From assembly GCA_943788095.1 (NCBI GenBank), contig CALSOZ010000007.1, positions 1-64,000 on the forward strand: a stretch of 64,000 bases of DNA. The letters run 5' to 3'. This DNA comes from an uncultured Flavobacteriaceae bacterium (GTDB taxonomy: Bacteria; Bacteroidota; Bacteroidia; Flavobacteriales; Flavobacteriaceae). This document shows positions 1 through 64,000 of the stretch, in pieces. Position numbers and translations under genes: made by a program. A model generated the notes under the pieces. That model was not told where the DNA came from. It saw only the letters and a program-made list of their open reading frames with translations, and did not search any database. The first letter of the stretch is position 1, and each line of letters starts with the position of its first letter.

Positions 1-104
1 ATATATACCTAAATATATATCTAATTTTCATGTATCTTTTTCAATATGTCAATGATCGTGTGGCGTATCGCCACTGATAATTAATATCAGTAACAATATC
101 CTAG

Positions 105-178
105 TGGAGAATATCGGAGTCGAACCGATGACCTCCTGCGTGCAAGGCAGGCGCTCTAGCCAGCTGAGCTAATCCCCC
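105..178 (-). tRNA. tRNA-Ala(TGC)
   Basis: Reverse complement GGGGGATTAGCTCAGCTGGCTAGAGCGCCTGCCTTGCACGCAGGAGGTCATCGGTTCGACTCCGATATTCTCCA gives a cloverleaf with anticodon TGC; it lies in the rRNA spacer. Confidence 0.95.
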
Positions 179-332
179 ATGTCTTTCAGTTATGAGTTAT
201 TAGTTATGAGTTATGAGTGAAAACCCGCAACTAACCCAACTTCTAGAATTTCCAATAAATAAGCAAAATGAGTAGTCTCCACGCCTGCCTCGTGGCAAGC
301 AGGCAAATCTCTCTGCCCTTTGTGAAAACTAG

Positions 333-406
333 TAGTCTCAGGCAGACTCGAACTGCCGACCTCTACATTATCAGTGTAGCGCTCTAACCAGCTGAGCTAT
401 GAGACT
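333..406 (-). tRNA. tRNA-Ile(GAT)
   Basis: Reverse complement AGTCTCATAGCTCAGCTGGTTAGAGCGCTACACTGATAATGTAGAGGTCGGCAGTTCGAGTCTGCCTGAGACTA; anticodon GAT; sits between 16S and tRNA-Ala. Confidence 0.95.
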
Positions 407-497
407 CTACTTTTTCTTATTGGTATCTTTTTTAATTAACAGCTTTGAGAATAAACAATTCTTTTCCTTCTACAATTTACCTTTAGTCGTCTTTCTC

Positions 498-2024
<1,527 letters not shown>

Positions 2025-2208
2025 TTTTTAAGCTTCTCTTAAGAAACTAGTACTCTTAACAACTAAAGGAAATTTAATGTGTTGTACTCAAAATGGTCTA
2101 TTCTCTGTATTTAATTAATCGTTTCCAATTAATTATTTACGCTGTCAATCAATATGTTTAATGAACTTCTTTTTTTGTTTCGCCAATTCCTAAGAACCTA
2201 AGCGGCTG

Positions 2209-2239
2209 CAAATATAAAACCTTTTTTGTTTATCACAAT
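2209..2239 (-). promoter_or_regulatory. rrn promoter P2 (Bacteroidetes type)
   Basis: Minus strand: ATTG (2236-2239), exactly 19 nt, TATATTTG (2209-2216), then GCAGCCGC. Confidence 0.75.
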
Positions 2240-2335
2240 GATTTTTGAAAATAAAATTTATTTATTTCTCAAACCTTAAAACACCATAATAACTCAAGAT
2301 CGTTTACCAAAAACATGTTCCGTTTTTAGCGGCTG

Positions 2336-2366
2336 CAAACATACAACCTTTTATTACCTAAACAAG
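2336..2366 (-). promoter_or_regulatory. rrn promoter P1 (Bacteroidetes type)
   Basis: Minus strand: CTTG (2363-2366), exactly 19 nt, TATGTTTG (2336-2343), then GCAGCCGC. Confidence 0.75.
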
Positions 2367-2493
2367 ACTTATTTGAAACGTTTTTAACTTTATTTTTTTA
2401 ACCCGCTTTTATAACCTGAATCACAAGATGTTAGATGATAAAATAAAATTATACACATATGAAATGTTATTTTTTAAAATATATAAATAGTTA

Positions 2494-2524
2494 TTGTTAG
2501 ACTCCTTATATACACTTATATTTG
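2494..2524 (+). promoter_or_regulatory. putative thrS promoter
   Basis: TTG (2494-2496), 20 nt, TATATTTG (2517-2524), 22 nt upstream of the thrS start. Confidence 0.5.
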
Positions 2525-2546
2525 CCTCTTTATTATTAAATGAATT

Positions 2547-4488
2547 ATGATTCACATTACGTTACCTGATGGAAGTATAAGGTCTTTTGAAAAAAACCTT
2601 ACTGTATTGGACGTTGCTAAGGATATTAGTGAGGGATTCGCACGAAATGTTATTTCGGCAAAGTTTAACGAGGTCACCGTTGAAACCTCTACCCTATTAA
2701 CGACCGACGGAAGTCTTACCTTATATACATGGAATGATGTTGCTGGAAAAAAAGCCTTTTGGCATTCGTCCTCTCACATACTTGCGCAGGCTTTAGAAGA
2801 ATTATTTCCAGGAGTAAAACTATCTATTGGGCCAGCCATCGAAAACGGGTTTTATTACGATGTCGATTTGGGGGATCAAGTCATCTCCGATAAAGACTTT
2901 AAACGTATTGAAGATAAAATGATTGAGATTGCACGCGGCAAACATGAATTTTCTATAAAATCAGTTTCAAAGGCGGATGCCCTTACAAAGTACAAAAACG
3001 AAGAAAACACGTATAAGGTTGAGCTGATTGAAAACCTTACAGACGGCGAAATTACGTTTTGCGATCATTCATCTTTTACGGATTTATGTAGAGGTGGCCA
3101 CATCCCAAACACGGGAATTGTGAAAGCAGTCAAAATTTTGAGTGTCGCTGGGGCTTACTGGCGAGGGGATGAAAACAACACACAATTGACCAGAGTGTAT
3201 GGAATTTCATTTCCAAAACAAAAAGAACTCACCGAATATTTAGCACTTTTAGAAGAAGCTAAAAAAAGAGACCATCGAAAGTTAGGGAAACAACTTGAAT
3301 TGTTCACATTTTCAAAAAAAGTGGGCCAAGGATTGCCCTTATGGTTGCCAAAAGGCGCCGCCTTGCGATCGCGTTTGGAAGACTTTTTAAAGAAAGCACA
3401 ACAAAAAGCGGGTTATGAAATGGTAATCACGCCTCATATTGGTCAAAAAGAATTGTATGTCACTTCGGGTCATTATGAAAAATATGGCGCCGATAGTTTT
3501 CAAAGCATCAAAACACCAAAAGATGACGAGGAGTTTTTATTAAAACCAATGAACTGCCCTCACCATTGTGAGATTTATAACGCCAAACCATTTAGTTATA
3601 AAGAATTACCTAAACGATATGCCGAATTTGGAACTGTCTATCGATACGAGCAAAGTGGCGAATTACACGGTCTGACTAGAGTTCGTGGGTTTACGCAGGA
3701 TGACGCTCATATTTTTTGTATGCCCGATCAATTAGATCAAGAATTTCAAGATGTGATCGACCTTGTGCTTTATGTCTTTAGCGTCCTTAGGGTTTGAAAA
3801 TTTTTCTACTCAAGTTTCCGTTCGAGATCCAGAAAATTTAGAAAAGTATATTGGAGATTCTGACGTTTGGGACAAAGCCGAACAAGCAATTATCAATGCT
3901 GCAAAAGCCAAAGGCTTGGATTATATTATAGAAACAGGGGAAGCTGCGTTTTACGGTCCAAAATTAGATTTCATGGTCAAAGATGCGCTAGGAAGACAAT
4001 GGCAACTCGGAACAATTCAAGTGGATTACAACCTCCCTGAACGGTTCGATTTGACTTACAAAGGTGCTGATAATGAACTCCATAGACCGGTAATGATTCA
4101 CCGTGCGCCTTTTGGAAGTATGGAACGATTTGTGGCGATATTAATAGAGCATACTGGTGGTAATTTCCCGCTTTGGCTAATGCCAGAACAAGTTATTATC
4201 CTCTCAATTAGTGAGAAATATGAAAAATACGCTCGAAAAGTTTTAAATTCGCTAGAAAATAACGAAATTCGCGCCCTGGTTGATAACAGAAGTGAAACAA
4301 TGGGTAAGAAAATTCGGGATGCAGAAATGCAAAAAGTCCCTTATATGATTATCGTTGGAGAGCAAGAAGAAATCGATGGTACAATAAGTGTTAGAAAACA
4401 TGGTGGAGAAGATTTAGGCACGATTAGTGTGGAATCATTTTCATCAATTATTGACAAAGAGATTAAAAAAACATTAAAAGAATTTTAA
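2547..4488 (+). CDS. thrS: threonyl-tRNA synthetase, with one frameshift near 3780
   Basis: ORFs 2547..3797 and 3763..4488 together make a ThrRS (TGS domain, [39 protein letters not shown]). Removing one A in GTCTTTAGCGTCC restores ...[14 protein letters not shown]. Confidence 0.93.
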
Positions 4489-4509
4489 GTTTAACTAAAA
4501 TATAAAGCC

Positions 4510-5067
4510 ATAGCAATACGTAGAAGAAGAGACAGAGGTCCTCTAAGAATTATTAAAGAAGATCAACACAAGATCAACAGAAAAATTACTGCACTAGAGT
4601 TAAGACTCGTTGGTGATAATGTTGAAGTCGGTGTTTACAGTTTATCTCAAGCCTTAGCAATTGCTAGAGAGCAAGAGGTTGATTTGGTTGAAATTTCACC
4701 TAATGCTGTTCCTCCTGTATGTAAGGTCATGGATTATAAAAAGTTTCTTTACGAACAAAAGAAGCGTGATAAAGCCATCAAATCAAAAGCCACTAAAGTC
4801 GTGGTAAAAGAGATTCGTTTTGGACCACAAACCGATGATCATGATTATGCTTTTAAGAAAAAACACGCCGAAAAGTTTTTAAAAGAAGGCGCAAAATTGA
4901 AAGCTTTTGTATTTTTCAAAGGACGATCAATCATTTATCAAGAACAAGGTCAAATTTTATTATTGCGTTTAGCGCAAGATTTAGAAGACTTAGGAAAGGT
5001 AGAGCAAATGCCAAAATTAGAAGGGAAACGTATGATTATGTTCATATCCCCAAAAAAAGTAAAATAA
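4510..5067 (+). CDS. infC: translation initiation factor IF-3, apparent ATA start
   Basis: The 4684..5067 ORF extends upstream in frame as [57 protein letters not shown]. In-frame TAA at 4492-4494; no ATG/GTG/TTG between that stop and the conserved N-terminus; ATA at 4510. Confidence 0.88.
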
Positions 5068-5093
5068 GCGAAGCAACTAAATAAAAGGAGAAA

Positions 5094-5292
5094 ATGCCTA
5101 AAATGAAAACCAAGTCTAGTGCCAAGAAACGTTTTAAAGTAACGGGTACTGGAAAAATCAAAAGAAAGCATGCGTTCAAAAGCCACATTCTAACGAAGAA
5201 GTCTAAAAAACGTAAGCTTGCTCTTACTCACAGTACATTAGTACATGCAGAGTGATGAAGCGAACATTAAACAACAATTACGTTTAAAGTAA
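5094..5292 (+). CDS. rpmI: ribosomal protein bL35, frameshifted near the C-terminus
   Basis: [53 protein letters not shown] then TGA at 5253; the shifted frame continues [12 protein letters not shown] to TAA at 5290-5292. Confidence 0.9.
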
Positions 5293-5333
5293 ACGTTGTT
5301 TAGGTTAAAAATTATTTTTATAAACCATGGAGT

Positions 5334-5370
5334 TAGGCCGTAAAAGTATTCAATAACATTGAATCGCCTA
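5334..5370 (+). promoter_or_regulatory. irregular hairpin upstream of rplT, candidate L20-type leader
   Basis: TAGGC-CGTAAAAGT-ATTCAAT-AAC-ATTGAAT-C-GCCTA: two perfect stems separated by an asymmetric A-rich internal loop, ending 19 nt before the rplT ATG. Confidence 0.4.
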
Positions 5371-5389
5371 CTACAAAAAACATTAAGAA

Positions 5390-5734
5390 ATGCCAAGATC
5401 AGTAAACTCAGTGGCCAAAAGAGCCCGTAGAAAAAAAGTATTAAAACAAGCCAAAGGTTACTTTGGACGTCGTAAAAATGTATGGACTATTGCAAAAAAT
5501 GCAGTTGACAAAGCCATGCTTTACGCTTACAGAGACCGTAGAAACAAGAAAAGAACCTTCCGTGCCTTGTGGATCATGCGTATCAACGCAGGAACCAGAG
5601 CTCATGGATTGTCGTACTCACAATTTATTGGGAAACTCAAAACGCATAACATCGAATTAAACCGTAAGGTTTTAGCTGATTTAGCCATGAACAACCCAGA
5701 AGCTTTTAAAGCTATTGTAGACAAAGTAAAATAA
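5390..5734 (+). CDS. rplT: ribosomal protein bL20
   Basis: [39 protein letters not shown], a full-length L20. Confidence 0.97.
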
Positions 5735-5770
5735 GGCATTCGCCTATTGTATAATATTCGCTTATATTAT

Positions 5771-5801
5771 AAAAGCCCACTCAATTGAGTGGGCTTTTTT
5801 T
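5771..5801 (+). terminator. intrinsic terminator after rplT
   Basis: AAAGCCCACTCAATTGAGTGGGCTTT followed by a T-run; lies between convergent genes. Confidence 0.85.
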
Positions 5802-6504
5802 ATTCATCTTGAATTGCAAATACACGACGAAGCAAGTCTGTTGATCGAGAAGATACCTTTGTTCGAATTTGTGTTTCCTCTACAGCAATCATTTTATAAA
5901 CGCCTTTTAATGCTTCCGTTGTCACATAATCTGTCAAATTTGTGTTGACTGATTTTGTAAACGGAAGGCTGTTATATTTTTGAATTAAATTACTCCAAAC
6001 CTTATCAGCGCCCACTTTGGAAAATGAATTTTCAATTACGGGTTGAAATTTTTGATATAACGCAGCTTGCGTTTTAGATGTTAAATATTCGGTAGCAGCC
6101 GAATCATTTCCTAATAAAATGGTTTTTGCATCGTCAAATGTGATGTCTTTTACTGCAGAAATAAATATGGGAGTGGCTTCTTTGACCGCATCTTCTGCGG
6201 CACGATTCAAAATTTTTAAACCATCATCTGCTAAACGACTCAGACCACTATCTCTCAGGGCTTTATCTACTTTTCTTAACTCTTCTGGGAGTAGTATTTT
6301 AACCGATTCATTTTTAAAAAAACCGTCTTTTTGAGTTAGTTTAGTGACTTGCTTATCAATACCAAGATTTAGGGCTTCACGAAGTCCAGAAGCAATATCT
6401 GGCGTGTATGATTCCACTTGAGGAAGATTATTAACCACCTGTTGCAGTTCGGCACAAGATGATAATTGAAATACGGTAAGAAATACTGAAAGGTAACGGA
6501 GCAT
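5800..6504 (-). CDS. DUF4197-family lipoprotein
   Basis: 234-aa ORF with lipobox-like LSSCAE and a DUF4197-like body (GLREALNLGIDKQVTKLTQKDGFFKN...ILLPEELRKV). Confidence 0.8.
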   Translation of the reverse strand: MLRYLSVFLTVFQLSSCAELQQVVNNLPQVESYTPDIASGLREALNLGIDKQVTKLTQKDGFFKNESVKILLPEELRKVDKALRDSGLSRLADDGLKILNRAAEDAVKEATPIFISAVKDITFDDAKTILLGNDSAATEYLTSKTQAALYQKFQPVIENSFSKVGADKVWSNLIQKYNSLPFTKSVNTNLTDYVTTEALKGVYKMIAVEETQIRTKVSSRSTDLLRRVFAIQDE

Positions 6505-6758
6505 AGTTGAAAATTTTAGGTTAAATGTTTCATTATTTGTAAAATATCAAAGTTAAAAAAATTTATGATGTGTTAAACTTATTTACCCTGCTAATGCCAC
6601 GCTAAAGCGAGGTGCCGTTAAACAAACTAAAATTATTCATACACACGTATTATATTTTCTACTCATTGTTTATTCTATTTTTTCTTCTTAGTCTTGCTGA
6701 CACAAGCGGGACGCTCGCGCTAGATAGGATTATGAAACTTTAAACTCTGGAGTAAACA

Positions 6759-8015
6759 CTACGTCTTTTTCTTTTTCTTACGGGCGGCTGGAAATAAGAC
6801 GTTGTTTAAAATCAGTCGATAGCCCGGCGATGTTGGATGGAGATCCAATTCGGTTTTAGGATCCCCTACTCTATGGGTGTAATCTTCTGGATCATGACCG
6901 CCATAGAACGTAAAAAACCCTTGCCCTTTAATTCCGTGTATGTATCGAGCTTCTCCATTGGATTTATTCTCACCCATCACCAATACATTTGATTTGACTT
7001 GATCTCTTGAATAGGCCGTTGTTTGTCCCATGAATCCTTTCACGAGGACTGTATGATTTTGATTCAACATCGTTGGAATTGGATCCCATTTTGCAGAATA
7101 CTCCATTAAAGTGAAGTAGTCTAATTCTTTTGATATCTTACGTTTTTGGGTCATATCGATACTCGAAAATTCATACACATTTGGATTGCGTTCCAAAATA
7201 AAATCTTTAAATGCAAACGTTTTAGAATAATCTAATTGAGCTTGGTAGTTAGGCGAACTTCCATCGCCATCAAACATAGGCTCACAGATATCGAGCGCTT
7301 GAGCCGCCAAAGCAATGTCAAAACTATCGGTAGCGCTACACATGGCAAACATAAAACCACCTCCCAAAACATACTCTCTGATTTTCTGGGCGACTGCTAA
7401 TTTTTGTTCAGAAACTTTTTCATATCCTAAAGTAGCTGCAAGCGCTTCGGCGTTTTGTTGTTGCTCAATGTACCAAGCTGCATTTCTATAAGCACTATAA
7501 AATTTCCCGTATTGACCTGTAAAATCTTCGTGATGAAGGTGTAGCCAATCATAAAGCAACAAAGCATCACTTAATACTTCGGTATCATAAATGGTTTCAT
7601 AGGGAATTTCTGCATAGGTCAAAACCATGGTTACTGCATCGTCCCAAGGTTGTTTTCCACTGGGAGAGTAAACAGCAATTTTAGGCGCTTTTTCGAGGAT
7701 GACGGCGTCCATGTTTTTACTTGGACTGCTAATTTCTAAAAGGATGGCTTCGGCTTCAGAATCACTAATTAGTTCATAAGATACACCTCTAATCCTGCAT
7801 TCTTTTTCAATAGCATCAATATGTGGCAATAAAAAAGAGCCGCCTCTGTAATTAAGGAGCCATTTTACGTTTTGTTGTTTATTTAAGGTCCAATACGTAA
7901 TTCCATAGGCTTTCAAATGATTTTTTTGACCCTCTGCGTCCATAGGAATGAGAATATAGGAGGCATGGATCTGAAAGGAGATAACTAAAAAAAGACTCAG
8001 TAGTAGGTGTTTCAT
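6759..8015 (-). CDS. secreted protein usually named 'asparagine synthetase B' in Flavobacteria; GATase/BPL_N-like
   Basis: 418 aa with signal peptide; KIAVYSPSGKQPWDDAVTMVLTYAEIPYETIYD...WLHLHHEDFTGQYGKFY...GGGFMFAMCSATDSFD. No asparagine synthetase catalytic domain visible. Confidence 0.65.
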   Translation of the reverse strand: MKHLLLSLFLVISFQIHASYILIPMDAEGQKNHLKAYGITYWTLNKQQNVKWLLNYRGGSFLLPHIDAIEKECRIRGVSYELISDSEAEAILLEISSPSKNMDAVILEKAPKIAVYSPSGKQPWDDAVTMVLTYAEIPYETIYDTEVLSDALLLYDWLHLHHEDFTGQYGKFYSAYRNAAWYIEQQQNAEALAATLGYEKVSEQKLAVAQKIREYVLGGGFMFAMCSATDSFDIALAAQALDICEPMFDGDGSSPNYQAQLDYSKTFAFKDFILERNPNVYEFSSIDMTQKRKISKELDYFTLMEYSAKWDPIPTMLNQNHTVLVKGFMGQTTAYSRDQVKSNVLVMGENKSNGEARYIHGIKGQGFFTFYGGHDPEDYTHRVGDPKTELDLHPTSPGYRLILNNVLFPAARKKKKKT

Positions 8016-8050
8016 TCCCTAAATATACTCAAAAAATTTATTTAAAAGAT

Positions 8051-9585
8051 TTAATATGGTGTATCGTCATCCGAATCGCCAAATGCATCGGTTGGGTCAA
8101 CTCTGTAATTTTCTTGTTTAAAAGTATCATCATTCGCGGCGGCATTCATTTTAGAATGAAATTCGGTATCAAATGGCGAATCAAAATCATCAAGATTATC
8201 AAATTTCCCTAAATGTCCAATGAATTTCAAACGGATATTTTCAAGCCCACCATTACGGTGTTTTGCGATGATAAATTCAGCCTGCCCTTCTGATGGCGTA
8301 TGTTGTTCATCATCCCACTCATCAATTTTATAATATTCTGGTCGGTAGATAAACGACACAATATCGGCATCTTGCTCAATGGCACCAGATTCTCTCAAAT
8401 CCGATAGCAACGGACGCTTGCTTCCACCACGTGTTTCCACGGCTCTTGATAATTGCGACAAAGCAATCACAGGGATACTTAATTCTTTGGCTAAGGCTTT
8501 AAGGTTTCGAGAAATCATAGAAATTTCTTGTTCACGGTTTCCACTTTTCTGAGTTCCCCCAGCGGTCATTAATTGTAAGTAATCCACCACAATGAGTTTA
8601 ATGCCGTTTTGAGACGCTAAACGTCTGGCTTTGGCACGTAAATCAAAAATAGATAAAGAAGGTGTATCATCGATGTATAAAGGTGCTTTTTCAAGTGCTT
8701 TTACTTTGACATTTAACTGTTCCCATTCGTGTTTTTCGAGACGTCCTGTTCTTAGTTTTTCGGAATTTAGTCCTGTTTCAGAAGAAATTAAACGTGTAAT
8801 TAATTGAACGGACGACATTTCTAATGAAAAGAATGCAACAGGGATATTTTGAGTCACTGCAATGTTACGCGCCATGGAAAGTGTCAATGCTGTTTTCCCC
8901 ATCCCTGGACGGGCAGCGATAATAATCAAATCACTTTCTTGCCATCCGGAAGTTAGTTTATCTAATTTATCAAAACCTGAAGGCACTCCAGAAAGTCCTT
9001 CCTTATTGGAGATTTCTTCAATTTTTTTCTTGGCTTGAAAAACTAAATCTTGAGCCGTTTCCGTCGATTTTTTTATATTTCCTTGAGTGACTTCATAGAG
9101 ACGTGACTCCGCCTTATCAAGTAAGTCAAAAACATCTTTGGTTTCATCGAATGCATCTTCTATAATTTCGTTAGAAATTTTGATTAAACTTCGCTGAATA
9201 AATTTTTGTAAAATGATCCGCGCATGAAACTCAATATGTGCGGATGAGGACACTTTTTGGGTCAATGAAATTAGATAAAAATCGCCTCCAATGATATCAA
9301 GTTTAGAGTTTTTACGTAATTGAGTTGAAACTGTTAATAAATCGACTGGTTCACTATTTTCAAACAATTGTAGAATTGCTTCAAAGATGTGTTGATGGGC
9401 ATCTTTATAGAATGCATCCTTGCTAAGAATATCGATAACTTCATCGACTCCTTTTTTATCAATCATCATCGCTCCAAGACAACCTCCTCTAAATCAGTGG
9501 CTTGAGGTGGTATTTTCCCTTTTTCCAAGCTTATGAGCGTGCTTTTATCGTTTTTATAGACTTTAACTGGTTCTGGTTGTTTCAT
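8051..9585 (-). CDS. dnaB: replicative DNA helicase, frameshifted near 9475
   Basis: The 472-aa ORF is the DnaB body (Walker A ARPGMGKTALTLSMA; SQLSRAVETRGGSKRPLLSDLRESGAIEQDAD). Upstream frame encodes MKQPEPVKVYKNDKSTLISLEKGKIPPQATDLEEVV. TTGGAGCGATGATG looks like a GGG-to-GG deletion in LGAMM. Confidence 0.92.
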
Positions 9586-9688
9586 GATTACGAAAGTACT
9601 TAAATTATTAGCAAAAGGGATTTTGCGTTGTTAACTGTCAATCAACAATCTAACTGTTTATAAGTCTAAATTATTGTTAATAAGCATT

Positions 9689-9716
9689 AAAAAAGTCAAG
9701 TGAAACACTTGACTTT
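9689..9716 (-). terminator. intrinsic terminator after accA
   Basis: Minus strand AAAGTCAAGTGTTTCACTTGACTTTTTT, downstream of the accA stop. Confidence 0.75.
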
Positions 9717-9742
9717 ATTTTTTATAGGAAGGGACTTAAAGT

Positions 9743-10697
9743 TTAATCTTTAAAGACCCCCATTTGAGAATACTTATCCATGCGTTGATCAACCAATTCT
9801 TTTGGTGATAAGTTTTTAAATTCGTTGTATGAATTGACAATCGTACTGGCAACAGTTTTAAAGGTTTGTTCGCGATCTTTATGCGCACCACCTAAGGGTT
9901 CTTTTACAATTTCGTCCACCAACTTCATTCGCTTCATATCTTTAGCTGTGAGCTTTAAAGCTTCCGCAGCTTGTTCTTTATATTCCCAGCTTCTCCATAA
10001 AATAGAGGAACAAGATTCTGGTGAAATTACAGAATACCAAGTGTTTTCTAACATCAAAACTTTATCGCCAACGCCTATTCCGAGGGCTCCACCAGAAGCG
10101 CCTTCACCAATGATAATGGTAATGATTGGCACTTTTAGACGAGTCATTTCAAGAATATTTCGAGCGATTGCTTCCCCTTGTCCCCGTTCTTCTGCTTCTA
10201 AACCAGGATATGCACCAGGTGTATCAATTAAGGTTACCACAGGAATGCCAAATTTTTCGGCAGATTTCATCAAACGTAAGTGCTTTTCTGTAGCCTTCTG
10301 GGTTTGCCATTCCAAAGTTTCGATATTGGCGCGTTTTGGTGTTATATCCCTTTTGTTGACCAATAAACATAAAACTTTGGTCTCCAATTTTCCCTAATCC
10401 GCCTATCATTGCTTTATCGTCCTTAAAGTTTCGATCGCCATGAAGTTCCAAAAACGTATCGCCGCAGATCGCATTGATATAATCTAAGGTATAGGGTCTG
10501 TTTGGATGTCTGGACAACTGTACGCGCTGCCAGGGTGTTAAGTTTTTATAAATTTCTTTTTTGGCAAGGTCTAATTTCTTTTGAATCTGAACACAGGTTT
10601 CAGAGACATCGACATCACTTTCCTTTCCAATAATTTGACATTTTTGTAATTGATCTTCTAGTTCCTTAATAGGCAACTCAAATTCTAGATATTCCAT
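9743..10697 (-). CDS. accA: acetyl-CoA carboxylase carboxyltransferase subunit alpha, frameshifted
   Basis: ORFs 10224..10697 ([17 protein letters not shown]...[11 protein letters not shown]) and 9743..10387 ([35 protein letters not shown]) join as one AccA with one frame change. Confidence 0.93.
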
Positions 10698-10771
10698 AGA
10701 AATTCAAGATTAGTGTTTTGGTTAGTCCACAAATATATAAACTTTAATAGTTATATACCGAAGATCGGCCG

Positions 10772-11656
10772 TTAGTTTAACGTTTTTTTATACACGGCAT
10801 TGAAAAGTACGGTGCAAATAATGAGTATAGCCCCAACATAAAACATAGGAGTCATCGTTTCCGTTTCAGGGAACAGGACTAATGCTAATACAATTCCGTA
10901 AATGGGTTCTAGGTTGTAGGTTAACACGACCGAAAAAGGGCTAATTTGTTTCATGACATGAATGGATGCTATAAAGGCATAGGCTGTACAGATCGATGCC
11001 AAAACAAATAGACACATCCAATCTGTGCTATTTAAAATAAAGAAGTCCTCACTGAAGCCTTGATCTGAAACCATAAGATATAGAGATATAAAAGCAACTC
11101 CTCCAATGAACTCATAGAAAGAAATAACGGTTGCGCCGTTACTGCTCAACAAATTTTCCGTTAAGAACGGCGAAAAGAGTCGAAAATAGTGCCGAAGAAA
11201 TCCCCAAAATAATGCCTGTAAGATATCGTAATTCTGTTTGAGTGATTAACACAACTCCTAATATGACTACCATAACCAAAGAATATTTCATAGCCAATTA
11301 TTTTACGTCGAAAAAACAATGGCTCTATAAAGGCGGCAAAAAAGGCACCTGTCGAAAACATGGCTAATGTAATAGAAATATTGAGACGCTTTTATCGCTG
11401 CAAAAAAGGTAATCCAATGGAGTGCGATAATAATACCCTGCAACAAAAAATTTAAGAATGCTTTTGAAAGGGATTTTGAGATCAACTCTTTTAATTTTGA
11501 TATACACGAACATCAGCACGGCCGCAATGACCATTCGAAACCAAACTAATGCGAATTGCATCTATGGATATCAACTCTCCTAAAATCGCCGTAAATCCAG
11601 CGATGAACACCAAGTAAATGAAGGTGTAGTTGGTTTTTGAATTTAACGCTTGGCAT
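10772..11656 (-). pseudogene. EamA/DMT-family transporter with multiple frameshifts
   Basis: Overlapping frames carry consecutive EamA segments: NYTFIYLVFIAGFTAILGEL / QFALVWFRMVIAAVLMFVYI / IIALHWITFFAAIKAS / MFSTGAFFAAFIEPLFF / LLSSNGATVISFYEFIGG. Confidence 0.75.
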
Positions 11657-12725
11657 TGTACAATAGATAAATGGCTAAACCCCCAAAAACGATGTTTGGA
11701 AACCAAACGGCCAGAAGTGGCGAAAAATCAGACTGTGCTGCCATGACTCCAAAAACCTTATCAAAAAAGACATAGATCATGGCGATTACGACTCCAAAAG
11801 CCAAGTTAACGCCCATCCCTCCTCTTCGTTTAATCGAAGACACTGCAACAGCTATTATAGTGAGTATAAATACCGATGCTGGTAAACTCCATTTTTTGTA
11901 TAATACTACTTTATATCGGTTGATATTAGACGAGCCACGAACTTCTTCTCGTGCAATGAAACGCGTTAACTCACTATATGTCAAGGTTTCGGCTACGTAT
12001 TTTGGCGGTGTTAAGTCTTCCAAATCAAAACTTAAAAGGGTGTCTTTTTGACGCTTAAAACTAATTTCATCATCCTCAGCTCCTATAGCTCGTTAATTAT
12101 AATTTGTTAGCAAATACGAACTGTCTTTTTCAACGTATCGAATTGAAGAGGCATGGATTTTATATTCTAATAGCTTGTTACCATTCAAAATGCTCTAGAG
12201 TGAAATTATTTCCTCGTTATTGTTGAGATATCAAAATTACTGACGTAGATATACTCGTCTTCATTAATCTGTCTGTAAATTTGCTGAGTATCAACAACCT
12301 TTCTGTTACTAAGATATTTGTAGGTAAACTCATTAAAGCCTTTACTCGCCATAGGCGTCCAATACATCCCTAAGCATTAGATGCCAAAGCAGCCACAATA
12401 GTGGCACCAATCATAGTAGGGTCTTAAAAATCTTGAAAACGACACTCCCGAACTTAGAAAGGCGACCACTTCGGTGTTATTGGCTAATTTGGAGGTAAAC
12501 CAAATCACCGATAAGAATAAAAATAATGGAAATAAAAGCGTCGCGAAATAAATGGTAAAATCAAAGTAATAGGAAGCGACATCCTCAAAAGGCACTTGAT
12601 GCTCTAGATATACTGTCTATTTTTTCGGCAAGATTCACCGTAATTCCTATGGGTATAAACAGGAGTAACATCATGAAAAATGTAAACAAATACCGCTTTA
12701 ATATGTACCAATCTAAAATTTTCAT
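11643..12725 (-). pseudogene. lptG: LptF/LptG-family permease with multiple frameshifts
   Basis: N-terminus MKILDWYILKRYLFTFFMMLLLFIPIGITVNLAEKID; then FTIYFATLLFPLFLFLSVIWFTSKLANNTEVVAFLSSGVSFSRFLRPY; C-terminus LTYSELTRFI...FGVMAAQSDFSPLLAVWFPNIVFGGLAIYLLYNAKR. Confidence 0.8.
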
Positions 12726-12728
12726 TTG

Positions 12729-13859
12729 TTATAAACGATTATCCATTTGTTTGACCATCATAGCTTTCCACGTTCCAAAATCACCTGCTAAAATATGTTT
12801 TCTAGCTTCGCGTGTTAGCCATAAATAAAAGCCTAAGTTATGAATTGTTGCGATTTGTTTTCCTAATAATTCGTTAACACTGAACAAATGTTTTAAATAT
12901 GCTTTTGAATACTCGGTATCTACAAACGTGATTCCCATTTCATCAATAGCAGAAAAATCGTCTTTCCATTTGTGATTTTTAATATTTATGGATCCATAGG
13001 CGGTAAACAACATTCCATTTCTGGCATTACGAGTTGGCATGACACAGTCGAACATATCGATTCCGAGTGCAATGTTTTCGAGAATATTTATAGGCGTTCC
13101 AACACCCATCAAATAACGTGGTTTATCTTCGGGAAGGATTTCACAAACTACATCGGTCATGGCGTACATTTCTTCGGCAGGCTCTCCTACCGAAAGGCCG
13201 CCAATGGCGTTTCCGACGGCGCCAGCATTGGCGATGTATTCAGCGGATTGTTTTCTTAAGTCTGTATAAGTACTTCCCTGAACAATTGGGAAAAATGCTT
13301 GACTATGATCGTATTTTAGAGGCGTTTTATCGAGATGATTGATACAGCGGTCTAACCAGCGATGGGTCATATGCATTGACCGTTTTGCATAATTATAATC
13401 ACAGGGGTAAGGCGTACATTCGTCAAAAGCCATGATGATATCAGCGCCAATACTTCGTTGAATTTCCATGACATTTTCAGGGGTAAACGTATGCATACTC
13501 CCATCTATATGACTTTTAAATTTAACCCCTTCTTCTTTAATTTTGCGATTGGCAGAAAGTGAATACACTTGATAGCCCCCAGAATCGGTCAGAATATTGC
13601 GATCCCAATTCATGAATTTATGAAGTCCGCCTGCTTTTTCTAATATATCTATTTGTGGTCGCAGAAATAAATGATAGGTGTTGGCTAAAATCACATCGGG
13701 GTTGATATCATTTTTAAGTTCTCGTTGATGCACGCCTTTTACAGTCCCCACAGTGCCAACGGGCATAAAAATAGGAGTTTCGATCACGCCATGATCTGTG
13801 GTTAAGGTGGCAGCTCTCGCTCTTGTGGCTGGGTCTTTTTTTAGTAAATCGAATTTCAA
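12729..13859 (-). CDS. tgt: queuine tRNA-ribosyltransferase
   Basis: 376-aa intact ORF with DSGGYQVYSLSANRKIKEEGVKFKSHIDGS, FDCVMPTRNARNGMLFT. Confidence 0.96.
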   Translation of the reverse strand: MKFDLLKKDPATRARAATLTTDHGVIETPIFMPVGTVGTVKGVHQRELKNDINPDVILANTYHLFLRPQIDILEKAGGLHKFMNWDRNILTDSGGYQVYSLSANRKIKEEGVKFKSHIDGSMHTFTPENVMEIQRSIGADIIMAFDECTPYPCDYNYAKRSMHMTHRWLDRCINHLDKTPLKYDHSQAFFPIVQGSTYTDLRKQSAEYIANAGAVGNAIGGLSVGEPAEEMYAMTDVVCEILPEDKPRYLMGVGTPINILENIALGIDMFDCVMPTRNARNGMLFTAYGSINIKNHKWKDDFSAIDEMGITFVDTEYSKAYLKHLFSVNELLGKQIATIHNLGFYLWLTREARKHILAGDFGTWKAMMVKQMDNRL

Positions 13860-13943
13860 ACTCTTAAAATTACATGGTTAATGGAAACACTATTTTAATG
13901 TGTAAAAGTAACTTTAATACCCTAAGCACAAAATTTCTGCACG

Positions 13944-14513
13944 CTATTCTTTACTTGATCGTGGCTTGTAGTTGATTAAATAATCGCCTTTGGGAGCACC
14001 TTCATCAAACGAACTTCCTTTTAATAACAATCGTGTTTTTTCGCGCGCTTCTTGATTGGTCCACCCTTCATATTCAATTCTGTAAAGTGCCGAAAACATT
14101 TGCGCACGGCCCACGCCATGGTAACAATGAATTAAGACCGGATAGTTAGAAGAATCGTCCATAATTTCTAGAAATTTATCGACGGTTTCTTGGGTAGGAA
14201 CTTGATCGGTGCCTAGGTTGAAATACGTGACCCCTTCTAACAGCTCAACCGCTTCTTTTTCGTCTGTCAGTTCCTGTGGGATTTCGGGGTTATTTACTTT
14301 GTCGAGTGTATGTGGAAATCGTAAATCAATAACACTTTTTAGTTGGTGATCTTCTACATAATCAGCGATTTTTTCAGGCGGAATTACGCCCGATTTGTAC
14401 ACCTTATTTTCTGAAATTTCTTTAAAGTTATAATTGAAGTGGACCTCATAAACGTATTTAGAAACACCTATAAGTATCACACTCAAAAGAAGAAGTCCTA
14501 TTTTTTTTTTCAT
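13944..14513 (-). CDS. membrane-anchored tyrosine/dual-specificity phosphatase
   Basis: N-terminal TM segment, then CX5R motif HCYHGVGRAQ. Confidence 0.8.
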   Translation of the reverse strand: MKKKIGLLLLSVILIGVSKYVYEVHFNYNFKEISENKVYKSGVIPPEKIADYVEDHQLKSVIDLRFPHTLDKVNNPEIPQELTDEKEAVELLEGVTYFNLGTDQVPTQETVDKFLEIMDDSSNYPVLIHCYHGVGRAQMFSALYRIEYEGWTNQEAREKTRLLLKGSSFDEGAPKGDYLINYKPRSSKE

Positions 14514-14529
14514 CGAAATTAAAATTTAA

Positions 14530-16458
14530 TTATAAGTTTCTGTCAATAATTCTATCAAAATAATCTTTTAAAAATGCCTTACAAGCCAACTCGACCTCGT
14601 TCATTTCTTCTGTACGGTTGGAAATTAAATTCCGTTCCAATCCTAAATCATTTATATCATAAAAACCAATGGCTTGTACGCCATCAAAGATACAAATTAT
14701 ATTCCCTTTGCTGTATTGATAATTTTGGCCGTTATGGTTGATAACGTAGGGCTGCATTTTGTGCTCGCTCGAATCAACTAAACTACGTCCCCAACTTCTA
14801 AATGGCTTCTGATATCCAACTAAATCCAAAATGGTAGGATAGATGTCTATTTGTTGCGCCAATTCATTATTTACGCCGATAAATTCCTCGTTTGGACTAT
14901 AAATCATAATAGGAACGGCATAGCGATTCATCATCTTATAGTATTCTTTATAATTCACTTGATTTGTATGATCGGCTGTAATGATAAAAATGGTGTTCTC
15001 AAACCAAGGCTCCTTTTTAGAGGCTTCAAAAAATTGTTTAAAGGCAAAATCAGTATAGCCTACACATTGATGCATTTGCACATCGCCTTTAGGAAATTGA
15101 CCTTCAAATTCCTCCGGAATAATATAAGGTTCATGAGACGTTACGGTGAAAATGGTCGCAAAAAATGGTTCGGTTTTAGCGTCTAAAATATCTTTGGTAA
15201 ACTGAAAAAATGGAGCGTCCCAAATCCCCCAAAACCCATCAAACAAGGCGTCGTTATTAAATTCTGTTTTACCATAATAATGATCAAATCCTAAAATATT
15301 TGAAAACCCTAAAAATCCCATAGAACCATTGGGTGCGCCATGGAAAAAGGAGGTGTCGTAGCCTTCTGAATTTAATACCGAAACCACCGATTCTACAGTT
15401 TGTTTTGTATAGGGGGAAGACGTAAAAGCATCTTTAAAAGACGGGATTCCTGCCAACACAGAAGACATGCCGTGTATGGACTTCCTTCCGTTGGCAAAGG
15501 CATTATTGAAAATCAAACTTTTTGTCGCTAATGAATCTAAAAAGGGCGTATAACTCACATAGTCAGGGATTTGAGTTGGATTATTAAAAGCACCCATATA
15601 TTCTCTGCTAAAGCTTTCTGTAATAAAAACAACAATATTTGGCTTTGTCTTTACTTCGTTGGTGTATTGCTTTATGGGTTGGATTAAACGATCAATTTCT
15701 GATTGCGAAATTTCGAAAGGTACTTTTTTAAAGGTTATTTTATTGAAGGTTCTAATAATTGCAAAAGGTGTGTTTAGTACAAAATCTGCATGTTGAATTT
15801 TAGTAACATGACGATTCGCGTCTACCAAATTAATGGGGCGAGTACTCTTTTTAAAATCACTTCGTATCCCTCCGATCATCAGCGTTGCCATAATCAAAAA
15901 TGAAACTACAGAGGTGATTAGGTATGAAATAAGGCCCTTTGGATAGGGTTTAGATTTTACGGAGATTTTTTTATAGAGGTAAATCCATACGATTGTAACC
16001 AGAAAAAACAAAAGAAAAACATGCCAATAACTCACCGCAAAGCGAAGCAGCATTTGTACTTTATTCTGTTCGTTTTCAATCACTGCCCATTCGGAAACGG
16101 TGGTTCTGTTATAGTTGTATTTATAATAAATTAAATCCACAAAATTAAAAGCCATTCCAATCAAATTGGTGAGGAAGTAGATAAAAAACAAAACCTTTTG
16201 ATAGGTTTTATGGGTGTTTATCCAAAACGGTAGCATGGAAAGCACTACAAATAAACTGTTTAAGTAGAATATGGCTGTCGTGTCAAAGGCCAGTCCATGA
16301 TAACTCAATCTTAGATACTCGCCAAGCGAATCAATTTCTAAAAGAGAAAAATTGTATAAAAAAAATAAAAAACGACTTACTGCATAAAACAAATAAACAA
16401 GTAACAGTCTATATATCATTACTTTATACTCGTGTAATCTGAAGAATTGTAGCATCAA
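14530..16458 (-). CDS. LTA synthase-family membrane sulfatase
   Basis: 642 aa: several N-terminal TM segments, then alkaline-phosphatase-superfamily domain (PNIVVFITESFSREYMGAFN...SIHGMSSVLAGIPS...FIITADHTNQV). Confidence 0.87.
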   Translation of the reverse strand: MMLQFFRLHEYKVMIYRLLLVYLFYAVSRFLFFLYNFSLLEIDSLGEYLRLSYHGLAFDTTAIFYLNSLFVVLSMLPFWINTHKTYQKVLFFIYFLTNLIGMAFNFVDLIYYKYNYNRTTVSEWAVIENEQNKVQMLLRFAVSYWHVFLLFFLVTIVWIYLYKKISVKSKPYPKGLISYLITSVVSFLIMATLMIGGIRSDFKKSTRPINLVDANRHVTKIQHADFVLNTPFAIIRTFNKITFKKVPFEISQSEIDRLIQPIKQYTNEVKTKPNIVVFITESFSREYMGAFNNPTQIPDYVSYTPFLDSLATKSLIFNNAFANGRKSIHGMSSVLAGIPSFKDAFTSSPYTKQTVESVVSVLNSEGYDTSFFHGAPNGSMGFLGFSNILGFDHYYGKTEFNNDALFDGFWGIWDAPFFQFTKDILDAKTEPFFATIFTVTSHEPYIIPEEFEGQFPKGDVQMHQCVGYTDFAFKQFFEASKKEPWFENTIFIITADHTNQVNYKEYYKMMNRYAVPIMIYSPNEEFIGVNNELAQQIDIYPTILDLVGYQKPFRSWGRSLVDSSEHKMQPYVINHNGQNYQYSKGNIICIFDGVQAIGFYDINDLGLERNLISNRTEEMNEVELACKAFLKDYFDRIIDRNL

Positions 16459-16579
16459 AAAAAATTAAAAAATAGTTCAAAAATAAGTGTAAAAATAGAA
16501 AAGAAATTACACATATAAATGCAAGGAACATCTTTTTATAAATTGTTAGTTATTTTATGAAATTTACAAGACTAAATAT

Positions 16580-16609
16580 TTTGTCTATTTAAAATTAGAA
16601 TTATCTTTG
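16580..16609 (+). promoter_or_regulatory. putative transketolase promoter
   Basis: TTTG (16580-16583), 18 nt, TATCTTTG (16602-16609), upstream of the ATG at 16643. Confidence 0.5.
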
Positions 16610-16642
16610 AAAATCGATTTTTTAACATCTAAAACCTAGCCA

Positions 16643-17485
16643 ATGTCGAATGAAAATTTAAAAGATTTAACAACCCAAGTTCGTAGAGATATTTTACGAA
16701 TGGTTCACAAAGTAAACTCTGGTCATCCAGGTGGTTCATTGGGCTGTGCAGAATTTCTAGTTGCTCTTTATACGAACATCATGGATCGCAAAGAAGGATT
16801 TGACATGGATGGCATCAATGAGGATTTATTTTTTCTATCAAATGGGCATATTTCACCTGTCTTTTACAGCGTTTTAGCACATTCAGGTTATTTTCCTGTG
16901 GAAGAATTAAACACCTTTAGATTATTAAACTCAAGGTTACAAGGACATCCTACAACACATGAAGGACTTCCAGGTGTACGAATTGCTTCTGGATCTTTGG
17001 GTCAAGGGCTTTCTGTGGCTTTAGGAGCTGCACAAACAAAAAAACTAAATAACGATTCGAGTCTTATTTATACGCTTCACGGCGATGGTGAATTACAAGA
17101 AGGTCAAAATTGGGAAGCGATTATGTATGCTTCTGCAAAAAATATTGACAACTTAATAGCAACCATCGATTTAAACGGCAAACAAATTGATGGCGCTACA
17201 GACGATGTGCTTCCAATGGGAAGTATCAAAGGAAAGTTTGAAGCTTTTGATTGGACGGTTATCGAAATTGAAAACGGGAATGATATAGAGGCTATTTTGG
17301 CAGGGATGGCAACAGCCAAAGCTGCGACTGGAAAAGGAAAGCCCGTATGTGTCCTCCTTAAAACGATGATGGGCAATGGAGTCGATTTTATGATGCATAC
17401 ACATGCATGGCATGGAAAAGCGCCTAACGACGAACAATTGGCTGACGCCTTAAATCAAAACCCAGAAACCTTAGGAGACTATTAA
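16643..17485 (+). CDS. transketolase, N-terminal (TPP-binding) subunit
   Basis: VNSGHPGGSLGCAEFLVALYTNIM...GHPTTHEGLPGVRIASGSLGQGLSVALGAA...HGDGELQEGQNWEA. Confidence 0.93.
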   Translation: MSNENLKDLTTQVRRDILRMVHKVNSGHPGGSLGCAEFLVALYTNIMDRKEGFDMDGINEDLFFLSNGHISPVFYSVLAHSGYFPVEELNTFRLLNSRLQGHPTTHEGLPGVRIASGSLGQGLSVALGAAQTKKLNNDSSLIYTLHGDGELQEGQNWEAIMYASAKNIDNLIATIDLNGKQIDGATDDVLPMGSIKGKFEAFDWTVIEIENGNDIEAILAGMATAKAATGKGKPVCVLLKTMMGNGVDFMMHTHAWHGKAPNDEQLADALNQNPETLGDY

Positions 17486-17503
17486 ATTCAAAACCAAGAA
17501 AAA

Positions 17504-18458
17504 ATGAAAACTTACACATATACAGAGAAAAAAGATACGAGAAGTGGTTTTGGAGCAGGTCTTGCAGAACTTGGAAGAACCAATCCAAATGTCGTCGCAC
17601 TTTGTGCAGATTTGATTGGATCCTTGAAAATGAATCAATTTATTGACGAAAATCCAGAGCGTTTCTTTCAAATTGGAATTGCTGAAGCCAATATGATGGG
17701 CATTGCAGCAGGATTAACCATTGGAGGTAAAATACCTTTCACGGGAACTTTTGCTAATTTTTCTACCGGACGTGTTTATGATCAAATCAGACAGTCTATT
17801 GCGTATTCTGATAAAAATGTAAAAATCTGTGCATCGCATGCCGGATTAACTTTAGGAGAAGATGGGGCAACGCATCAAATTTTAGAAGACATTGGTCTTA
17901 TGAAAATGCTTCCTGGAATGGTGGTCATTAATACCTGTGATTATAACCAAACCAAAGCAGCTACTATAGCGATCGCCGATTATGAAGGGCCTGTCGTATC
18001 TAAGATTTGGACGACCTGCAGTGCCTGTCTTCACACCTGCAGATCAAGTCTTTGAAATCGGGAAAGCCATTCAACTTCAAGAAGGTTCTGATGTCACAAT
18101 TGTAGCAACAGGACATCTTGTTTGGGAAGCACTTGAAGCGGCTAAAGTATTGCACGAACAAGGCATTTCTGCAGAAGTGATCAACATCCACACCATTAAA
18201 CCTTTAGACGATAAAGCTATAATAGATTCTGTTGCCAAAACAGGCTGTATTGTCACTGCCGAAGAACACAACTTCTTAGGAGGTTTGGGCGAAAGTGTAG
18301 CGAGAGTCTTGGCACTTCACCATCCAACTCCACAAGAATTTGTGGCGACGAATGATACGTTTGGCGAATCTGGGACGCCTGCGCAACTGATGGAAAAATA
18401 CGGCTTAAACAGTGATAGCATTGTTGAGAAAGTCCTTAAAGTTATAAAGAGAAAGTAA
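17504..18458 (+). CDS. transketolase, C-terminal subunit, frameshifted near 17995
   Basis: ORFs 17504..18055 and 17982..18458; GTCGTATCTAAGATTTGG with one G removed reads [15 protein letters not shown]. Confidence 0.92.
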
Positions 18459-18483
18459 TACGCTTTACAAACTATTTTAACTA

Positions 18484-18516
18484 AAAAAGAGTCGCAATTG
18501 CGACTCTTTTTTTATG
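18484..18516. terminator. bidirectional intrinsic terminator
   Basis: AAAGAGTCGCAATTGCGACTCTTTTTTT between convergent genes. Confidence 0.85.
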
Positions 18517-18531
18517 TGTATCTGTTAATGT

Positions 18532-19583
18532 TTAATTGACCTTTTGAGACTCAGTCGCATCTAAATAATTTGGGATTCCATTGCCGTTGGTGTCAACCAA
18601 GGTAACAAGGTGTGCATAGTAAGTACCGTCATTTTTTTCCTTAATAGCTGTAAAAAACTGCATATTGTTCAACGAAACCTCCTGAATTTCATTTTTAAGA
18701 TCCGCTAAAGATGTATTAGTGTATTTGGTAACTTCAACTTCATTAGCCGTATTTGTGCCATCACCATCATCGTCAGGATCTGCGAAATCGGGCGTTAAAT
18801 CGCCATCGGTATCATTATTAAACAAATCAAAATCACCATCAACATCTTCATTTGCAGGATAAGAAATATCTTCAAGATAAGAAGATACATAATCCCCATC
18901 GTGATCATTCACTTCGGCTTGTAATAGTTCGAACTTGAAAATCAAATTAGAATAAGAAGGGATCGAGGGTAAGTAATCGGCAAAATATCCTAGTCCGGAG
19001 GGTAAGAACATTGCCCCCATTCCATAATCAAAGAACCCGACGGTACCATCTGGATTTGAGCCAAAAGAACTCGCGACATTAAACTCCGGCAGGACTCGAT
19101 TCCAACCAGCAACAACATAAACTAAGTCAAAATTAACAGGGTTAGAAGAGCTATCAAACGTTGTGCCATCTTCTAATGACCCCGAGTAATTGACTCGGAC
19201 TTTATCAGAAAACACAGGAGACGATGCGCCACCTCCTTGATTAATTTTTAAAATATAATATACATATTTAACATCCTTGTAAGTCGTTGTTTTAGTTTCA
19301 ACCGCTCTATTAATTTGGTAGCATCCGAAGGAACTGTTTCGCCTTCTAAAAGCGTTGTAAAAACCAAATCGTCAACCGTAGGATTTTCTAAAGCATTTAT
19401 TTCAGTCGAGTTGTAATAATGAGTGTTCAAATAAATTAGTAATGCATCTCCATCTACAACTTGTTGTTCCGTACGATCGTTTTCTACTACCGCAGGGGCA
19501 TCACCTCGCATTATCATCATCGTCACAAGACATGACGCCACAATCATTAAAGAAATAAAAAGAATGTTATAATTAAATTTCAT
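18532..19583 (-). CDS. FKBP-type peptidyl-prolyl isomerase with acidic repeat, frameshifted near 19285
   Basis: 19248..19583 (signal peptide/lipobox N-terminus) joins 18532..19215 via KTTTYKDVKYVYYILKINQGGG. FKBP-like FSDKVRVNYSGSLEDGTTFDSS; D-rich DVDGDFDLFNNDTDGDLTPDFADPDDDGDG. Confidence 0.82.
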
Positions 19584-19659
19584 AAAGCTATATTTGATGG
19601 CGCAAGATACAATTTTATACTATTTTTGTAAGGAACATTAACGTTGTTTTAAACATTTT

Positions 19660-20040
19660 ATGAGAATTGATAAATATTTATGGTGTGTTCGATATTTCAA
19701 GACCCGTAATATCGCAACTACTGCTTGTAAAAAAGGACATGTAAAGGTCAATGATGCCGCTGTAAAACCCAGTAGAGAGGTCTATCCAACGGACCAACTA
19801 ATCGTCCGTATTAATCAAGTGAATTATCAATTAACGGTTCAGGACATTCCTCCCAGCCGAGTTGGGGCTAAACTGGTTGATATTTACCGGACTGATACCA
19901 CTCCAAAATCGGAGTTTGAAGCACAAGAGTTATTAAAATATTCTAAAGATTATTACCGCCAAAAAGGCGAAGGACGCCCCACCAAAAAAGACCGTCGCGA
20001 AATTGATGGCTATCTTGAAAGCGATGAAAAAGAGGATTAA
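19660..20040 (+). CDS. S4-domain RNA-binding protein (Hsp15-like)
   Basis: MRIDKYLWCVRYFKTRNIATTACKKGHVKVNDAAVKPSREV. Confidence 0.9.
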   Translation: MRIDKYLWCVRYFKTRNIATTACKKGHVKVNDAAVKPSREVYPTDQLIVRINQVNYQLTVQDIPPSRVGAKLVDIYRTDTTPKSEFEAQELLKYSKDYYRQKGEGRPTKKDRREIDGYLESDEKED

Positions 20041-20079
20041 TCCCAATAGAATAAAATCAGTTTTTTTATCTTTGAACAA

Positions 20080-20577
20080 ATGAACACTATGGCTTTAACT
20101 GAAAATTGTATTTTAAACCACGACGAAATAAATCATAAAGTAAAACGAATTGCTTATCAGATTTATGAGTCAAATGTGGAAGAACAAGAAATTATTATTG
20201 CTGGAATAGCGTCTAATGGTTATTTGTTTGCTGAAAAGCTGTGCGCCTCTTTGGAGGAAATTTGCGATATCAAACCAGTACTTTGTAAGGTTGAAATTGA
20301 TAAGAAAAATCCAACAAACCCCATAACAACGTCTCTAACTAAAGAAGAATACACCCATAAATCATTAGTTTTAGTGGATGATGTTTTAAATTCAGGAACC
20401 ACTTTAATTTATGGCGTGAAACATTTTTTAGATGTGCCATTAAAGCAATTTAAAACAGCCGTTTTGGTAAATCGAAATCACAAGAAATACCCTGTCAAAG
20501 CCGATTTTAAAGGGATCTCATTATCCACTTCTTTAAATGAGCATGTGGATGTCATTTTTAAAGGAAAAATCGAATAA
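20080..20577 (+). CDS. phosphoribosyltransferase-domain protein
   Basis: 165 aa with PRPP-binding motif VLVDDVLNSGTT. Confidence 0.85.
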   Translation: MNTMALTENCILNHDEINHKVKRIAYQIYESNVEEQEIIIAGIASNGYLFAEKLCASLEEICDIKPVLCKVEIDKKNPTNPITTSLTKEEYTHKSLVLVDDVLNSGTTLIYGVKHFLDVPLKQFKTAVLVNRNHKKYPVKADFKGISLSTSLNEHVDVIFKGKIE

Positions 20578-20584
20578 AGTTGTC

Positions 20585-21098
20585 CTAAACTAATTTTGAT
20601 TCTTGTGGCCTCAACATTAGCTTCCATTGTTTGATTGTCTGTTTGACACTTACTTTTGATTGATTGTAATAAAACGAACGTTCAAATAAATGTTTGGCTA
20701 TAAACTCTGGAATAGCTTCTTCTTCGAGATGTGCAATTAAAGGTCGAGTCGATTTTTCGTTGACAAGCGTTGTGTTAATTCCGACTACGGATGCTTTTAA
20801 GATAACCGTCATTACATTAGGGTGTTCATTCAAAAAGCCATGGTATCACCAAAACAAGGCGTTCCTCCTCCCAATGCTAATACTAAGAATCGAATGATTA
20901 CAAAGTTGTTTCACTGGCTTTGGCTTCAATGATCGAAAATAAATTTCTCCTTTAGAATTAAAAACTCTGGCAACTGTATACTTTTCTTTTGTTCAATGTA
21001 TCATCTAAATCCAAAAATCTTAAACTCTAATTTTTTTGCAAGATTCGTCCAGTAGTAGACTTTCCAGAACCCATATACCCTAATAAAACAACGATCAT
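20585..21098 (-). CDS. aroK: shikimate kinase, multiple frameshifts in N-terminal half
   Basis: Minus strand: MIVVLLGYMGSGKSTTGRILAKKLEF, LDLDD, ALGGGTPCFGDTMAFLNEHPNVMTVILKAS...EKSTRPLIA across different frames. Confidence 0.8.
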
Positions 21099-21172
21099 AA
21101 TTCTCTAAAAATTTGATTATAAGCCTCCTAAATTTAACTACAACAAAAAAACAAAAAATAATTTAAAAAAGC

Positions 21173-21203
21173 ATTGTTTAATTAATTAATCCCTCTATAT
21201 TTG
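21173..21203 (+). promoter_or_regulatory. tRNA-Lys promoter (Bacteroidetes type)
   Basis: ATTG (21173-21176), exactly 19 nt, TATATTTG (21196-21203), then GCAGCCGC as in both rrn promoters. Confidence 0.75.
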
Positions 21204-21226
21204 CAGCCGCATTAGAGAAATCAAAT

Positions 21227-21299
21227 GACCTGGTAGCTCAGTTGGTAGAGCATCTCCCTTTTAAGGAGAGGGTCCTGGGTTCGAGCCCCAGCCAGGTCA
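21227..21299 (+). tRNA. tRNA-Lys(TTT)
   Basis: GACCTGGTAGCTCAGTTGGTAGAGCATCTCCCTTTTAAGGAGAGGGTCCTGGGTTCGAGCCCCAGCCAGGTCA; anticodon TTT. Confidence 0.97.
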
Positions 21300-21332
21300 C
21301 AAAAAGTTAAGCAAATTGCTTAACTTTTTTTT
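21300..21332 (+). terminator. hairpin plus T-run after tRNA-Lys
   Basis: AAAAAGTTAAGCAAATTGCTTAACTTTTTTTTT. Confidence 0.7.
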
Positions 21333-21352
21333 TACATTTATACATTCATTAT

Positions 21353-21436
21353 GCGCACGTGGCGGAATTGGTAGACGCGCTAGCTTGAGGGGCTAGTGGA
21401 CATTAGTCCGTGGAAGTTCGAGTCTTCTCGTGCGCA
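21353..21436 (+). tRNA. tRNA-Leu(GAG)
   Basis: GCGCACGTGGCGGAATTGGTAGACGCGCTAGCTTGAGGGGCTAG...GTTCGAGTCTTCTCGTGCGCA; long variable arm; anticodon GAG. Confidence 0.95.
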
Positions 21437-21509
21437 CTTTTTGACGTTTTTACACATTCTGCTTTGTTTTTAATTTTTTTTAGGTTAATTTAGTTTAACC
21501 AAATCTATG

Positions 21510-22400
21510 AATAACATGAACACATTAAACCGTTTAGTATTAAAGATCTCGAAAATCTTACTGGTATTAAAGCACATACGATTCGTATTTGGGAAAAACG
21601 TTACAATCTTCTTAGCCCCAAACGATCGGACACTAATATAAGAAGTTACGACTTTAGCCAGCTTTCGAAAACTTCTAAACGTTACTATCTTAATACACTA
21701 ATGGTTTAAAATATCCAAAATAGCAACGCTTAAGAATCTGATATTCCTGCTTTAGTAAGAGAAATTGCATCTACAGGCAAATGTTGAAAATCATGCCATT
21801 AATGCCTTTAAACTATCAATGCTTAATTTTGATCAAGCTCTTTTTTACAACACCTATAATCTTTGTAGAAGAAATAAGTCTTTCGGGAATATATTTTATG
21901 ATATATTTATTCCTCTTACTTACAAGAATTAGGATTGTTATGGCAAACACACACTATTACACCTGCCCATGAACATTTTATATACACTGATATACGTCAA
22001 AAAATATTAATTAATATTGAACAGCTCCAAAGTTTAAACCAAATCCTAACCAAAACATTTGTCTCTTTTTACCGATAAATGAAATACATGATATTGGTCT
22101 TTTATTTTTAAACTATGACCAGATTAGTAAGGCATACTCACACGATATTTTTAGGCGAAAGCGTCCCAATGGAAGAGCCTTGCTGATATTCTTAACTTAT
22201 TACGATGAATTACCTTTTTATCATATTTTACTATTAAGCCATTGAAAGAAGAGATTGATAATTACTTGATGATTTTAGTAATACCTCTAATAAAAATCCG
22301 ATAATGCTGTTTTATTGGAAACATTTAAGGATTTCAATGCTAAATAGCTCAAAACAAATGAAACTATTCCTTCATAGAAAATTTAGTTAAAGATTTGTAA
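21510..22400 (+). pseudogene. MerR-family regulator, heavily frameshifted
   Basis: SIKDLENLTGIKAHTIRIWEKRYNLLSPKRSDTNIRSYD readable across frames; no intact ORF. Boundaries approximate. Confidence 0.65.
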
Positions 22401-22450
22401 AAAACGTTACACATACTAATGTATTGTCTTTTACCTATTTTTATAAGCAA

Positions 22451-23955
22451 ATGAAAAAGACATATCTAATCATAGGTTCTGGGTTTTCTTCGCTTGTCTG
22501 CAGCTTGCTATCTTAGCACAAGCTGGTTACGAAGTGTCTATCTTTGAGAAAAACAGCTCTGTAGGTGGAAGGGCTAGACAACTAAAAAAAGATGGTTTTA
22601 CTTTTGATATCGGTCCAAGTTGGTATTGGATGCCAGATGTATTTGATCGATTTTTTGCGATTTTCAATAAACTACTTCAGATTATTATAAGCTAGATAAA
22701 TTAAGCCCTGCATATAAAATCTTTTCTCTGATGATGAATATAACCATCGGAGATTCCATGGATAAAATTTGTGATGAGTTTGAACGCATAGAAAAAGGAA
22801 GTTCTGGACCAAGCTGAAGAAATTTCATATCAAAAGCTCAAACTAATTACGACATTGCTGTCAATAAGATAGTCTTAAAACCTGGTGTATCGCCATTAGA
22901 ATTAGTTACAAAAGATACTGTAATGCGCTTGGATCAATTTTTTAAAACGATCAGTCAGTGAAGTTCGACAAAACTTTAGCAATCCAAAATTAATCTCGAC
23001 TCTTGAATTCCCTTCCTTTTTCTTAGGCGCTAAACCAATAAATACACCTTCGTTTTTTAGCTTTATGAATTATGCTGATTTCGGATTAGGAACTTGGCAT
23101 CCTAAGAGGTGGTATGTATGAAGTTATTAAAGCTATGGAAGCCTTAGCGACAAGAATTAGGTGTCGAAATACATACCAACATCCTGTTGATAAAATTGTG
23201 GTGGATAATGGCATTATGTAACGGAATCGTACAAAAGATGTTTTCATAGAATCTGACATTGTATTGAGTGGTGCAGATTATCACCACTCAGAAACTTTGC
23301 TTAGACAAAGAATACAGACAGTATTCGGAAGCTTATTGGGATAAAAAGATATTTGCACCTTCTTCTCTTCTATTTTTATGTTGGATTTGACAAAAAACTT
23401 AAAAATATCGAACATCATAATTTATTTTTTGATGCCGATTTTGAAGCTCATGCCGAAGAAATATATGACAATCCAAAGTGGCCTGAACATCCCTTGTTTT
23501 ATGCTAATTTTCCTTCAATTACGGATCGCTTCTATGGCACCAGAAGGTTGTGAAGCCGGTTTCTTTTTAATGCCAATTGCACCAAATCTTGAAGACACTC
23601 CAGAACTTCAGAACCACTATCTTTGATAAAATTATAGAAAGATTTGAAGAAGAAAACTAACCAAAAGGTTCAAATAATATTATCTTTAATGAGTCCTTTT
23701 GTGTTAAGGACTTTAAAACAGAGTATAATTCATACAAAGGAAATGCATATGGTATGGCAAAGACGCTATTCTCAAACTGCTTTTTTAAGACCTAAATTAA
23801 AGAGTAAGAAAGTGAAAAATTCTTTTTTACTGGACAATTAACAGTCCCAGGACCAGGAGTGCCACCTTCTTTAATCTCCGGTAAACTCGCCTCAGACTTA
23901 TATCAAAAGATGCTAGACAAATGTTAAGTAACTTAGTTATGAAATTAAAAAAATA
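22451..23955 (+). pseudogene. crtI: phytoene desaturase, heavily frameshifted
   Basis: MKKTYLIIGSGFSSL...AQAGYEVSIFEKNSSVGGRARQLKKDGFTFDIGPSWYWMPDVFDRFF...LLFYVGFDKKLKNIEHHNLFFDADFEAHAEEIYDNPKWPEHPLFYANFPSITD across several frames. Confidence 0.85.
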
Positions 23956-23960
23956 AGTTT

Positions 23961-24760
23961 ATGAAGTCAATCTTTGATGCTGTATCCAGAGACTGTAGTA
24001 AGTTGTTACAAACTCTATAGTACCTCGTTTTCGATGGCTACGAAAATGCTTTCTGAATATATACGGCAAGATATTTATAACATTTATGGATTTGTACGAT
24101 TTGCTGATGAAATTGTTGATTCGTTTCATGATTATGACAAAGAAGTTCTATTTGATAAATTTGAAATGATTTAGAACGGCACTTGAAATAAAATAAGTTT
24201 AAACCCAATCCTTAATTCATTTCAAGAAACTTATCACAACTATCAATATCGAAAAACACATGGTAGATGCTTTTATGAAGAGCTATGCGATCAAGACTTT
24301 ATAACAACAGTATATCACTACCGAGAGAATATAAAGATTACATATATGGTTCAGCAGATGTAGTTGGCTTAATGTGTTTAAAGGTGTTTGTTAAAGGAGA
24401 TGAAAAGAAATATAACGAACTCAAGCAGACCGCAATGGCGTTAGGTTCGGCTTTTCAAAAAGTAAATTTCTTGAGAGATTTAAAAGCCGATCATGATGAA
24501 CTTAATCGTACTTATTTTCCAAATACAGATTTAAATAATTGAGATGAAGCTTCTAAAAAAGCTATTATTACTGATATTGAAGAGGATTTCTCAGAAGGTT
24601 TAGCGGGAATTAAAAAATTGCCTTTAGAAGCAAGTTTGGGGTGTTTTATGGCGTATCAGATATTACAGTCAACTTCTAGATAAACTTAAAACGACGCCAG
24701 CTCTCGAAATAAAAGCTCTCGAATTCGAGTTCCTGATTATAAAAAAGTAGAGCTTCTAAC
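23961..24760 (+). pseudogene. crtB: phytoene synthase, heavily frameshifted
   Basis: SYKLYSTSFSMATKMLSEYIRQDIYNIYGFVRFADEIVDSFHDYDKE; YIYGSADVVGLMCLKVFVKGDEKKYNELKQTAMALGSAFQKVNFLRDLKADHDELNRTYFP. 3' end approximate. Confidence 0.85.
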
Positions 24761-24806
24761 CAGTAGCTATGTGAAATATCAATCTCAATCTATTCTAACC
24801 TCATAT

Positions 24807-25258
24807 ATGCAATACATTTATTTGGATATCTATTTTTTTAGGCACTTCTTTATACATGGAATTTATGGCGTGGTTTACACATAAATATATTATGCATGGT
24901 TTTTTATGGAGCCTTCACAAAGACCATCATCAACAAAGACCACGATAGTTGGTTTGAGCGTAATGATGCCTTTTTTATTTTCTATGCTGTAGTAAGTATG
25001 ACCTGTTTTTATTTGTGGAGTTGAAGCTATTGTGGTATTGTCTCCCAATTGGTCTTAGGGATAATGGCTTATGGCTGCGCCTATTTTATTGTCCATGATA
25101 TTTTTATTCATCAGCGTTTTAAATGGTTTAGAAATCGCTAATAACTGGTATGCTAGTGGCGTGAGACGAGCTCACAAAATTCATCATAAACATCTTGGAA
25201 AAGGCGATGGAGAATGTTTTGGAATGTTGTTTGTACCGTTCAAATATTTTAAACGCTA
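24807..25258 (+). pseudogene. crtZ: beta-carotene hydroxylase-like, frameshifted
   Basis: EFMAWFTHKYIMHGFLWSLHKDHH..., FIVHDIFIHQRFKWFRN, RRAHKIHHKHLGKGDGECFGMLFVPFKYFKR: His-box hydroxylase across frames. Confidence 0.8.
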
Positions 25259-25262
25259 ACAC

Positions 25263-25961
25263 ATGAATACACTCTATCTTTTGTTAAACTTAGGGTCAGT
25301 TTCAGTGCCATTTTTGTACAGTTTTCATCCGAGGCTACAACTCCACAAACGGTTTTTATGGATTTTCATTTCGATCCTTTTAACCATGGCGGTTTTTATT
25401 CCGTGGGATGTTATTTTTACAATGAATGGAATCTGGGGGTTTAATGATACCTACTTTTTAGGGATCAAACTTTTTAGCCTTCCTATCGAAGAATGGTTGT
25501 TTTTCATTTGCATTCCTTTTGCTTGTGTGTTTACTCACTATGCTCTCCTGCTCTATTTTCCAAATTTAAAAGTCAATAAAATACCCACAAAAAAGATCAG
25601 TATTGTTCTTGTATTTCTGTTGTTCATCCTCGCGGTTGTTAATTATGACAAATGGTACACAGTGATTAATTTTGGCTTGGCGATTCCGTTAACGGTTCTT
25701 GTATATAAATACAACACCAAATTGCTTCAGCATTTTTTCTTGACCTTTTTGGTGATGCTGATTCCGTTTTTTATTGTGAATGGCATCTTAACTGGAAGTT
25801 TTATTGAAGACCAAGTGGTTTGGTATAACAATGCCGAAAACTTAGGCATTCGTATGGGGACTATTCCTGTTGAAGATACAATTTATGCCTATACCATGAT
25901 TCTTTGTAATTTATTTTTGACAGAGATTTTTGTGAAGAGATTTCATAAACAAAATGCTTAA
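25263..25961 (+). CDS. lycopene cyclase-domain protein
   Basis: 232-aa intact multi-TM ORF: FIPWDVIFTMNGIWGFNDTYFLGIKLFSLPIEEWLFFICIPFACVF, and GTIPVEDTIYAYTMILCNLFLTE. Confidence 0.85.
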   Translation: MNTLYLLLNLGSVSVPFLYSFHPRLQLHKRFLWIFISILLTMAVFIPWDVIFTMNGIWGFNDTYFLGIKLFSLPIEEWLFFICIPFACVFTHYALLLYFPNLKVNKIPTKKISIVLVFLLFILAVVNYDKWYTVINFGLAIPLTVLVYKYNTKLLQHFFLTFLVMLIPFFIVNGILTGSFIEDQVVWYNNAENLGIRMGTIPVEDTIYAYTMILCNLFLTEIFVKRFHKQNA

Positions 25962-26021
25962 TACTACAAGAATTTATTGATTATGCTTCCTAGTTCTCGA
26001 TACATTTTTTGTAAACAAAAA

Positions 26022-26063
26022 ACACTCGAACTGACAAAGGGAATGTCAATTCGAGTGAATTTT
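26022..26063 (+). terminator. hairpin after lycopene cyclase
   Basis: CACTCGAACTGACA-AAGGGAA-TGTCAATTCGAGTG followed by AATTTTT. Confidence 0.65.
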
Positions 26064-26102
26064 TAAGGTTGTACAAATTTTTATCGAGAAGTTCATGAGA
26101 TA

Positions 26103-26380
26103 GCATCGCTTCGCTCGCAATGACGATAAGCTGCCATGGACCGTAGGAGAATTTACGCTTGAATACTTATACTTTGACTGCGCCCACCTACGGCTGGTAA
26201 ACCTGTATGCAGATAGGCAAGCTCAGTGTGATATAGGAAGTCCTAATTGTCTTTTTTCTAATTTCTTAATACTTTGTACTCTATACTTAATACTCGTTAG
26301 TCTTTTTTCACTTTCCACTTTTCACTTTCCACTTTTCACTTTTCACATCAACAGATTGCCGCGCTACGCTCGCAATGACG
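26103..26380. repeat. intergenic mosaic of low-complexity and palindromic repeat units
   Basis: Two copies of CGCTtCGCTCGCAATGACG / CGCTACGCTCGCAATGACG (about 26107 and 26362), plus tandem CACTTTCCACTTTTCACTTTCCACTTTTCACTTTTCAC near 26310-26345. Confidence 0.7.
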
Positions 26381-26392
26381 AGTGCACAAAAA

Positions 26393-26440
26393 AAATCGAG
26401 ACCTTTCTTATTTTAAAAAGAGGTCTCGATTTAATTTTTA
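26393..26440 (-). terminator. terminator of the aconitase gene
   Basis: Minus strand AAATCGAGACCT-CTTTTTAAAATAAGAA-AGGTCTCGATTTTTTTT. Confidence 0.75.
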
Positions 26441-26490
26441 TCGAAAGTCACAACTAACTTTCGGAATACTAAGGTCAGTTAATTCACTTC

Positions 26491-28758
26491 TTAGCAGTTT
26501 TGTTTTTTGATCAGGTTCAATGCAGAACCTTCATTATACCATTCTATTTGAGAGTCGTTGTAGGTATGATTTGCAATGATAATATCTTTAGAACCGTCCG
26601 CGTGAACCGCTTCAATGGTTAGAGGTTTTCCTGGTGCAAATGCATTCAGGTCCACAAAATTAAAAGTATCATCTTCTTGAATTAAATCGTAATCTGATTC
26701 CGTTGCAAACGTCAATCCTAACATTCCTTGTTTTTTAAGGTTGGTTTCATGAATACGCGCAAATGATTTTACAAGCACTGCAGCAACTCCAAGATGACGT
26801 GGCTCCATCGCCGCATGTTCTCTTGAAGAACCTTCACCATAGTTATGATCACCAACAACAATTGTTTTTATATTGGCTGCTTTGTAAGCTCTTGCCGTTA
26901 AAGGGACTGCATCATACTCCCCATCCAACTGATTTTTCACGAAATTAGTTTTCATATTGAATGCATTTACAGCACCAATCAAACAGTTGTTGGATATATT
27001 ATCTAAATGCCCTCTAAAACGCAACCAAGGTCCCGCCATAGAAATATGGTCGGTCGTACATTTTCCGTGGGCTTTAATTAACAATTTTGCACCGATCAAT
27101 TGTATTCCTAATCGGCTCAAAAGGCGCTAATAATTGTAATCTTTCAGATTCTGGACTCACATTGATCACAACTCCACTTCCATCTTCTTCGGGAGCTAGG
27201 TATCCGTCGTCTTTTACTTCGAAACCTTTTGGTGGTAATTCCCATCCCGTTGGCTCGTCTAACATCACCTTTTCACCTTGGTTATTGATAAGAGTATCTG
27301 TCATTGGATTAAAATCTAAACGACCTGCAATGGTAATTGCAGCCACCATTTCTGGCGAAGCAACAAATGCATGCGTGTTTGGATTTCCATCTGCACGTTT
27401 TGCAAAGTTTCTATTGAAAGAATGAATGATTGAGTTTTTTGGTGCATTTTTAGGATCTTCATAGCGTGCCCATTGCCCAATACAAGGACCACAAGCATTG
27501 GTGAAAATCTTCGCATCTAATTGTTCAAAAACACTTAAAATTCCGTCTCTATCTGCTGTATAACGTACTTTTTCAGAACCTGGATTGATTCCAAATTCAG
27601 CTTTGATCCCTAAACCTTTGTCTAAGGCTTGTTGTGCGATAGAAGCAGCTCTAGATAAATCTTCGTATGAAGAATTGGTACAAGATCCAATCAATCCCCA
27701 TTCAACTTTTAAAGGCCATTCATTTTTAGTTGCAATAGCTTCATGTCTGCACCTACTTTTGTAGATAAATCTGGCGTAAAAGGACCGTTTAATAAAGGAC
27801 TTAAGTCTGATAAATTAATTTCAATGACTTGATCAAAATAGTGTTCTGGATTTGCATAGACTTCAGCATCTCCAGTTAAATGTTCTTTGACTGTATTTGC
27901 AGCATCTGCAACATCTGCTCTATCGGTAGCACGTAAATAACGTTCCATCGATTCGTCATATCCAAACGTAGAAGTGGTAGCTCCTATTTCTGCTCCCATA
28001 TTACAAATGGTTCCTTTTCCTGTACAAGACATTCCGACAGCACCTTCACCAAAATATTCTACAACGGCTCCAGTTCCACCTTTTGCAGAAACAATTCCTG
28101 CGACTTTTAAAATGACATCTTTGGGCGCCGTCCAACCAGAAAGTTTTCCGGTTAATTTTACACCTATTAGTTTTGGGAATTTAAGTTCCCAAGCCATTCC
28201 TGCCATGACATCCACAGCATCTGCACCACCAACTCCAATAGCAATCATTCCCAATCCACCCGCATTCACGGTATGCGAATCGGTTCCAATCATCATTCCG
28301 CCAGGAAACGCATAATTTTCTAAGACCACTTGGTGAATAATACCTGCACCTGGTTTCCAAAATCCTAATCCGTATTTATTTGAGACTGATTCTAAAAAGT
28401 TAAAAACTTCATTACTAGTATTTAAAGCGCTTTGTAAATCGGTTCCAGCTCCATTTTTTGCTTGAATTAGGTGATCACAGTGTGTCGTTGTAGGTACCGC
28501 TACTTTACTTTTACCAGCTTGCATAAACTGCAATAACGCCATTTGTGCCGTTGCATCTTGTAAGGCTATTCTATCAGGGGCAAAGTCTACATAATCTTTT
28601 CCACGTTCATATGCTTTTGTAGCATTATCATCCCAAAGATGACTGTAAAGAATTTTTTCAGATAAGGTAAGTGGACGTCCAACGAGTTGACGTGCTTTTT
28701 CGATGCGTCCCGGCATTTGACGGTACACTTCTTTAATAATATTTATATCGAAAGCCAT
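26491..28758 (-). CDS. aconitate hydratase, two frameshifts (near 27095 and 27745)
   Basis: ORFs 27709..28758, 27074..27694 and 26491..27120 join: [14 protein letters not shown]...[31 protein letters not shown]...[18 protein letters not shown]...[30 protein letters not shown]. Confidence 0.92.
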
Positions 28759-28946
28759 AATAATGAATAATTTTATTTCGTAATAATCGTTCGTAAAAGT
28801 ACGAATTAAATAAAATTATATTCAATTTAAAAGTGAATAAGACGTGGTAATGATTATAATTTAATTAAAATCAGAATTCAGTTTAAAAAAATAAATTATT
28901 AGTAAAAAAAAGGCTTTAAATTGCAAAAAATAAGATAAAACTACGT

Positions 28947-29900
28947 TTAAAATAAACTTTCAATAATGGTCTCTACTGAAATACCATCGGCTTCTGCCTT
29001 ATAGTTTTTGATAATTCTGTGACGAAGAATACTAATGGCTACGGCTTGCACATCTTCAATGTCTGGAGAGAATTTCCCTTTAATAACTGAAAAAGTTTTA
29101 GCAGCTAAAATTAGATTTTGAGACGCTCTTGGGCCAGCTCCCCAATCCACATACTGCTTAATTATTGGCAGTGCTTCTGAAGAATTTGGACGGGTTTTTC
29201 CTACCATTTTAACGGCATATTCAATCACATTATCAGCCACAGGTATTTTTCGAATAAGTGCCTGAAATTCCAAAATTTCTTTCACAGTAAACACAACCTC
29301 AACATCAGACTGTGCACTCGAAGTTGTTAATTTAACAACCTGAACCTCTTCTTCAAAACTTGGATAAGTAAGGTTAATTGAAAACATAAAACGATCCAAC
29401 TGAGCTTCTGGCAGCGGATAGGTTCCCTCTTGCTCAATGGGGTTTTGGGTTGCCAATACAAAATAAGGTGCATCGAGTTTATAATGGTGTCCTGCCACAG
29501 TCACCGACCGCTCTTGCATCGCTTCTAAAAGCGCTGCTTGGGTTTTTGGGGGCGTTCTATTAATTTCATCGGCGAGTATGATATTTGAAAAAATAGGCCC
29601 TTTTATGAATTTAAACTGACGATCGTTATCCAATATTTCGCTCCCCAAAATATCACTCGGCATTAAATCGGGTGTGAATTGAATGCGTTTAAAATCCAAC
29701 CCAAGGGCTTTCGATATTGTGTTTACCATGAGGGTTTTTGCCAATCCTGGAACGCCAACTAATAAGGAGTGACCGCCTGAAAATATAGAAATTAAAATTT
29801 GTTCAACAACAGCGTCTTGTCCAACAATGACTTTAGAAATTTCTTGTTTTAAAGTCTGGTATTTTTTAAGTAATTCTTTTAAAGACCCAACATCTGACAT
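28947..29900 (-). CDS. MoxR-family AAA+ ATPase
   Basis: 317 aa; LLVGVPGLAKTLMVNTISKAL, IILADEINRTPPKTQAALLEAMQERSVTVAG, VLATQNPIEQEGTYPLPEAQLDRFM. Confidence 0.93.
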   Translation of the reverse strand: MSDVGSLKELLKKYQTLKQEISKVIVGQDAVVEQILISIFSGGHSLLVGVPGLAKTLMVNTISKALGLDFKRIQFTPDLMPSDILGSEILDNDRQFKFIKGPIFSNIILADEINRTPPKTQAALLEAMQERSVTVAGHHYKLDAPYFVLATQNPIEQEGTYPLPEAQLDRFMFSINLTYPSFEEEVQVVKLTTSSAQSDVEVVFTVKEILEFQALIRKIPVADNVIEYAVKMVGKTRPNSSEALPIIKQYVDWGAGPRASQNLILAAKTFSVIKGKFSPDIEDVQAVAISILRHRIIKNYKAEADGISVETIIESLF

Positions 29901-29911
29901 CTTGTAACTAT

Positions 29912-31348
29912 TTAATTTTTAAACCAGTTGTTATTAAAATCACAATCGCGAAGTGCACCGTTAATTTTGATATAGGTATCTAGTATTTTTTCTTCTTGCC
30001 ACTTTGCAATGGCATTTAATTGTTTTTCTTGGAGTGCAAGTGCTTTAATTTTAAGGTAATCTTGAGCAAAATTGGCTTCATGCTCATCTACTCTTCCAGT
30101 CACTGTAACAATTTTAAATTTGATTGGATTGATACGATCTTCATCATTTAAAACAGGACTAACTTCGTTGTCTTTTAGGTTTTGAATTTGCGAGTATAAC
30201 TCAGGATCCATTTTTGTGAGTTCAAAATTATAATCTTGTGTTTCTGGATTACGAAGCTGTCCTCCATCAAATTTTGTTTCTTTCTCGTCACTCACTTCTT
30301 TAGCTGCATCTTCGAAAGTAATATCACCTGCAACTATACTTTTTCTAACTTTTTCAAGTTTTTCTTTGGCTGCTTTAATAGCTTCTGCAGTTATTTTAGG
30401 ACGTAATAATATATGTCTTACATCATATTCTTGCCCTCTAATTTTTTCGAGTTGAATGATGTGATACCCAAAATCGGTTTTGAAAGGCTCCGATACTTCT
30501 CCTTCTTGTAGCGAAAATGCGACTTCTCTAAATTCTTTGGCCATTACAGGGCGTTTCCTATTGAGAGTGTATTTTCCACCAGTTCGTTTAGACCCTGGGT
30601 CTTCGGTGTAGAGCACGGCTTTGGTAGTGAAACTGGCACCGTTATCTAAAACATCAGCTCTAAATTCTTTGAGGCGATTGATGACTTTATCAACTTCAAC
30701 TTTGGTTGTTTTTGGGATCACTACAATTTGTGCTACACGCAATTCGGTTCCAAAAAGTGGTCGTTGATCTTCTGGAATCGTATTAAAAAACTGACGAACT
30801 TCTTCTGGAGTCACTTCAATCTCTTCGACAATTTTTTGTTGCATCAGCGCTGCTAATTTATTATTTTTGTTCAGCTCAAACATATCATCTCTGAGTTGTT
30901 TTTCAGATGATTTTTTATAATAAGCCACCAACTTTTCCATAGATCCAATTTGCTCGGCGAAGCCTTGCAATTGCTGATCGACATAGGATTTAATTTCAAC
31001 ATCACTTACCTCAAGACTGTCTTGAATGGCATGGTGCATATAGAGCTTATCCTCTAAAAGTTTACCAAATAATTGACAACGAGAAATGTCTTCAATAGAA
31101 ATTCCTCCGGCTTCTAATTGGGTGAATTGTTTATCAATATCGGAGTTAAGGATTACAAAATCCCCGATCACGGCATTCACACCATCTAATTTGATGCGTT
31201 GAACCGAATCAATCACTGTTGTTTGTGGGGTTTCAACTTTCTCATCTTCAATAATTTCTTGTGAAAAAGAAGAAAGGGTTGTTAAAAAACAAAATCCTAA
31301 GACGTAAGACTTAATTATATATTTCAAATTTTTTATTTTTAATGGCAT
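29912..31348 (-). CDS. SurA-like peptidylprolyl isomerase (two parvulin domains)
   Basis: ELRVAQIVVIPKTTK... and YDVRHILLRPKITAEAIKAAKEKLEKVRKSIVAGDITFEDAAKEVSDEKETKFDGGQL. Start placed at internal ATG 31348; ORF track starts at 31363. Confidence 0.85.
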   Translation of the reverse strand: MPLKIKNLKYIIKSYVLGFCFLTTLSSFSQEIIEDEKVETPQTTVIDSVQRIKLDGVNAVIGDFVILNSDIDKQFTQLEAGGISIEDISRCQLFGKLLEDKLYMHHAIQDSLEVSDVEIKSYVDQQLQGFAEQIGSMEKLVAYYKKSSEKQLRDDMFELNKNNKLAALMQQKIVEEIEVTPEEVRQFFNTIPEDQRPLFGTELRVAQIVVIPKTTKVEVDKVINRLKEFRADVLDNGASFTTKAVLYTEDPGSKRTGGKYTLNRKRPVMAKEFREVAFSLQEGEVSEPFKTDFGYHIIQLEKIRGQEYDVRHILLRPKITAEAIKAAKEKLEKVRKSIVAGDITFEDAAKEVSDEKETKFDGGQLRNPETQDYNFELTKMDPELYSQIQNLKDNEVSPVLNDEDRINPIKFKIVTVTGRVDEHEANFAQDYLKIKALALQEKQLNAIAKWQEEKILDTYIKINGALRDCDFNNNWFKN

Positions 31349-32156
31349 CATTGACAATATCACTTTTAAGCTGCTTAATAAGTTTCAGCTTTCGTTTATT
31401 AATTACAATTTGTTTTAAGGTTGGCAAAACATATTCTAAAGGAGCTAAATTGCCACGTTCGAGGTACGTATTTATCCCCATCAAATATAGGCCTAAAGAA
31501 TCTTTGAGTTGTACAAAATTAGGTTTTTTTAACAGTAACCTATTAAACCCTCGTTGTAATGGTTTTATTTTAGAAATTGCTAAATCTGATTTTATCCATG
31601 TTGAATCATTCAAAAAATAGGAAGTGTACCCCAACGAAATGGAATCTAAAATGGTTTTATCTTCATTATTAAAACGTTTAAATCGCTTGGTAACTTCTTT
31701 AATATTTGAGACCGAGGCATTCACATTGATATAACGTAGTTTGACTAGATCTTCTTTTAAAATAAAAAGCTCTCTATTTTGGTCATATATATCTTTTAAT
31801 TCTGATTCTGAAACTTGAGTGTCAATATTTTGTTTCACCAAAGCCTCTAAATAAGAGGATGTATATAAATCACTTTTATATTGTTCAACAAGTTGTTCAA
31901 ATTCTTGTTGCGTTTCTTGTCCCAAGTTTAAAACAGCTCCATCAATGAGTAATTGTTTGGTAGCCCAATTATTGATCAATGTTTGTACTTGAAAAAGACT
32001 GTCTTCTTTTGAAAGCCCTTGAACAAAACTAAAATCGATGTCTGAGTTATAGAGAAAAGTATCATTAACCCGAGCCAATGGAATTTCTTCACCATTGTTT
32101 TTGGGGTTCTGACATCCAAAAATAAGCAAACAACTAAGACTTATAATATATTTCAA
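31311..32156 (-). CDS. lipoprotein resembling a SurA-type isomerase without a recognisable parvulin domain; TTG start
   Basis: 281-aa ORF with lipobox LLIFGC; sits between two PpiC genes; one nt after the stop of 32158..34098. Confidence 0.6.
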   Translation of the reverse strand: MKYIISLSCLLIFGCQNPKNNGEEIPLARVNDTFLYNSDIDFSFVQGLSKEDSLFQVQTLINNWATKQLLIDGAVLNLGQETQQEFEQLVEQYKSDLYTSSYLEALVKQNIDTQVSESELKDIYDQNRELFILKEDLVKLRYINVNASVSNIKEVTKRFKRFNNEDKTILDSISLGYTSYFLNDSTWIKSDLAISKIKPLQRGFNRLLLKKPNFVQLKDSLGLYLMGINTYLERGNLAPLEYVLPTLKQIVINKRKLKLIKQLKSDIVNDAIKNKKFEIYN

Positions 32157-32157
32157 A

Positions 32158-34098
32158 TTAGTTTGAGATTATTAATTTCACTTTCGACAACACTTCTTCG
32201 TTTACTTTAACGCTGTACTTAGAGCGTAATTCTTGGATCCAATTCAATTCTAATTCGGTTTGATAATCTGAAATTAATTGCCCTTTGGCTTCCTCAAATG
32301 ATTTTTGTTTGCTTGGTTTTAAGGCGGTCACATTGACAACAAAATAATTAGAGTTTTCCTGAATTACTTTTGAAAGTCCAGCTTTATAGTCTAAACCTTT
32401 TGGCAATGCCGGGTGTCCTATTTCAAATTCGCCATTAGAAAATATGACATTTTGTTTCGTTTTATTAAGCACTTCGGCAATCTCGTTATTTGAACTATTC
32501 TTTCTCCAATACTTCAAAACTTTTTTGGTGTATTTAGAATCACTAGAACGCGCTACAGACCCCTCAATTCTATCGGGCCAAACATAATTTGCTTTGTTAT
32601 CGTTATAAAACGTTTGCAAACCGATGCTATCATTTTTAGCACCATCCCAAATTTTATCTTGCATCAATTCAAACAACAACAAACCTTCTCTGTATTCATT
32701 AAGGATATTTGCAAATTCTTGGTTTTCATTTTCAAGGTTATCTCTTTTGTATTGAAACACCGATTGTTCTAAAAACGAAGCATATTGTTTTTTGACAATT
32801 ACAGACACTGGCCATTCTTTCTTAACCGCTCTTTGGTTTTTATTCAAAAACTCTAAAAAGTCTTGAGCTGTATGGGTTGTATTTTGAATGGTTAAAAACG
32901 GTTGAGTCGCCTCAAAATTATCAGAAAACTTCCACACGTTTTGTGTTGAATCAAAAGATAGGTTCGATTCAATCTCTGCTACATTTGAATTTTGATTTGA
33001 AAGCTGATAGTCCGCCAGCAATTGTTCAAGCATTTTGGCTTTTACAAGCTGAGAACGTGAATCTTTACCCACTTGATTTTCTAACTCAGGTTTTAAAGTT
33101 TCAAAGGATTCTACCGGTTTACGATCTATAAGTTTGAGAATGTGCCATCCAAACTTAGTTTGTATTGGTTGTGATAAATCCTCTTTATTGGTCAATCCAA
33201 AAGCCGTATTTTCAAAAATTTCAGAGTTGATTTGACCCGACTTAAATGGTTTGAGTTTACCCCCAAGATTTGAAGAGCTTTTATCATCAGAAAATTGTTT
33301 TGCAAGCTCTGAAAAATCTTCACCTTGAAGCAATAATCGATGTAATTCTTGGATGCGATCTTTAGGAACTAAGGTGCTATCTTTTTGTTTGTTTGTAATC
33401 ATAATATGAGCGACCTCAACCTGCCCTCTTGACTTTCGTTTGTCTAATACTTTTACAACATGAAATCCAAATCGGGTTCGAAATGGTCTAGAAACTTCGC
33501 CAATCTTAGTTGTGTAAGCTGCCGATTCAAAATTATACACCATTTTAAAGGCAGAAAAATAGCCTAAATCTTCCACAAAAATAGATTTCCCATTGTGGAG
33601 CTCCTTTCTCAGAGACTCAAAATCTTCGTTTATAAAGCGTTCTCTTAGCTTTTCAATTTTCGAGTACGCTTCCAAAGTATCCGTTTCGACCTCATCCAAC
33701 AAAATTAATATATGCTGGGCTTTGACTTCGTTAGTGGTACGCTCATAGGCTTCACGCACTAAAGCATCAGTTACTTTTTTATCTGTTAAATAAGCGTCTG
33801 TTAGTTGGTTTTTATAGGAATTAAATTCCTTTAAATAGGTAGGATCTTTATCGTAGTCCAAAGCTTTTGCTTCAACTAATTTTAATTTGTAGTTAATAAA
33901 CAGCTCTAAATACGAATCTAAATCCTTTTGGGAAGCGTCTTGTACAAGATTTAAATTTTTATTGTAAACTCTGACAAATTCATCCGCCAACACTGCTTGA
34001 TCAGAGATTGTAAGTAGGGAATCGGTATCTGAAATTTGCGCGTTTGAAATGAAAAATGAAACGCAGAATATACTTAATGAGATAAAATATTTTTGCAT
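32158..34098 (-). CDS. PpiC-type peptidylprolyl isomerase (two parvulin domains)
   Basis: 646 aa; VKAQHILILLDEVETDTLEAYSKIEKLRERF... and VEVAHIMITNKQKD...LAKQFSDDKSSSNLGGKLKPFKSGQI. Confidence 0.85.
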   Translation of the reverse strand: MQKYFISLSIFCVSFFISNAQISDTDSLLTISDQAVLADEFVRVYNKNLNLVQDASQKDLDSYLELFINYKLKLVEAKALDYDKDPTYLKEFNSYKNQLTDAYLTDKKVTDALVREAYERTTNEVKAQHILILLDEVETDTLEAYSKIEKLRERFINEDFESLRKELHNGKSIFVEDLGYFSAFKMVYNFESAAYTTKIGEVSRPFRTRFGFHVVKVLDKRKSRGQVEVAHIMITNKQKDSTLVPKDRIQELHRLLLQGEDFSELAKQFSDDKSSSNLGGKLKPFKSGQINSEIFENTAFGLTNKEDLSQPIQTKFGWHILKLIDRKPVESFETLKPELENQVGKDSRSQLVKAKMLEQLLADYQLSNQNSNVAEIESNLSFDSTQNVWKFSDNFEATQPFLTIQNTTHTAQDFLEFLNKNQRAVKKEWPVSVIVKKQYASFLEQSVFQYKRDNLENENQEFANILNEYREGLLLFELMQDKIWDGAKNDSIGLQTFYNDNKANYVWPDRIEGSVARSSDSKYTKKVLKYWRKNSSNNEIAEVLNKTKQNVIFSNGEFEIGHPALPKGLDYKAGLSKVIQENSNYFVVNVTALKPSKQKSFEEAKGQLISDYQTELELNWIQELRSKYSVKVNEEVLSKVKLIISN

Positions 34099-34182
34099 GA
34101 TATGATTTTTGAGTTTAGCAAAAATACTAAATATAAGGAAGAATACAAGTGTATAATTCCGATGTCTTAAAAAATGAATTTA

Positions 34183-35655
34183 TTATCTCGAATAGTTAGG
34201 AGATTCTTTCGTAATCATCACATTATGAGGGTGACTTTCGCTAATCCCTGAGGAGGTGATTTTTACAAATCGACCTGTCTCTTTTAAGGTCTGAATGTCT
34301 TTTGCGCCACAATACCCCATTCCAGCACGAAGTCCACCAATAAATTGATGTACACTTTCATAAAGGTCTCCTTTGTAAGGGACACGTCCAACAATTCCTT
34401 CGGGAACCAATTTTTTAATATCATCTTCAACATCCTGAAAATATCGATCTTTACTTCCTTCTTTCATGGCTTCTACGGATCCCATTCCTCTATACGATTT
34501 GAATTTACGACCTTCATATATAATCGTTTCTCCAGGAGATTCTTTGGTTCCAGCGAGCAGCGATCCGAGCATCACACAGTCTGCGCCTGCGGCGATTGCT
34601 TTTGGAATATCGCCTGTGTATCGAATCCCACCATCTGCAATGACAGGAACACCAGATCCTTTTAGGGCGGCGGCAACTTCTAATACGGCAGAAAATTGTG
34701 GAAATCCAACCCCTGCAACAACTCGAGTCGTGCAAATAGAGCCTGGTCCAATTCCAACTTTGACTGCATCCGCTCCAGCATCGGCCAAATATTTAGCCGC
34801 TTCTGCAGTAGCAATATTTCCAACCACTACATCGAGATCTGGAAATTTTGATTTGATCGATTTCAAGACTGCTACCACGCCTTTGGTATGTCCATGTGCG
34901 GTATCAATAATAACGGCATCTACGCCCGCTTTTACTAAAGCAGTCGTCCGTTCTACGGCATCTTGGGTCACCCCAATAGCGGCAGCCACTCGTAAGCGAC
35001 CATAGTGGTCTTTATTGGAAATTGGTTTCTGAGTTAATTTTGTAATGTCTCTAAATGTAATGAGGCCAACGAGTTTAAAATTGGCATCAACTACTGGTAA
35101 TTTTTCAATTTTTTTCTTTTGAAGAATGACTTCCGCTTGTTGCAAGGAGGTGCCTTCAGAAGTAGTTACTAAATTTTCAGAAGTCATAATTTCTGTAATC
35201 AGGCGATCGCTTTCTTTCTCGAATCTTAAATCACGATTGGTGACGATCCCTTTTAAATAACCTTCTTTATCAATGATTGGAATTCCTCCAATACTATGTT
35301 CTTTCATACTCATTTGAGCATCTCTCACAGTGGCTGTTAAGGGTAAGGTCACTGGATCTATAATCATCCCACTTTCGGCACGTTTCACTTTCCGAACCTT
35401 TATGGCTTGTTGCTCTATGGTCATGTTTTTGTGCAACACGCCTATTCCACCTTCACGCGCCATGGCTATCGCCATTTTACTTTCGGTAACCGTATCCATT
35501 GCCGCAGAACTAATAGGGATATTCAACGCTATGTTTTTAGTGAATTTCGATTTAATACTCACTTCACGTGGCAAAACTTCGGAATATGCTGGAATTAAAA
35601 GGACGTCGTCGTAAGTAAGACCTTCGCCGACAATTTTGGATAGATGTGCATTCAT
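34183..35655 (-). CDS. guaB: IMP dehydrogenase
   Basis: 490 aa; GLTYDDVLLIPAYSEVLPREV, two CBS domains, KVGIGPGSICTTRVVAGVGFPQ. Confidence 0.97.
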   Translation of the reverse strand: MNAHLSKIVGEGLTYDDVLLIPAYSEVLPREVSIKSKFTKNIALNIPISSAAMDTVTESKMAIAMAREGGIGVLHKNMTIEQQAIKVRKVKRAESGMIIDPVTLPLTATVRDAQMSMKEHSIGGIPIIDKEGYLKGIVTNRDLRFEKESDRLITEIMTSENLVTTSEGTSLQQAEVILQKKKIEKLPVVDANFKLVGLITFRDITKLTQKPISNKDHYGRLRVAAAIGVTQDAVERTTALVKAGVDAVIIDTAHGHTKGVVAVLKSIKSKFPDLDVVVGNIATAEAAKYLADAGADAVKVGIGPGSICTTRVVAGVGFPQFSAVLEVAAALKGSGVPVIADGGIRYTGDIPKAIAAGADCVMLGSLLAGTKESPGETIIYEGRKFKSYRGMGSVEAMKEGSKDRYFQDVEDDIKKLVPEGIVGRVPYKGDLYESVHQFIGGLRAGMGYCGAKDIQTLKETGRFVKITSSGISESHPHNVMITKESPNYSR

Positions 35656-35863
35656 AGCAATTAGCTTATAATTGCAAGCAAATTTAAGGCTTTTTTCAGT
35701 TGAATAGTAGATATCCTTCTATTTTTTAAAAAATAAAGATTTTGCCCTCTTATTATTTGCAGGAATTTCGATTTTATGGAGGTCCTTTATTCAATAAAAG
35801 ATCTGTTTTTTATGTTTTTTTATAACCTAAAACTCTTTAAATCAGGTTGTTATTTTTTTATCT

Positions 35864-35880
35864 TTATTTATTCTAAATAA
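35864..35880. promoter_or_regulatory. perfect inverted repeat upstream of TonB receptor promoter
   Basis: TTATTTA-TTC-TAAATAA, ending 2 nt before the -33 element. Confidence 0.45.
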
Positions 35881-35882
35881 GC

Positions 35883-35913
35883 TTTGTGAATCTAAAATTC
35901 GTTTGTAACTTTG
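35883..35913 (+). promoter_or_regulatory. Bacteroidetes-type promoter of TonB-dependent receptor gene
   Basis: TTTG (35883-35886), exactly 19 nt, TAACTTTG (35906-35913). Confidence 0.7.
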
Positions 35914-35929
35914 CGGCTGAAATTTAACC

Positions 35930-35952
35930 TTATTTTTAGTCAGTCTAAATAA
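35930..35952. promoter_or_regulatory. imperfect inverted repeat abutting the TonB receptor start codon
   Basis: TTATTTTTAGTCAGTCTAAATAA with core TTTAG-TCAGT-CTAAA; shares TCTAAATAA with the upstream palindrome. Confidence 0.4.
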
Positions 35953-35953
35953 A

Positions 35954-38179
35954 ATGAAGCATCTAATCAAACTATTATCCCTCATAAGCATCGGGATTTT
36001 AAACGCCCAAGAATCCAAAACTACAAGCTTAAATGATTCTATACAAAGCCTAGATCCAGTGTTTATTAACTCTCAAGTCATCTTTGGGAGTAAATATGAG
36101 GCTAAAAACAGAACAGGATCGTCATTCTATATTTCACCAAAAGAATTAGAAAAATTTTCACATTCTGATATTAATAGAGTTTTGCGTTTGGTCCCTGGGG
36201 TGAATATTTATGAAGAAGATGGTTTTGGTTTACGTCCAAATATCAGCCTTCGTGGCACCTCTCCAGAGCGGAGTGCAAAAATATCTATCATGGAAGATGG
36301 TGTCTTAATTGCACCTGCACCCTACAGTGCACCTGCCGCCTATTATTTTCCTTCCGTTGCCAGGATGCAAGCTGTAGAAATTTTAAAAGGAAGCAGTCAA
36401 ATACAGTACGGACCTTTTACGACAGGTGGTGCTCTAAATCTGGTAAGCACTCAAATACCGAACCAATTTAGTGGGCGTATCGAAACAAATTATGGAAGTT
36501 TCAACACAAGTCAAACCCACATAAAAATAGGAGGTTCTAAAACCAATATTGGGTATTTAGTTGAATATCTAAATAACAACTCGGATGGCTTTAAAAACTT
36601 ACCGAAAGGCGGCAATACAGGTTTTGATAAAACTGATGTTGTGGCTAAGTTAAAGCTCAAAAGTAATCAAGACGCTAAATATAAACAGTCTCTAGAATTT
36701 AAATTTCAATATTCCGATGAAACCTCTAATGAGACTTACCTAGGTTTAACTACTGAAGATTTCGAGACCAATCCATTCGATCGATATGCAGCGTCTCAAA
36801 AAGATCAAATGACAAATGAGCATCTTCAATTTATGATAACCCATAAAGTAGATGTTTCTAAAGTGTTGAGAATTACAAACAATGCGTATCATAACGATTT
36901 TTCACGAAATTGGTACAAACTGAATGATGTGGTTTTTGATGGTAACAAAGAGAAAATTTCTAAAATACTTGAAACTCCTATGGACTACTCAAGCTATATG
37001 AATCTTATGACTGGGGCTTCGGATTCAAATGCGGACGCATTAGTTCTAAAAGCAAACAATCGAACGTATGTATCAAAAGGAATTCAAACTAAATTAGACT
37101 TCCATTGGAACAGTAATACTATCTTTCATGATGTTGAAATTAGTTTACGATATCATTATGATGAAGAAGACCGTTTTCAGTGGAAAGATGGATACAGTAT
37201 TACGGATGGCCAGATGAATTTAACTTCCGCCGGAACTCCCGGAAGTGACGCCAATCGAATTAGTAAAGCAAGTGCATTTGCAGGGTCTATTTTGTATAAA
37301 TTAAAATTCAATAATATCACGATAACTCCTGGCTTACGTTATGAAGATATTGTGTTAGGGAGAGATGATTTTGGATCAAATGATTTTGATAGAACAGGAA
37401 GTGATCTTTCGACTCGAGAAAATAAAGTTTCTATTTTTATTCCTGGAATAGGGTTTAATTATAAATTCAATAATTCAACGTCTTTATTTGGTGGTGTACA
37501 TAAAGGCTTTTCGCCTCCTGGAAATACAGTTGGACAAGAATCGGAAGAAAGCATCAATTACGAACTTGGATCAAGGTTCAATATCAAAGGCTTGAGAGGT
37601 GAAGTTGTTGGGTTTTATAACGATTACAGCAACTTATTGGGAAGTGACTTAGCCGCTTCTGGAGGTACTGGATCCTTAGAGCAATTTAACGCTGGAGAAG
37701 TGAGTGTGAAAGGAATTGAACTCCTTTTAAATTATGATCTACTCCAAAATAACTCGTTTTATGCCTTACCTATTACTTTTGGATACACGTTTACAGATAC
37801 TGAATTTCTAAATAGTTTTGGAAGTGATGACGGTTTGTGGGGCGAAGTTCAAAGTGGTGACGAGTTACCTTATATTGCTAAGCATCAATTTAACACCTCT
37901 ATATCCTTAGAACATGCGAAGTTTGAGCTCAACTTGAGTGGCCGTTTAAATGGTGCCTTTAAGACCGAGGCAAGTGCTGTTGCAGTCAACTCTACGAATG
38001 GTATTACGTCAAATTTTATCATCGATTTTGCAGGAAAATACCATGTTTCAAAAACATTGAGTATTACTTCAAAAATGATCAATGTTTTAGATGAAACTTA
38101 TGCCGTGGCTAAAGTGCCTGCTGGATTACGCCCAGGACATCCTTTTGGGATCTATGGAGGTTTAGACTTTAGGTTCTAA
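35954..38179 (+). CDS. TonB-dependent receptor
   Basis: 741 aa; plug (RVLRLVPGVNIYEEDGFGLRPNISLRGTSPERSAKISIMEDGVLIAPAPYSAPAAYYFP) and beta-barrel ending in an aromatic residue (GIYGGLDFRF). Confidence 0.93.
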   Translation: MKHLIKLLSLISIGILNAQESKTTSLNDSIQSLDPVFINSQVIFGSKYEAKNRTGSSFYISPKELEKFSHSDINRVLRLVPGVNIYEEDGFGLRPNISLRGTSPERSAKISIMEDGVLIAPAPYSAPAAYYFPSVARMQAVEILKGSSQIQYGPFTTGGALNLVSTQIPNQFSGRIETNYGSFNTSQTHIKIGGSKTNIGYLVEYLNNNSDGFKNLPKGGNTGFDKTDVVAKLKLKSNQDAKYKQSLEFKFQYSDETSNETYLGLTTEDFETNPFDRYAASQKDQMTNEHLQFMITHKVDVSKVLRITNNAYHNDFSRNWYKLNDVVFDGNKEKISKILETPMDYSSYMNLMTGASDSNADALVLKANNRTYVSKGIQTKLDFHWNSNTIFHDVEISLRYHYDEEDRFQWKDGYSITDGQMNLTSAGTPGSDANRISKASAFAGSILYKLKFNNITITPGLRYEDIVLGRDDFGSNDFDRTGSDLSTRENKVSIFIPGIGFNYKFNNSTSLFGGVHKGFSPPGNTVGQESEESINYELGSRFNIKGLRGEVVGFYNDYSNLLGSDLAASGGTGSLEQFNAGEVSVKGIELLLNYDLLQNNSFYALPITFGYTFTDTEFLNSFGSDDGLWGEVQSGDELPYIAKHQFNTSISLEHAKFELNLSGRLNGAFKTEASAVAVNSTNGITSNFIIDFAGKYHVSKTLSITSKMINVLDETYAVAKVPAGLRPGHPFGIYGGLDFRF

Positions 38180-38227
38180 AAAAAACACCTATTAAAGTGT
38201 TGTTTGGCAACTAACGGCTCTTTTTTT

Positions 38228-39103
38228 TTAATGGTACACTGAAAATATTTTTGTGGCTTCGTTATAGGCACTTTCAAAGCTTAGCGCATTTAAATTGGTC
38301 ACTTCCTTTTGAGTCGTAAAATACGAAAGTAGTTTTTCTGTTGGCATGTTGCCCGTTAATTTATCTTTAGCCATCGGACAGCCTCCAAAGCCCTGTATAG
38401 CACCATCAAAACGACGGCATCCGGCTATGTATGCAGCCTCAACTTTGGGGTGCCAGTGTAAAGGATTGGTATGTAAATGGGCTCCAAATTCAATATGTGG
38501 GTAAGCAGGGATTAAATTTGAAAATAAATAAGAAATAGATTCTGATGTGGAACTCCCAATGGTATCACTCAACGAAAGGATTTCGACCCCCATCGCATTT
38601 AAGCGTTGGGTCCACTCGCCTACTACATCCACATTCCATGGATCGCCATACGGATTTCCAAAAGCCATTGAAAGATACACCACCACCCGTTTGTTATGAG
38701 CCTGTGCGATGTTTAAGATTTCTTGTAGGGTATCAATAGATTGGGTAATTGTTTTGTGCGTATTTCGCATCTGAAAATTTTCGGAAATCGAAAACGGATA
38801 GCCTAAAAAATCAATTTCTTTATGAGAAGCGGCGGCTAAAGCACCTCGGCTATTGGCGACTATTGCTAATAATTTACTTGTGGTTTTACTAAGATCTAAC
38901 TGTGCCAGCACTTTGGACGTATCAGCCATTTGAGGGATGGCTCTCGGCGACACAAAACTGCCAAAATCAATGGTGTCAAACCCCACCCGTAAAAGCGATT
39001 GAAGGTATTGGACTTTTTGAGCCTTTGGGATCATCGTCTTAATGCCTTGCATGGCATCTCGAGGGCATTCAATTATTTTGATCGTTGGTGTCGTTGGATC
39101 CAT
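38228..39103 (-). CDS. hydroxymethylglutaryl-CoA lyase-like
   Basis: 291 aa; IKIIECPRDAMQGIKTMIPKAQKVQYLQSLLRVGFDTIDFGSFVSPRAIPQMADT. Confidence 0.87.
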   Translation of the reverse strand: MDPTTPTIKIIECPRDAMQGIKTMIPKAQKVQYLQSLLRVGFDTIDFGSFVSPRAIPQMADTSKVLAQLDLSKTTSKLLAIVANSRGALAAASHKEIDFLGYPFSISENFQMRNTHKTITQSIDTLQEILNIAQAHNKRVVVYLSMAFGNPYGDPWNVDVVGEWTQRLNAMGVEILSLSDTIGSSTSESISYLFSNLIPAYPHIEFGAHLHTNPLHWHPKVEAAYIAGCRRFDGAIQGFGGCPMAKDKLTGNMPTEKLLSYFTTQKEVTNLNALSFESAYNEATKIFSVYH

Positions 39104-39153
39104 ATAGGTTCTAAAATTACTATAATTTTTTGAAACACGTGGTACGTTTTAAA

Positions 39154-39894
39154 CTAAGCGCCAGCACCATTGAACTTCGACCATTTATGTTTAAAAATAA
39201 TCGATACCAAATCTTTCAAAACTGTATAGGTTCGTTCCAAGCCATATTTAGAAACTCCATAGATTCGTGGATGGTGAATGATTGGAATTTCTTTGATTCT
39301 TGCCCCGTTTAAATGTGCATGGAGTGCCATGAAACGATGTAATTCGTCGTATAAAGGAATATTCTTTGCGGTTTCGGAGGTCATTACCTTCAGCGCACAG
39401 CCTGAATCCGATACTTGTAGTCGCGTGGTTACTCTAATGATGTAATTCGCGATTTTAGAGGGCAGAGTTTTAAGCAAGGAATCCTGTCGGTTTTCTCGAT
39501 ATCCAATCACCATATCCCAGTTTTCATTTTGAATTAGACGCAGCATTTTAGGAATATCTCTGGGGTCATTTTGAAGGTCACCGTCCATGGTGACTATAAA
39601 AGGGCCTTTTGAACGCTGAATCCCCGCGGCAAGAGCCGAACTTTGTCCTTTATTCTGATCAAAAGCAATAAGAATAAGGTTTGGGTTTAAAATTGACTGT
39701 ATGGATTGACGAGTGCCATCGGTAGAACAGTCGTCAATAAAAATAAGTTCATAGGTATAAACTGATAGATGGTTTTCAATGGCATCAACCAAGGGCTTTA
39801 CATTGAACTGCTCATTAAATACAGGAATCACAATAGATAACAAAGGGTGTGATAGCATGACTTTATCAATTAAATCTTTTATGGGCGAGCCCAT
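39154..39894 (-). CDS. glycosyltransferase family 2 (DPM1-like)
   Basis: 246 aa; LSIVIPVFNEQFNVKPLVDAIENHL...FIDDCSTDGTRQ...IVTMDGDLQNDPRDIPKML. Confidence 0.92.
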   Translation of the reverse strand: MGSPIKDLIDKVMLSHPLLSIVIPVFNEQFNVKPLVDAIENHLSVYTYELIFIDDCSTDGTRQSIQSILNPNLILIAFDQNKGQSSALAAGIQRSKGPFIVTMDGDLQNDPRDIPKMLRLIQNENWDMVIGYRENRQDSLLKTLPSKIANYIIRVTTRLQVSDSGCALKVMTSETAKNIPLYDELHRFMALHAHLNGARIKEIPIIHHPRIYGVSKYGLERTYTVLKDLVSIIFKHKWSKFNGAGA

Positions 39895-40004
39895 TTTACA
39901 AGATTAGTCATAAAATTGTAATCTGCACTTTAATTCTAAAATTTATACTACTAAACTTTAGAGATCACAAGAGAGCTGTGGAATCGTCCATATTCCAGTT
40001 TATA

Positions 40005-41009
40005 TTACAAGCCATAGAAACGGCTGTTGTTTCCTCTTTTATTTTTATTATCTGGATTAAAATCAAACGTTATATATAATTCAAAACTATTAAACTCCGT
40101 ACCGGCTGGCCCTGAAGCCACCATATCAATAGAATAATTAATTCCAAATTCAATTTGTTGAACAAAAACACTAAAAGACGTCCCAAATTGGGATATTGAT
40201 ATGCCTTCGTAATTGTTAATATGCTGATTTAATCCAAGTGAAATATTACCTAATATCACTTCTTGATAAAGATCTATTCTCGATTTCGCGGCTTGCATGG
40301 TAAAGGAGTTGTACAAATATAAATAGGAAAATGCTGGTAAAACGCCTTGTCCATAAGGATTTAAATCATATTCATATCCGGCCTGTAACGAGATCATTAA
40401 AGCTTTCTTGTTATTTGCTGACGAATTAAAAGAGGTATCGGGTGTGTTCAAATGTTTGGCATTAAGACCAAAAAATAAATTCTCATTATTTCGAACCGTA
40501 AATCCTGCTGCTAAATCAAAATAATTAATTTTTCCATCAATATTCACAGGATCCACTGTAACTCCAGCGATACTCCCGGTCAATACATTAATTTGATCTT
40601 CAAAAACTAAATTGTTGTAGTTTAAGGTATTATTACCGTACCCGATCGATACCGATGGATTGAATGTCCATTTGTAATTTAACTGGGTTCTGTAAATGTA
40701 GTGCAAATTGGCGCTTGATACGGAATAACCAAGACTTGTCACATCGACTGTTTTGACATCTATTGCCAATGAAAAGTCGTTATCTTTAAAGAAATGATTT
40801 ACAAAGGCAAATTTGGTTTCAATTTTACTGGCGTCACTAAATCCTTCCGATCCCGTCAGCACTCCCGCTTTGGAAGAGTCTCCAAAGGCGTAAAAACTGG
40901 GGTTTTGAGCACCCATGATTTTGTTCTGGTTTTTTATTGCATTGTCCTGAGCAAATCCAATGTTGGAAACAAAAATTATGGTAAGTATATATATAGATTT
41001 CAATTTCAT
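40005..41009 (-). CDS. PorP/SprF-family type IX secretion membrane protein
   Basis: 334 aa; signal peptide, NPSFYAFGDSSKAGVLTGSEGF, beta-barrel-like pattern; starts 7 nt after the stop of the giant adhesin gene. Confidence 0.85.
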   Translation of the reverse strand: MKLKSIYILTIIFVSNIGFAQDNAIKNQNKIMGAQNPSFYAFGDSSKAGVLTGSEGFSDASKIETKFAFVNHFFKDNDFSLAIDVKTVDVTSLGYSVSSANLHYIYRTQLNYKWTFNPSVSIGYGNNTLNYNNLVFEDQINVLTGSIAGVTVDPVNIDGKINYFDLAAGFTVRNNENLFFGLNAKHLNTPDTSFNSSANNKKALMISLQAGYEYDLNPYGQGVLPAFSYLYLYNSFTMQAAKSRIDLYQEVILGNISLGLNQHINNYEGISISQFGTSFSVFVQQIEFGINYSIDMVASGPAGTEFNSFELYITFDFNPDNKNKRGNNSRFYGL

Positions 41010-41016
41010 AGCTGTA

Positions 41017-44000
41017 TTATTTTATAAGCATCAGTTGACCTGTTTTCTCAACAACTTCTCCTTCAATAGTTGTTGCGATTACGAAGTATTTATAATTACC
41101 GTTTATAGGCTCCTCATTTCCTTTTTCTAAACCATTCCACCCCCAATCTGGATCCAAGGCATTAACTTCCGAAGTAATTTCGTAAACAATATTACCCCAG
41201 TTGTCATATACAAACATGGACACTTCAGTAAAGCCAATTAATGACGCTCTAAACAAATCGTTTATTCCATCATTGTTTGGTGAGAAGGCTGTTGGTGTCA
41301 TAATATTTGCACCTCGACCTACACTGATGATTTGAGTTTCGACTCGTGAACAGCCAAGACTATTAAAGACGGTGAGCGTTACTGTATACACACCATCAAT
41401 TGTATAGGAATGAAAGACCGTTTTAAAACTATCTCCGTCAGAGTTAGGAACTGTGTCTTCTGGATTAAAAAACACTTTAAAAGGGGAGTTATCTCCAAAG
41501 TCCCAGACAATATAATCATATTCAGCAGGAATATTATTTAGATCGACTGTATTGGTAAACTCAATACTTTCATTAACATCGATTGCATTATAGGTCACAA
41601 AGTTAAGGGAAGTATATTCGAAGCCTGGGGATTCAATTGGTGTACTCACAGAAATCGTATTCCAACAGTCTTGATCGTTTTTAACTTTGATGATCCCTGA
41701 AGGAGCCGTTGGGTTATTGATTGCTAATTCATACATTGAATCTCCTAAGTACAGGTGAGGTACTAAAACATTATTGTAATAGAACGCCAAGCTTGGGTCC
41801 AAACTAGCCACTTTGATTCTAACATTTCCTGGAGCGTCCGCACATAACGAATCATCTAATTCTACCGATTCAATGGTCAGTGAACTGTAATCAAATATTG
41901 TAAACAAATAAGGCACTGATGTACATGAATTACTATCTTCAATTGTTAAATAGTACAATCCAGCCCTTAGGTCACAAATATTAAAATAATTATTATTAGC
42001 AACGGTTATTGGCGTTAATGTCTCTGAAGAAGGATCTAGATACTCCAGCAAGAAACTTGTATAAATTCCTGTACCTCCTGTGAAATCAAAATCTGCACAG
42101 CCTAAACTTCCATTACAAGTAACATTAGACGTTGAAAGTAATGAGATTTCAACAGGTTGAACATCAGCAATAACATACGATTTTGTTGGGATCGCACAGC
42201 CTAAACTATCCGTTCCAGAAATTGTATAAACTCCAGGTTCAAGCCCCGTAATTGTGGCTTGATTTTGCTGAAATCCGTTAGGTCCAGACCATTTAATAGC
42301 ATACAAACCACCGACACTTGCTCCGCCTCTAATATCAATTGAAATCGAACCATCATTTTCGCCAGTACAAGAAACTTGAGTGACTTGTTCATCAAAAAAT
42401 GCAATAGGCGTTGAGACCTTTATCACACCTGTTTTTATTCGAGCACACGGCAAGGTTGTAATTGCATAGTTAAATTCTCCTGATTCTATTGGCGTTCCAG
42501 AAATAACAAGCTGACCTGTGGTGACATCAAAAACAGGATTTATGCCTATTGGTAACCCTGTTACAGTCACGCCAGTCGCACCAGTTAAGGTATAGACTAT
42601 TGGCGTAATCGGTGCACTAAAATTCGACTGACACAATAACTGATCATCGGTTCCTACAGCCGATGTTAGTTCTATTGAAACATTCGTATTTATATTTGTT
42701 ACCGAAAATAATTGTGTCGCAACACAACCTGTGGTTACTATATTAAAATTGAAAGTTCCAAAGCCAACGGGTGTTCCTGAAACTGTATATACTCCCGTTC
42801 CTGCATCATAGTCTAGGACTAGATTATCGGGTAGATTAACCGTTTCAATCCCTGTAGCACCACCGCCAATCGTAAATGTAATTGGTTCAATACTTCCACT
42901 TTGACAAATGGCTTGATTGATCGTACTTACGTCACTTGTGACCGTTATTGTAGCCTCTTGTCTAACCTCTAGTGTAAATGATTCCGATTTCGAAATACCA
43001 CAGGAACCGATAGTCGTGACGATGAAATTTTGGGCAACACTCATAAAGTTTGTTGGTGTTCCAGAAATAGTTATAATTCCTGAATTAACAGCATAGTTAA
43101 CTCCCTGTGGTAACGCTGGTGAAATAGTGACATCATCTACTCCTGGAGATACTAAGAATACAACCGGATCAATTGGTGAATTCTGACACGTAATTTGAGT
43201 GTTATTTGTTGAAATAAATGATATATCCTGATCTGGATTCACAGTAATAACGCCTGTCATTGTATTGCTACAACCCGTTCCAGAACTAATTGAATAGTTG
43301 TAGACACCACTTTGTGTCGGGGCACCAGAAATAATTCCAGTTGTAGGGTTAAAAGTAACCCCAGGAATTGTTGGAGTCATTACCAATGTAGCCGTTGTCG
43401 GAGAAATTGCATATTGAATTGGGGATGCAAAAGCACTTCCCTCACAAACGATTGGATCTGGATTTCCAGAAACTAATGAAATGATAGAATTCTCTTTTAT
43501 TTCAATCGTGCCACCATAGGTGTCTGCACTACAAATTCCAAAAGAATTAACTGTATAATTGAAAGTCCCTATCTCACATGAAGCACCAGAAATGGTTAAA
43601 ATGTTTGATGCAATCGACCACGTAATTCCAACAGGCATTCTTGGTGTAAATTGAACATCTCCACCTGTTGCGCCACCTCCTAAATTGTAAGATATTGGTG
43701 CAAGTGTGTCACATTCACATAACTCTTGATCGATTGTAGTTGGTGTTAACTCTGTAATGACATCATTTGAATTGACAATAATAGTGCCGCCATAGGTAGA
43801 GTTACATCCATTGGTCGAACCTGCTGTATTAACGACATAGTTAAAAGTTCCCGAACTGGTTGGACTTCCACTGATTGTTAAAAGGTTGAGTGCTGAGTCA
43901 AAAGAAGGTGTTAATCCTGAAGGTAACCCTGTCACAAACGCGCTTGTGGCTGAGCCACCGATATCAAAAACAATAGGAGCAATCGCCGTGTCTTGACACA

Positions 44001-47000
44001 CAACTTGACTGACCGTGCTTGAATCCTGCGGTATAATCGTGCCTTGCTCCTGAACATCAACAAAAGCCTCATTTGGTAACGTAATATTAGTGGACGTACA
44101 AGCCGTTGGAATTGATGAATCTGACACACTTAATAGCGTAATTACATTAGTACCAGAATTAATTGTTGATACAGAAATTGTTGCAGTATTTGAGGTTCCA
44201 CTTGAAACGACTTGCTGAACTGGATCTGAGTTTATTTGATATGTAAACGTATAGGGTGCCGTTCCATTTGATCCTTCAAAAGTGATAAATGGCGGTGTAT
44301 CATTCTCACAAACCAGATAATTATTTAATCCAGAAATCGTCGCCACAGGACTAGGACTCACAGAAATTAAGAATGTTTCTGTTGAATCACAAGTCTGTCC
44401 AGCATTCGAATAGGATGCTGTTACAGTAATCGTTGCGGTTTGTAGCGTTGCCCCTGAGTTGACCGCTATAAATGGTAAGATATTTCCTGAACCGCTAGGC
44501 GCAAGTCCAATAGATGTATTATTATTAATCCAAGAATAATTTACGGTCCCACCTGTATTATTAGATGAAAAATTAACTGCTGCAGTCGTCATTCCGTCAC
44601 ATAATGACTGATCGGCTGGAGGATTGATATCCAATACTGGATTCACGGTGATTAGGAACTCTTTTGAAGTTCCATTACATGCCTCCCCGTCATACGTGAA
44701 TATTGGAGTCACTGTGATTGTAGACACATTAGGAGACAATCCAGTATTTAGTGCCGTAAAGGGCAAAATAGTTCCTGATCCACTCGCTCCTAAGCCTGTA
44801 CTTGTATTGTTATTCGTCCAAGTATAAGTCGTCGTTCCAAGCGTGTTTAAAGTATTAAAATTAATTTCCGTTGTGAGCCCAGCTGTACAAATGGTCTGAT
44901 CTATAGGCTGAATCACATGAGCACTCGGATTCACCGTGATTGTAAATGTTTCGGTAGCCCCAACACATGATACAGAATCATTTGTATATGTTGGAGTTAC
45001 TGTAATTGTTGCCACAATTGGAGAAAAACCAGTATTAACCGCTGTGAAAGACCCAATATTATCTGTTCCATTTGCAACTAATCCAATCGTAGAATTATTA
45101 TTTTCCCAAGTATAGGTGGTTGTTCCACCTAAATTATTAGAAGAAAAGCTTACTAAGTTGGTATTTTCTCCGTTACATAAAACTTGAGAAATTGGTACGT
45201 TCAATTCTGCAGTTGGGTTGACCGTGATTGTAAATGTTTTTGGAAGCCCCGAACAGCTAACGCCAGCATAGTTATAAACTGGAGTCACCACTATAGATGC
45301 TACAACTGGAATATTTCCATTGTTAACAGCAATAAAAGAAGGGATATTTCCAATCCCTGAAGCAGCTAAGCCGATACTTGGATTATTATTATTCCACTCA
45401 TAAGTCGTAGCTCCTGAATTATTGGCCGAAACAAAATTCACAGAGGGAGTGGAATCCGTATTACAGACCGTTACACTTGTAGGTAAAACAACATCAGCTG
45501 AAGGATTGACCGTAATTGAAAAAGTTAATATTGAGCCTACACAACTGACACCTCCATTTGAAAAAGTTGGTGTTACTTGTATCGTAGCAACCGAAGGAAT
45601 TAAACCCGAATTAGTTGCCGTGAACGATGGGATGTTACCAACGCCACTAGCACCTAAACCGATTGCTATATTGTTATTTGTCCAAGCATAAGTGGTCGTC
45701 CCACCTGTATTATTAGAATTAAAATTATAAAAGAATGCATCGCCATCGCAAATCACTTGTGCGAGGGGTTGAATCAATTCAGATTCTGGATTCACTGTGA
45801 TTGTAAATGTTTTAGAAACGCCTTCACAACTTTCGCCACCAAACTCATAGGATGGAGTTACTGTAATAGTTCCGATTGCAGTTGCGTTTGTAGTATTTGA
45901 AGCCACAAAGGATGGTATCGGACCTGTTCCTGAAGCACCTAATCCAATACTTGGATTAGAATTAGTCCATGAAAAGGTCGTCGTTCCGATGGTGTTGTTC
46001 GTCGTAAAGTTGACTACTGATGTAGTGTCGCCATTACAAACAACTTCAGAAACTGGCTGAACTACCTGGCCTGAGGGATTGACTGTAATCGTAATCGTTT
46101 CTGAGGGTCCAGAACAGGACAAGCCATCATTTGTAAAGTTAGGAGTCACTGTTATATTGGCTACTACTGGAGTTCCAGTCAAATTGGATGCTATAAACGT
46201 TGGAATACTTCCCGTTCCTGAAGCTGGCAAACCAATACTCGTATTCGAATTTGACCAAGTATAGGTTGTAAGACCTACTGTATTAACAGTCGTAAATGTT
46301 AGACTCGTAGAATCTCCGTTACATACTGTCTGCGGGGCTTGAGCGTTTACTTGTGCAACTGGATTGACCGTAATCGTATACGTTTCTGAAGGTCCAGTAC
46401 AAATGACCCCTCCATTATCATAAAAAGGCGTGACTGTGATAGTGGACACAACTGGTGCCGTTCCAGAATTGGTGGCGGTAAAAGTAGGAACATCTCCTGT
46501 ACCGCTACTTATGTTTAAACCTGTCGACAAATTATCATTTGTCCACGAATATGTTGTTGTCCCCATCGTGTTTGATGAACTAAAGCTAGTGCTGCCTACA
46601 GAATCACCATCGCAAAACACTAAAGAAACGGGTTGATTAACCTGTGCAGAAGGATTGACCGTGATTGTGAAATTTTCAACGGCTCCTGTACAACTTTGAC
46701 CGTTATGCGTATACGTTGGAGTGACCGACAGACTTGCAACGATTGGTGAGTTGCTAGTATTAATCGCTGTGAATGTAGAAATATCGCTGGTACCCGATGT
46801 AGGAATTCCAATACTAGGTGTGTTATTCGTCCATGCATACGTAGTGGTACCTACACTATTTAAAGTGTTAAAGGTTACTACTGTTGAATCGCCTTCACAA
46901 AGCGTTTGTGATGTTGGAGCAATCATATTTGCATTAGGATTAACCGTAATTGTAAACACTTTATTTGGGCCTTCACAATCGACGCCATTAAAACTAAATG

Positions 47001-50000
47001 TTGGTGTTACTTGAATTGTTGAAGTGATAGGAGTCGTTCCTGTATTTGTCGTCGAAAATGTGATCGAAGACCCAACCCCACTAACAGCCGTCAATCCAAT
47101 AGCAGTATTGCTATTTGTCCACTCATATGTGGTCGTACCAACAGTATTTGAAGTATTAAAGTTAATAACCGCAACATCGGATTCACAAAAGACTTCATTT
47201 GAAGGTTGATCTACTTCAGCAGTAGGATTTACTGTAATCGAAAACGTTTCAGGATTTCCAGAACAAACTTGTCCGTTGTATGTAAACGTTGGAGTTACAG
47301 TGATGTTTGCAACTTGTGGTATCGTGCTAGTATTGATAGCGGTAAAAGGAGCAATATTACCTGTTCCTGCGGCCAATATAGAACCAATAGTCGTATTACT
47401 ATTAGTCCAAGAATAAGTTGTTGTCCCTAATGTCGTAAGTGTCGAAAAGTTGATGGCTGATATCAAATCGCCTGCACAGACCGTTGAAGATCCGATCGGA
47501 TCCACTTGAGCGGATGGATTCACTGTAATTGTAAACGTCTTTGATGGTCCAGTACAAGAAAGCCCTCCGTGATCAAACGTTGGCGTCACCGTGATGGTCG
47601 CTACTTGTGGAGTACCCGTAGAATTTAGTGCTGTAAATGAACTTATATCACCAGTTCCATTGGCAGTTGCAATCCCAATATTAACATTGTCATTCGTCCA
47701 ATTATAAGTCGTTGTGCCAACCGTATTTAAGGTTGTAAAATTAATGGTTGGTACTATTTCGCCTTCACAAAGTAAAAGAGATGTCGGTTGATTTATTTGA
47801 GCCGATGGATTGACTGTTATCGTAAATGTCTCAGGAGATCCAGCACAATCTTTACCATTGAAGGTATAGGTTGGTGTGACAACAATCGTTGCAACTTGTG
47901 GGATCGTAGATGAATTCGTGGCCACAAATGATCCGATATCGGTAGAACCCGATGCCACTAAGCCAATGCTCGTATTATCGTTCGTCCAACTATAGGACGT
48001 TGCACCTGAACTATTTGAAGTTGTAAATATGATTGACGTCGTACTGTCTCCATTACACACTACTTCCGACGAAATTGAATTGACTTGAGCCGCTGGATTT
48101 ATTGTGATTGTAAACGTTTTTGTAGGACCTGTACAAGAGATTCCTTCGTTATCAAACGTTGGCGTCACCACTATATTTGCAATTTGACTGACAGAAGAGG
48201 TATTGGTCATTGTAATACCCGAAATATCACCTGAACCTGTTGATGGCAATCCTATTGAAGGATTATTATTGGCCCACGTATACCCTGAAATGCCTCCAGT
48301 ATTAGTCGTATCAAAATCCACATTCAAGATTTCCCCCACACATAAATTCTGTGCAATTGGTTGATCAACATTTGGTTCTGGATTCACAACAACATCAAAT
48401 GTAATTGGATCTCCAGTACATCCAGCTAAATTTGCAGGCAGTAATGCTGAATATACCACTGTGATTGGAGCAGTTGTAACATTAGTTAAAACTTCACTTA
48501 TCGTATCGACTCCACTACTTCCGGGTTCCGTAATTCCTGTAACACTCGCTCTAGTCCAATTAATACTTCCTGTGACATTGGAGGTTAACGTATGATTAAA
48601 TTGATCACCAGAGCAAATAGCTGCTACTGGAGTAGCCGAAGTTAGAATAGGATTCGGATCAACGTCAACTGTAATAGTTTCTGAATCACTACAACCATCT
48701 TCTGAAGTTAAAGTGATAATATAATTTACTGGAATTGTTACAGAACTTGTATTTGTTAGAACTTCGCTAATTATTCCTGTCCCAGATCCCGCAGTATTTG
48801 AAATTCCAGAAATGACTGCTCTAGTCCAACTGTAGGTTGTACTAGCTAATGCCGAAGTTGGTACATATTCAAAAGTTTCATCACTACAAATTGAAGGTGG
48901 AGTCAATGTACTCGTCAAAGTTGGTTGTGATTGAACTGTGATTGGTAGAGCTGCAGAAGAAGCTCCCAATCCACAAGAATTATTTCCTTGAACAGATAAA
49001 TTACCGGAAGTAGCTGAAGCAGCAAACGCAATAGAAATTGTATTGGTTAATGTAGATATAGTGCTTCCGTCAGGTAACGTCCATAAATAAGAATTTGTAT
49101 TTGGAATTACAGTCGTCGTATACACATGGGTCGATCCTTCACAGACCGTTTGTGTTCCAGAAACAATGCTCGTTGTAGGCAATTCGCTTATTGTGATTGG
49201 TAATGTAGAACTTGGTCCACTTCCACACCCATTAACGCCATTTACAGAAACATTCCCTGAGACAGCTGTAGGACCATAATCAACACTAATAGAATTGGTT
49301 CCTTGTCCAGAAACAATTGTTGCTCCAGTTGGCACTTGCCAATCATAGGTAATTACATTTGAATTTACAGGCACTGTATAAACAACGCCCAAGTTGCCCT
49401 GACAAATGGTGTTTAGACCTGAAATAGCTCCTAAATTTGGAATCGTACAATTGATAGTCAGCGTTACAGAATCTGAAACCGATTCTGTACTACAAGCGCC
49501 AACACCATCGGCTGTTAATGTTAAAACTTCTGGAGTACAACTGTTGCTAAACGACTCATACACAACAGGATTTCCTAGGTTAAAATTACCTGACAAACTT
49601 CCTGAAGTTGTCCAACTCACAGAACTCGCATTTGTAACATCTGTTCCTAGTATTGTAAAAGGAGCAATTGCTGTTCCTGGGATATAACATATCGCACCAT
49701 TATCGCCAGCTTCAACCGATGGAAGTGCCTGTGTGGTCACCGTAATTTCTTGAATGGCGTTGTCTGCACACACCCCTAATGGAGTGGCAACAAGACGAAG
49801 TCTTGTTACTACATTTGAAGGAATATCTGTTCCTAAGCCTGAAAAATAGACGTCATTTATCACTGATCCTGGGCCATCAATAATACTCCATGTTAGTGTA
49901 TCGTAATTGGTGCCAGATCCGTTTAATGTAATCCCAGTTGTCGTACTAACACATGTGCTAATATCAATTGCAGAAACCGTTGGATCCTTAATTATATTTA

Positions 50001-53000
50001 GTAACATAAAGCTACTGTTTACAGGACAACTACTATTTCCTGACCCTGTAATTGTGAGGTACACATAACCTCTGTTTATATCATCAATACTTGGATTATA
50101 TTCCGGATTAACAGCCGTTGGATCTGTGAATGAACCTGGCAAATAAGTGCCCGAAGACGTTCCATTACTATTTTCAGAACTGATCCATGTTACAGACGTC
50201 GCATTAGACGTTGCATCTAACAATGCGTACGAAGTATCTGATTCACAAACTGTTGCATTAACTCCTGCAAAGACCCCAACACCATCGGCGATGGTCACTT
50301 TCAGGACATCTGTAACAAACGTCCCACATGCAATATTAGACACTCTAATGGTTAAATACACATAGCCTAAATCGATATCATCTTGTGAGGGTGTATAACT
50401 CGGGTTGAGAATCGCATCGTTTGTAAATATTCCACTTACATAAGCACCCGAAGACGACCCATCACTGTTTTGTGAACTCGTCCATATTATAGTATTTGCA
50501 TTGGTTTCAGTTGTATTTACAATATTGATATTTGAACTTTCACAAACCGTAAAGTCTGCGCCAACCGTGACTGTTGGTTGTGACTGAATGGTGACGGTCA
50601 TCGTATCAAAAACAGCTCCTGTACATGGTGCAATACTTGTAGCGGTTAGCGTTAATGTAATAACCCCTGTTTCACTAATCCCAGGATTATATTTTGGAGT
50701 TAATGTATTGACTGTTGAAGCTTCAATACTTCCTGTTCCGTCATGAGACCAAGTAAACGTTGAAGCATTTGAAGTCGAAGCGCCATTTCCTGAAACGATG
50801 ATATCTTCGCCATCACAGAATAATAAAGAAGCCCCAGCTTCTACTTCTAATTTAGGTTGTAAATTAACGGTAATCGTTTCAGTTAGAACGGTTGTGCAAC
50901 CTGCTTCAGGGATGGTTTCTACTCTTAGTAAGACAAAACCATTCGCTATTTCATCCGCTGAGGGCGTAAAACTTGGTGTTTCGGAGTTCACATTTGTGAG
51001 GACGCCTGGTGTTCCAGAAGCTCCTGTAATATTTGTCCAAAGAATAGATGTAGCGTTGCTGACATCTATCAAATCTGGTAGTGTAAATGTCGCACCACAC
51101 ATTGATATTTCATTGGTTGATGCAGTGAGTGTTGTATCTTGATTGATATAGATGGTCATGGTATCCAAAACGGGGACTTGTGAACATGCAGCATTTGGCA
51201 TGGCTGAAAGCGTTAGAGTGACAGAAGTCGTGTCATCTGAACCGAGACTATATATTGGATTGATTAAACTACTAGAATAATCAAACGTACCGTTTCCTGA
51301 AGTGGACCATGTGATACTACTGTAATTGCTTGCAGTTGCAGAACTCAAAATGACATCTGTATCTTCACAAACATCAAAAATGTCTGTACCTGCGCTTACG
51401 ATTGGATTTGCGTAAATCGTTAAGACCATCGAATCTGTTGACGAAGCACACCCATTTGTAGAAGTTGCTGTGAGGTCAAACTGAATATCTTTAAACCCTG
51501 TCGCAGAATTAAAATCTGTTGGGCCTGGAATATAAATAGGTTGTAATGGATCTGCTGTTGTCTGAAGCGTTCCACTCCCATTTGAGGTGGTCCAGAAATA
51601 AGTTGTAGAAGCAACTGCATCGACTACCGAACCAACAAGTTGGTAAGACGCCGTTCCTTCACAAAGAATCGCATCGACTCCAGCATCAACTACTGGTGAT
51701 GGGTTAATTTCTAGATTAAAACTATCCGTTATCGAAACTGGACAAGCTCCAGTGCCTACTGCTGTTAAAGTCACCACAGCAGTTCCGGTTGCCCCAGCAT
51801 CTGAAGCAATAACCGGAGTTGTAGTACTTTCACCAGACAAAATCTGAGCTGGACCAGTAACACTCCACGTATATGTAAATTCATTTAAAACACTTGCCCC
51901 CACAACGGTATACGTTTCGGTGACACAGATAGTCGCATCAACTCCTGCATTGACCACAGGTTTTGCAATAATTTCTAATTGTACCGGACTTGAATCACTT
52001 GAACATGATCCGTTCGTTGAAGAAGCAGTTAAGATCAAATCTACTGTTCCAGTCTGTCCAGCAGCTGGTGTATAAATCGTAGCCAAATCATTATTTGGCG
52101 TAAACGTTCCCAATCCGTTAGAAGACGTCCATAGAACTGACGCATAATTAGAAGCGGAAATTTCCGAACTTGTAAGTGTTAGTGTTTCTCCTTCACAAAT
52201 AGTTCTTGAGGTAGGAACCACAACTAACGGACTTGGTGTAATGGTAATCGTTTTGGTATCGGTGTCTGTTGTATTACAAGAATCAAATCCATTGACCGTT
52301 AGTGTTAAAATGATGTCCCCTGTTGCGCCTAATGTGGGAACAATTATTGGGTTTAAATCGTTTTGAGTACCCGCTTGAATGGTCGCAGGCCCAGTTAGAG
52401 ACCAATTGATATTTGTTGAAACTGAATTGTCATAATTGTATGCAAACGCATCATTAACTTGGTAAGAAATCGTCCCTTCACAAATGGATATTGGACCCCC
52501 AGCCTCCGCGATTGGATTTTTTTCAATTAAGACTTCTAAGTCGTAAGTGGCGTCTGGACAATTCGTATTAGAAACGCCAGTCAACGTCAGTGTGACTCGT
52601 CCTAAACTTAAATCTAAAGCAGAGGGCGTATAAATGGTATTTAAATTGGTTGGATCTGCAAAACCTGAAGTTGATGTCGTAGAACTTGTTGACCAGGAAA
52701 TACTCGAAGAATCTGGTGCGAGTCCAACCAATGCAATTGTATCGTCTTCACAAATGGATGTTGGCGCCGTAAAGCTAACCGTTAGTTCTGGATCGAAGTT
52801 TAATGTAATGGTATCGGATACATCAAAGGCATTTCCACAATCTGCTTTGGCAAGCGCTGTGACTTTTAAGACAACCTGACCAGCAAGTATCTGTGGATTT
52901 GTGGGGGTAAACGTTGGATTTAATTCGGTTGGATTACTAAAACCTGCACTGCTTCCTGTACCATCTACGGTCCATAAAATAGATGCATAATCTGTAGCCG

Positions 53001-56000
53001 TTACACCAGAAATTACAAAAGGTTCTGAGCTACAGACTTCCTGAACTGAATCCACTACATCAACCGTTGGTTTAGGTTGAACGACCACTAAAAGCGTTTG
53101 AACAAAAGGTGCACATGTCGCCGTTGATGTGGACGTTAATTGGATCTCAAAATCATCCTCATTTCCAGGAAATTGATTGAACGTAGCGGTATCTGAATTT
53201 GCATTTATAAACGTTCCATGATTGCCATTAATTTCGGTCCATGCAAGTGTATTTCCATCTAAATTAAGGGCAGTCGCCGTATAGGGTTCTTCAGCACAAA
53301 CAGCTCCAAGAGAACTAATCGTTGCGTTTGGCGCTTGATCGATTGTGATTGTAATTTCTTCAAAATCAGTGGAAGAACAAGGCGCATTGCTCGTTGCGGT
53401 TAGGCGTAAGGTCACAAAGCCATTCGCAATATCTGCAGCATTAAATGTGTAAGAAGGGTTTAGATCTGTTGGGTTTGAAAAATCTCCCGTTCCAACTGGG
53501 TTTACACGAGTCCAATTTATTGTATTATTTGTGGGATCTTCAACAGAATTACCAGTTAAGTTATATTTCGATTGTGAACTACAAACAGTATCCGTGAGAG
53601 TCGTCATAGACACCACAGGAGTTTTAATCACATTCATCGTAAATTGTTGTGTGGTGGGTTCATCACAAGGTGTGATTCCGTCCACACTAATTTGTATCAC
53701 AACCGTATCGCTATCGGCTCCAGGTTCATAGGTTGGACTGGCGGTATTTCCAGCAGAAATAGTTCCCGTACCACTGATAATTGTCCAGTTAATTGTACTG
53801 GCGTTGTGATTCGTAAAAGTCGCTGTTAATGGTTTATCAACGCCTTCACAGAAAAAACCATCATCGGTAAAATTGATCGTCGCTAAAGGATCAATATTTA
53901 ATTTAAATGTTTCTATGATTTGAGTACTACATGGCGCAGTTGGATTTAACGTAAAAATTAAATTCACAAAACCAGTACCAATATCAGCAGACGAAGGCTC
54001 ATAAGATGGAGTTAAGGTGTTGGCTACTAATAATGTACCCGAACCAGATGATGTCCAACCGAATGTGTCAACAGAACTTTCATTATCTATAGAAACTGTT
54101 CCTGTTGGGATTGTATAACTTCCTTGTGATTCACAAATTGTGTCTTCGTTTGTTGTTAGAGTGACCACAGGATTTCTTGTAATCGTGTGAGTAATTAACT
54201 CCGAAATTGTTCCAACACATGGTGCAATTGCGTCTGCAGTAACGACTAATTCAACTAAGCCATTTGCAATTTCATTGGGACCAGGCGTGTATTCAGTGGT
54301 AATGTTATTAATGGATGCTGTAAAAGTTCCATCGCCTCCATTATTCGTCCAAACTAGGTTTGTAACATTGGTTTCTGTTGCATCAATAGTTGATATAATC
54401 GCTCCCTCACAAATATTTTGAGAAACACCTGGAAATAATATCGGACTTTCCTGAACAGGGATTCGAACCACTTCCACAACAGCGGCACCACAGGGTGCGT
54501 TTGGAGTGACGGTCAGGGTCAAATCTATATATCCGTTGTTTATATCTGTAGTACTTGGTGTAATTATTGGACTCAAGTTCGTCGGGTTTGCAATGGTGGT
54601 TCCAGTCCCTGTTGTTGACGTCCAAATAAAGGAATCTGCATCGGTAATCGTAGTACCTACTACTGCAACATTAGTTTCATCCTCACAAATTGGAGCTTGT
54701 GGCGTTACCACTACAACCGTTGGTGAATCCACAAAAGAAACAACCATTGAAGTGACTTCATCAGCCGTACATGGATCTAGTGCAACCGCTGTTAAAGTTA
54801 AGGTTACCGATCCATTAGCTAAATCGCCTGTTCCTGGATTATAAATTGGGTCTATAATATTAACAATGTCAGAATCAAAAGTTCCATCCCCTGCTCCATT
54901 GGACCAAACTAAATTATTAACCGTCGTTGTATCAAAACTAGCGGTGGTAATTTGGAACGGTAAATCACATTCTGTTAAGTCAACACCCGCATCAGCAACC
55001 GGTAAAACCTGAAATAAAAGATTGAAACTTTCGGTCACCTCAATTGCACATGGAGCAACAGAGTCAACAGTGATTGTTAAAGTCACATTGCCAGCCGCTA
55101 AATCGGCATTAGAAGGATTATAAATAGGATTCAAAGGATTTGCGGAAGCCGTAAAAACGCCGGTACCCGTGGTTTTCCAAACAATGGAATTAATATCGTA
55201 AGCCGTCGCTGGTGCAATGGACACTCCTCCAATTCCAAATGTATTTTGATCGATACAAATTGAAGTTGTTGGTGGAACCGTAATAACCGGTAATTTTTGT
55301 AAATCAAGCTGAATGGTGTCTGTAACTAAACCAACGCATGGCGCATTTGAATTTGCTTCAAGCGTAAGAATCACAAAACCTGTATCGTAATCTGTCGCAG
55401 AAGGTGTATACGTTTCTAATAAATTGTTCGGATTTGCTGTTGACCAAGTCCCTGTTCCTGAAGAAGACCAAGTAACCGTTGAATAATCAATAGCAGTCGC
55501 TTGATTGGTCACATAAAATGACGGTGCAAGTGCACCTTCACATAAACTTACTATTGGTGGCCCCGCATCTACAGTTGGTTTTTCAATAAAATTTAGTGTA
55601 ATTGTGTCTTGTGTTGAGGAATTACAATTTAAAGGCGTTCTAGAAGCGGTTAAGGTTAGTGTCACCACGCCGAGTTCATAATCGGCAGGTTGTGGAAAAT
55701 AGGTTGGTGTTTCAGTCGTTTCCAACCCTCCAAAATTACCGGTTCCTGAGGTTTCCCATAATAAGGTATCATAGTGATCTAAAACGATATTAGTAATCGG
55801 AAAGTTGGGTGTATCCACACACAAATTCACATTTGGATTGATAAACGTAATTTCTGGTATTTTGTTGATTGTCAGCTTCATTTGGTCGACTGCATCTGCG
55901 TTACAAGGAAAATTTTTAGTTCCTCGAATTGTTAAGATTACAGATCCAGAGCTTTTATCATTATCTCCAGGAGAATAAATTGGAGAAAGTGTATTTGCTC

Positions 56001-59000
56001 CAGTCCATGATCCATCACCATCAGAATCCCAAATCACATCAACATAATTAGTAGCACTCGCAGAGTTGATTTCATAATCCTCATCTTCACAAATTTGAGC
56101 ATCATTTCCAGCATCAACAACTGGCTTTGAAACAATTGTAATAGTGGTATTTGAACTCGATGGTATTGTACATGGAGCAATCGCGTTGGCTTCAAGGGTC
56201 AGAAAAATAGTTCCAGATTCATTAGCTTGAGAGGTATAGGTTGGATTACTAGTATTATCATTAGTAAAACTTCCTGTTCCACCACTACGGATCCAGCTAT
56301 AACTACTAGCATTGGTTCCTGTTCCAGGGATTGTAACGATATCTCCTTGGCAAATTGTTTGTGCAAGACCTGCGTTTGTGATTGGATTTTTTTGAATGGT
56401 TAAAACCATTGTATCGGAATCAGCTGCACAACCTGCCTGTGATGCTGTAACGGTAAAACTCACCGACCCCGATGATTTATCTCCTGGGCTGAGTGTATAT
56501 ATAGGATCTTCAACATTCACATTATCGAAACTACCTGATCCAGTTGAAGTCCACGTAATTAAATTTTCATTTGCTACCGTTGATTGTAATTGATAGGTGT
56601 TATTGCTTTCACAAATGGTCGCATCGCCACCCGCCACAGCTGATGGTGCTGCATTAATTGTGTAGAGCACAGAATCTGTATCATTTGAACCACAGCTATT
56701 CATAGGAGTAACATCTACAATAAGTGTTACTGTAGAATTTAAATCGCTTGCAGCAGGAACATAGATTGGATTTTGAACCGTAGGATCAATGAAAAAACCG
56801 TTTCCTGTTGCTGGATCGACCCTCCATAATATGGACTCAGCGTTTTGAATCGATGCCCCAATAATGTTTATGGGACCTTCACAGGCTAAACTGTCAGGAC
56901 CTGCATTAACTAGCGGTGCTTTTACGATATTTAAAATTAAATCATCTGAAATTGGTGCCGTACAAGGGCTATTCCCAGAAGTAGAAAGCGTCAAGGTAAC
57001 CGTACCATTTATAATATCAGATGCCCCTGGAATATATGTAGGCGTTAAAGAACTTAAATTCGTAAAGGTTCCATCTCCAGATCGAGTCCAAGCATATGTA
57101 CTTGGCACTCCATTCGTTACCGTCACTTGGCCAGGAGAAAATGTGTAATTAGAACCGTCACAAATGGTAGCCTCCACAGGCGCAATATCTACAACTGGAG
57201 GTGGAGTGATCAGAATGTCAACTGAATCTGTATCACTCGGACATGTATTTCCAGAAAAAGCTTCTAAGCTTAAAGTGATAGATCCTACAAAACTCAAATC
57301 GGCTACACTTGGTGTAAACACAGGTCTAAAAGGATCTGCTGCATTCAAAGTTCCCGTAATTCCAGCAGGTAAAGTCCAAACTAAGTTGGCTGCATCTGCA
57401 TTTAAAGTCCCACTAGCATCAATAGGCACATCGACTGTACCACATGTAATAACATCTGGACCTGCATTTGCAGTAGGAATCGCGTCTATATTAATGGTAA
57501 TTATATCTGAATAGGTTTGCGTACAAGGCCCTAATCCAGTGACTGTGAGTCTTAACGTTGCAAACCCAGTTGAAATATCAGCAGCACTTGGTGTATAAGT
57601 TGGGTTTAAAATATTCGGATCATTAAAATCTCCAGAGCCAACATCGTTTGACCACACGACAGAAGAGGTTTCGTAATTGATGACTGTGGACTGTAGTTGA
57701 ATGTGCGTCGATGGTGTTTCACAAATATCAAAAGCAGGACCGTCTGTAATGGAAATCACTGGCTCTGGCTGCATGGTCACTATCACCTGATTTGTTTCTG
57801 TACAACCGTTTGGTGTTGTTTCTGTTAAAATATAAGTAGTTGTAACTGTTGGTGTTACCAATGGGTTGGAGTTTGTAGATGTAAATCCTACAGGGATACT
57901 ACTCCAACTGTACGTGTTTCCTAGAACCGAAGCGGCTCCAACATTAATGGATTCAAATTCACAAATTGATGTATCCGAAATGACCTGAGCGTCTGGAAGC
58001 GGATCCGTTACAATTTCAAAAGTATCTTCAACAAAGCAACCTGTCGTGCTGTTTGTAATTCTATAGGTGAAAATTTGAGTGTTAACTTGGTTAAAATTTA
58101 AAGTTTTTAGATTCGAATTATCTATAGAAACTGATGGATTAACACTTAGGTTTGAATACCAGGCATAGGTGTGGTTCGCTATAAATGCTTCACCAAATGT
58201 TGCAGAATCTCCCAAACAAAACATTTGATTTGGGATATCAGTTATTGAAGGCGCAGGATTGACTACAATTTCCACTTCATTAGAAAATGCAGACGGACAA
58301 GTCCCATTTTGAACTTCTGCTCTAAATTTAGTGGTTTGAGTAAGAACTGAAACCGTGTAACTATTGGTTGTATTCGAGATACTTGTCCAGCTAGCTCCAT
58401 TATCAATGGACTCTTGCCATTGTGTTATGGTGCCTACTTCAGATGCTAAATTGATGACTCCACCAACATTATTTTCACAAATTGATGTAGTGGTAGTTGA
58501 AAGTACACCACCTTCACTAACTGGCGTAACCTCGACAAATGCAGGCGTTGAAAATTCTTCTGGCGCGGAGCCACTTTGCAACACGGCTCTGTAATATAAA
58601 TTTGAAGTGGTATTCACAACTGTATAGGTAGATCCTACATTACTTATCGGTAAAACACCGGATGTAAAATCAACCACTGGTGATGATTCCCATCTGATAA
58701 TACTTCCTGTCTGACCCGATAAAGTTAATACAGTAGAATTCGTTCCACTACAAACCGTTGTGGTCCCAGAAACACTTCCACCCACTGAAGTTGGAAAAAT
58801 AGTGACGGAAACTGAGGTTCTATTTACACTTTCACAACCACTAACATCAACTTGTGCTGCAAAATAATTTCCATTAACCAATGGAAATGATGTTGTATAT
58901 TGACTTCCTGCTACCGCTTGATTATACCAAACGGGTGTTCCAGAACTCGAAATTTGTAAATCTGAAATTGTCGCTGAATCCGATTCTAAAAATGATTGCG

Positions 59001-62000
59001 CATTCGCAATCGGTGCATTTGGAAGCGTTGGTTGGGCATCTATAATTATATTTAAGGAAGCTGAAGAAGTACAACCTAAAGAATTAGTGACAGTATAATT
59101 GTAAGTTCCCGATGGAAGACCGGTAATTGTGTAGCTTGAACCAGAATTAGTAATCGAAATATTATCACTCGTTCTTGTTAAAGTCCAATTTCCTGTTGAT
59201 GGCAAATCGGTCAAAGTCACAGAACCTGTAGAACTGGTACATGAAGGTTGAACAAGTGTTCCAACAACAGGCGCAGATTGTACGGGGATCGCATCGATGG
59301 TGACCGAATTTGTAACTGCAGAATCGCAAATACCATTAGAAACTGAAAACGTATAGGTTCCTGGATCTAAATTGTTTACTGTATAAGAAGTGGTTGAATT
59401 AGAATAAGTTGTACCGTCAAATAAATTCGTTAAGGTCCAATTTCCTGATGGTAAATTAGAAAGTGTCACAGTCCCTGTAGAAATAGAACAACTCGGATTT
59501 GTGACTGTTCCAACCGTTGGCGTTGCAGGAATATCATCAATAGTTACTGTAATTGCGGTTCGTAAACTTTCACACCCTAAACTATTTGTTTCACTAACAT
59601 AATAGGTGTTGGTTCCAACTGCCGTTGTATTAATAACTGGAGCCGTCACAGATCCAACACCCCCTGTGGCAACTAAATACCACTTTAAAGTTCCACTTGT
59701 TGAAGTGGTCGCAGTTAAAGGAGTTGCCGTATCATTTTTACAATAGGTAACCGAAGCAGATGGGACAGCTGGAGCGATTGGTACTGAATTTACATTTACT
59801 TGAACTTCAGATCGCGGGCCTTCACAACCATTAATGGATTCACTAACAAAATAGCTTGTTATTCCAAGTGTATTAACCGCAGGTGTAAGTGATGTCCCTA
59901 GAAAATTTCCAGCAGTAACTGCATCATACCATCGTGGGTTTGAAATTCCTGAAGTATTTAAAGCAGTTGCCACCTCATTTAGACAAAAGTTAACAACCGG
60001 TTCAACAACCGAAGGTGCGAATGGCGTTGGATTTACCTCAACCGTAATTTGAGAACGTGCACTTTCACAACCAAAAGCATTTGTTTGACTCACTTCATAG
60101 GTGACCGTTCCTGCGCTTGAAGTATCAGCCGTTGGCGCTGAGGACAATAAAGTTCCGTCAAAATTATACCAAACTAAACTATTTCCAGTATTTTGAGTTG
60201 CCGTTAAAGGTAAGCCTGTATCATTTAAGCAGTATTCGAGAGGACTGGTTACTGTTGGTGCTGGCGCATTTGGATTCACAGAAATGGTTACCGAATCTGT
60301 TAATGAAGCCGTACAATCAGAGTTGTTAACTGAAATAAGACTCATTTCGGGATCTACCAACGGATTGACTTCGGTAATAGTCGCTAAACCTGAACCATCT
60401 AAGACCACTGTTTGATTTGCACCAGAATTAATTGAGTAAACTACCGTTGCATTTGGCGATCCTGTTACTGTAAACAAAGCATCCTCGCCAGAACAAATTG
60501 AAGAAGGCCCACTTAAAGAAGCGGTTGGTGTTGGGTTTACATTAATAGTAATAGACGTTGTATCAGAACATCCACTTGCATCCGTCCCTGTTACTGTGTA
60601 CGTAGTGTTCGATGTTGGAAAGACCGAAATTGTTGGAGTCGTTTGACCGCCTGGGCTCCATACATAAGACACGGCTCCTGCTGCGGTTAATGTTGTGCTA
60701 TCTCCTGTACAAATCGTATCATCTCCAGATATTGAAATGACTGGAACGACATTGACTTCGACTTGCACTTCTGCTCTAAGACTTTCACATCCATTTATTG
60801 TTTGGCTTACATAATATGAAAAACTTCCTGGGTTAGTCGAGTCTGGAACTGGCACTTGCGATAGTGGCGATCCACTCGTTGATGCCAAATACCATTTTAA
60901 ATCTGTGCCTGTTGCAGAAAGTGCAGACGTAATATCTCCTTGACAATACGTTACAGGACTTATAAAAGTTGGTGCTGAAGGAATCGGTTCAACGATCAAA
61001 GTTTCTGTAGTCGATATTAAATTGACGCAATTTGTATTCGCAACTTTGACTATGCTAACCGTTCGATCGGCCAAAGCATTTAATATAGGGAGACTAAAAG
61101 TCCCTGAGCTATTTAAAGTGATATCTGTATCAGCTCCTGAATCTAATTTATAGGTTACGACCGCATCTGGCGTTCCTGAAAATATAAATTGAGTGTCACT
61201 TCCAGAACAAACAGATCCATTGGAAGAGACTGAAGCAGTGGGCACTGGACTCACCTCCACTTGAACCGAAGCAGACGCTAAACAACCGTTTGAATCTTCT
61301 CCAGTAACAATATAGTTTGTTGATGCCGATGGCGTCACATCTAATGCTGCTACATTTGTAAAACCAATTCCCCAATCATATCTTAGGGCTCCACTAGCGG
61401 TTAATGTGGTTGTTTGACCTTCACATACAACAAGGTCTCCAGTAATACCAATTGTTGGCAGACTATTGACCGTTACTGAAAAAGATGCAGAGCTAGAGCA
61501 TCCATTTGCATCAGTTCCTATGACAGTATATATTGTATCAGATGTTGGGGAAACCGAAAGGGTTGGAGTCGTTTGACCTCCAGGACTCCAAACATAAGAA
61601 ACACCTCCTGATGGCGTGAGTGTTGTGGATTCTCCAAAACATATTGAATTATTTCCAGTAATACCAATTGTTGGCAGACTATTGACCGTTACTGTAGAAT
61701 TTGCAGAAATTGTAATGCCATCATCATCGGTAATGACACATCGATAGACAGCAGAATCTAATAAAACGGAAGATGCAATATTTAAAACATTCGTTGTTTC
61801 TGCGGTCATATCAACGCCATCTTTTTGCCATTGATAGTTTAAAACACCATTTCCATTGGAAACCACAGATAAGGATATCGCTTCTCCAAGACAAACATTG
61901 ACGACTGATTGTGGCTGTGTCGCGATCGTTGGAACAATTAATAAATCGGATGAATATAGTGCGAATGTAGAATCTTCGTTTTCGACACCGTCATAACTCT

Positions 62001-62073
62001 TAGAAAAGACATTAAGTGATATCGTTAATATTGATGTTAAAAGTAATAATCTTATTAAATTAAATTTGTTCAT
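41017..62073 (-). CDS. giant secreted Ig/PKD-like repeat adhesin with T9SS type-B (gliding-motility-associated) C-terminal domain
   Basis: Single uninterrupted ORF. Signal peptide MNKFNLIRLLLLTSILTISLNVFSKS if the ATG at 62073 is used (ORF track starts at 62097). Long Ig/PKD-like arrays; SprB-like repeat VSCTGENDGSISIDIRGG; PKD segment VWDFGDNSPFKVFFN; C-terminus MTPTAFSPNNDGINDLFRAS...FVYDNWGNIVYEI...NGNYKYFVIATTIEG...KTGQLMLIK. Confidence 0.93.
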   Translation of the reverse strand: MNKFNLIRLLLLTSILTISLNVFSKSYDGVENEDSTFALYSSDLLIVPTIATQPQSVVNVCLGEAISLSVVSNGNGVLNYQWQKDGVDMTAETTNVLNIASSVLLDSAVYRCVITDDDGITISANSTVTVNSLPTIGITGNNSICFGESTTLTPSGGVSYVWSPGGQTTPTLSVSPTSDTIYTVIGTDANGCSSSASFSVTVNSLPTIGITGDLVVCEGQTTTLTASGALRYDWGIGFTNVAALDVTPSASTNYIVTGEDSNGCLASASVQVEVSPVPTASVSSNGSVCSGSDTQFIFSGTPDAVVTYKLDSGADTDITLNSSGTFSLPILNALADRTVSIVKVANTNCVNLISTTETLIVEPIPSAPTFISPVTYCQGDITSALSATGTDLKWYLASTSGSPLSQVPVPDSTNPGSFSYYVSQTINGCESLRAEVQVEVNVVPVISISGDDTICTGDSTTLTAAGAVSYVWSPGGQTTPTISVFPTSNTTYTVTGTDASGCSDTTSITINVNPTPTASLSGPSSICSGEDALFTVTGSPNATVVYSINSGANQTVVLDGSGLATITEVNPLVDPEMSLISVNNSDCTASLTDSVTISVNPNAPAPTVTSPLEYCLNDTGLPLTATQNTGNSLVWYNFDGTLLSSAPTADTSSAGTVTYEVSQTNAFGCESARSQITVEVNPTPFAPSVVEPVVNFCLNEVATALNTSGISNPRWYDAVTAGNFLGTSLTPAVNTLGITSYFVSESINGCEGPRSEVQVNVNSVPIAPAVPSASVTYCKNDTATPLTATTSTSGTLKWYLVATGGVGSVTAPVINTTAVGTNTYYVSETNSLGCESLRTAITVTIDDIPATPTVGTVTNPSCSISTGTVTLSNLPSGNWTLTNLFDGTTYSNSTTSYTVNNLDPGTYTFSVSNGICDSAVTNSVTIDAIPVQSAPVVGTLVQPSCTSSTGSVTLTDLPSTGNWTLTRTSDNISITNSGSSYTITGLPSGTYNYTVTNSLGCTSSASLNIIIDAQPTLPNAPIANAQSFLESDSATISDLQISSSGTPVWYNQAVAGSQYTTSFPLVNGNYFAAQVDVSGCESVNRTSVSVTIFPTSVGGSVSGTTTVCSGTNSTVLTLSGQTGSIIRWESSPVVDFTSGVLPISNVGSTYTVVNTTSNLYYRAVLQSGSAPEEFSTPAFVEVTPVSEGGVLSTTTTSICENNVGGVINLASEVGTITQWQESIDNGASWTSISNTTNSYTVSVLTQTTKFRAEVQNGTCPSAFSNEVEIVVNPAPSITDIPNQMFCLGDSATFGEAFIANHTYAWYSNLSVNPSVSIDNSNLKTLNFNQVNTQIFTYRITNSTTGCFVEDTFEIVTDPLPDAQVISDTSICEFESINVGAASVLGNTYSWSSIPVGFTSTNSNPLVTPTVTTTYILTETTPNGCTETNQVIVTMQPEPVISITDGPAFDICETPSTHIQLQSTVINYETSSVVWSNDVGSGDFNDPNILNPTYTPSAADISTGFATLRLTVTGLGPCTQTYSDIITINIDAIPTANAGPDVITCGTVDVPIDASGTLNADAANLVWTLPAGITGTLNAADPFRPVFTPSVADLSFVGSITLSLEAFSGNTCPSDTDSVDILITPPPVVDIAPVEATICDGSNYTFSPGQVTVTNGVPSTYAWTRSGDGTFTNLSSLTPTYIPGASDIINGTVTLTLSTSGNSPCTAPISDDLILNIVKAPLVNAGPDSLACEGPINIIGASIQNAESILWRVDPATGNGFFIDPTVQNPIYVPAASDLNSTVTLIVDVTPMNSCGSNDTDSVLYTINAAPSAVAGGDATICESNNTYQLQSTVANENLITWTSTGSGSFDNVNVEDPIYTLSPGDKSSGSVSFTVTASQAGCAADSDTMVLTIQKNPITNAGLAQTICQGDIVTIPGTGTNASSYSWIRSGGTGSFTNDNTSNPTYTSQANESGTIFLTLEANAIAPCTIPSSSNTTITIVSKPVVDAGNDAQICEDEDYEINSASATNYVDVIWDSDGDGSWTGANTLSPIYSPGDNDKSSGSVILTIRGTKNFPCNADAVDQMKLTINKIPEITFINPNVNLCVDTPNFPITNIVLDHYDTLLWETSGTGNFGGLETTETPTYFPQPADYELGVVTLTLTASRTPLNCNSSTQDTITLNFIEKPTVDAGPPIVSLCEGALAPSFYVTNQATAIDYSTVTWSSSGTGTWSTANPNNLLETYTPSATDYDTGFVILTLEANSNAPCVGLVTDTIQLDLQKLPVITVPPTTSICIDQNTFGIGGVSIAPATAYDINSIVWKTTGTGVFTASANPLNPIYNPSNADLAAGNVTLTITVDSVAPCAIEVTESFNLLFQVLPVADAGVDLTECDLPFQITTASFDTTTVNNLVWSNGAGDGTFDSDIVNIIDPIYNPGTGDLANGSVTLTLTAVALDPCTADEVTSMVVSFVDSPTVVVVTPQAPICEDETNVAVVGTTITDADSFIWTSTTGTGTTIANPTNLSPIITPSTTDINNGYIDLTLTVTPNAPCGAAVVEVVRIPVQESPILFPGVSQNICEGAIISTIDATETNVTNLVWTNNGGDGTFTASINNITTEYTPGPNEIANGLVELVVTADAIAPCVGTISELITHTITRNPVVTLTTNEDTICESQGSYTIPTGTVSIDNESSVDTFGWTSSGSGTLLVANTLTPSYEPSSADIGTGFVNLIFTLNPTAPCSTQIIETFKLNIDPLATINFTDDGFFCEGVDKPLTATFTNHNASTINWTIISGTGTISAGNTASPTYEPGADSDTVVIQISVDGITPCDEPTTQQFTMNVIKTPVVSMTTLTDTVCSSQSKYNLTGNSVEDPTNNTINWTRVNPVGTGDFSNPTDLNPSYTFNAADIANGFVTLRLTATSNAPCSSTDFEEITITIDQAPNATISSLGAVCAEEPYTATALNLDGNTLAWTEINGNHGTFINANSDTATFNQFPGNEDDFEIQLTSTSTATCAPFVQTLLVVVQPKPTVDVVDSVQEVCSSEPFVISGVTATDYASILWTVDGTGSSAGFSNPTELNPTFTPTNPQILAGQVVLKVTALAKADCGNAFDVSDTITLNFDPELTVSFTAPTSICEDDTIALVGLAPDSSSISWSTSSTTSTSGFADPTNLNTIYTPSALDLSLGRVTLTLTGVSNTNCPDATYDLEVLIEKNPIAEAGGPISICEGTISYQVNDAFAYNYDNSVSTNINWSLTGPATIQAGTQNDLNPIIVPTLGATGDIILTLTVNGFDSCNTTDTDTKTITITPSPLVVVPTSRTICEGETLTLTSSEISASNYASVLWTSSNGLGTFTPNNDLATIYTPAAGQTGTVDLILTASSTNGSCSSDSSPVQLEIIAKPVVNAGVDATICVTETYTVVGASVLNEFTYTWSVTGPAQILSGESTTTPVIASDAGATGTAVVTLTAVGTGACPVSITDSFNLEINPSPVVDAGVDAILCEGTASYQLVGSVVDAVASTTYFWTTSNGSGTLQTTADPLQPIYIPGPTDFNSATGFKDIQFDLTATSTNGCASSTDSMVLTIYANPIVSAGTDIFDVCEDTDVILSSATASNYSSITWSTSGNGTFDYSSSLINPIYSLGSDDTTSVTLTLSAMPNAACSQVPVLDTMTIYINQDTTLTASTNEISMCGATFTLPDLIDVSNATSILWTNITGASGTPGVLTNVNSETPSFTPSADEIANGFVLLRVETIPEAGCTTVLTETITVNLQPKLEVEAGASLLFCDGEDIIVSGNGASTSNASTFTWSHDGTGSIEASTVNTLTPKYNPGISETGVITLTLTATSIAPCTGAVFDTMTVTIQSQPTVTVGADFTVCESSNINIVNTTETNANTIIWTSSQNSDGSSSGAYVSGIFTNDAILNPSYTPSQDDIDLGYVYLTIRVSNIACGTFVTDVLKVTIADGVGVFAGVNATVCESDTSYALLDATSNATSVTWISSENSNGTSSGTYLPGSFTDPTAVNPEYNPSIDDINRGYVYLTITGSGNSSCPVNSSFMLLNIIKDPTVSAIDISTCVSTTTGITLNGSGTNYDTLTWSIIDGPGSVINDVYFSGLGTDIPSNVVTRLRLVATPLGVCADNAIQEITVTTQALPSVEAGDNGAICYIPGTAIAPFTILGTDVTNASSVSWTTSGSLSGNFNLGNPVVYESFSNSCTPEVLTLTADGVGACSTESVSDSVTLTINCTIPNLGAISGLNTICQGNLGVVYTVPVNSNVITYDWQVPTGATIVSGQGTNSISVDYGPTAVSGNVSVNGVNGCGSGPSSTLPITISELPTTSIVSGTQTVCEGSTHVYTTTVIPNTNSYLWTLPDGSTISTLTNTISIAFAASATSGNLSVQGNNSCGLGASSAALPITVQSQPTLTSTLTPPSICSDETFEYVPTSALASTTYSWTRAVISGISNTAGSGTGIISEVLTNTSSVTIPVNYIITLTSEDGCSDSETITVDVDPNPILTSATPVAAICSGDQFNHTLTSNVTGSINWTRASVTGITEPGSSGVDTISEVLTNVTTAPITVVYSALLPANLAGCTGDPITFDVVVNPEPNVDQPIAQNLCVGEILNVDFDTTNTGGISGYTWANNNPSIGLPSTGSGDISGITMTNTSSVSQIANIVVTPTFDNEGISCTGPTKTFTITINPAAQVNSISSEVVCNGDSTTSIIFTTSNSSGATSYSWTNDNTSIGLVASGSTDIGSFVATNSSTIPQVATIVVTPTYTFNGKDCAGSPETFTITVNPSAQINQPTSLLLCEGEIVPTINFTTLNTVGTTTYNWTNDNVNIGIATANGTGDISSFTALNSTGTPQVATITVTPTFDHGGLSCTGPSKTFTITVNPSAQVDPIGSSTVCAGDLISAINFSTLTTLGTTTYSWTNSNTTIGSILAAGTGNIAPFTAINTSTIPQVANITVTPTFTYNGQVCSGNPETFSITVNPTAEVDQPSNEVFCESDVAVINFNTSNTVGTTTYEWTNSNTAIGLTAVSGVGSSITFSTTNTGTTPITSTIQVTPTFSFNGVDCEGPNKVFTITVNPNANMIAPTSQTLCEGDSTVVTFNTLNSVGTTTYAWTNNTPSIGIPTSGTSDISTFTAINTSNSPIVASLSVTPTYTHNGQSCTGAVENFTITVNPSAQVNQPVSLVFCDGDSVGSTSFSSSNTMGTTTYSWTNDNLSTGLNISSGTGDVPTFTATNSGTAPVVSTITVTPFYDNGGVICTGPSETYTITVNPVAQVNAQAPQTVCNGDSTSLTFTTVNTVGLTTYTWSNSNTSIGLPASGTGSIPTFIASNLTGTPVVANITVTPNFTNDGLSCSGPSETITITVNPSGQVVQPVSEVVCNGDTTSVVNFTTNNTIGTTTFSWTNSNPSIGLGASGTGPIPSFVASNTTNATAIGTITVTPSYEFGGESCEGVSKTFTITVNPESELIQPLAQVICDGDAFFYNFNSNNTGGTTTYAWTNNNIAIGLGASGVGNIPSFTATNSGLIPSVATIQVTPTFSNGGVSCVGSILTFSITVNPSADVVLPTSVTVCNTDSTPSVNFVSANNSGATTYEWNNNNPSIGLAASGIGNIPSFIAVNNGNIPVVASIVVTPVYNYAGVSCSGLPKTFTITVNPTAELNVPISQVLCNGENTNLVSFSSNNLGGTTTYTWENNNSTIGLVANGTDNIGSFTAVNTGFSPIVATITVTPTYTNDSVSCVGATETFTITVNPSAHVIQPIDQTICTAGLTTEINFNTLNTLGTTTYTWTNNNTSTGLGASGSGTILPFTALNTGLSPNVSTITVTPIFTYDGEACNGTSKEFLITVNPVLDINPPADQSLCDGMTTAAVNFSSNNTGGTVNYSWINNNTSIGLAPSGSGNILPFIAVNSGATLQTATITVTASYSNAGQTCDSTETFLISVSPSPVATISGLNNYLVCENDTPPFITFEGSNGTAPYTFTYQINSDPVQQVVSSGTSNTATISVSTINSGTNVITLLSVSDSSIPTACTSTNITLPNEAFVDVQEQGTIIPQDSSTVSQVVCQDTAIAPIVFDIGGSATSAFVTGLPSGLTPSFDSALNLLTISGSPTSSGTFNYVVNTAGSTNGCNSTYGGTIIVNSNDVITELTPTTIDQELCECDTLAPISYNLGGGATGGDVQFTPRMPVGITWSIASNILTISGASCEIGTFNYTVNSFGICSADTYGGTIEIKENSIISLVSGNPDPIVCEGSAFASPIQYAISPTTATLVMTPTIPGVTFNPTTGIISGAPTQSGVYNYSISSGTGCSNTMTGVITVNPDQDISFISTNNTQITCQNSPIDPVVFLVSPGVDDVTISPALPQGVNYAVNSGIITISGTPTNFMSVAQNFIVTTIGSCGISKSESFTLEVRQEATITVTSDVSTINQAICQSGSIEPITFTIGGGATGIETVNLPDNLVLDYDAGTGVYTVSGTPVGFGTFNFNIVTTGCVATQLFSVTNINTNVSIELTSAVGTDDQLLCQSNFSAPITPIVYTLTGATGVTVTGLPIGINPVFDVTTGQLVISGTPIESGEFNYAITTLPCARIKTGVIKVSTPIAFFDEQVTQVSCTGENDGSISIDIRGGASVGGLYAIKWSGPNGFQQNQATITGLEPGVYTISGTDSLGCAIPTKSYVIADVQPVEISLLSTSNVTCNGSLGCADFDFTGGTGIYTSFLLEYLDPSSETLTPITVANNNYFNICDLRAGLYYLTIEDSNSCTSVPYLFTIFDYSSLTIESVELDDSLCADAPGNVRIKVASLDPSLAFYYNNVLVPHLYLGDSMYELAINNPTAPSGIIKVKNDQDCWNTISVSTPIESPGFEYTSLNFVTYNAIDVNESIEFTNTVDLNNIPAEYDYIVWDFGDNSPFKVFFNPEDTVPNSDGDSFKTVFHSYTIDGVYTVTLTVFNSLGCSRVETQIISVGRGANIMTPTAFSPNNDGINDLFRASLIGFTEVSMFVYDNWGNIVYEITSEVNALDPDWGWNGLEKGNEEPINGNYKYFVIATTIEGEVVEKTGQLMLIK
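42420..44060 (-). repeat. about 6 tandem putative-Ig domains near the C-terminus of the giant adhesin
   Basis: Repeated pattern xxQxxCQxxxIxPIxFxxGGxATxxxVTGLPxGLxxxxxxxxLTISGTPTxSGTFNYxVxTxGC. Confidence 0.8.
44340..48410 (-). repeat. tandem array of about 14 PKD-like domains (95-97 aa, about 290 bp each) in the giant adhesin
   Basis: Repeated pattern QPxSxxVCNGD...NFTTxNTxGTTTYxWTNxNxSIGLxASGTGxIPSFxAxNxxxxPxVATITVTPTYxxxGxSCxGPxxTFTITVNP; 14 units counted by eye. Confidence 0.88.
49450..57790 (-). repeat. tandem array of about 30 Ig/PKD-like domains (85-100 aa) in the giant adhesin
   Basis: Repeated pattern xPxVxAGxDxxICE...WTSSGTGTFxxxxxLxPxYxPSxxDxxxGxVTLTLTAxxxAPCxxxxxDxxxLxI; about 30 units counted by eye. 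Confidence 0.85.
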
Positions 62074-62359
62074 TATTTTAGAATAAAGATTAATCAATTG
62101 TAAATATTAACAAATATAAATAAATTGTTCATAAGTCTCATAAATTTGGGTGATTATATACGAAATAGGAGGTGCGAATTGATAAAAATATTGAATTTTA
62201 CCTCAAAAAAAAGTAAAGAAATAACTTTCGGAAGCTTAAACAAGAAATTTAGTTTTTATTACTGAAAATCGATTACTTGAAATATAATCGTAATTAAATT
62301 GAATTTAATTCGCTATAAGTTATTAATTTTGTTTAAATTTTTTAAATAATAAATTAAAC

Positions 62360-63790
62360 ATGAAATTATCGTTTGTTTGGGGTTTGTTCATTCTTTGTAG
62401 TCTTTCTAATTGTGCTCAATCGGTTACTAAACAACAAGGTTGCTTCATAGAATTTCAAGCAGAGGCTTACAAAAACAAGACTTTTTATCTTGCCAGCCAC
62501 TATGGTAAATATCAAACTCTGGTAGACTCTGTGATTGGAGACGCCAATGGCAAGCTTGTTTTTAAAAATGACGAAAAATATGTAAGTGGGATTTATATGT
62601 TGGTAAATAGTTCTAAGGAAATTGAAATTGAATTTTTGATGGACGACGTGCAGCAATTTAAAATTGTACCCGATTCACAAAATCCATCAAAAACAATTAT
62701 TGATCAATCGCCCCTAAATATTGACTTCAGAGATTTTAATGTATTTTTAAAAACAAAACGATCAGAGATTGATGTACTCAAAAACTCTTTTGAATCTAAA
62801 GAAAGTAAACGTGAAAAAGTGATATCTCAAAAAAAGATTGAATTCATTGAAACTGAAATAACGCTGTATAAACAAAATTATATTTCATTAAATTCGAATA
62901 CGCTAGCTCTTTTATTTAGATTAACACAACCTATAGATAACTTCTCTTCCCTACCCGAAAACCAAAAATTAGCCACCAAAGAGGATTCTCTTTCTTATTT
63001 AAAAACTAATTATTTTAAAGGCATTAATTTTAATGATAACCGCCTCTTAAGAAATCCTTTTTTAGAATCAAAACTCTCCACCTATTTTGAAGTATTTGTT
63101 CCCAAAACAGTGGACGCAATCACAAAAGAAATCACTAAACTTCTAGACGAGGCCAGTACAACTGAAAATGAGCTCTTTAAATATATGAGCCTGTATTTTA
63201 TGGACTTATATATAAACCCTAAACATATGGGGCACGACCGCATATTTTTAAATCTATACAACTCCTATTTTAAAACCCAGACTTACGATTGGCTTCCTTT
63301 GACTCAAAAAGAACTTTTTAAGTCAAAAGCGCGTCTTTTAGAACACAATCAAATTGGAGCTAAAGCAAGAGAATTATTTATGAATTCCATGGATGGAACG
63401 CCATTTTATTTATACGATCTGACAGCCAATTATACTGTCCTAATTTTCTGGGATCCAACCTGCGGCCATTGTCAGACCGAAATTCCAAGAATCAACCGTT
63501 TATACAACGATGATTGGAAAAACATAAACCTTTCCATTTATGCCGTAAACATGAATTCCGAGGTGAGAGAAGAATGGAAAAAATTCATTACAACCCATAA
63601 ACTATCCGATTGGAAGCATGTATCGCCTGCCTCTTCAGTGAGCGGGAATTATTCGCAAAAAGATGTGGATTATCAAACCCTCTACAACATCCAACAAACC
63701 CCTGTGTTTTATTTATTGGACAAGGCTAAAACAATTATTGCCAAAGATATCGATCCTGAAGACTATTTAAAACTAATCCAAAGAAAGTAG
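62360..63790 (+). CDS. thioredoxin-fold (TlpA/AhpC-like) lipoprotein
   Basis: 476 aa; lipobox-like CSLSNCA; C-terminal thioredoxin motif VLIFWDPTCGHCQTEIPRI. Confidence 0.82.
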   Translation: MKLSFVWGLFILCSLSNCAQSVTKQQGCFIEFQAEAYKNKTFYLASHYGKYQTLVDSVIGDANGKLVFKNDEKYVSGIYMLVNSSKEIEIEFLMDDVQQFKIVPDSQNPSKTIIDQSPLNIDFRDFNVFLKTKRSEIDVLKNSFESKESKREKVISQKKIEFIETEITLYKQNYISLNSNTLALLFRLTQPIDNFSSLPENQKLATKEDSLSYLKTNYFKGINFNDNRLLRNPFLESKLSTYFEVFVPKTVDAITKEITKLLDEASTTENELFKYMSLYFMDLYINPKHMGHDRIFLNLYNSYFKTQTYDWLPLTQKELFKSKARLLEHNQIGAKARELFMNSMDGTPFYLYDLTANYTVLIFWDPTCGHCQTEIPRINRLYNDDWKNINLSIYAVNMNSEVREEWKKFITTHKLSDWKHVSPASSVSGNYSQKDVDYQTLYNIQQTPVFYLLDKAKTIIAKDIDPEDYLKLIQRK

Positions 63791-63891
63791 TCGATCATCA
63801 TTAAAATCAAAAAATTGGAATCGGTACAAAAAAACATCCTATTTAAAGAATACTATCTTTTTATGTTTTAAAATAAGGAGGCATCATCAGA

Positions 63892-64000
63892 TTAAAAATC
63901 AAATAACGATAAATCTAACAACCCTTTTTTAGCCTCATTCACCCAGCCTGCTTGATTTTTAAACTTAACATAGAAAATTTTCAGATCTGCTTGGTTTGGA
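63892..64000 (-). CDS. partial C-terminus of a DUF6150-like protein (runs off the window)
   Basis: Minus strand: PNQADLKIFYVKFKNQAGWVNEAKKGLLDLSLFDF*. Confidence 0.5.
   Translation of the reverse strand, partial: PNQADLKIFYVKFKNQAGWVNEAKKGLLDLSLFDF

Follow-up and report, generated by a model that had tools for sequence, protein, structure and literature searches.

The locus and its genes

The window, a 64,000-nucleotide stretch of DNA from an uncultured marine Flavobacteriaceae bacterium, harbours a giant gene that runs in one unbroken frame on the reverse strand, from an ATG at position 62073 to a stop codon at 41017. Its 7,018-residue product (726 kDa) is acidic (pI 4.05), rich in threonine and serine, and contains 155 cysteines. 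The open reading frame listing extends the frame to 41017..62097 via an upstream TTG; the ATG at 62073 is the likelier start, and from there the translation reads MNKFNLIRLLLLTSILTISLNVFS..., by eye a typical signal peptide. After shuffling of the same bases (n = 50) the longest stop-free run was at most 166 codons, and the GC content of the three codon positions of the gene is 0.43, 0.51 and 0.26. The original prediction of an uninterrupted frame of ~21 kb encoding a secreted protein of ~7,000 amino acids is borne out by the intact frame and the signal peptide. The informative context lies outside 41017-62073, in the SprF gene, in a divergent thioredoxin-like gene and in the exchange of the entire cassette between relatives. 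The features of the locus are as follows.

39154..39894, reverse strand: family-2 glycosyltransferase, marking the conserved downstream edge of the exchanged cassette (synteny)
40005..41009, reverse strand: PorP/SprF-family outer-membrane protein, 334 amino acids, no cysteine (Pfam, AF2)
41017..62073, reverse strand: giant adhesin coding sequence, 7,018 amino acids (open reading frame, orthologues)
41032..41298, reverse strand: T9SS type-B C-terminal sorting domain, CHU_C (Pfam)
41329..41583, reverse strand: PKD domain (Pfam)
42277..42387, reverse strand: lone SprB-repeat-like unit, below the Pfam cut-off (Pfam)
42397..44025, reverse strand: block D, units 66-71, six He_PIG-like units (Pfam, unit parsing)
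44338..48369, reverse strand: block C, units 51-64, 14 PKD_5-like units, mean 50% identical (Pfam, unit parsing)
48370..49431, reverse strand: units 47-50 together (Pfam, unit parsing)
48370..48915, reverse strand: units 49-50, transitional (unit parsing)
48916..49431, reverse strand: units 47-48, PKD_6-like pair (Pfam, unit parsing)
49432..57750, reverse strand: block B, units 17-46, 30 units of ~92 amino acids, each with a cysteine pair and a tryptophan (unit parsing, AF2)
57751..61920, reverse strand: block A, units 1-16, mixed Ig-like, nine Ig_7 stretches (Pfam, unit parsing)
61978..62073, reverse strand: signal peptide, residues ~1-32 (read off the translation)
62360..63790, forward strand: lipoprotein with DUF5106 and an AhpC/TSA thioredoxin-like domain, active site CGHC, divergent from the adhesin

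Domain architecture of the adhesin

Cutting the protein at the first cysteine of each regular cysteine pair yields 72 units, which together with trailing residues, the PKD domain and the sorting domain amount to ~75 domains; a single unit, 65, sits between blocks C and D. This parsing reproduces the predicted blocks and their coordinates and adds units 49-50, which had not been listed. Pfam families above their cut-offs are Ig_7 (nine matches), PKD_6, PKD_5, PKD and CHU_C. The names differ by block (Ig_7, PKD_6, PKD_5), in keeping with the proposal of a separate domain family for each, and the anticipated PKD segment and T9SS type-B C-terminal domain are both present. CHU_C (PF13585) scores 42.9 bits against a cut-off of 27, placing the protein among T9SS type-B substrates, while TIGR04131 stays below its threshold at the C-terminus (29.7 against 35). 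The 'SprB-like repeats' did not hold up: there is one match to the SprB repeat (PF13573), at 27.3 bits against a cut-off of 28. The block D domain type also occurs in adhesins of other genera that carry an SprF of the same clade.

Pfam thus names blocks A and C and the PKD_6-like units, whereas block B (30 units, ~2,770 amino acids, 40% of the protein) matches no Pfam family above threshold. A Cys-Trp-Cys pattern is invariant across its units, and the adhesin of genome G043 contains 36 further matches to the same domain. Sequence searches of the PDB with the SprF protein, the C-terminal 375 and 1,002 amino acids of the adhesin and a block B profile returned nothing useful. The suggested AlphaFold check, run on one three-unit block B tile from 56 aligned triples, gave a confident, nearly all-beta model (pLDDT 93) of Ig/cadherin-like domains, whose best solved matches are titin I67-I69 and cadherins, with the base of GhpA (9fly, E 8e-11) at rank 9. 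The model supports a view of block B as an Ig/cadherin-like rod, and the match singles out no function. We infer one disulfide per domain; taking ~4 nm per domain, the extended fibre would measure ~250-350 nm.

An old array of nearly constant length

Tandem Repeats Finder (TRF) detects no array within the adhesin gene since the repeat copies are too diverged. Paralogous units are between 28% (block B) and 50% (block C) identical, with no fall in identity with unit distance, compared to mostly 80-90% for orthologous units across species of the genus, so that the blocks must have been amplified long ago. Recent tandem amplification was rejected on the TRF result and on the flat identity of blocks B and C. 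Among the genomes compared (G-numbers, G000 being the window genome), the orthologue of G161 is 89% identical and collinear over 5,888 amino acids with three gap openings; a second orthologue comparison gave 82% identity over 6,814 codons. For the two comparisons dN/dS is 0.17 and 0.14 and dS 0.35 and 0.84. The G165 orthologue is collinear over nearly its full length, minus frameshifts and an absent N-terminus, and in G164 most of the array is collinear. Cysteines are kept at 129 of 129 positions relative to G161 and at 151 of 153 relative to G165. Judged from these alignments, the number of units is nearly fixed while synonymous sites have diverged; near-constancy over ~70 domains is at odds with the common picture of repeat adhesins as proteins that change length quickly. 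The identity at fourfold sites shifts abruptly along the gene: at residues 4251-4500 it is 0.77 between G000 and G165 and 0.48 between G161 and G165 (Fisher p 3.7e-6, uncorrected for the 28 windows). Such shifts point to in-register recombination between species.

Of the earlier interpretation, the giant Ig/PKD protein of the T9SS built from distinct blocks stands, while the SprB repeats are essentially absent and the amplification of the domain types turns out to be old, with a conserved unit number.

Could the giant frame be an assembly artefact, with repeats collapsed or chimeric? The assembly appears prone to indels. The genes thrS, accA, transketolase (tkt) and aconitase (acn) are broken across frames at 2547-4488, 10224-10697, 16643-18458 and 26491-28758, which looks like assembly error rather than pseudogenes (aconitase is unbroken in G124), and the adhesin copies of G164 and G165 are frameshifted. 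Against this, homopolymers are ~7 times scarcer in the adhesin gene than elsewhere in the window (0.57 versus 3.77 per kb), a scarcity that can account for its intact frame, and the gene offers no long near-identical DNA repeats that could collapse. Collinear orthologues occur in the separate assemblies of G161 (5,888 amino acids, three gaps), G165, G164 and G157, which rules out a chimera, the outcome that the original prediction had named as its refutation. We regard an artefact as extremely improbable.

The partner SprF protein lacks cysteines

The SprF gene begins 7 bases past the adhesin stop codon, directly downstream. Its product matches PF11751 (44.9 bits against 22.3) and falls below TIGR03519 (75 against 90.55), giving the adhesin the adjoining PorP/SprF-family gene typical of T9SS type-B substrates. 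A low-confidence AF2 model built from 13 sequences (pLDDT 68) finds its best Foldseek matches in OmpG and FadL, where a 14-stranded outer-membrane barrel of the FadL family would be expected. The protein ends in ...NKRGNNSRFYGL and contains no cysteine in 334 residues, hence no tail cysteine pair. In F. johnsoniae the CXC tail of SprF is invariant in close homologues, and Cys326 of SprF forms a disulfide with Cys343 of GldK; substitution of either one stops gliding, and SprB then remains on display but moves only sporadically (PMC12635249). The rule that ties tail cysteines to movement comes from one tested shuttle, the F. johnsoniae SprF with its CXC spacing; in PorG the number and spacing of tail cysteines vary among species (PMC12635249). 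All 12 intact GldK sequences read from the genus retain the counterpart of Cys343 (NDRGC), including those of G164, G165 and G166, which carry the window-type cassette. The track side of the bond is therefore present and the SprF side alone is missing.

A tree of 56 SprF-family proteins unites the cysteine-less group that includes the window SprF in a single clade (24 of 24 rows, support 100/100). Its sister is a CxxC-tailed group, and the CRC-tailed SprF, the CNC-tailed orphans and the PorE-linked group fall elsewhere. Relatives were sought in one genome per species (84,980 species) with two motifs internal to the barrel rather than in the tail, so that the scan did not select for the absence of tail cysteines. 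It confirmed 111 relatives, and the best 80 loci among them were retained for analysis; these belong to Arenibacter, Maribacter, Kriegella, Flagellimonas, Arcticimaribacter and many marine MAGs and single-cell genomes. Among these best 80 of 111, tail cysteines are absent from 79, the exception being a disrupted frame, and 79 follow a frame of more than 1,000 amino acids or one that runs off the stretch; a PorE-like gene directly downstream, as judged by the OmpA motif, was found in none.

Two records deserve mention in their own right. A fragment at G155:C37:320-613, 57% identical to the window SprF and interrupted by a TGA, lies in a genome that carries the CxxC cassette and is either a remnant or contamination (the MAG is 8% contaminated). 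In NZ_CANNFF010000004.1, labelled Polaribacter sp., the SprF is 80% identical and the open reading frame directly downstream differs in size from that of the window genus; the record may be mislabelled or reflect a transfer from one genus to another.

PorE linkage and the secretion machinery

Type-B proteins with PorE-linked shuttles have been proposed to be static and others mobile (PMC12618676; PMC9143113), the non-mobile type-B proteins being postulated to be the PorE-linked ones (PMC9143113). Four other genomes of the family encode 40 SprF/PorP shuttles, 33 without and seven with a tail cysteine pair; an OmpA-domain (PorE-like) gene lies directly downstream in 20 of the 33 and in none of the seven (Fisher p 0.008, the shuttles being non-independent in that paralogues recur across the four genomes). 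This split fits the proposal (PMC12618676; PMC9143113). The PorE-linked shuttles end in PRFF, PRFY or PRYF, an end absent from the cysteine-tailed shuttles read here, and this terminus may be a docking signal for PorE. The window SprF shares the cysteine-less tail of PorE-linked static systems, and the gene that follows it encodes the family-2 glycosyltransferase in place of a PorE. Its clade fits neither class, having no cysteine and no PorE in cis, and the published rules conflict for it: lack of PorE predicts mobility, lack of cysteine predicts no stable coupling. We weigh the cysteine rule above the PorE rule because it is mechanistic. Other shuttles exist alongside, since most members of the genus also possess an orphan SprF with a CNC tail and a further SprF locus linked to PorE.

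SprA and GldJ are present in 18 of 18 genus members, the window genome (a 75% complete assembly) included, GldK in 14 and GldM in 13 of the 18; export of the adhesin via the T9SS is plausible on this gene content. Four genomes (G000, G157, G161 and G155) yielded no GldK. Loss of GldK and GldM in a non-gliding lineage was considered and rejected: the close relative G166 has both and G157 a GldM fragment, and genome incompleteness is the simplest reading.

Exchange of cassettes at the locus

G164 and G165 share one gene order with the window genome: conserved genes, the divergent thioredoxin-like lipoprotein, the adhesin, the cysteine-less SprF, the glycosyltransferase and an HMGL-like gene. The same flanks in G124 and G163 hold a different adhesin and an SprF that ends in CFGCPDY; the adhesin of G124 (4,894 amino acids, 115 cysteines) has no detected block B or D units. 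Over the genomes compared on both sides (G164, G165, G124 and G163) the flanks are syntenic, mostly at 65-98% identity, and enclose different cassettes. Here the window-type cassette replaces, or is replaced by, a CxxC-SprF adhesin cassette in sister species.

Thirteen species could be typed through their SprF, six as window type and seven as CxxC type, and the CGHC lipoprotein accompanies all six of the former and none of the latter (p 0.0006); G159, assigned to the window type through a lipoprotein beside an adhesin N-terminus, brings the totals to 7/7 versus 0/7. The MurF, GldJ and PorU trees disagree. The best of them suggest two or more changes of cassette type within the genus, a single origin being still conceivable for MurF and GldJ. 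At G000:C5:20200-27900, PorU is 67-68% identical to genus relatives versus 82% for the adjacent MurF, and GldJ is likewise much more diverged, suggesting fast change or replacement of T9SS and gliding genes in the window lineage. A bolder reading, less likely than not, is that in marine flavobacteria the locus alternates between motor-coupled cassettes with a cysteine-tailed SprF and uncoupled ones with a cysteine-less SprF and their own CGHC lipoprotein, such that species would switch between propelled and static fibres while the array stays near-fixed and recombines in register.

Proposed mechanism and alternative explanations

The locus may be read as a T9SS cassette of two genes, to which a helper may belong. 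The giant protein (726 kDa) would be exported by Sec, pass the SprA translocon by means of its type-B C-terminal domain and be retained on the cell exterior by the adjacent SprF-type barrel, its ~75 disulfide-stabilised Ig-like domains forming a flexible fibre. The cysteine-less SprF would be unable to form the disulfide with GldK through which SprB is moved on the gliding track, for which reason the fibre is predicted to be static or freely diffusing and to attach cells to surfaces, to one another or to particles instead of acting as a propelled gliding adhesin. The CGHC lipoprotein might assist in forming the adhesin disulfides. This T9SS tether devoid of covalent motor coupling is the reading we favour, with somewhat better than even confidence; the adhesin is probably a passive tether.

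Non-covalent coupling to the track is possible and would speak against a tether, as do the sporadic track contacts that cysteine-less SprF mutants still make (PMC12635249) and the absence of a PorE in cis. The adhesin could then be the functional SprB of its lineage, with an SprF that couples without a disulfide, for instance through its conserved basic-aromatic tail (RRG..SRFY). Size class and type of C-terminal domain match SprB, GldJ (18/18) and GldK (14/18) are there in the genus, PorE is absent in cis from the best 80 of 111 loci, as in mobile shuttles, and relatives hold a cysteine-tailed cassette at the very same locus. We consider this unlikely given that without the CXC motif F. johnsoniae loses continuous helical movement (PMC12635249), that no SprB repeat exceeds its cut-off and that the SprF clade is distinct from the CRC-tailed SprF; its partner lacks the cysteines that gliding needs (PMC12635249), and the protein is at most a candidate gliding adhesin. 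A static fibre could alternatively be anchored to peptidoglycan by a PorE encoded in trans. A strong PorE match, with a PRYF-tailed SprF, is found at a separate locus in 14 of 18 genus members, G157, G161 and G165 have both PorE and the window-type cassette, and the SRFY end resembles the PRFF/PRYF of PorE-linked shuttles. Yet in the tree a long distance separates the SprF of the window clade from PorE-linked shuttles, and full-length PorE was not found in the cassette carriers G164, G166 and G000 (all incomplete genomes), which leaves such anchoring quite improbable. Very little likelihood attaches to a grappling fibre for prey capture and predation of the GhpA kind: T9SS secretion is common to both (PMC11205867) and the block B tile matches the GhpA base, but titin and cadherins match equally or better, so that the Ig fold alone is indicated; no solved chain matches in sequence, and named relatives in the genus are described as laminarin degraders (PMC6246565).

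Comparison with known systems

Our literature search on giant T9SS repeat proteins yielded no paper that combined four of the five keywords. How track-pulled adhesins differ from stationary ones in Bacteroidota has become a molecular question only recently (2025), with advances on the SprF-GldK disulfide and on static versus mobile type-B substrates. The clade described here constitutes a natural experiment: at least ~80 genomes, among them those of cultured Arenibacter, Maribacter and Kriegella, combine adhesins often as large as SprB with SprF proteins that lack the linking cysteines.

The resemblance to SprB in size and plan that had been predicted is real: at 7,018 residues and 72 parsed units the adhesin is a very large repetitive surface protein (SprB has 6,497 residues; PMC9870892), a type-B substrate beside an SprF-family gene in a genus with SprA, GldJ and GldK. 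It differs from the SprB/SprF system in its repeat families, the SprB repeat being sub-threshold, and in an SprF that lacks the CXC tail and forms a separate clade. The upstream neighbour in the window is the divergent thioredoxin-like gene, in place of the sprC/sprD genes of the F. johnsoniae locus. With the PorE-linked static adhesins (Fjoh_3952/3951/3950; PG1035-PorP-PorE) it shares a type-B protein with a PorP/SprF-like shuttle and a proposed static anchoring, and the PorE-linked shuttles examined are also cysteine-less; unlike them it is far larger, belongs to a separate SprF clade and has no PorE-like gene in cis in the best 80 of 111 relatives. Aureispira GhpA is likewise a giant T9SS-secreted chain of Ig-like domains, structurally similar to the tile (9fly), with no match found at the sequence level; GhpA forms heptameric hooks that serve in ixotrophy, and what the window protein has in common with it is the fold of the repeats. 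The cassette of Formosa sp. Hel1_33_131 (G124) has the same locus and flanks, a giant type-B adhesin with block A and C domain types in common and an SprF-family gene; it departs from the window in its adhesin without detected B or D units, in an SprF that is ~30% identical and ends in CFGCPDY, and in the absence of the thioredoxin-like gene. This cultured relative bears the cysteine-tailed alternative at the same locus, and whether the tail cysteine pair is a coupling switch becomes directly testable in this clade.
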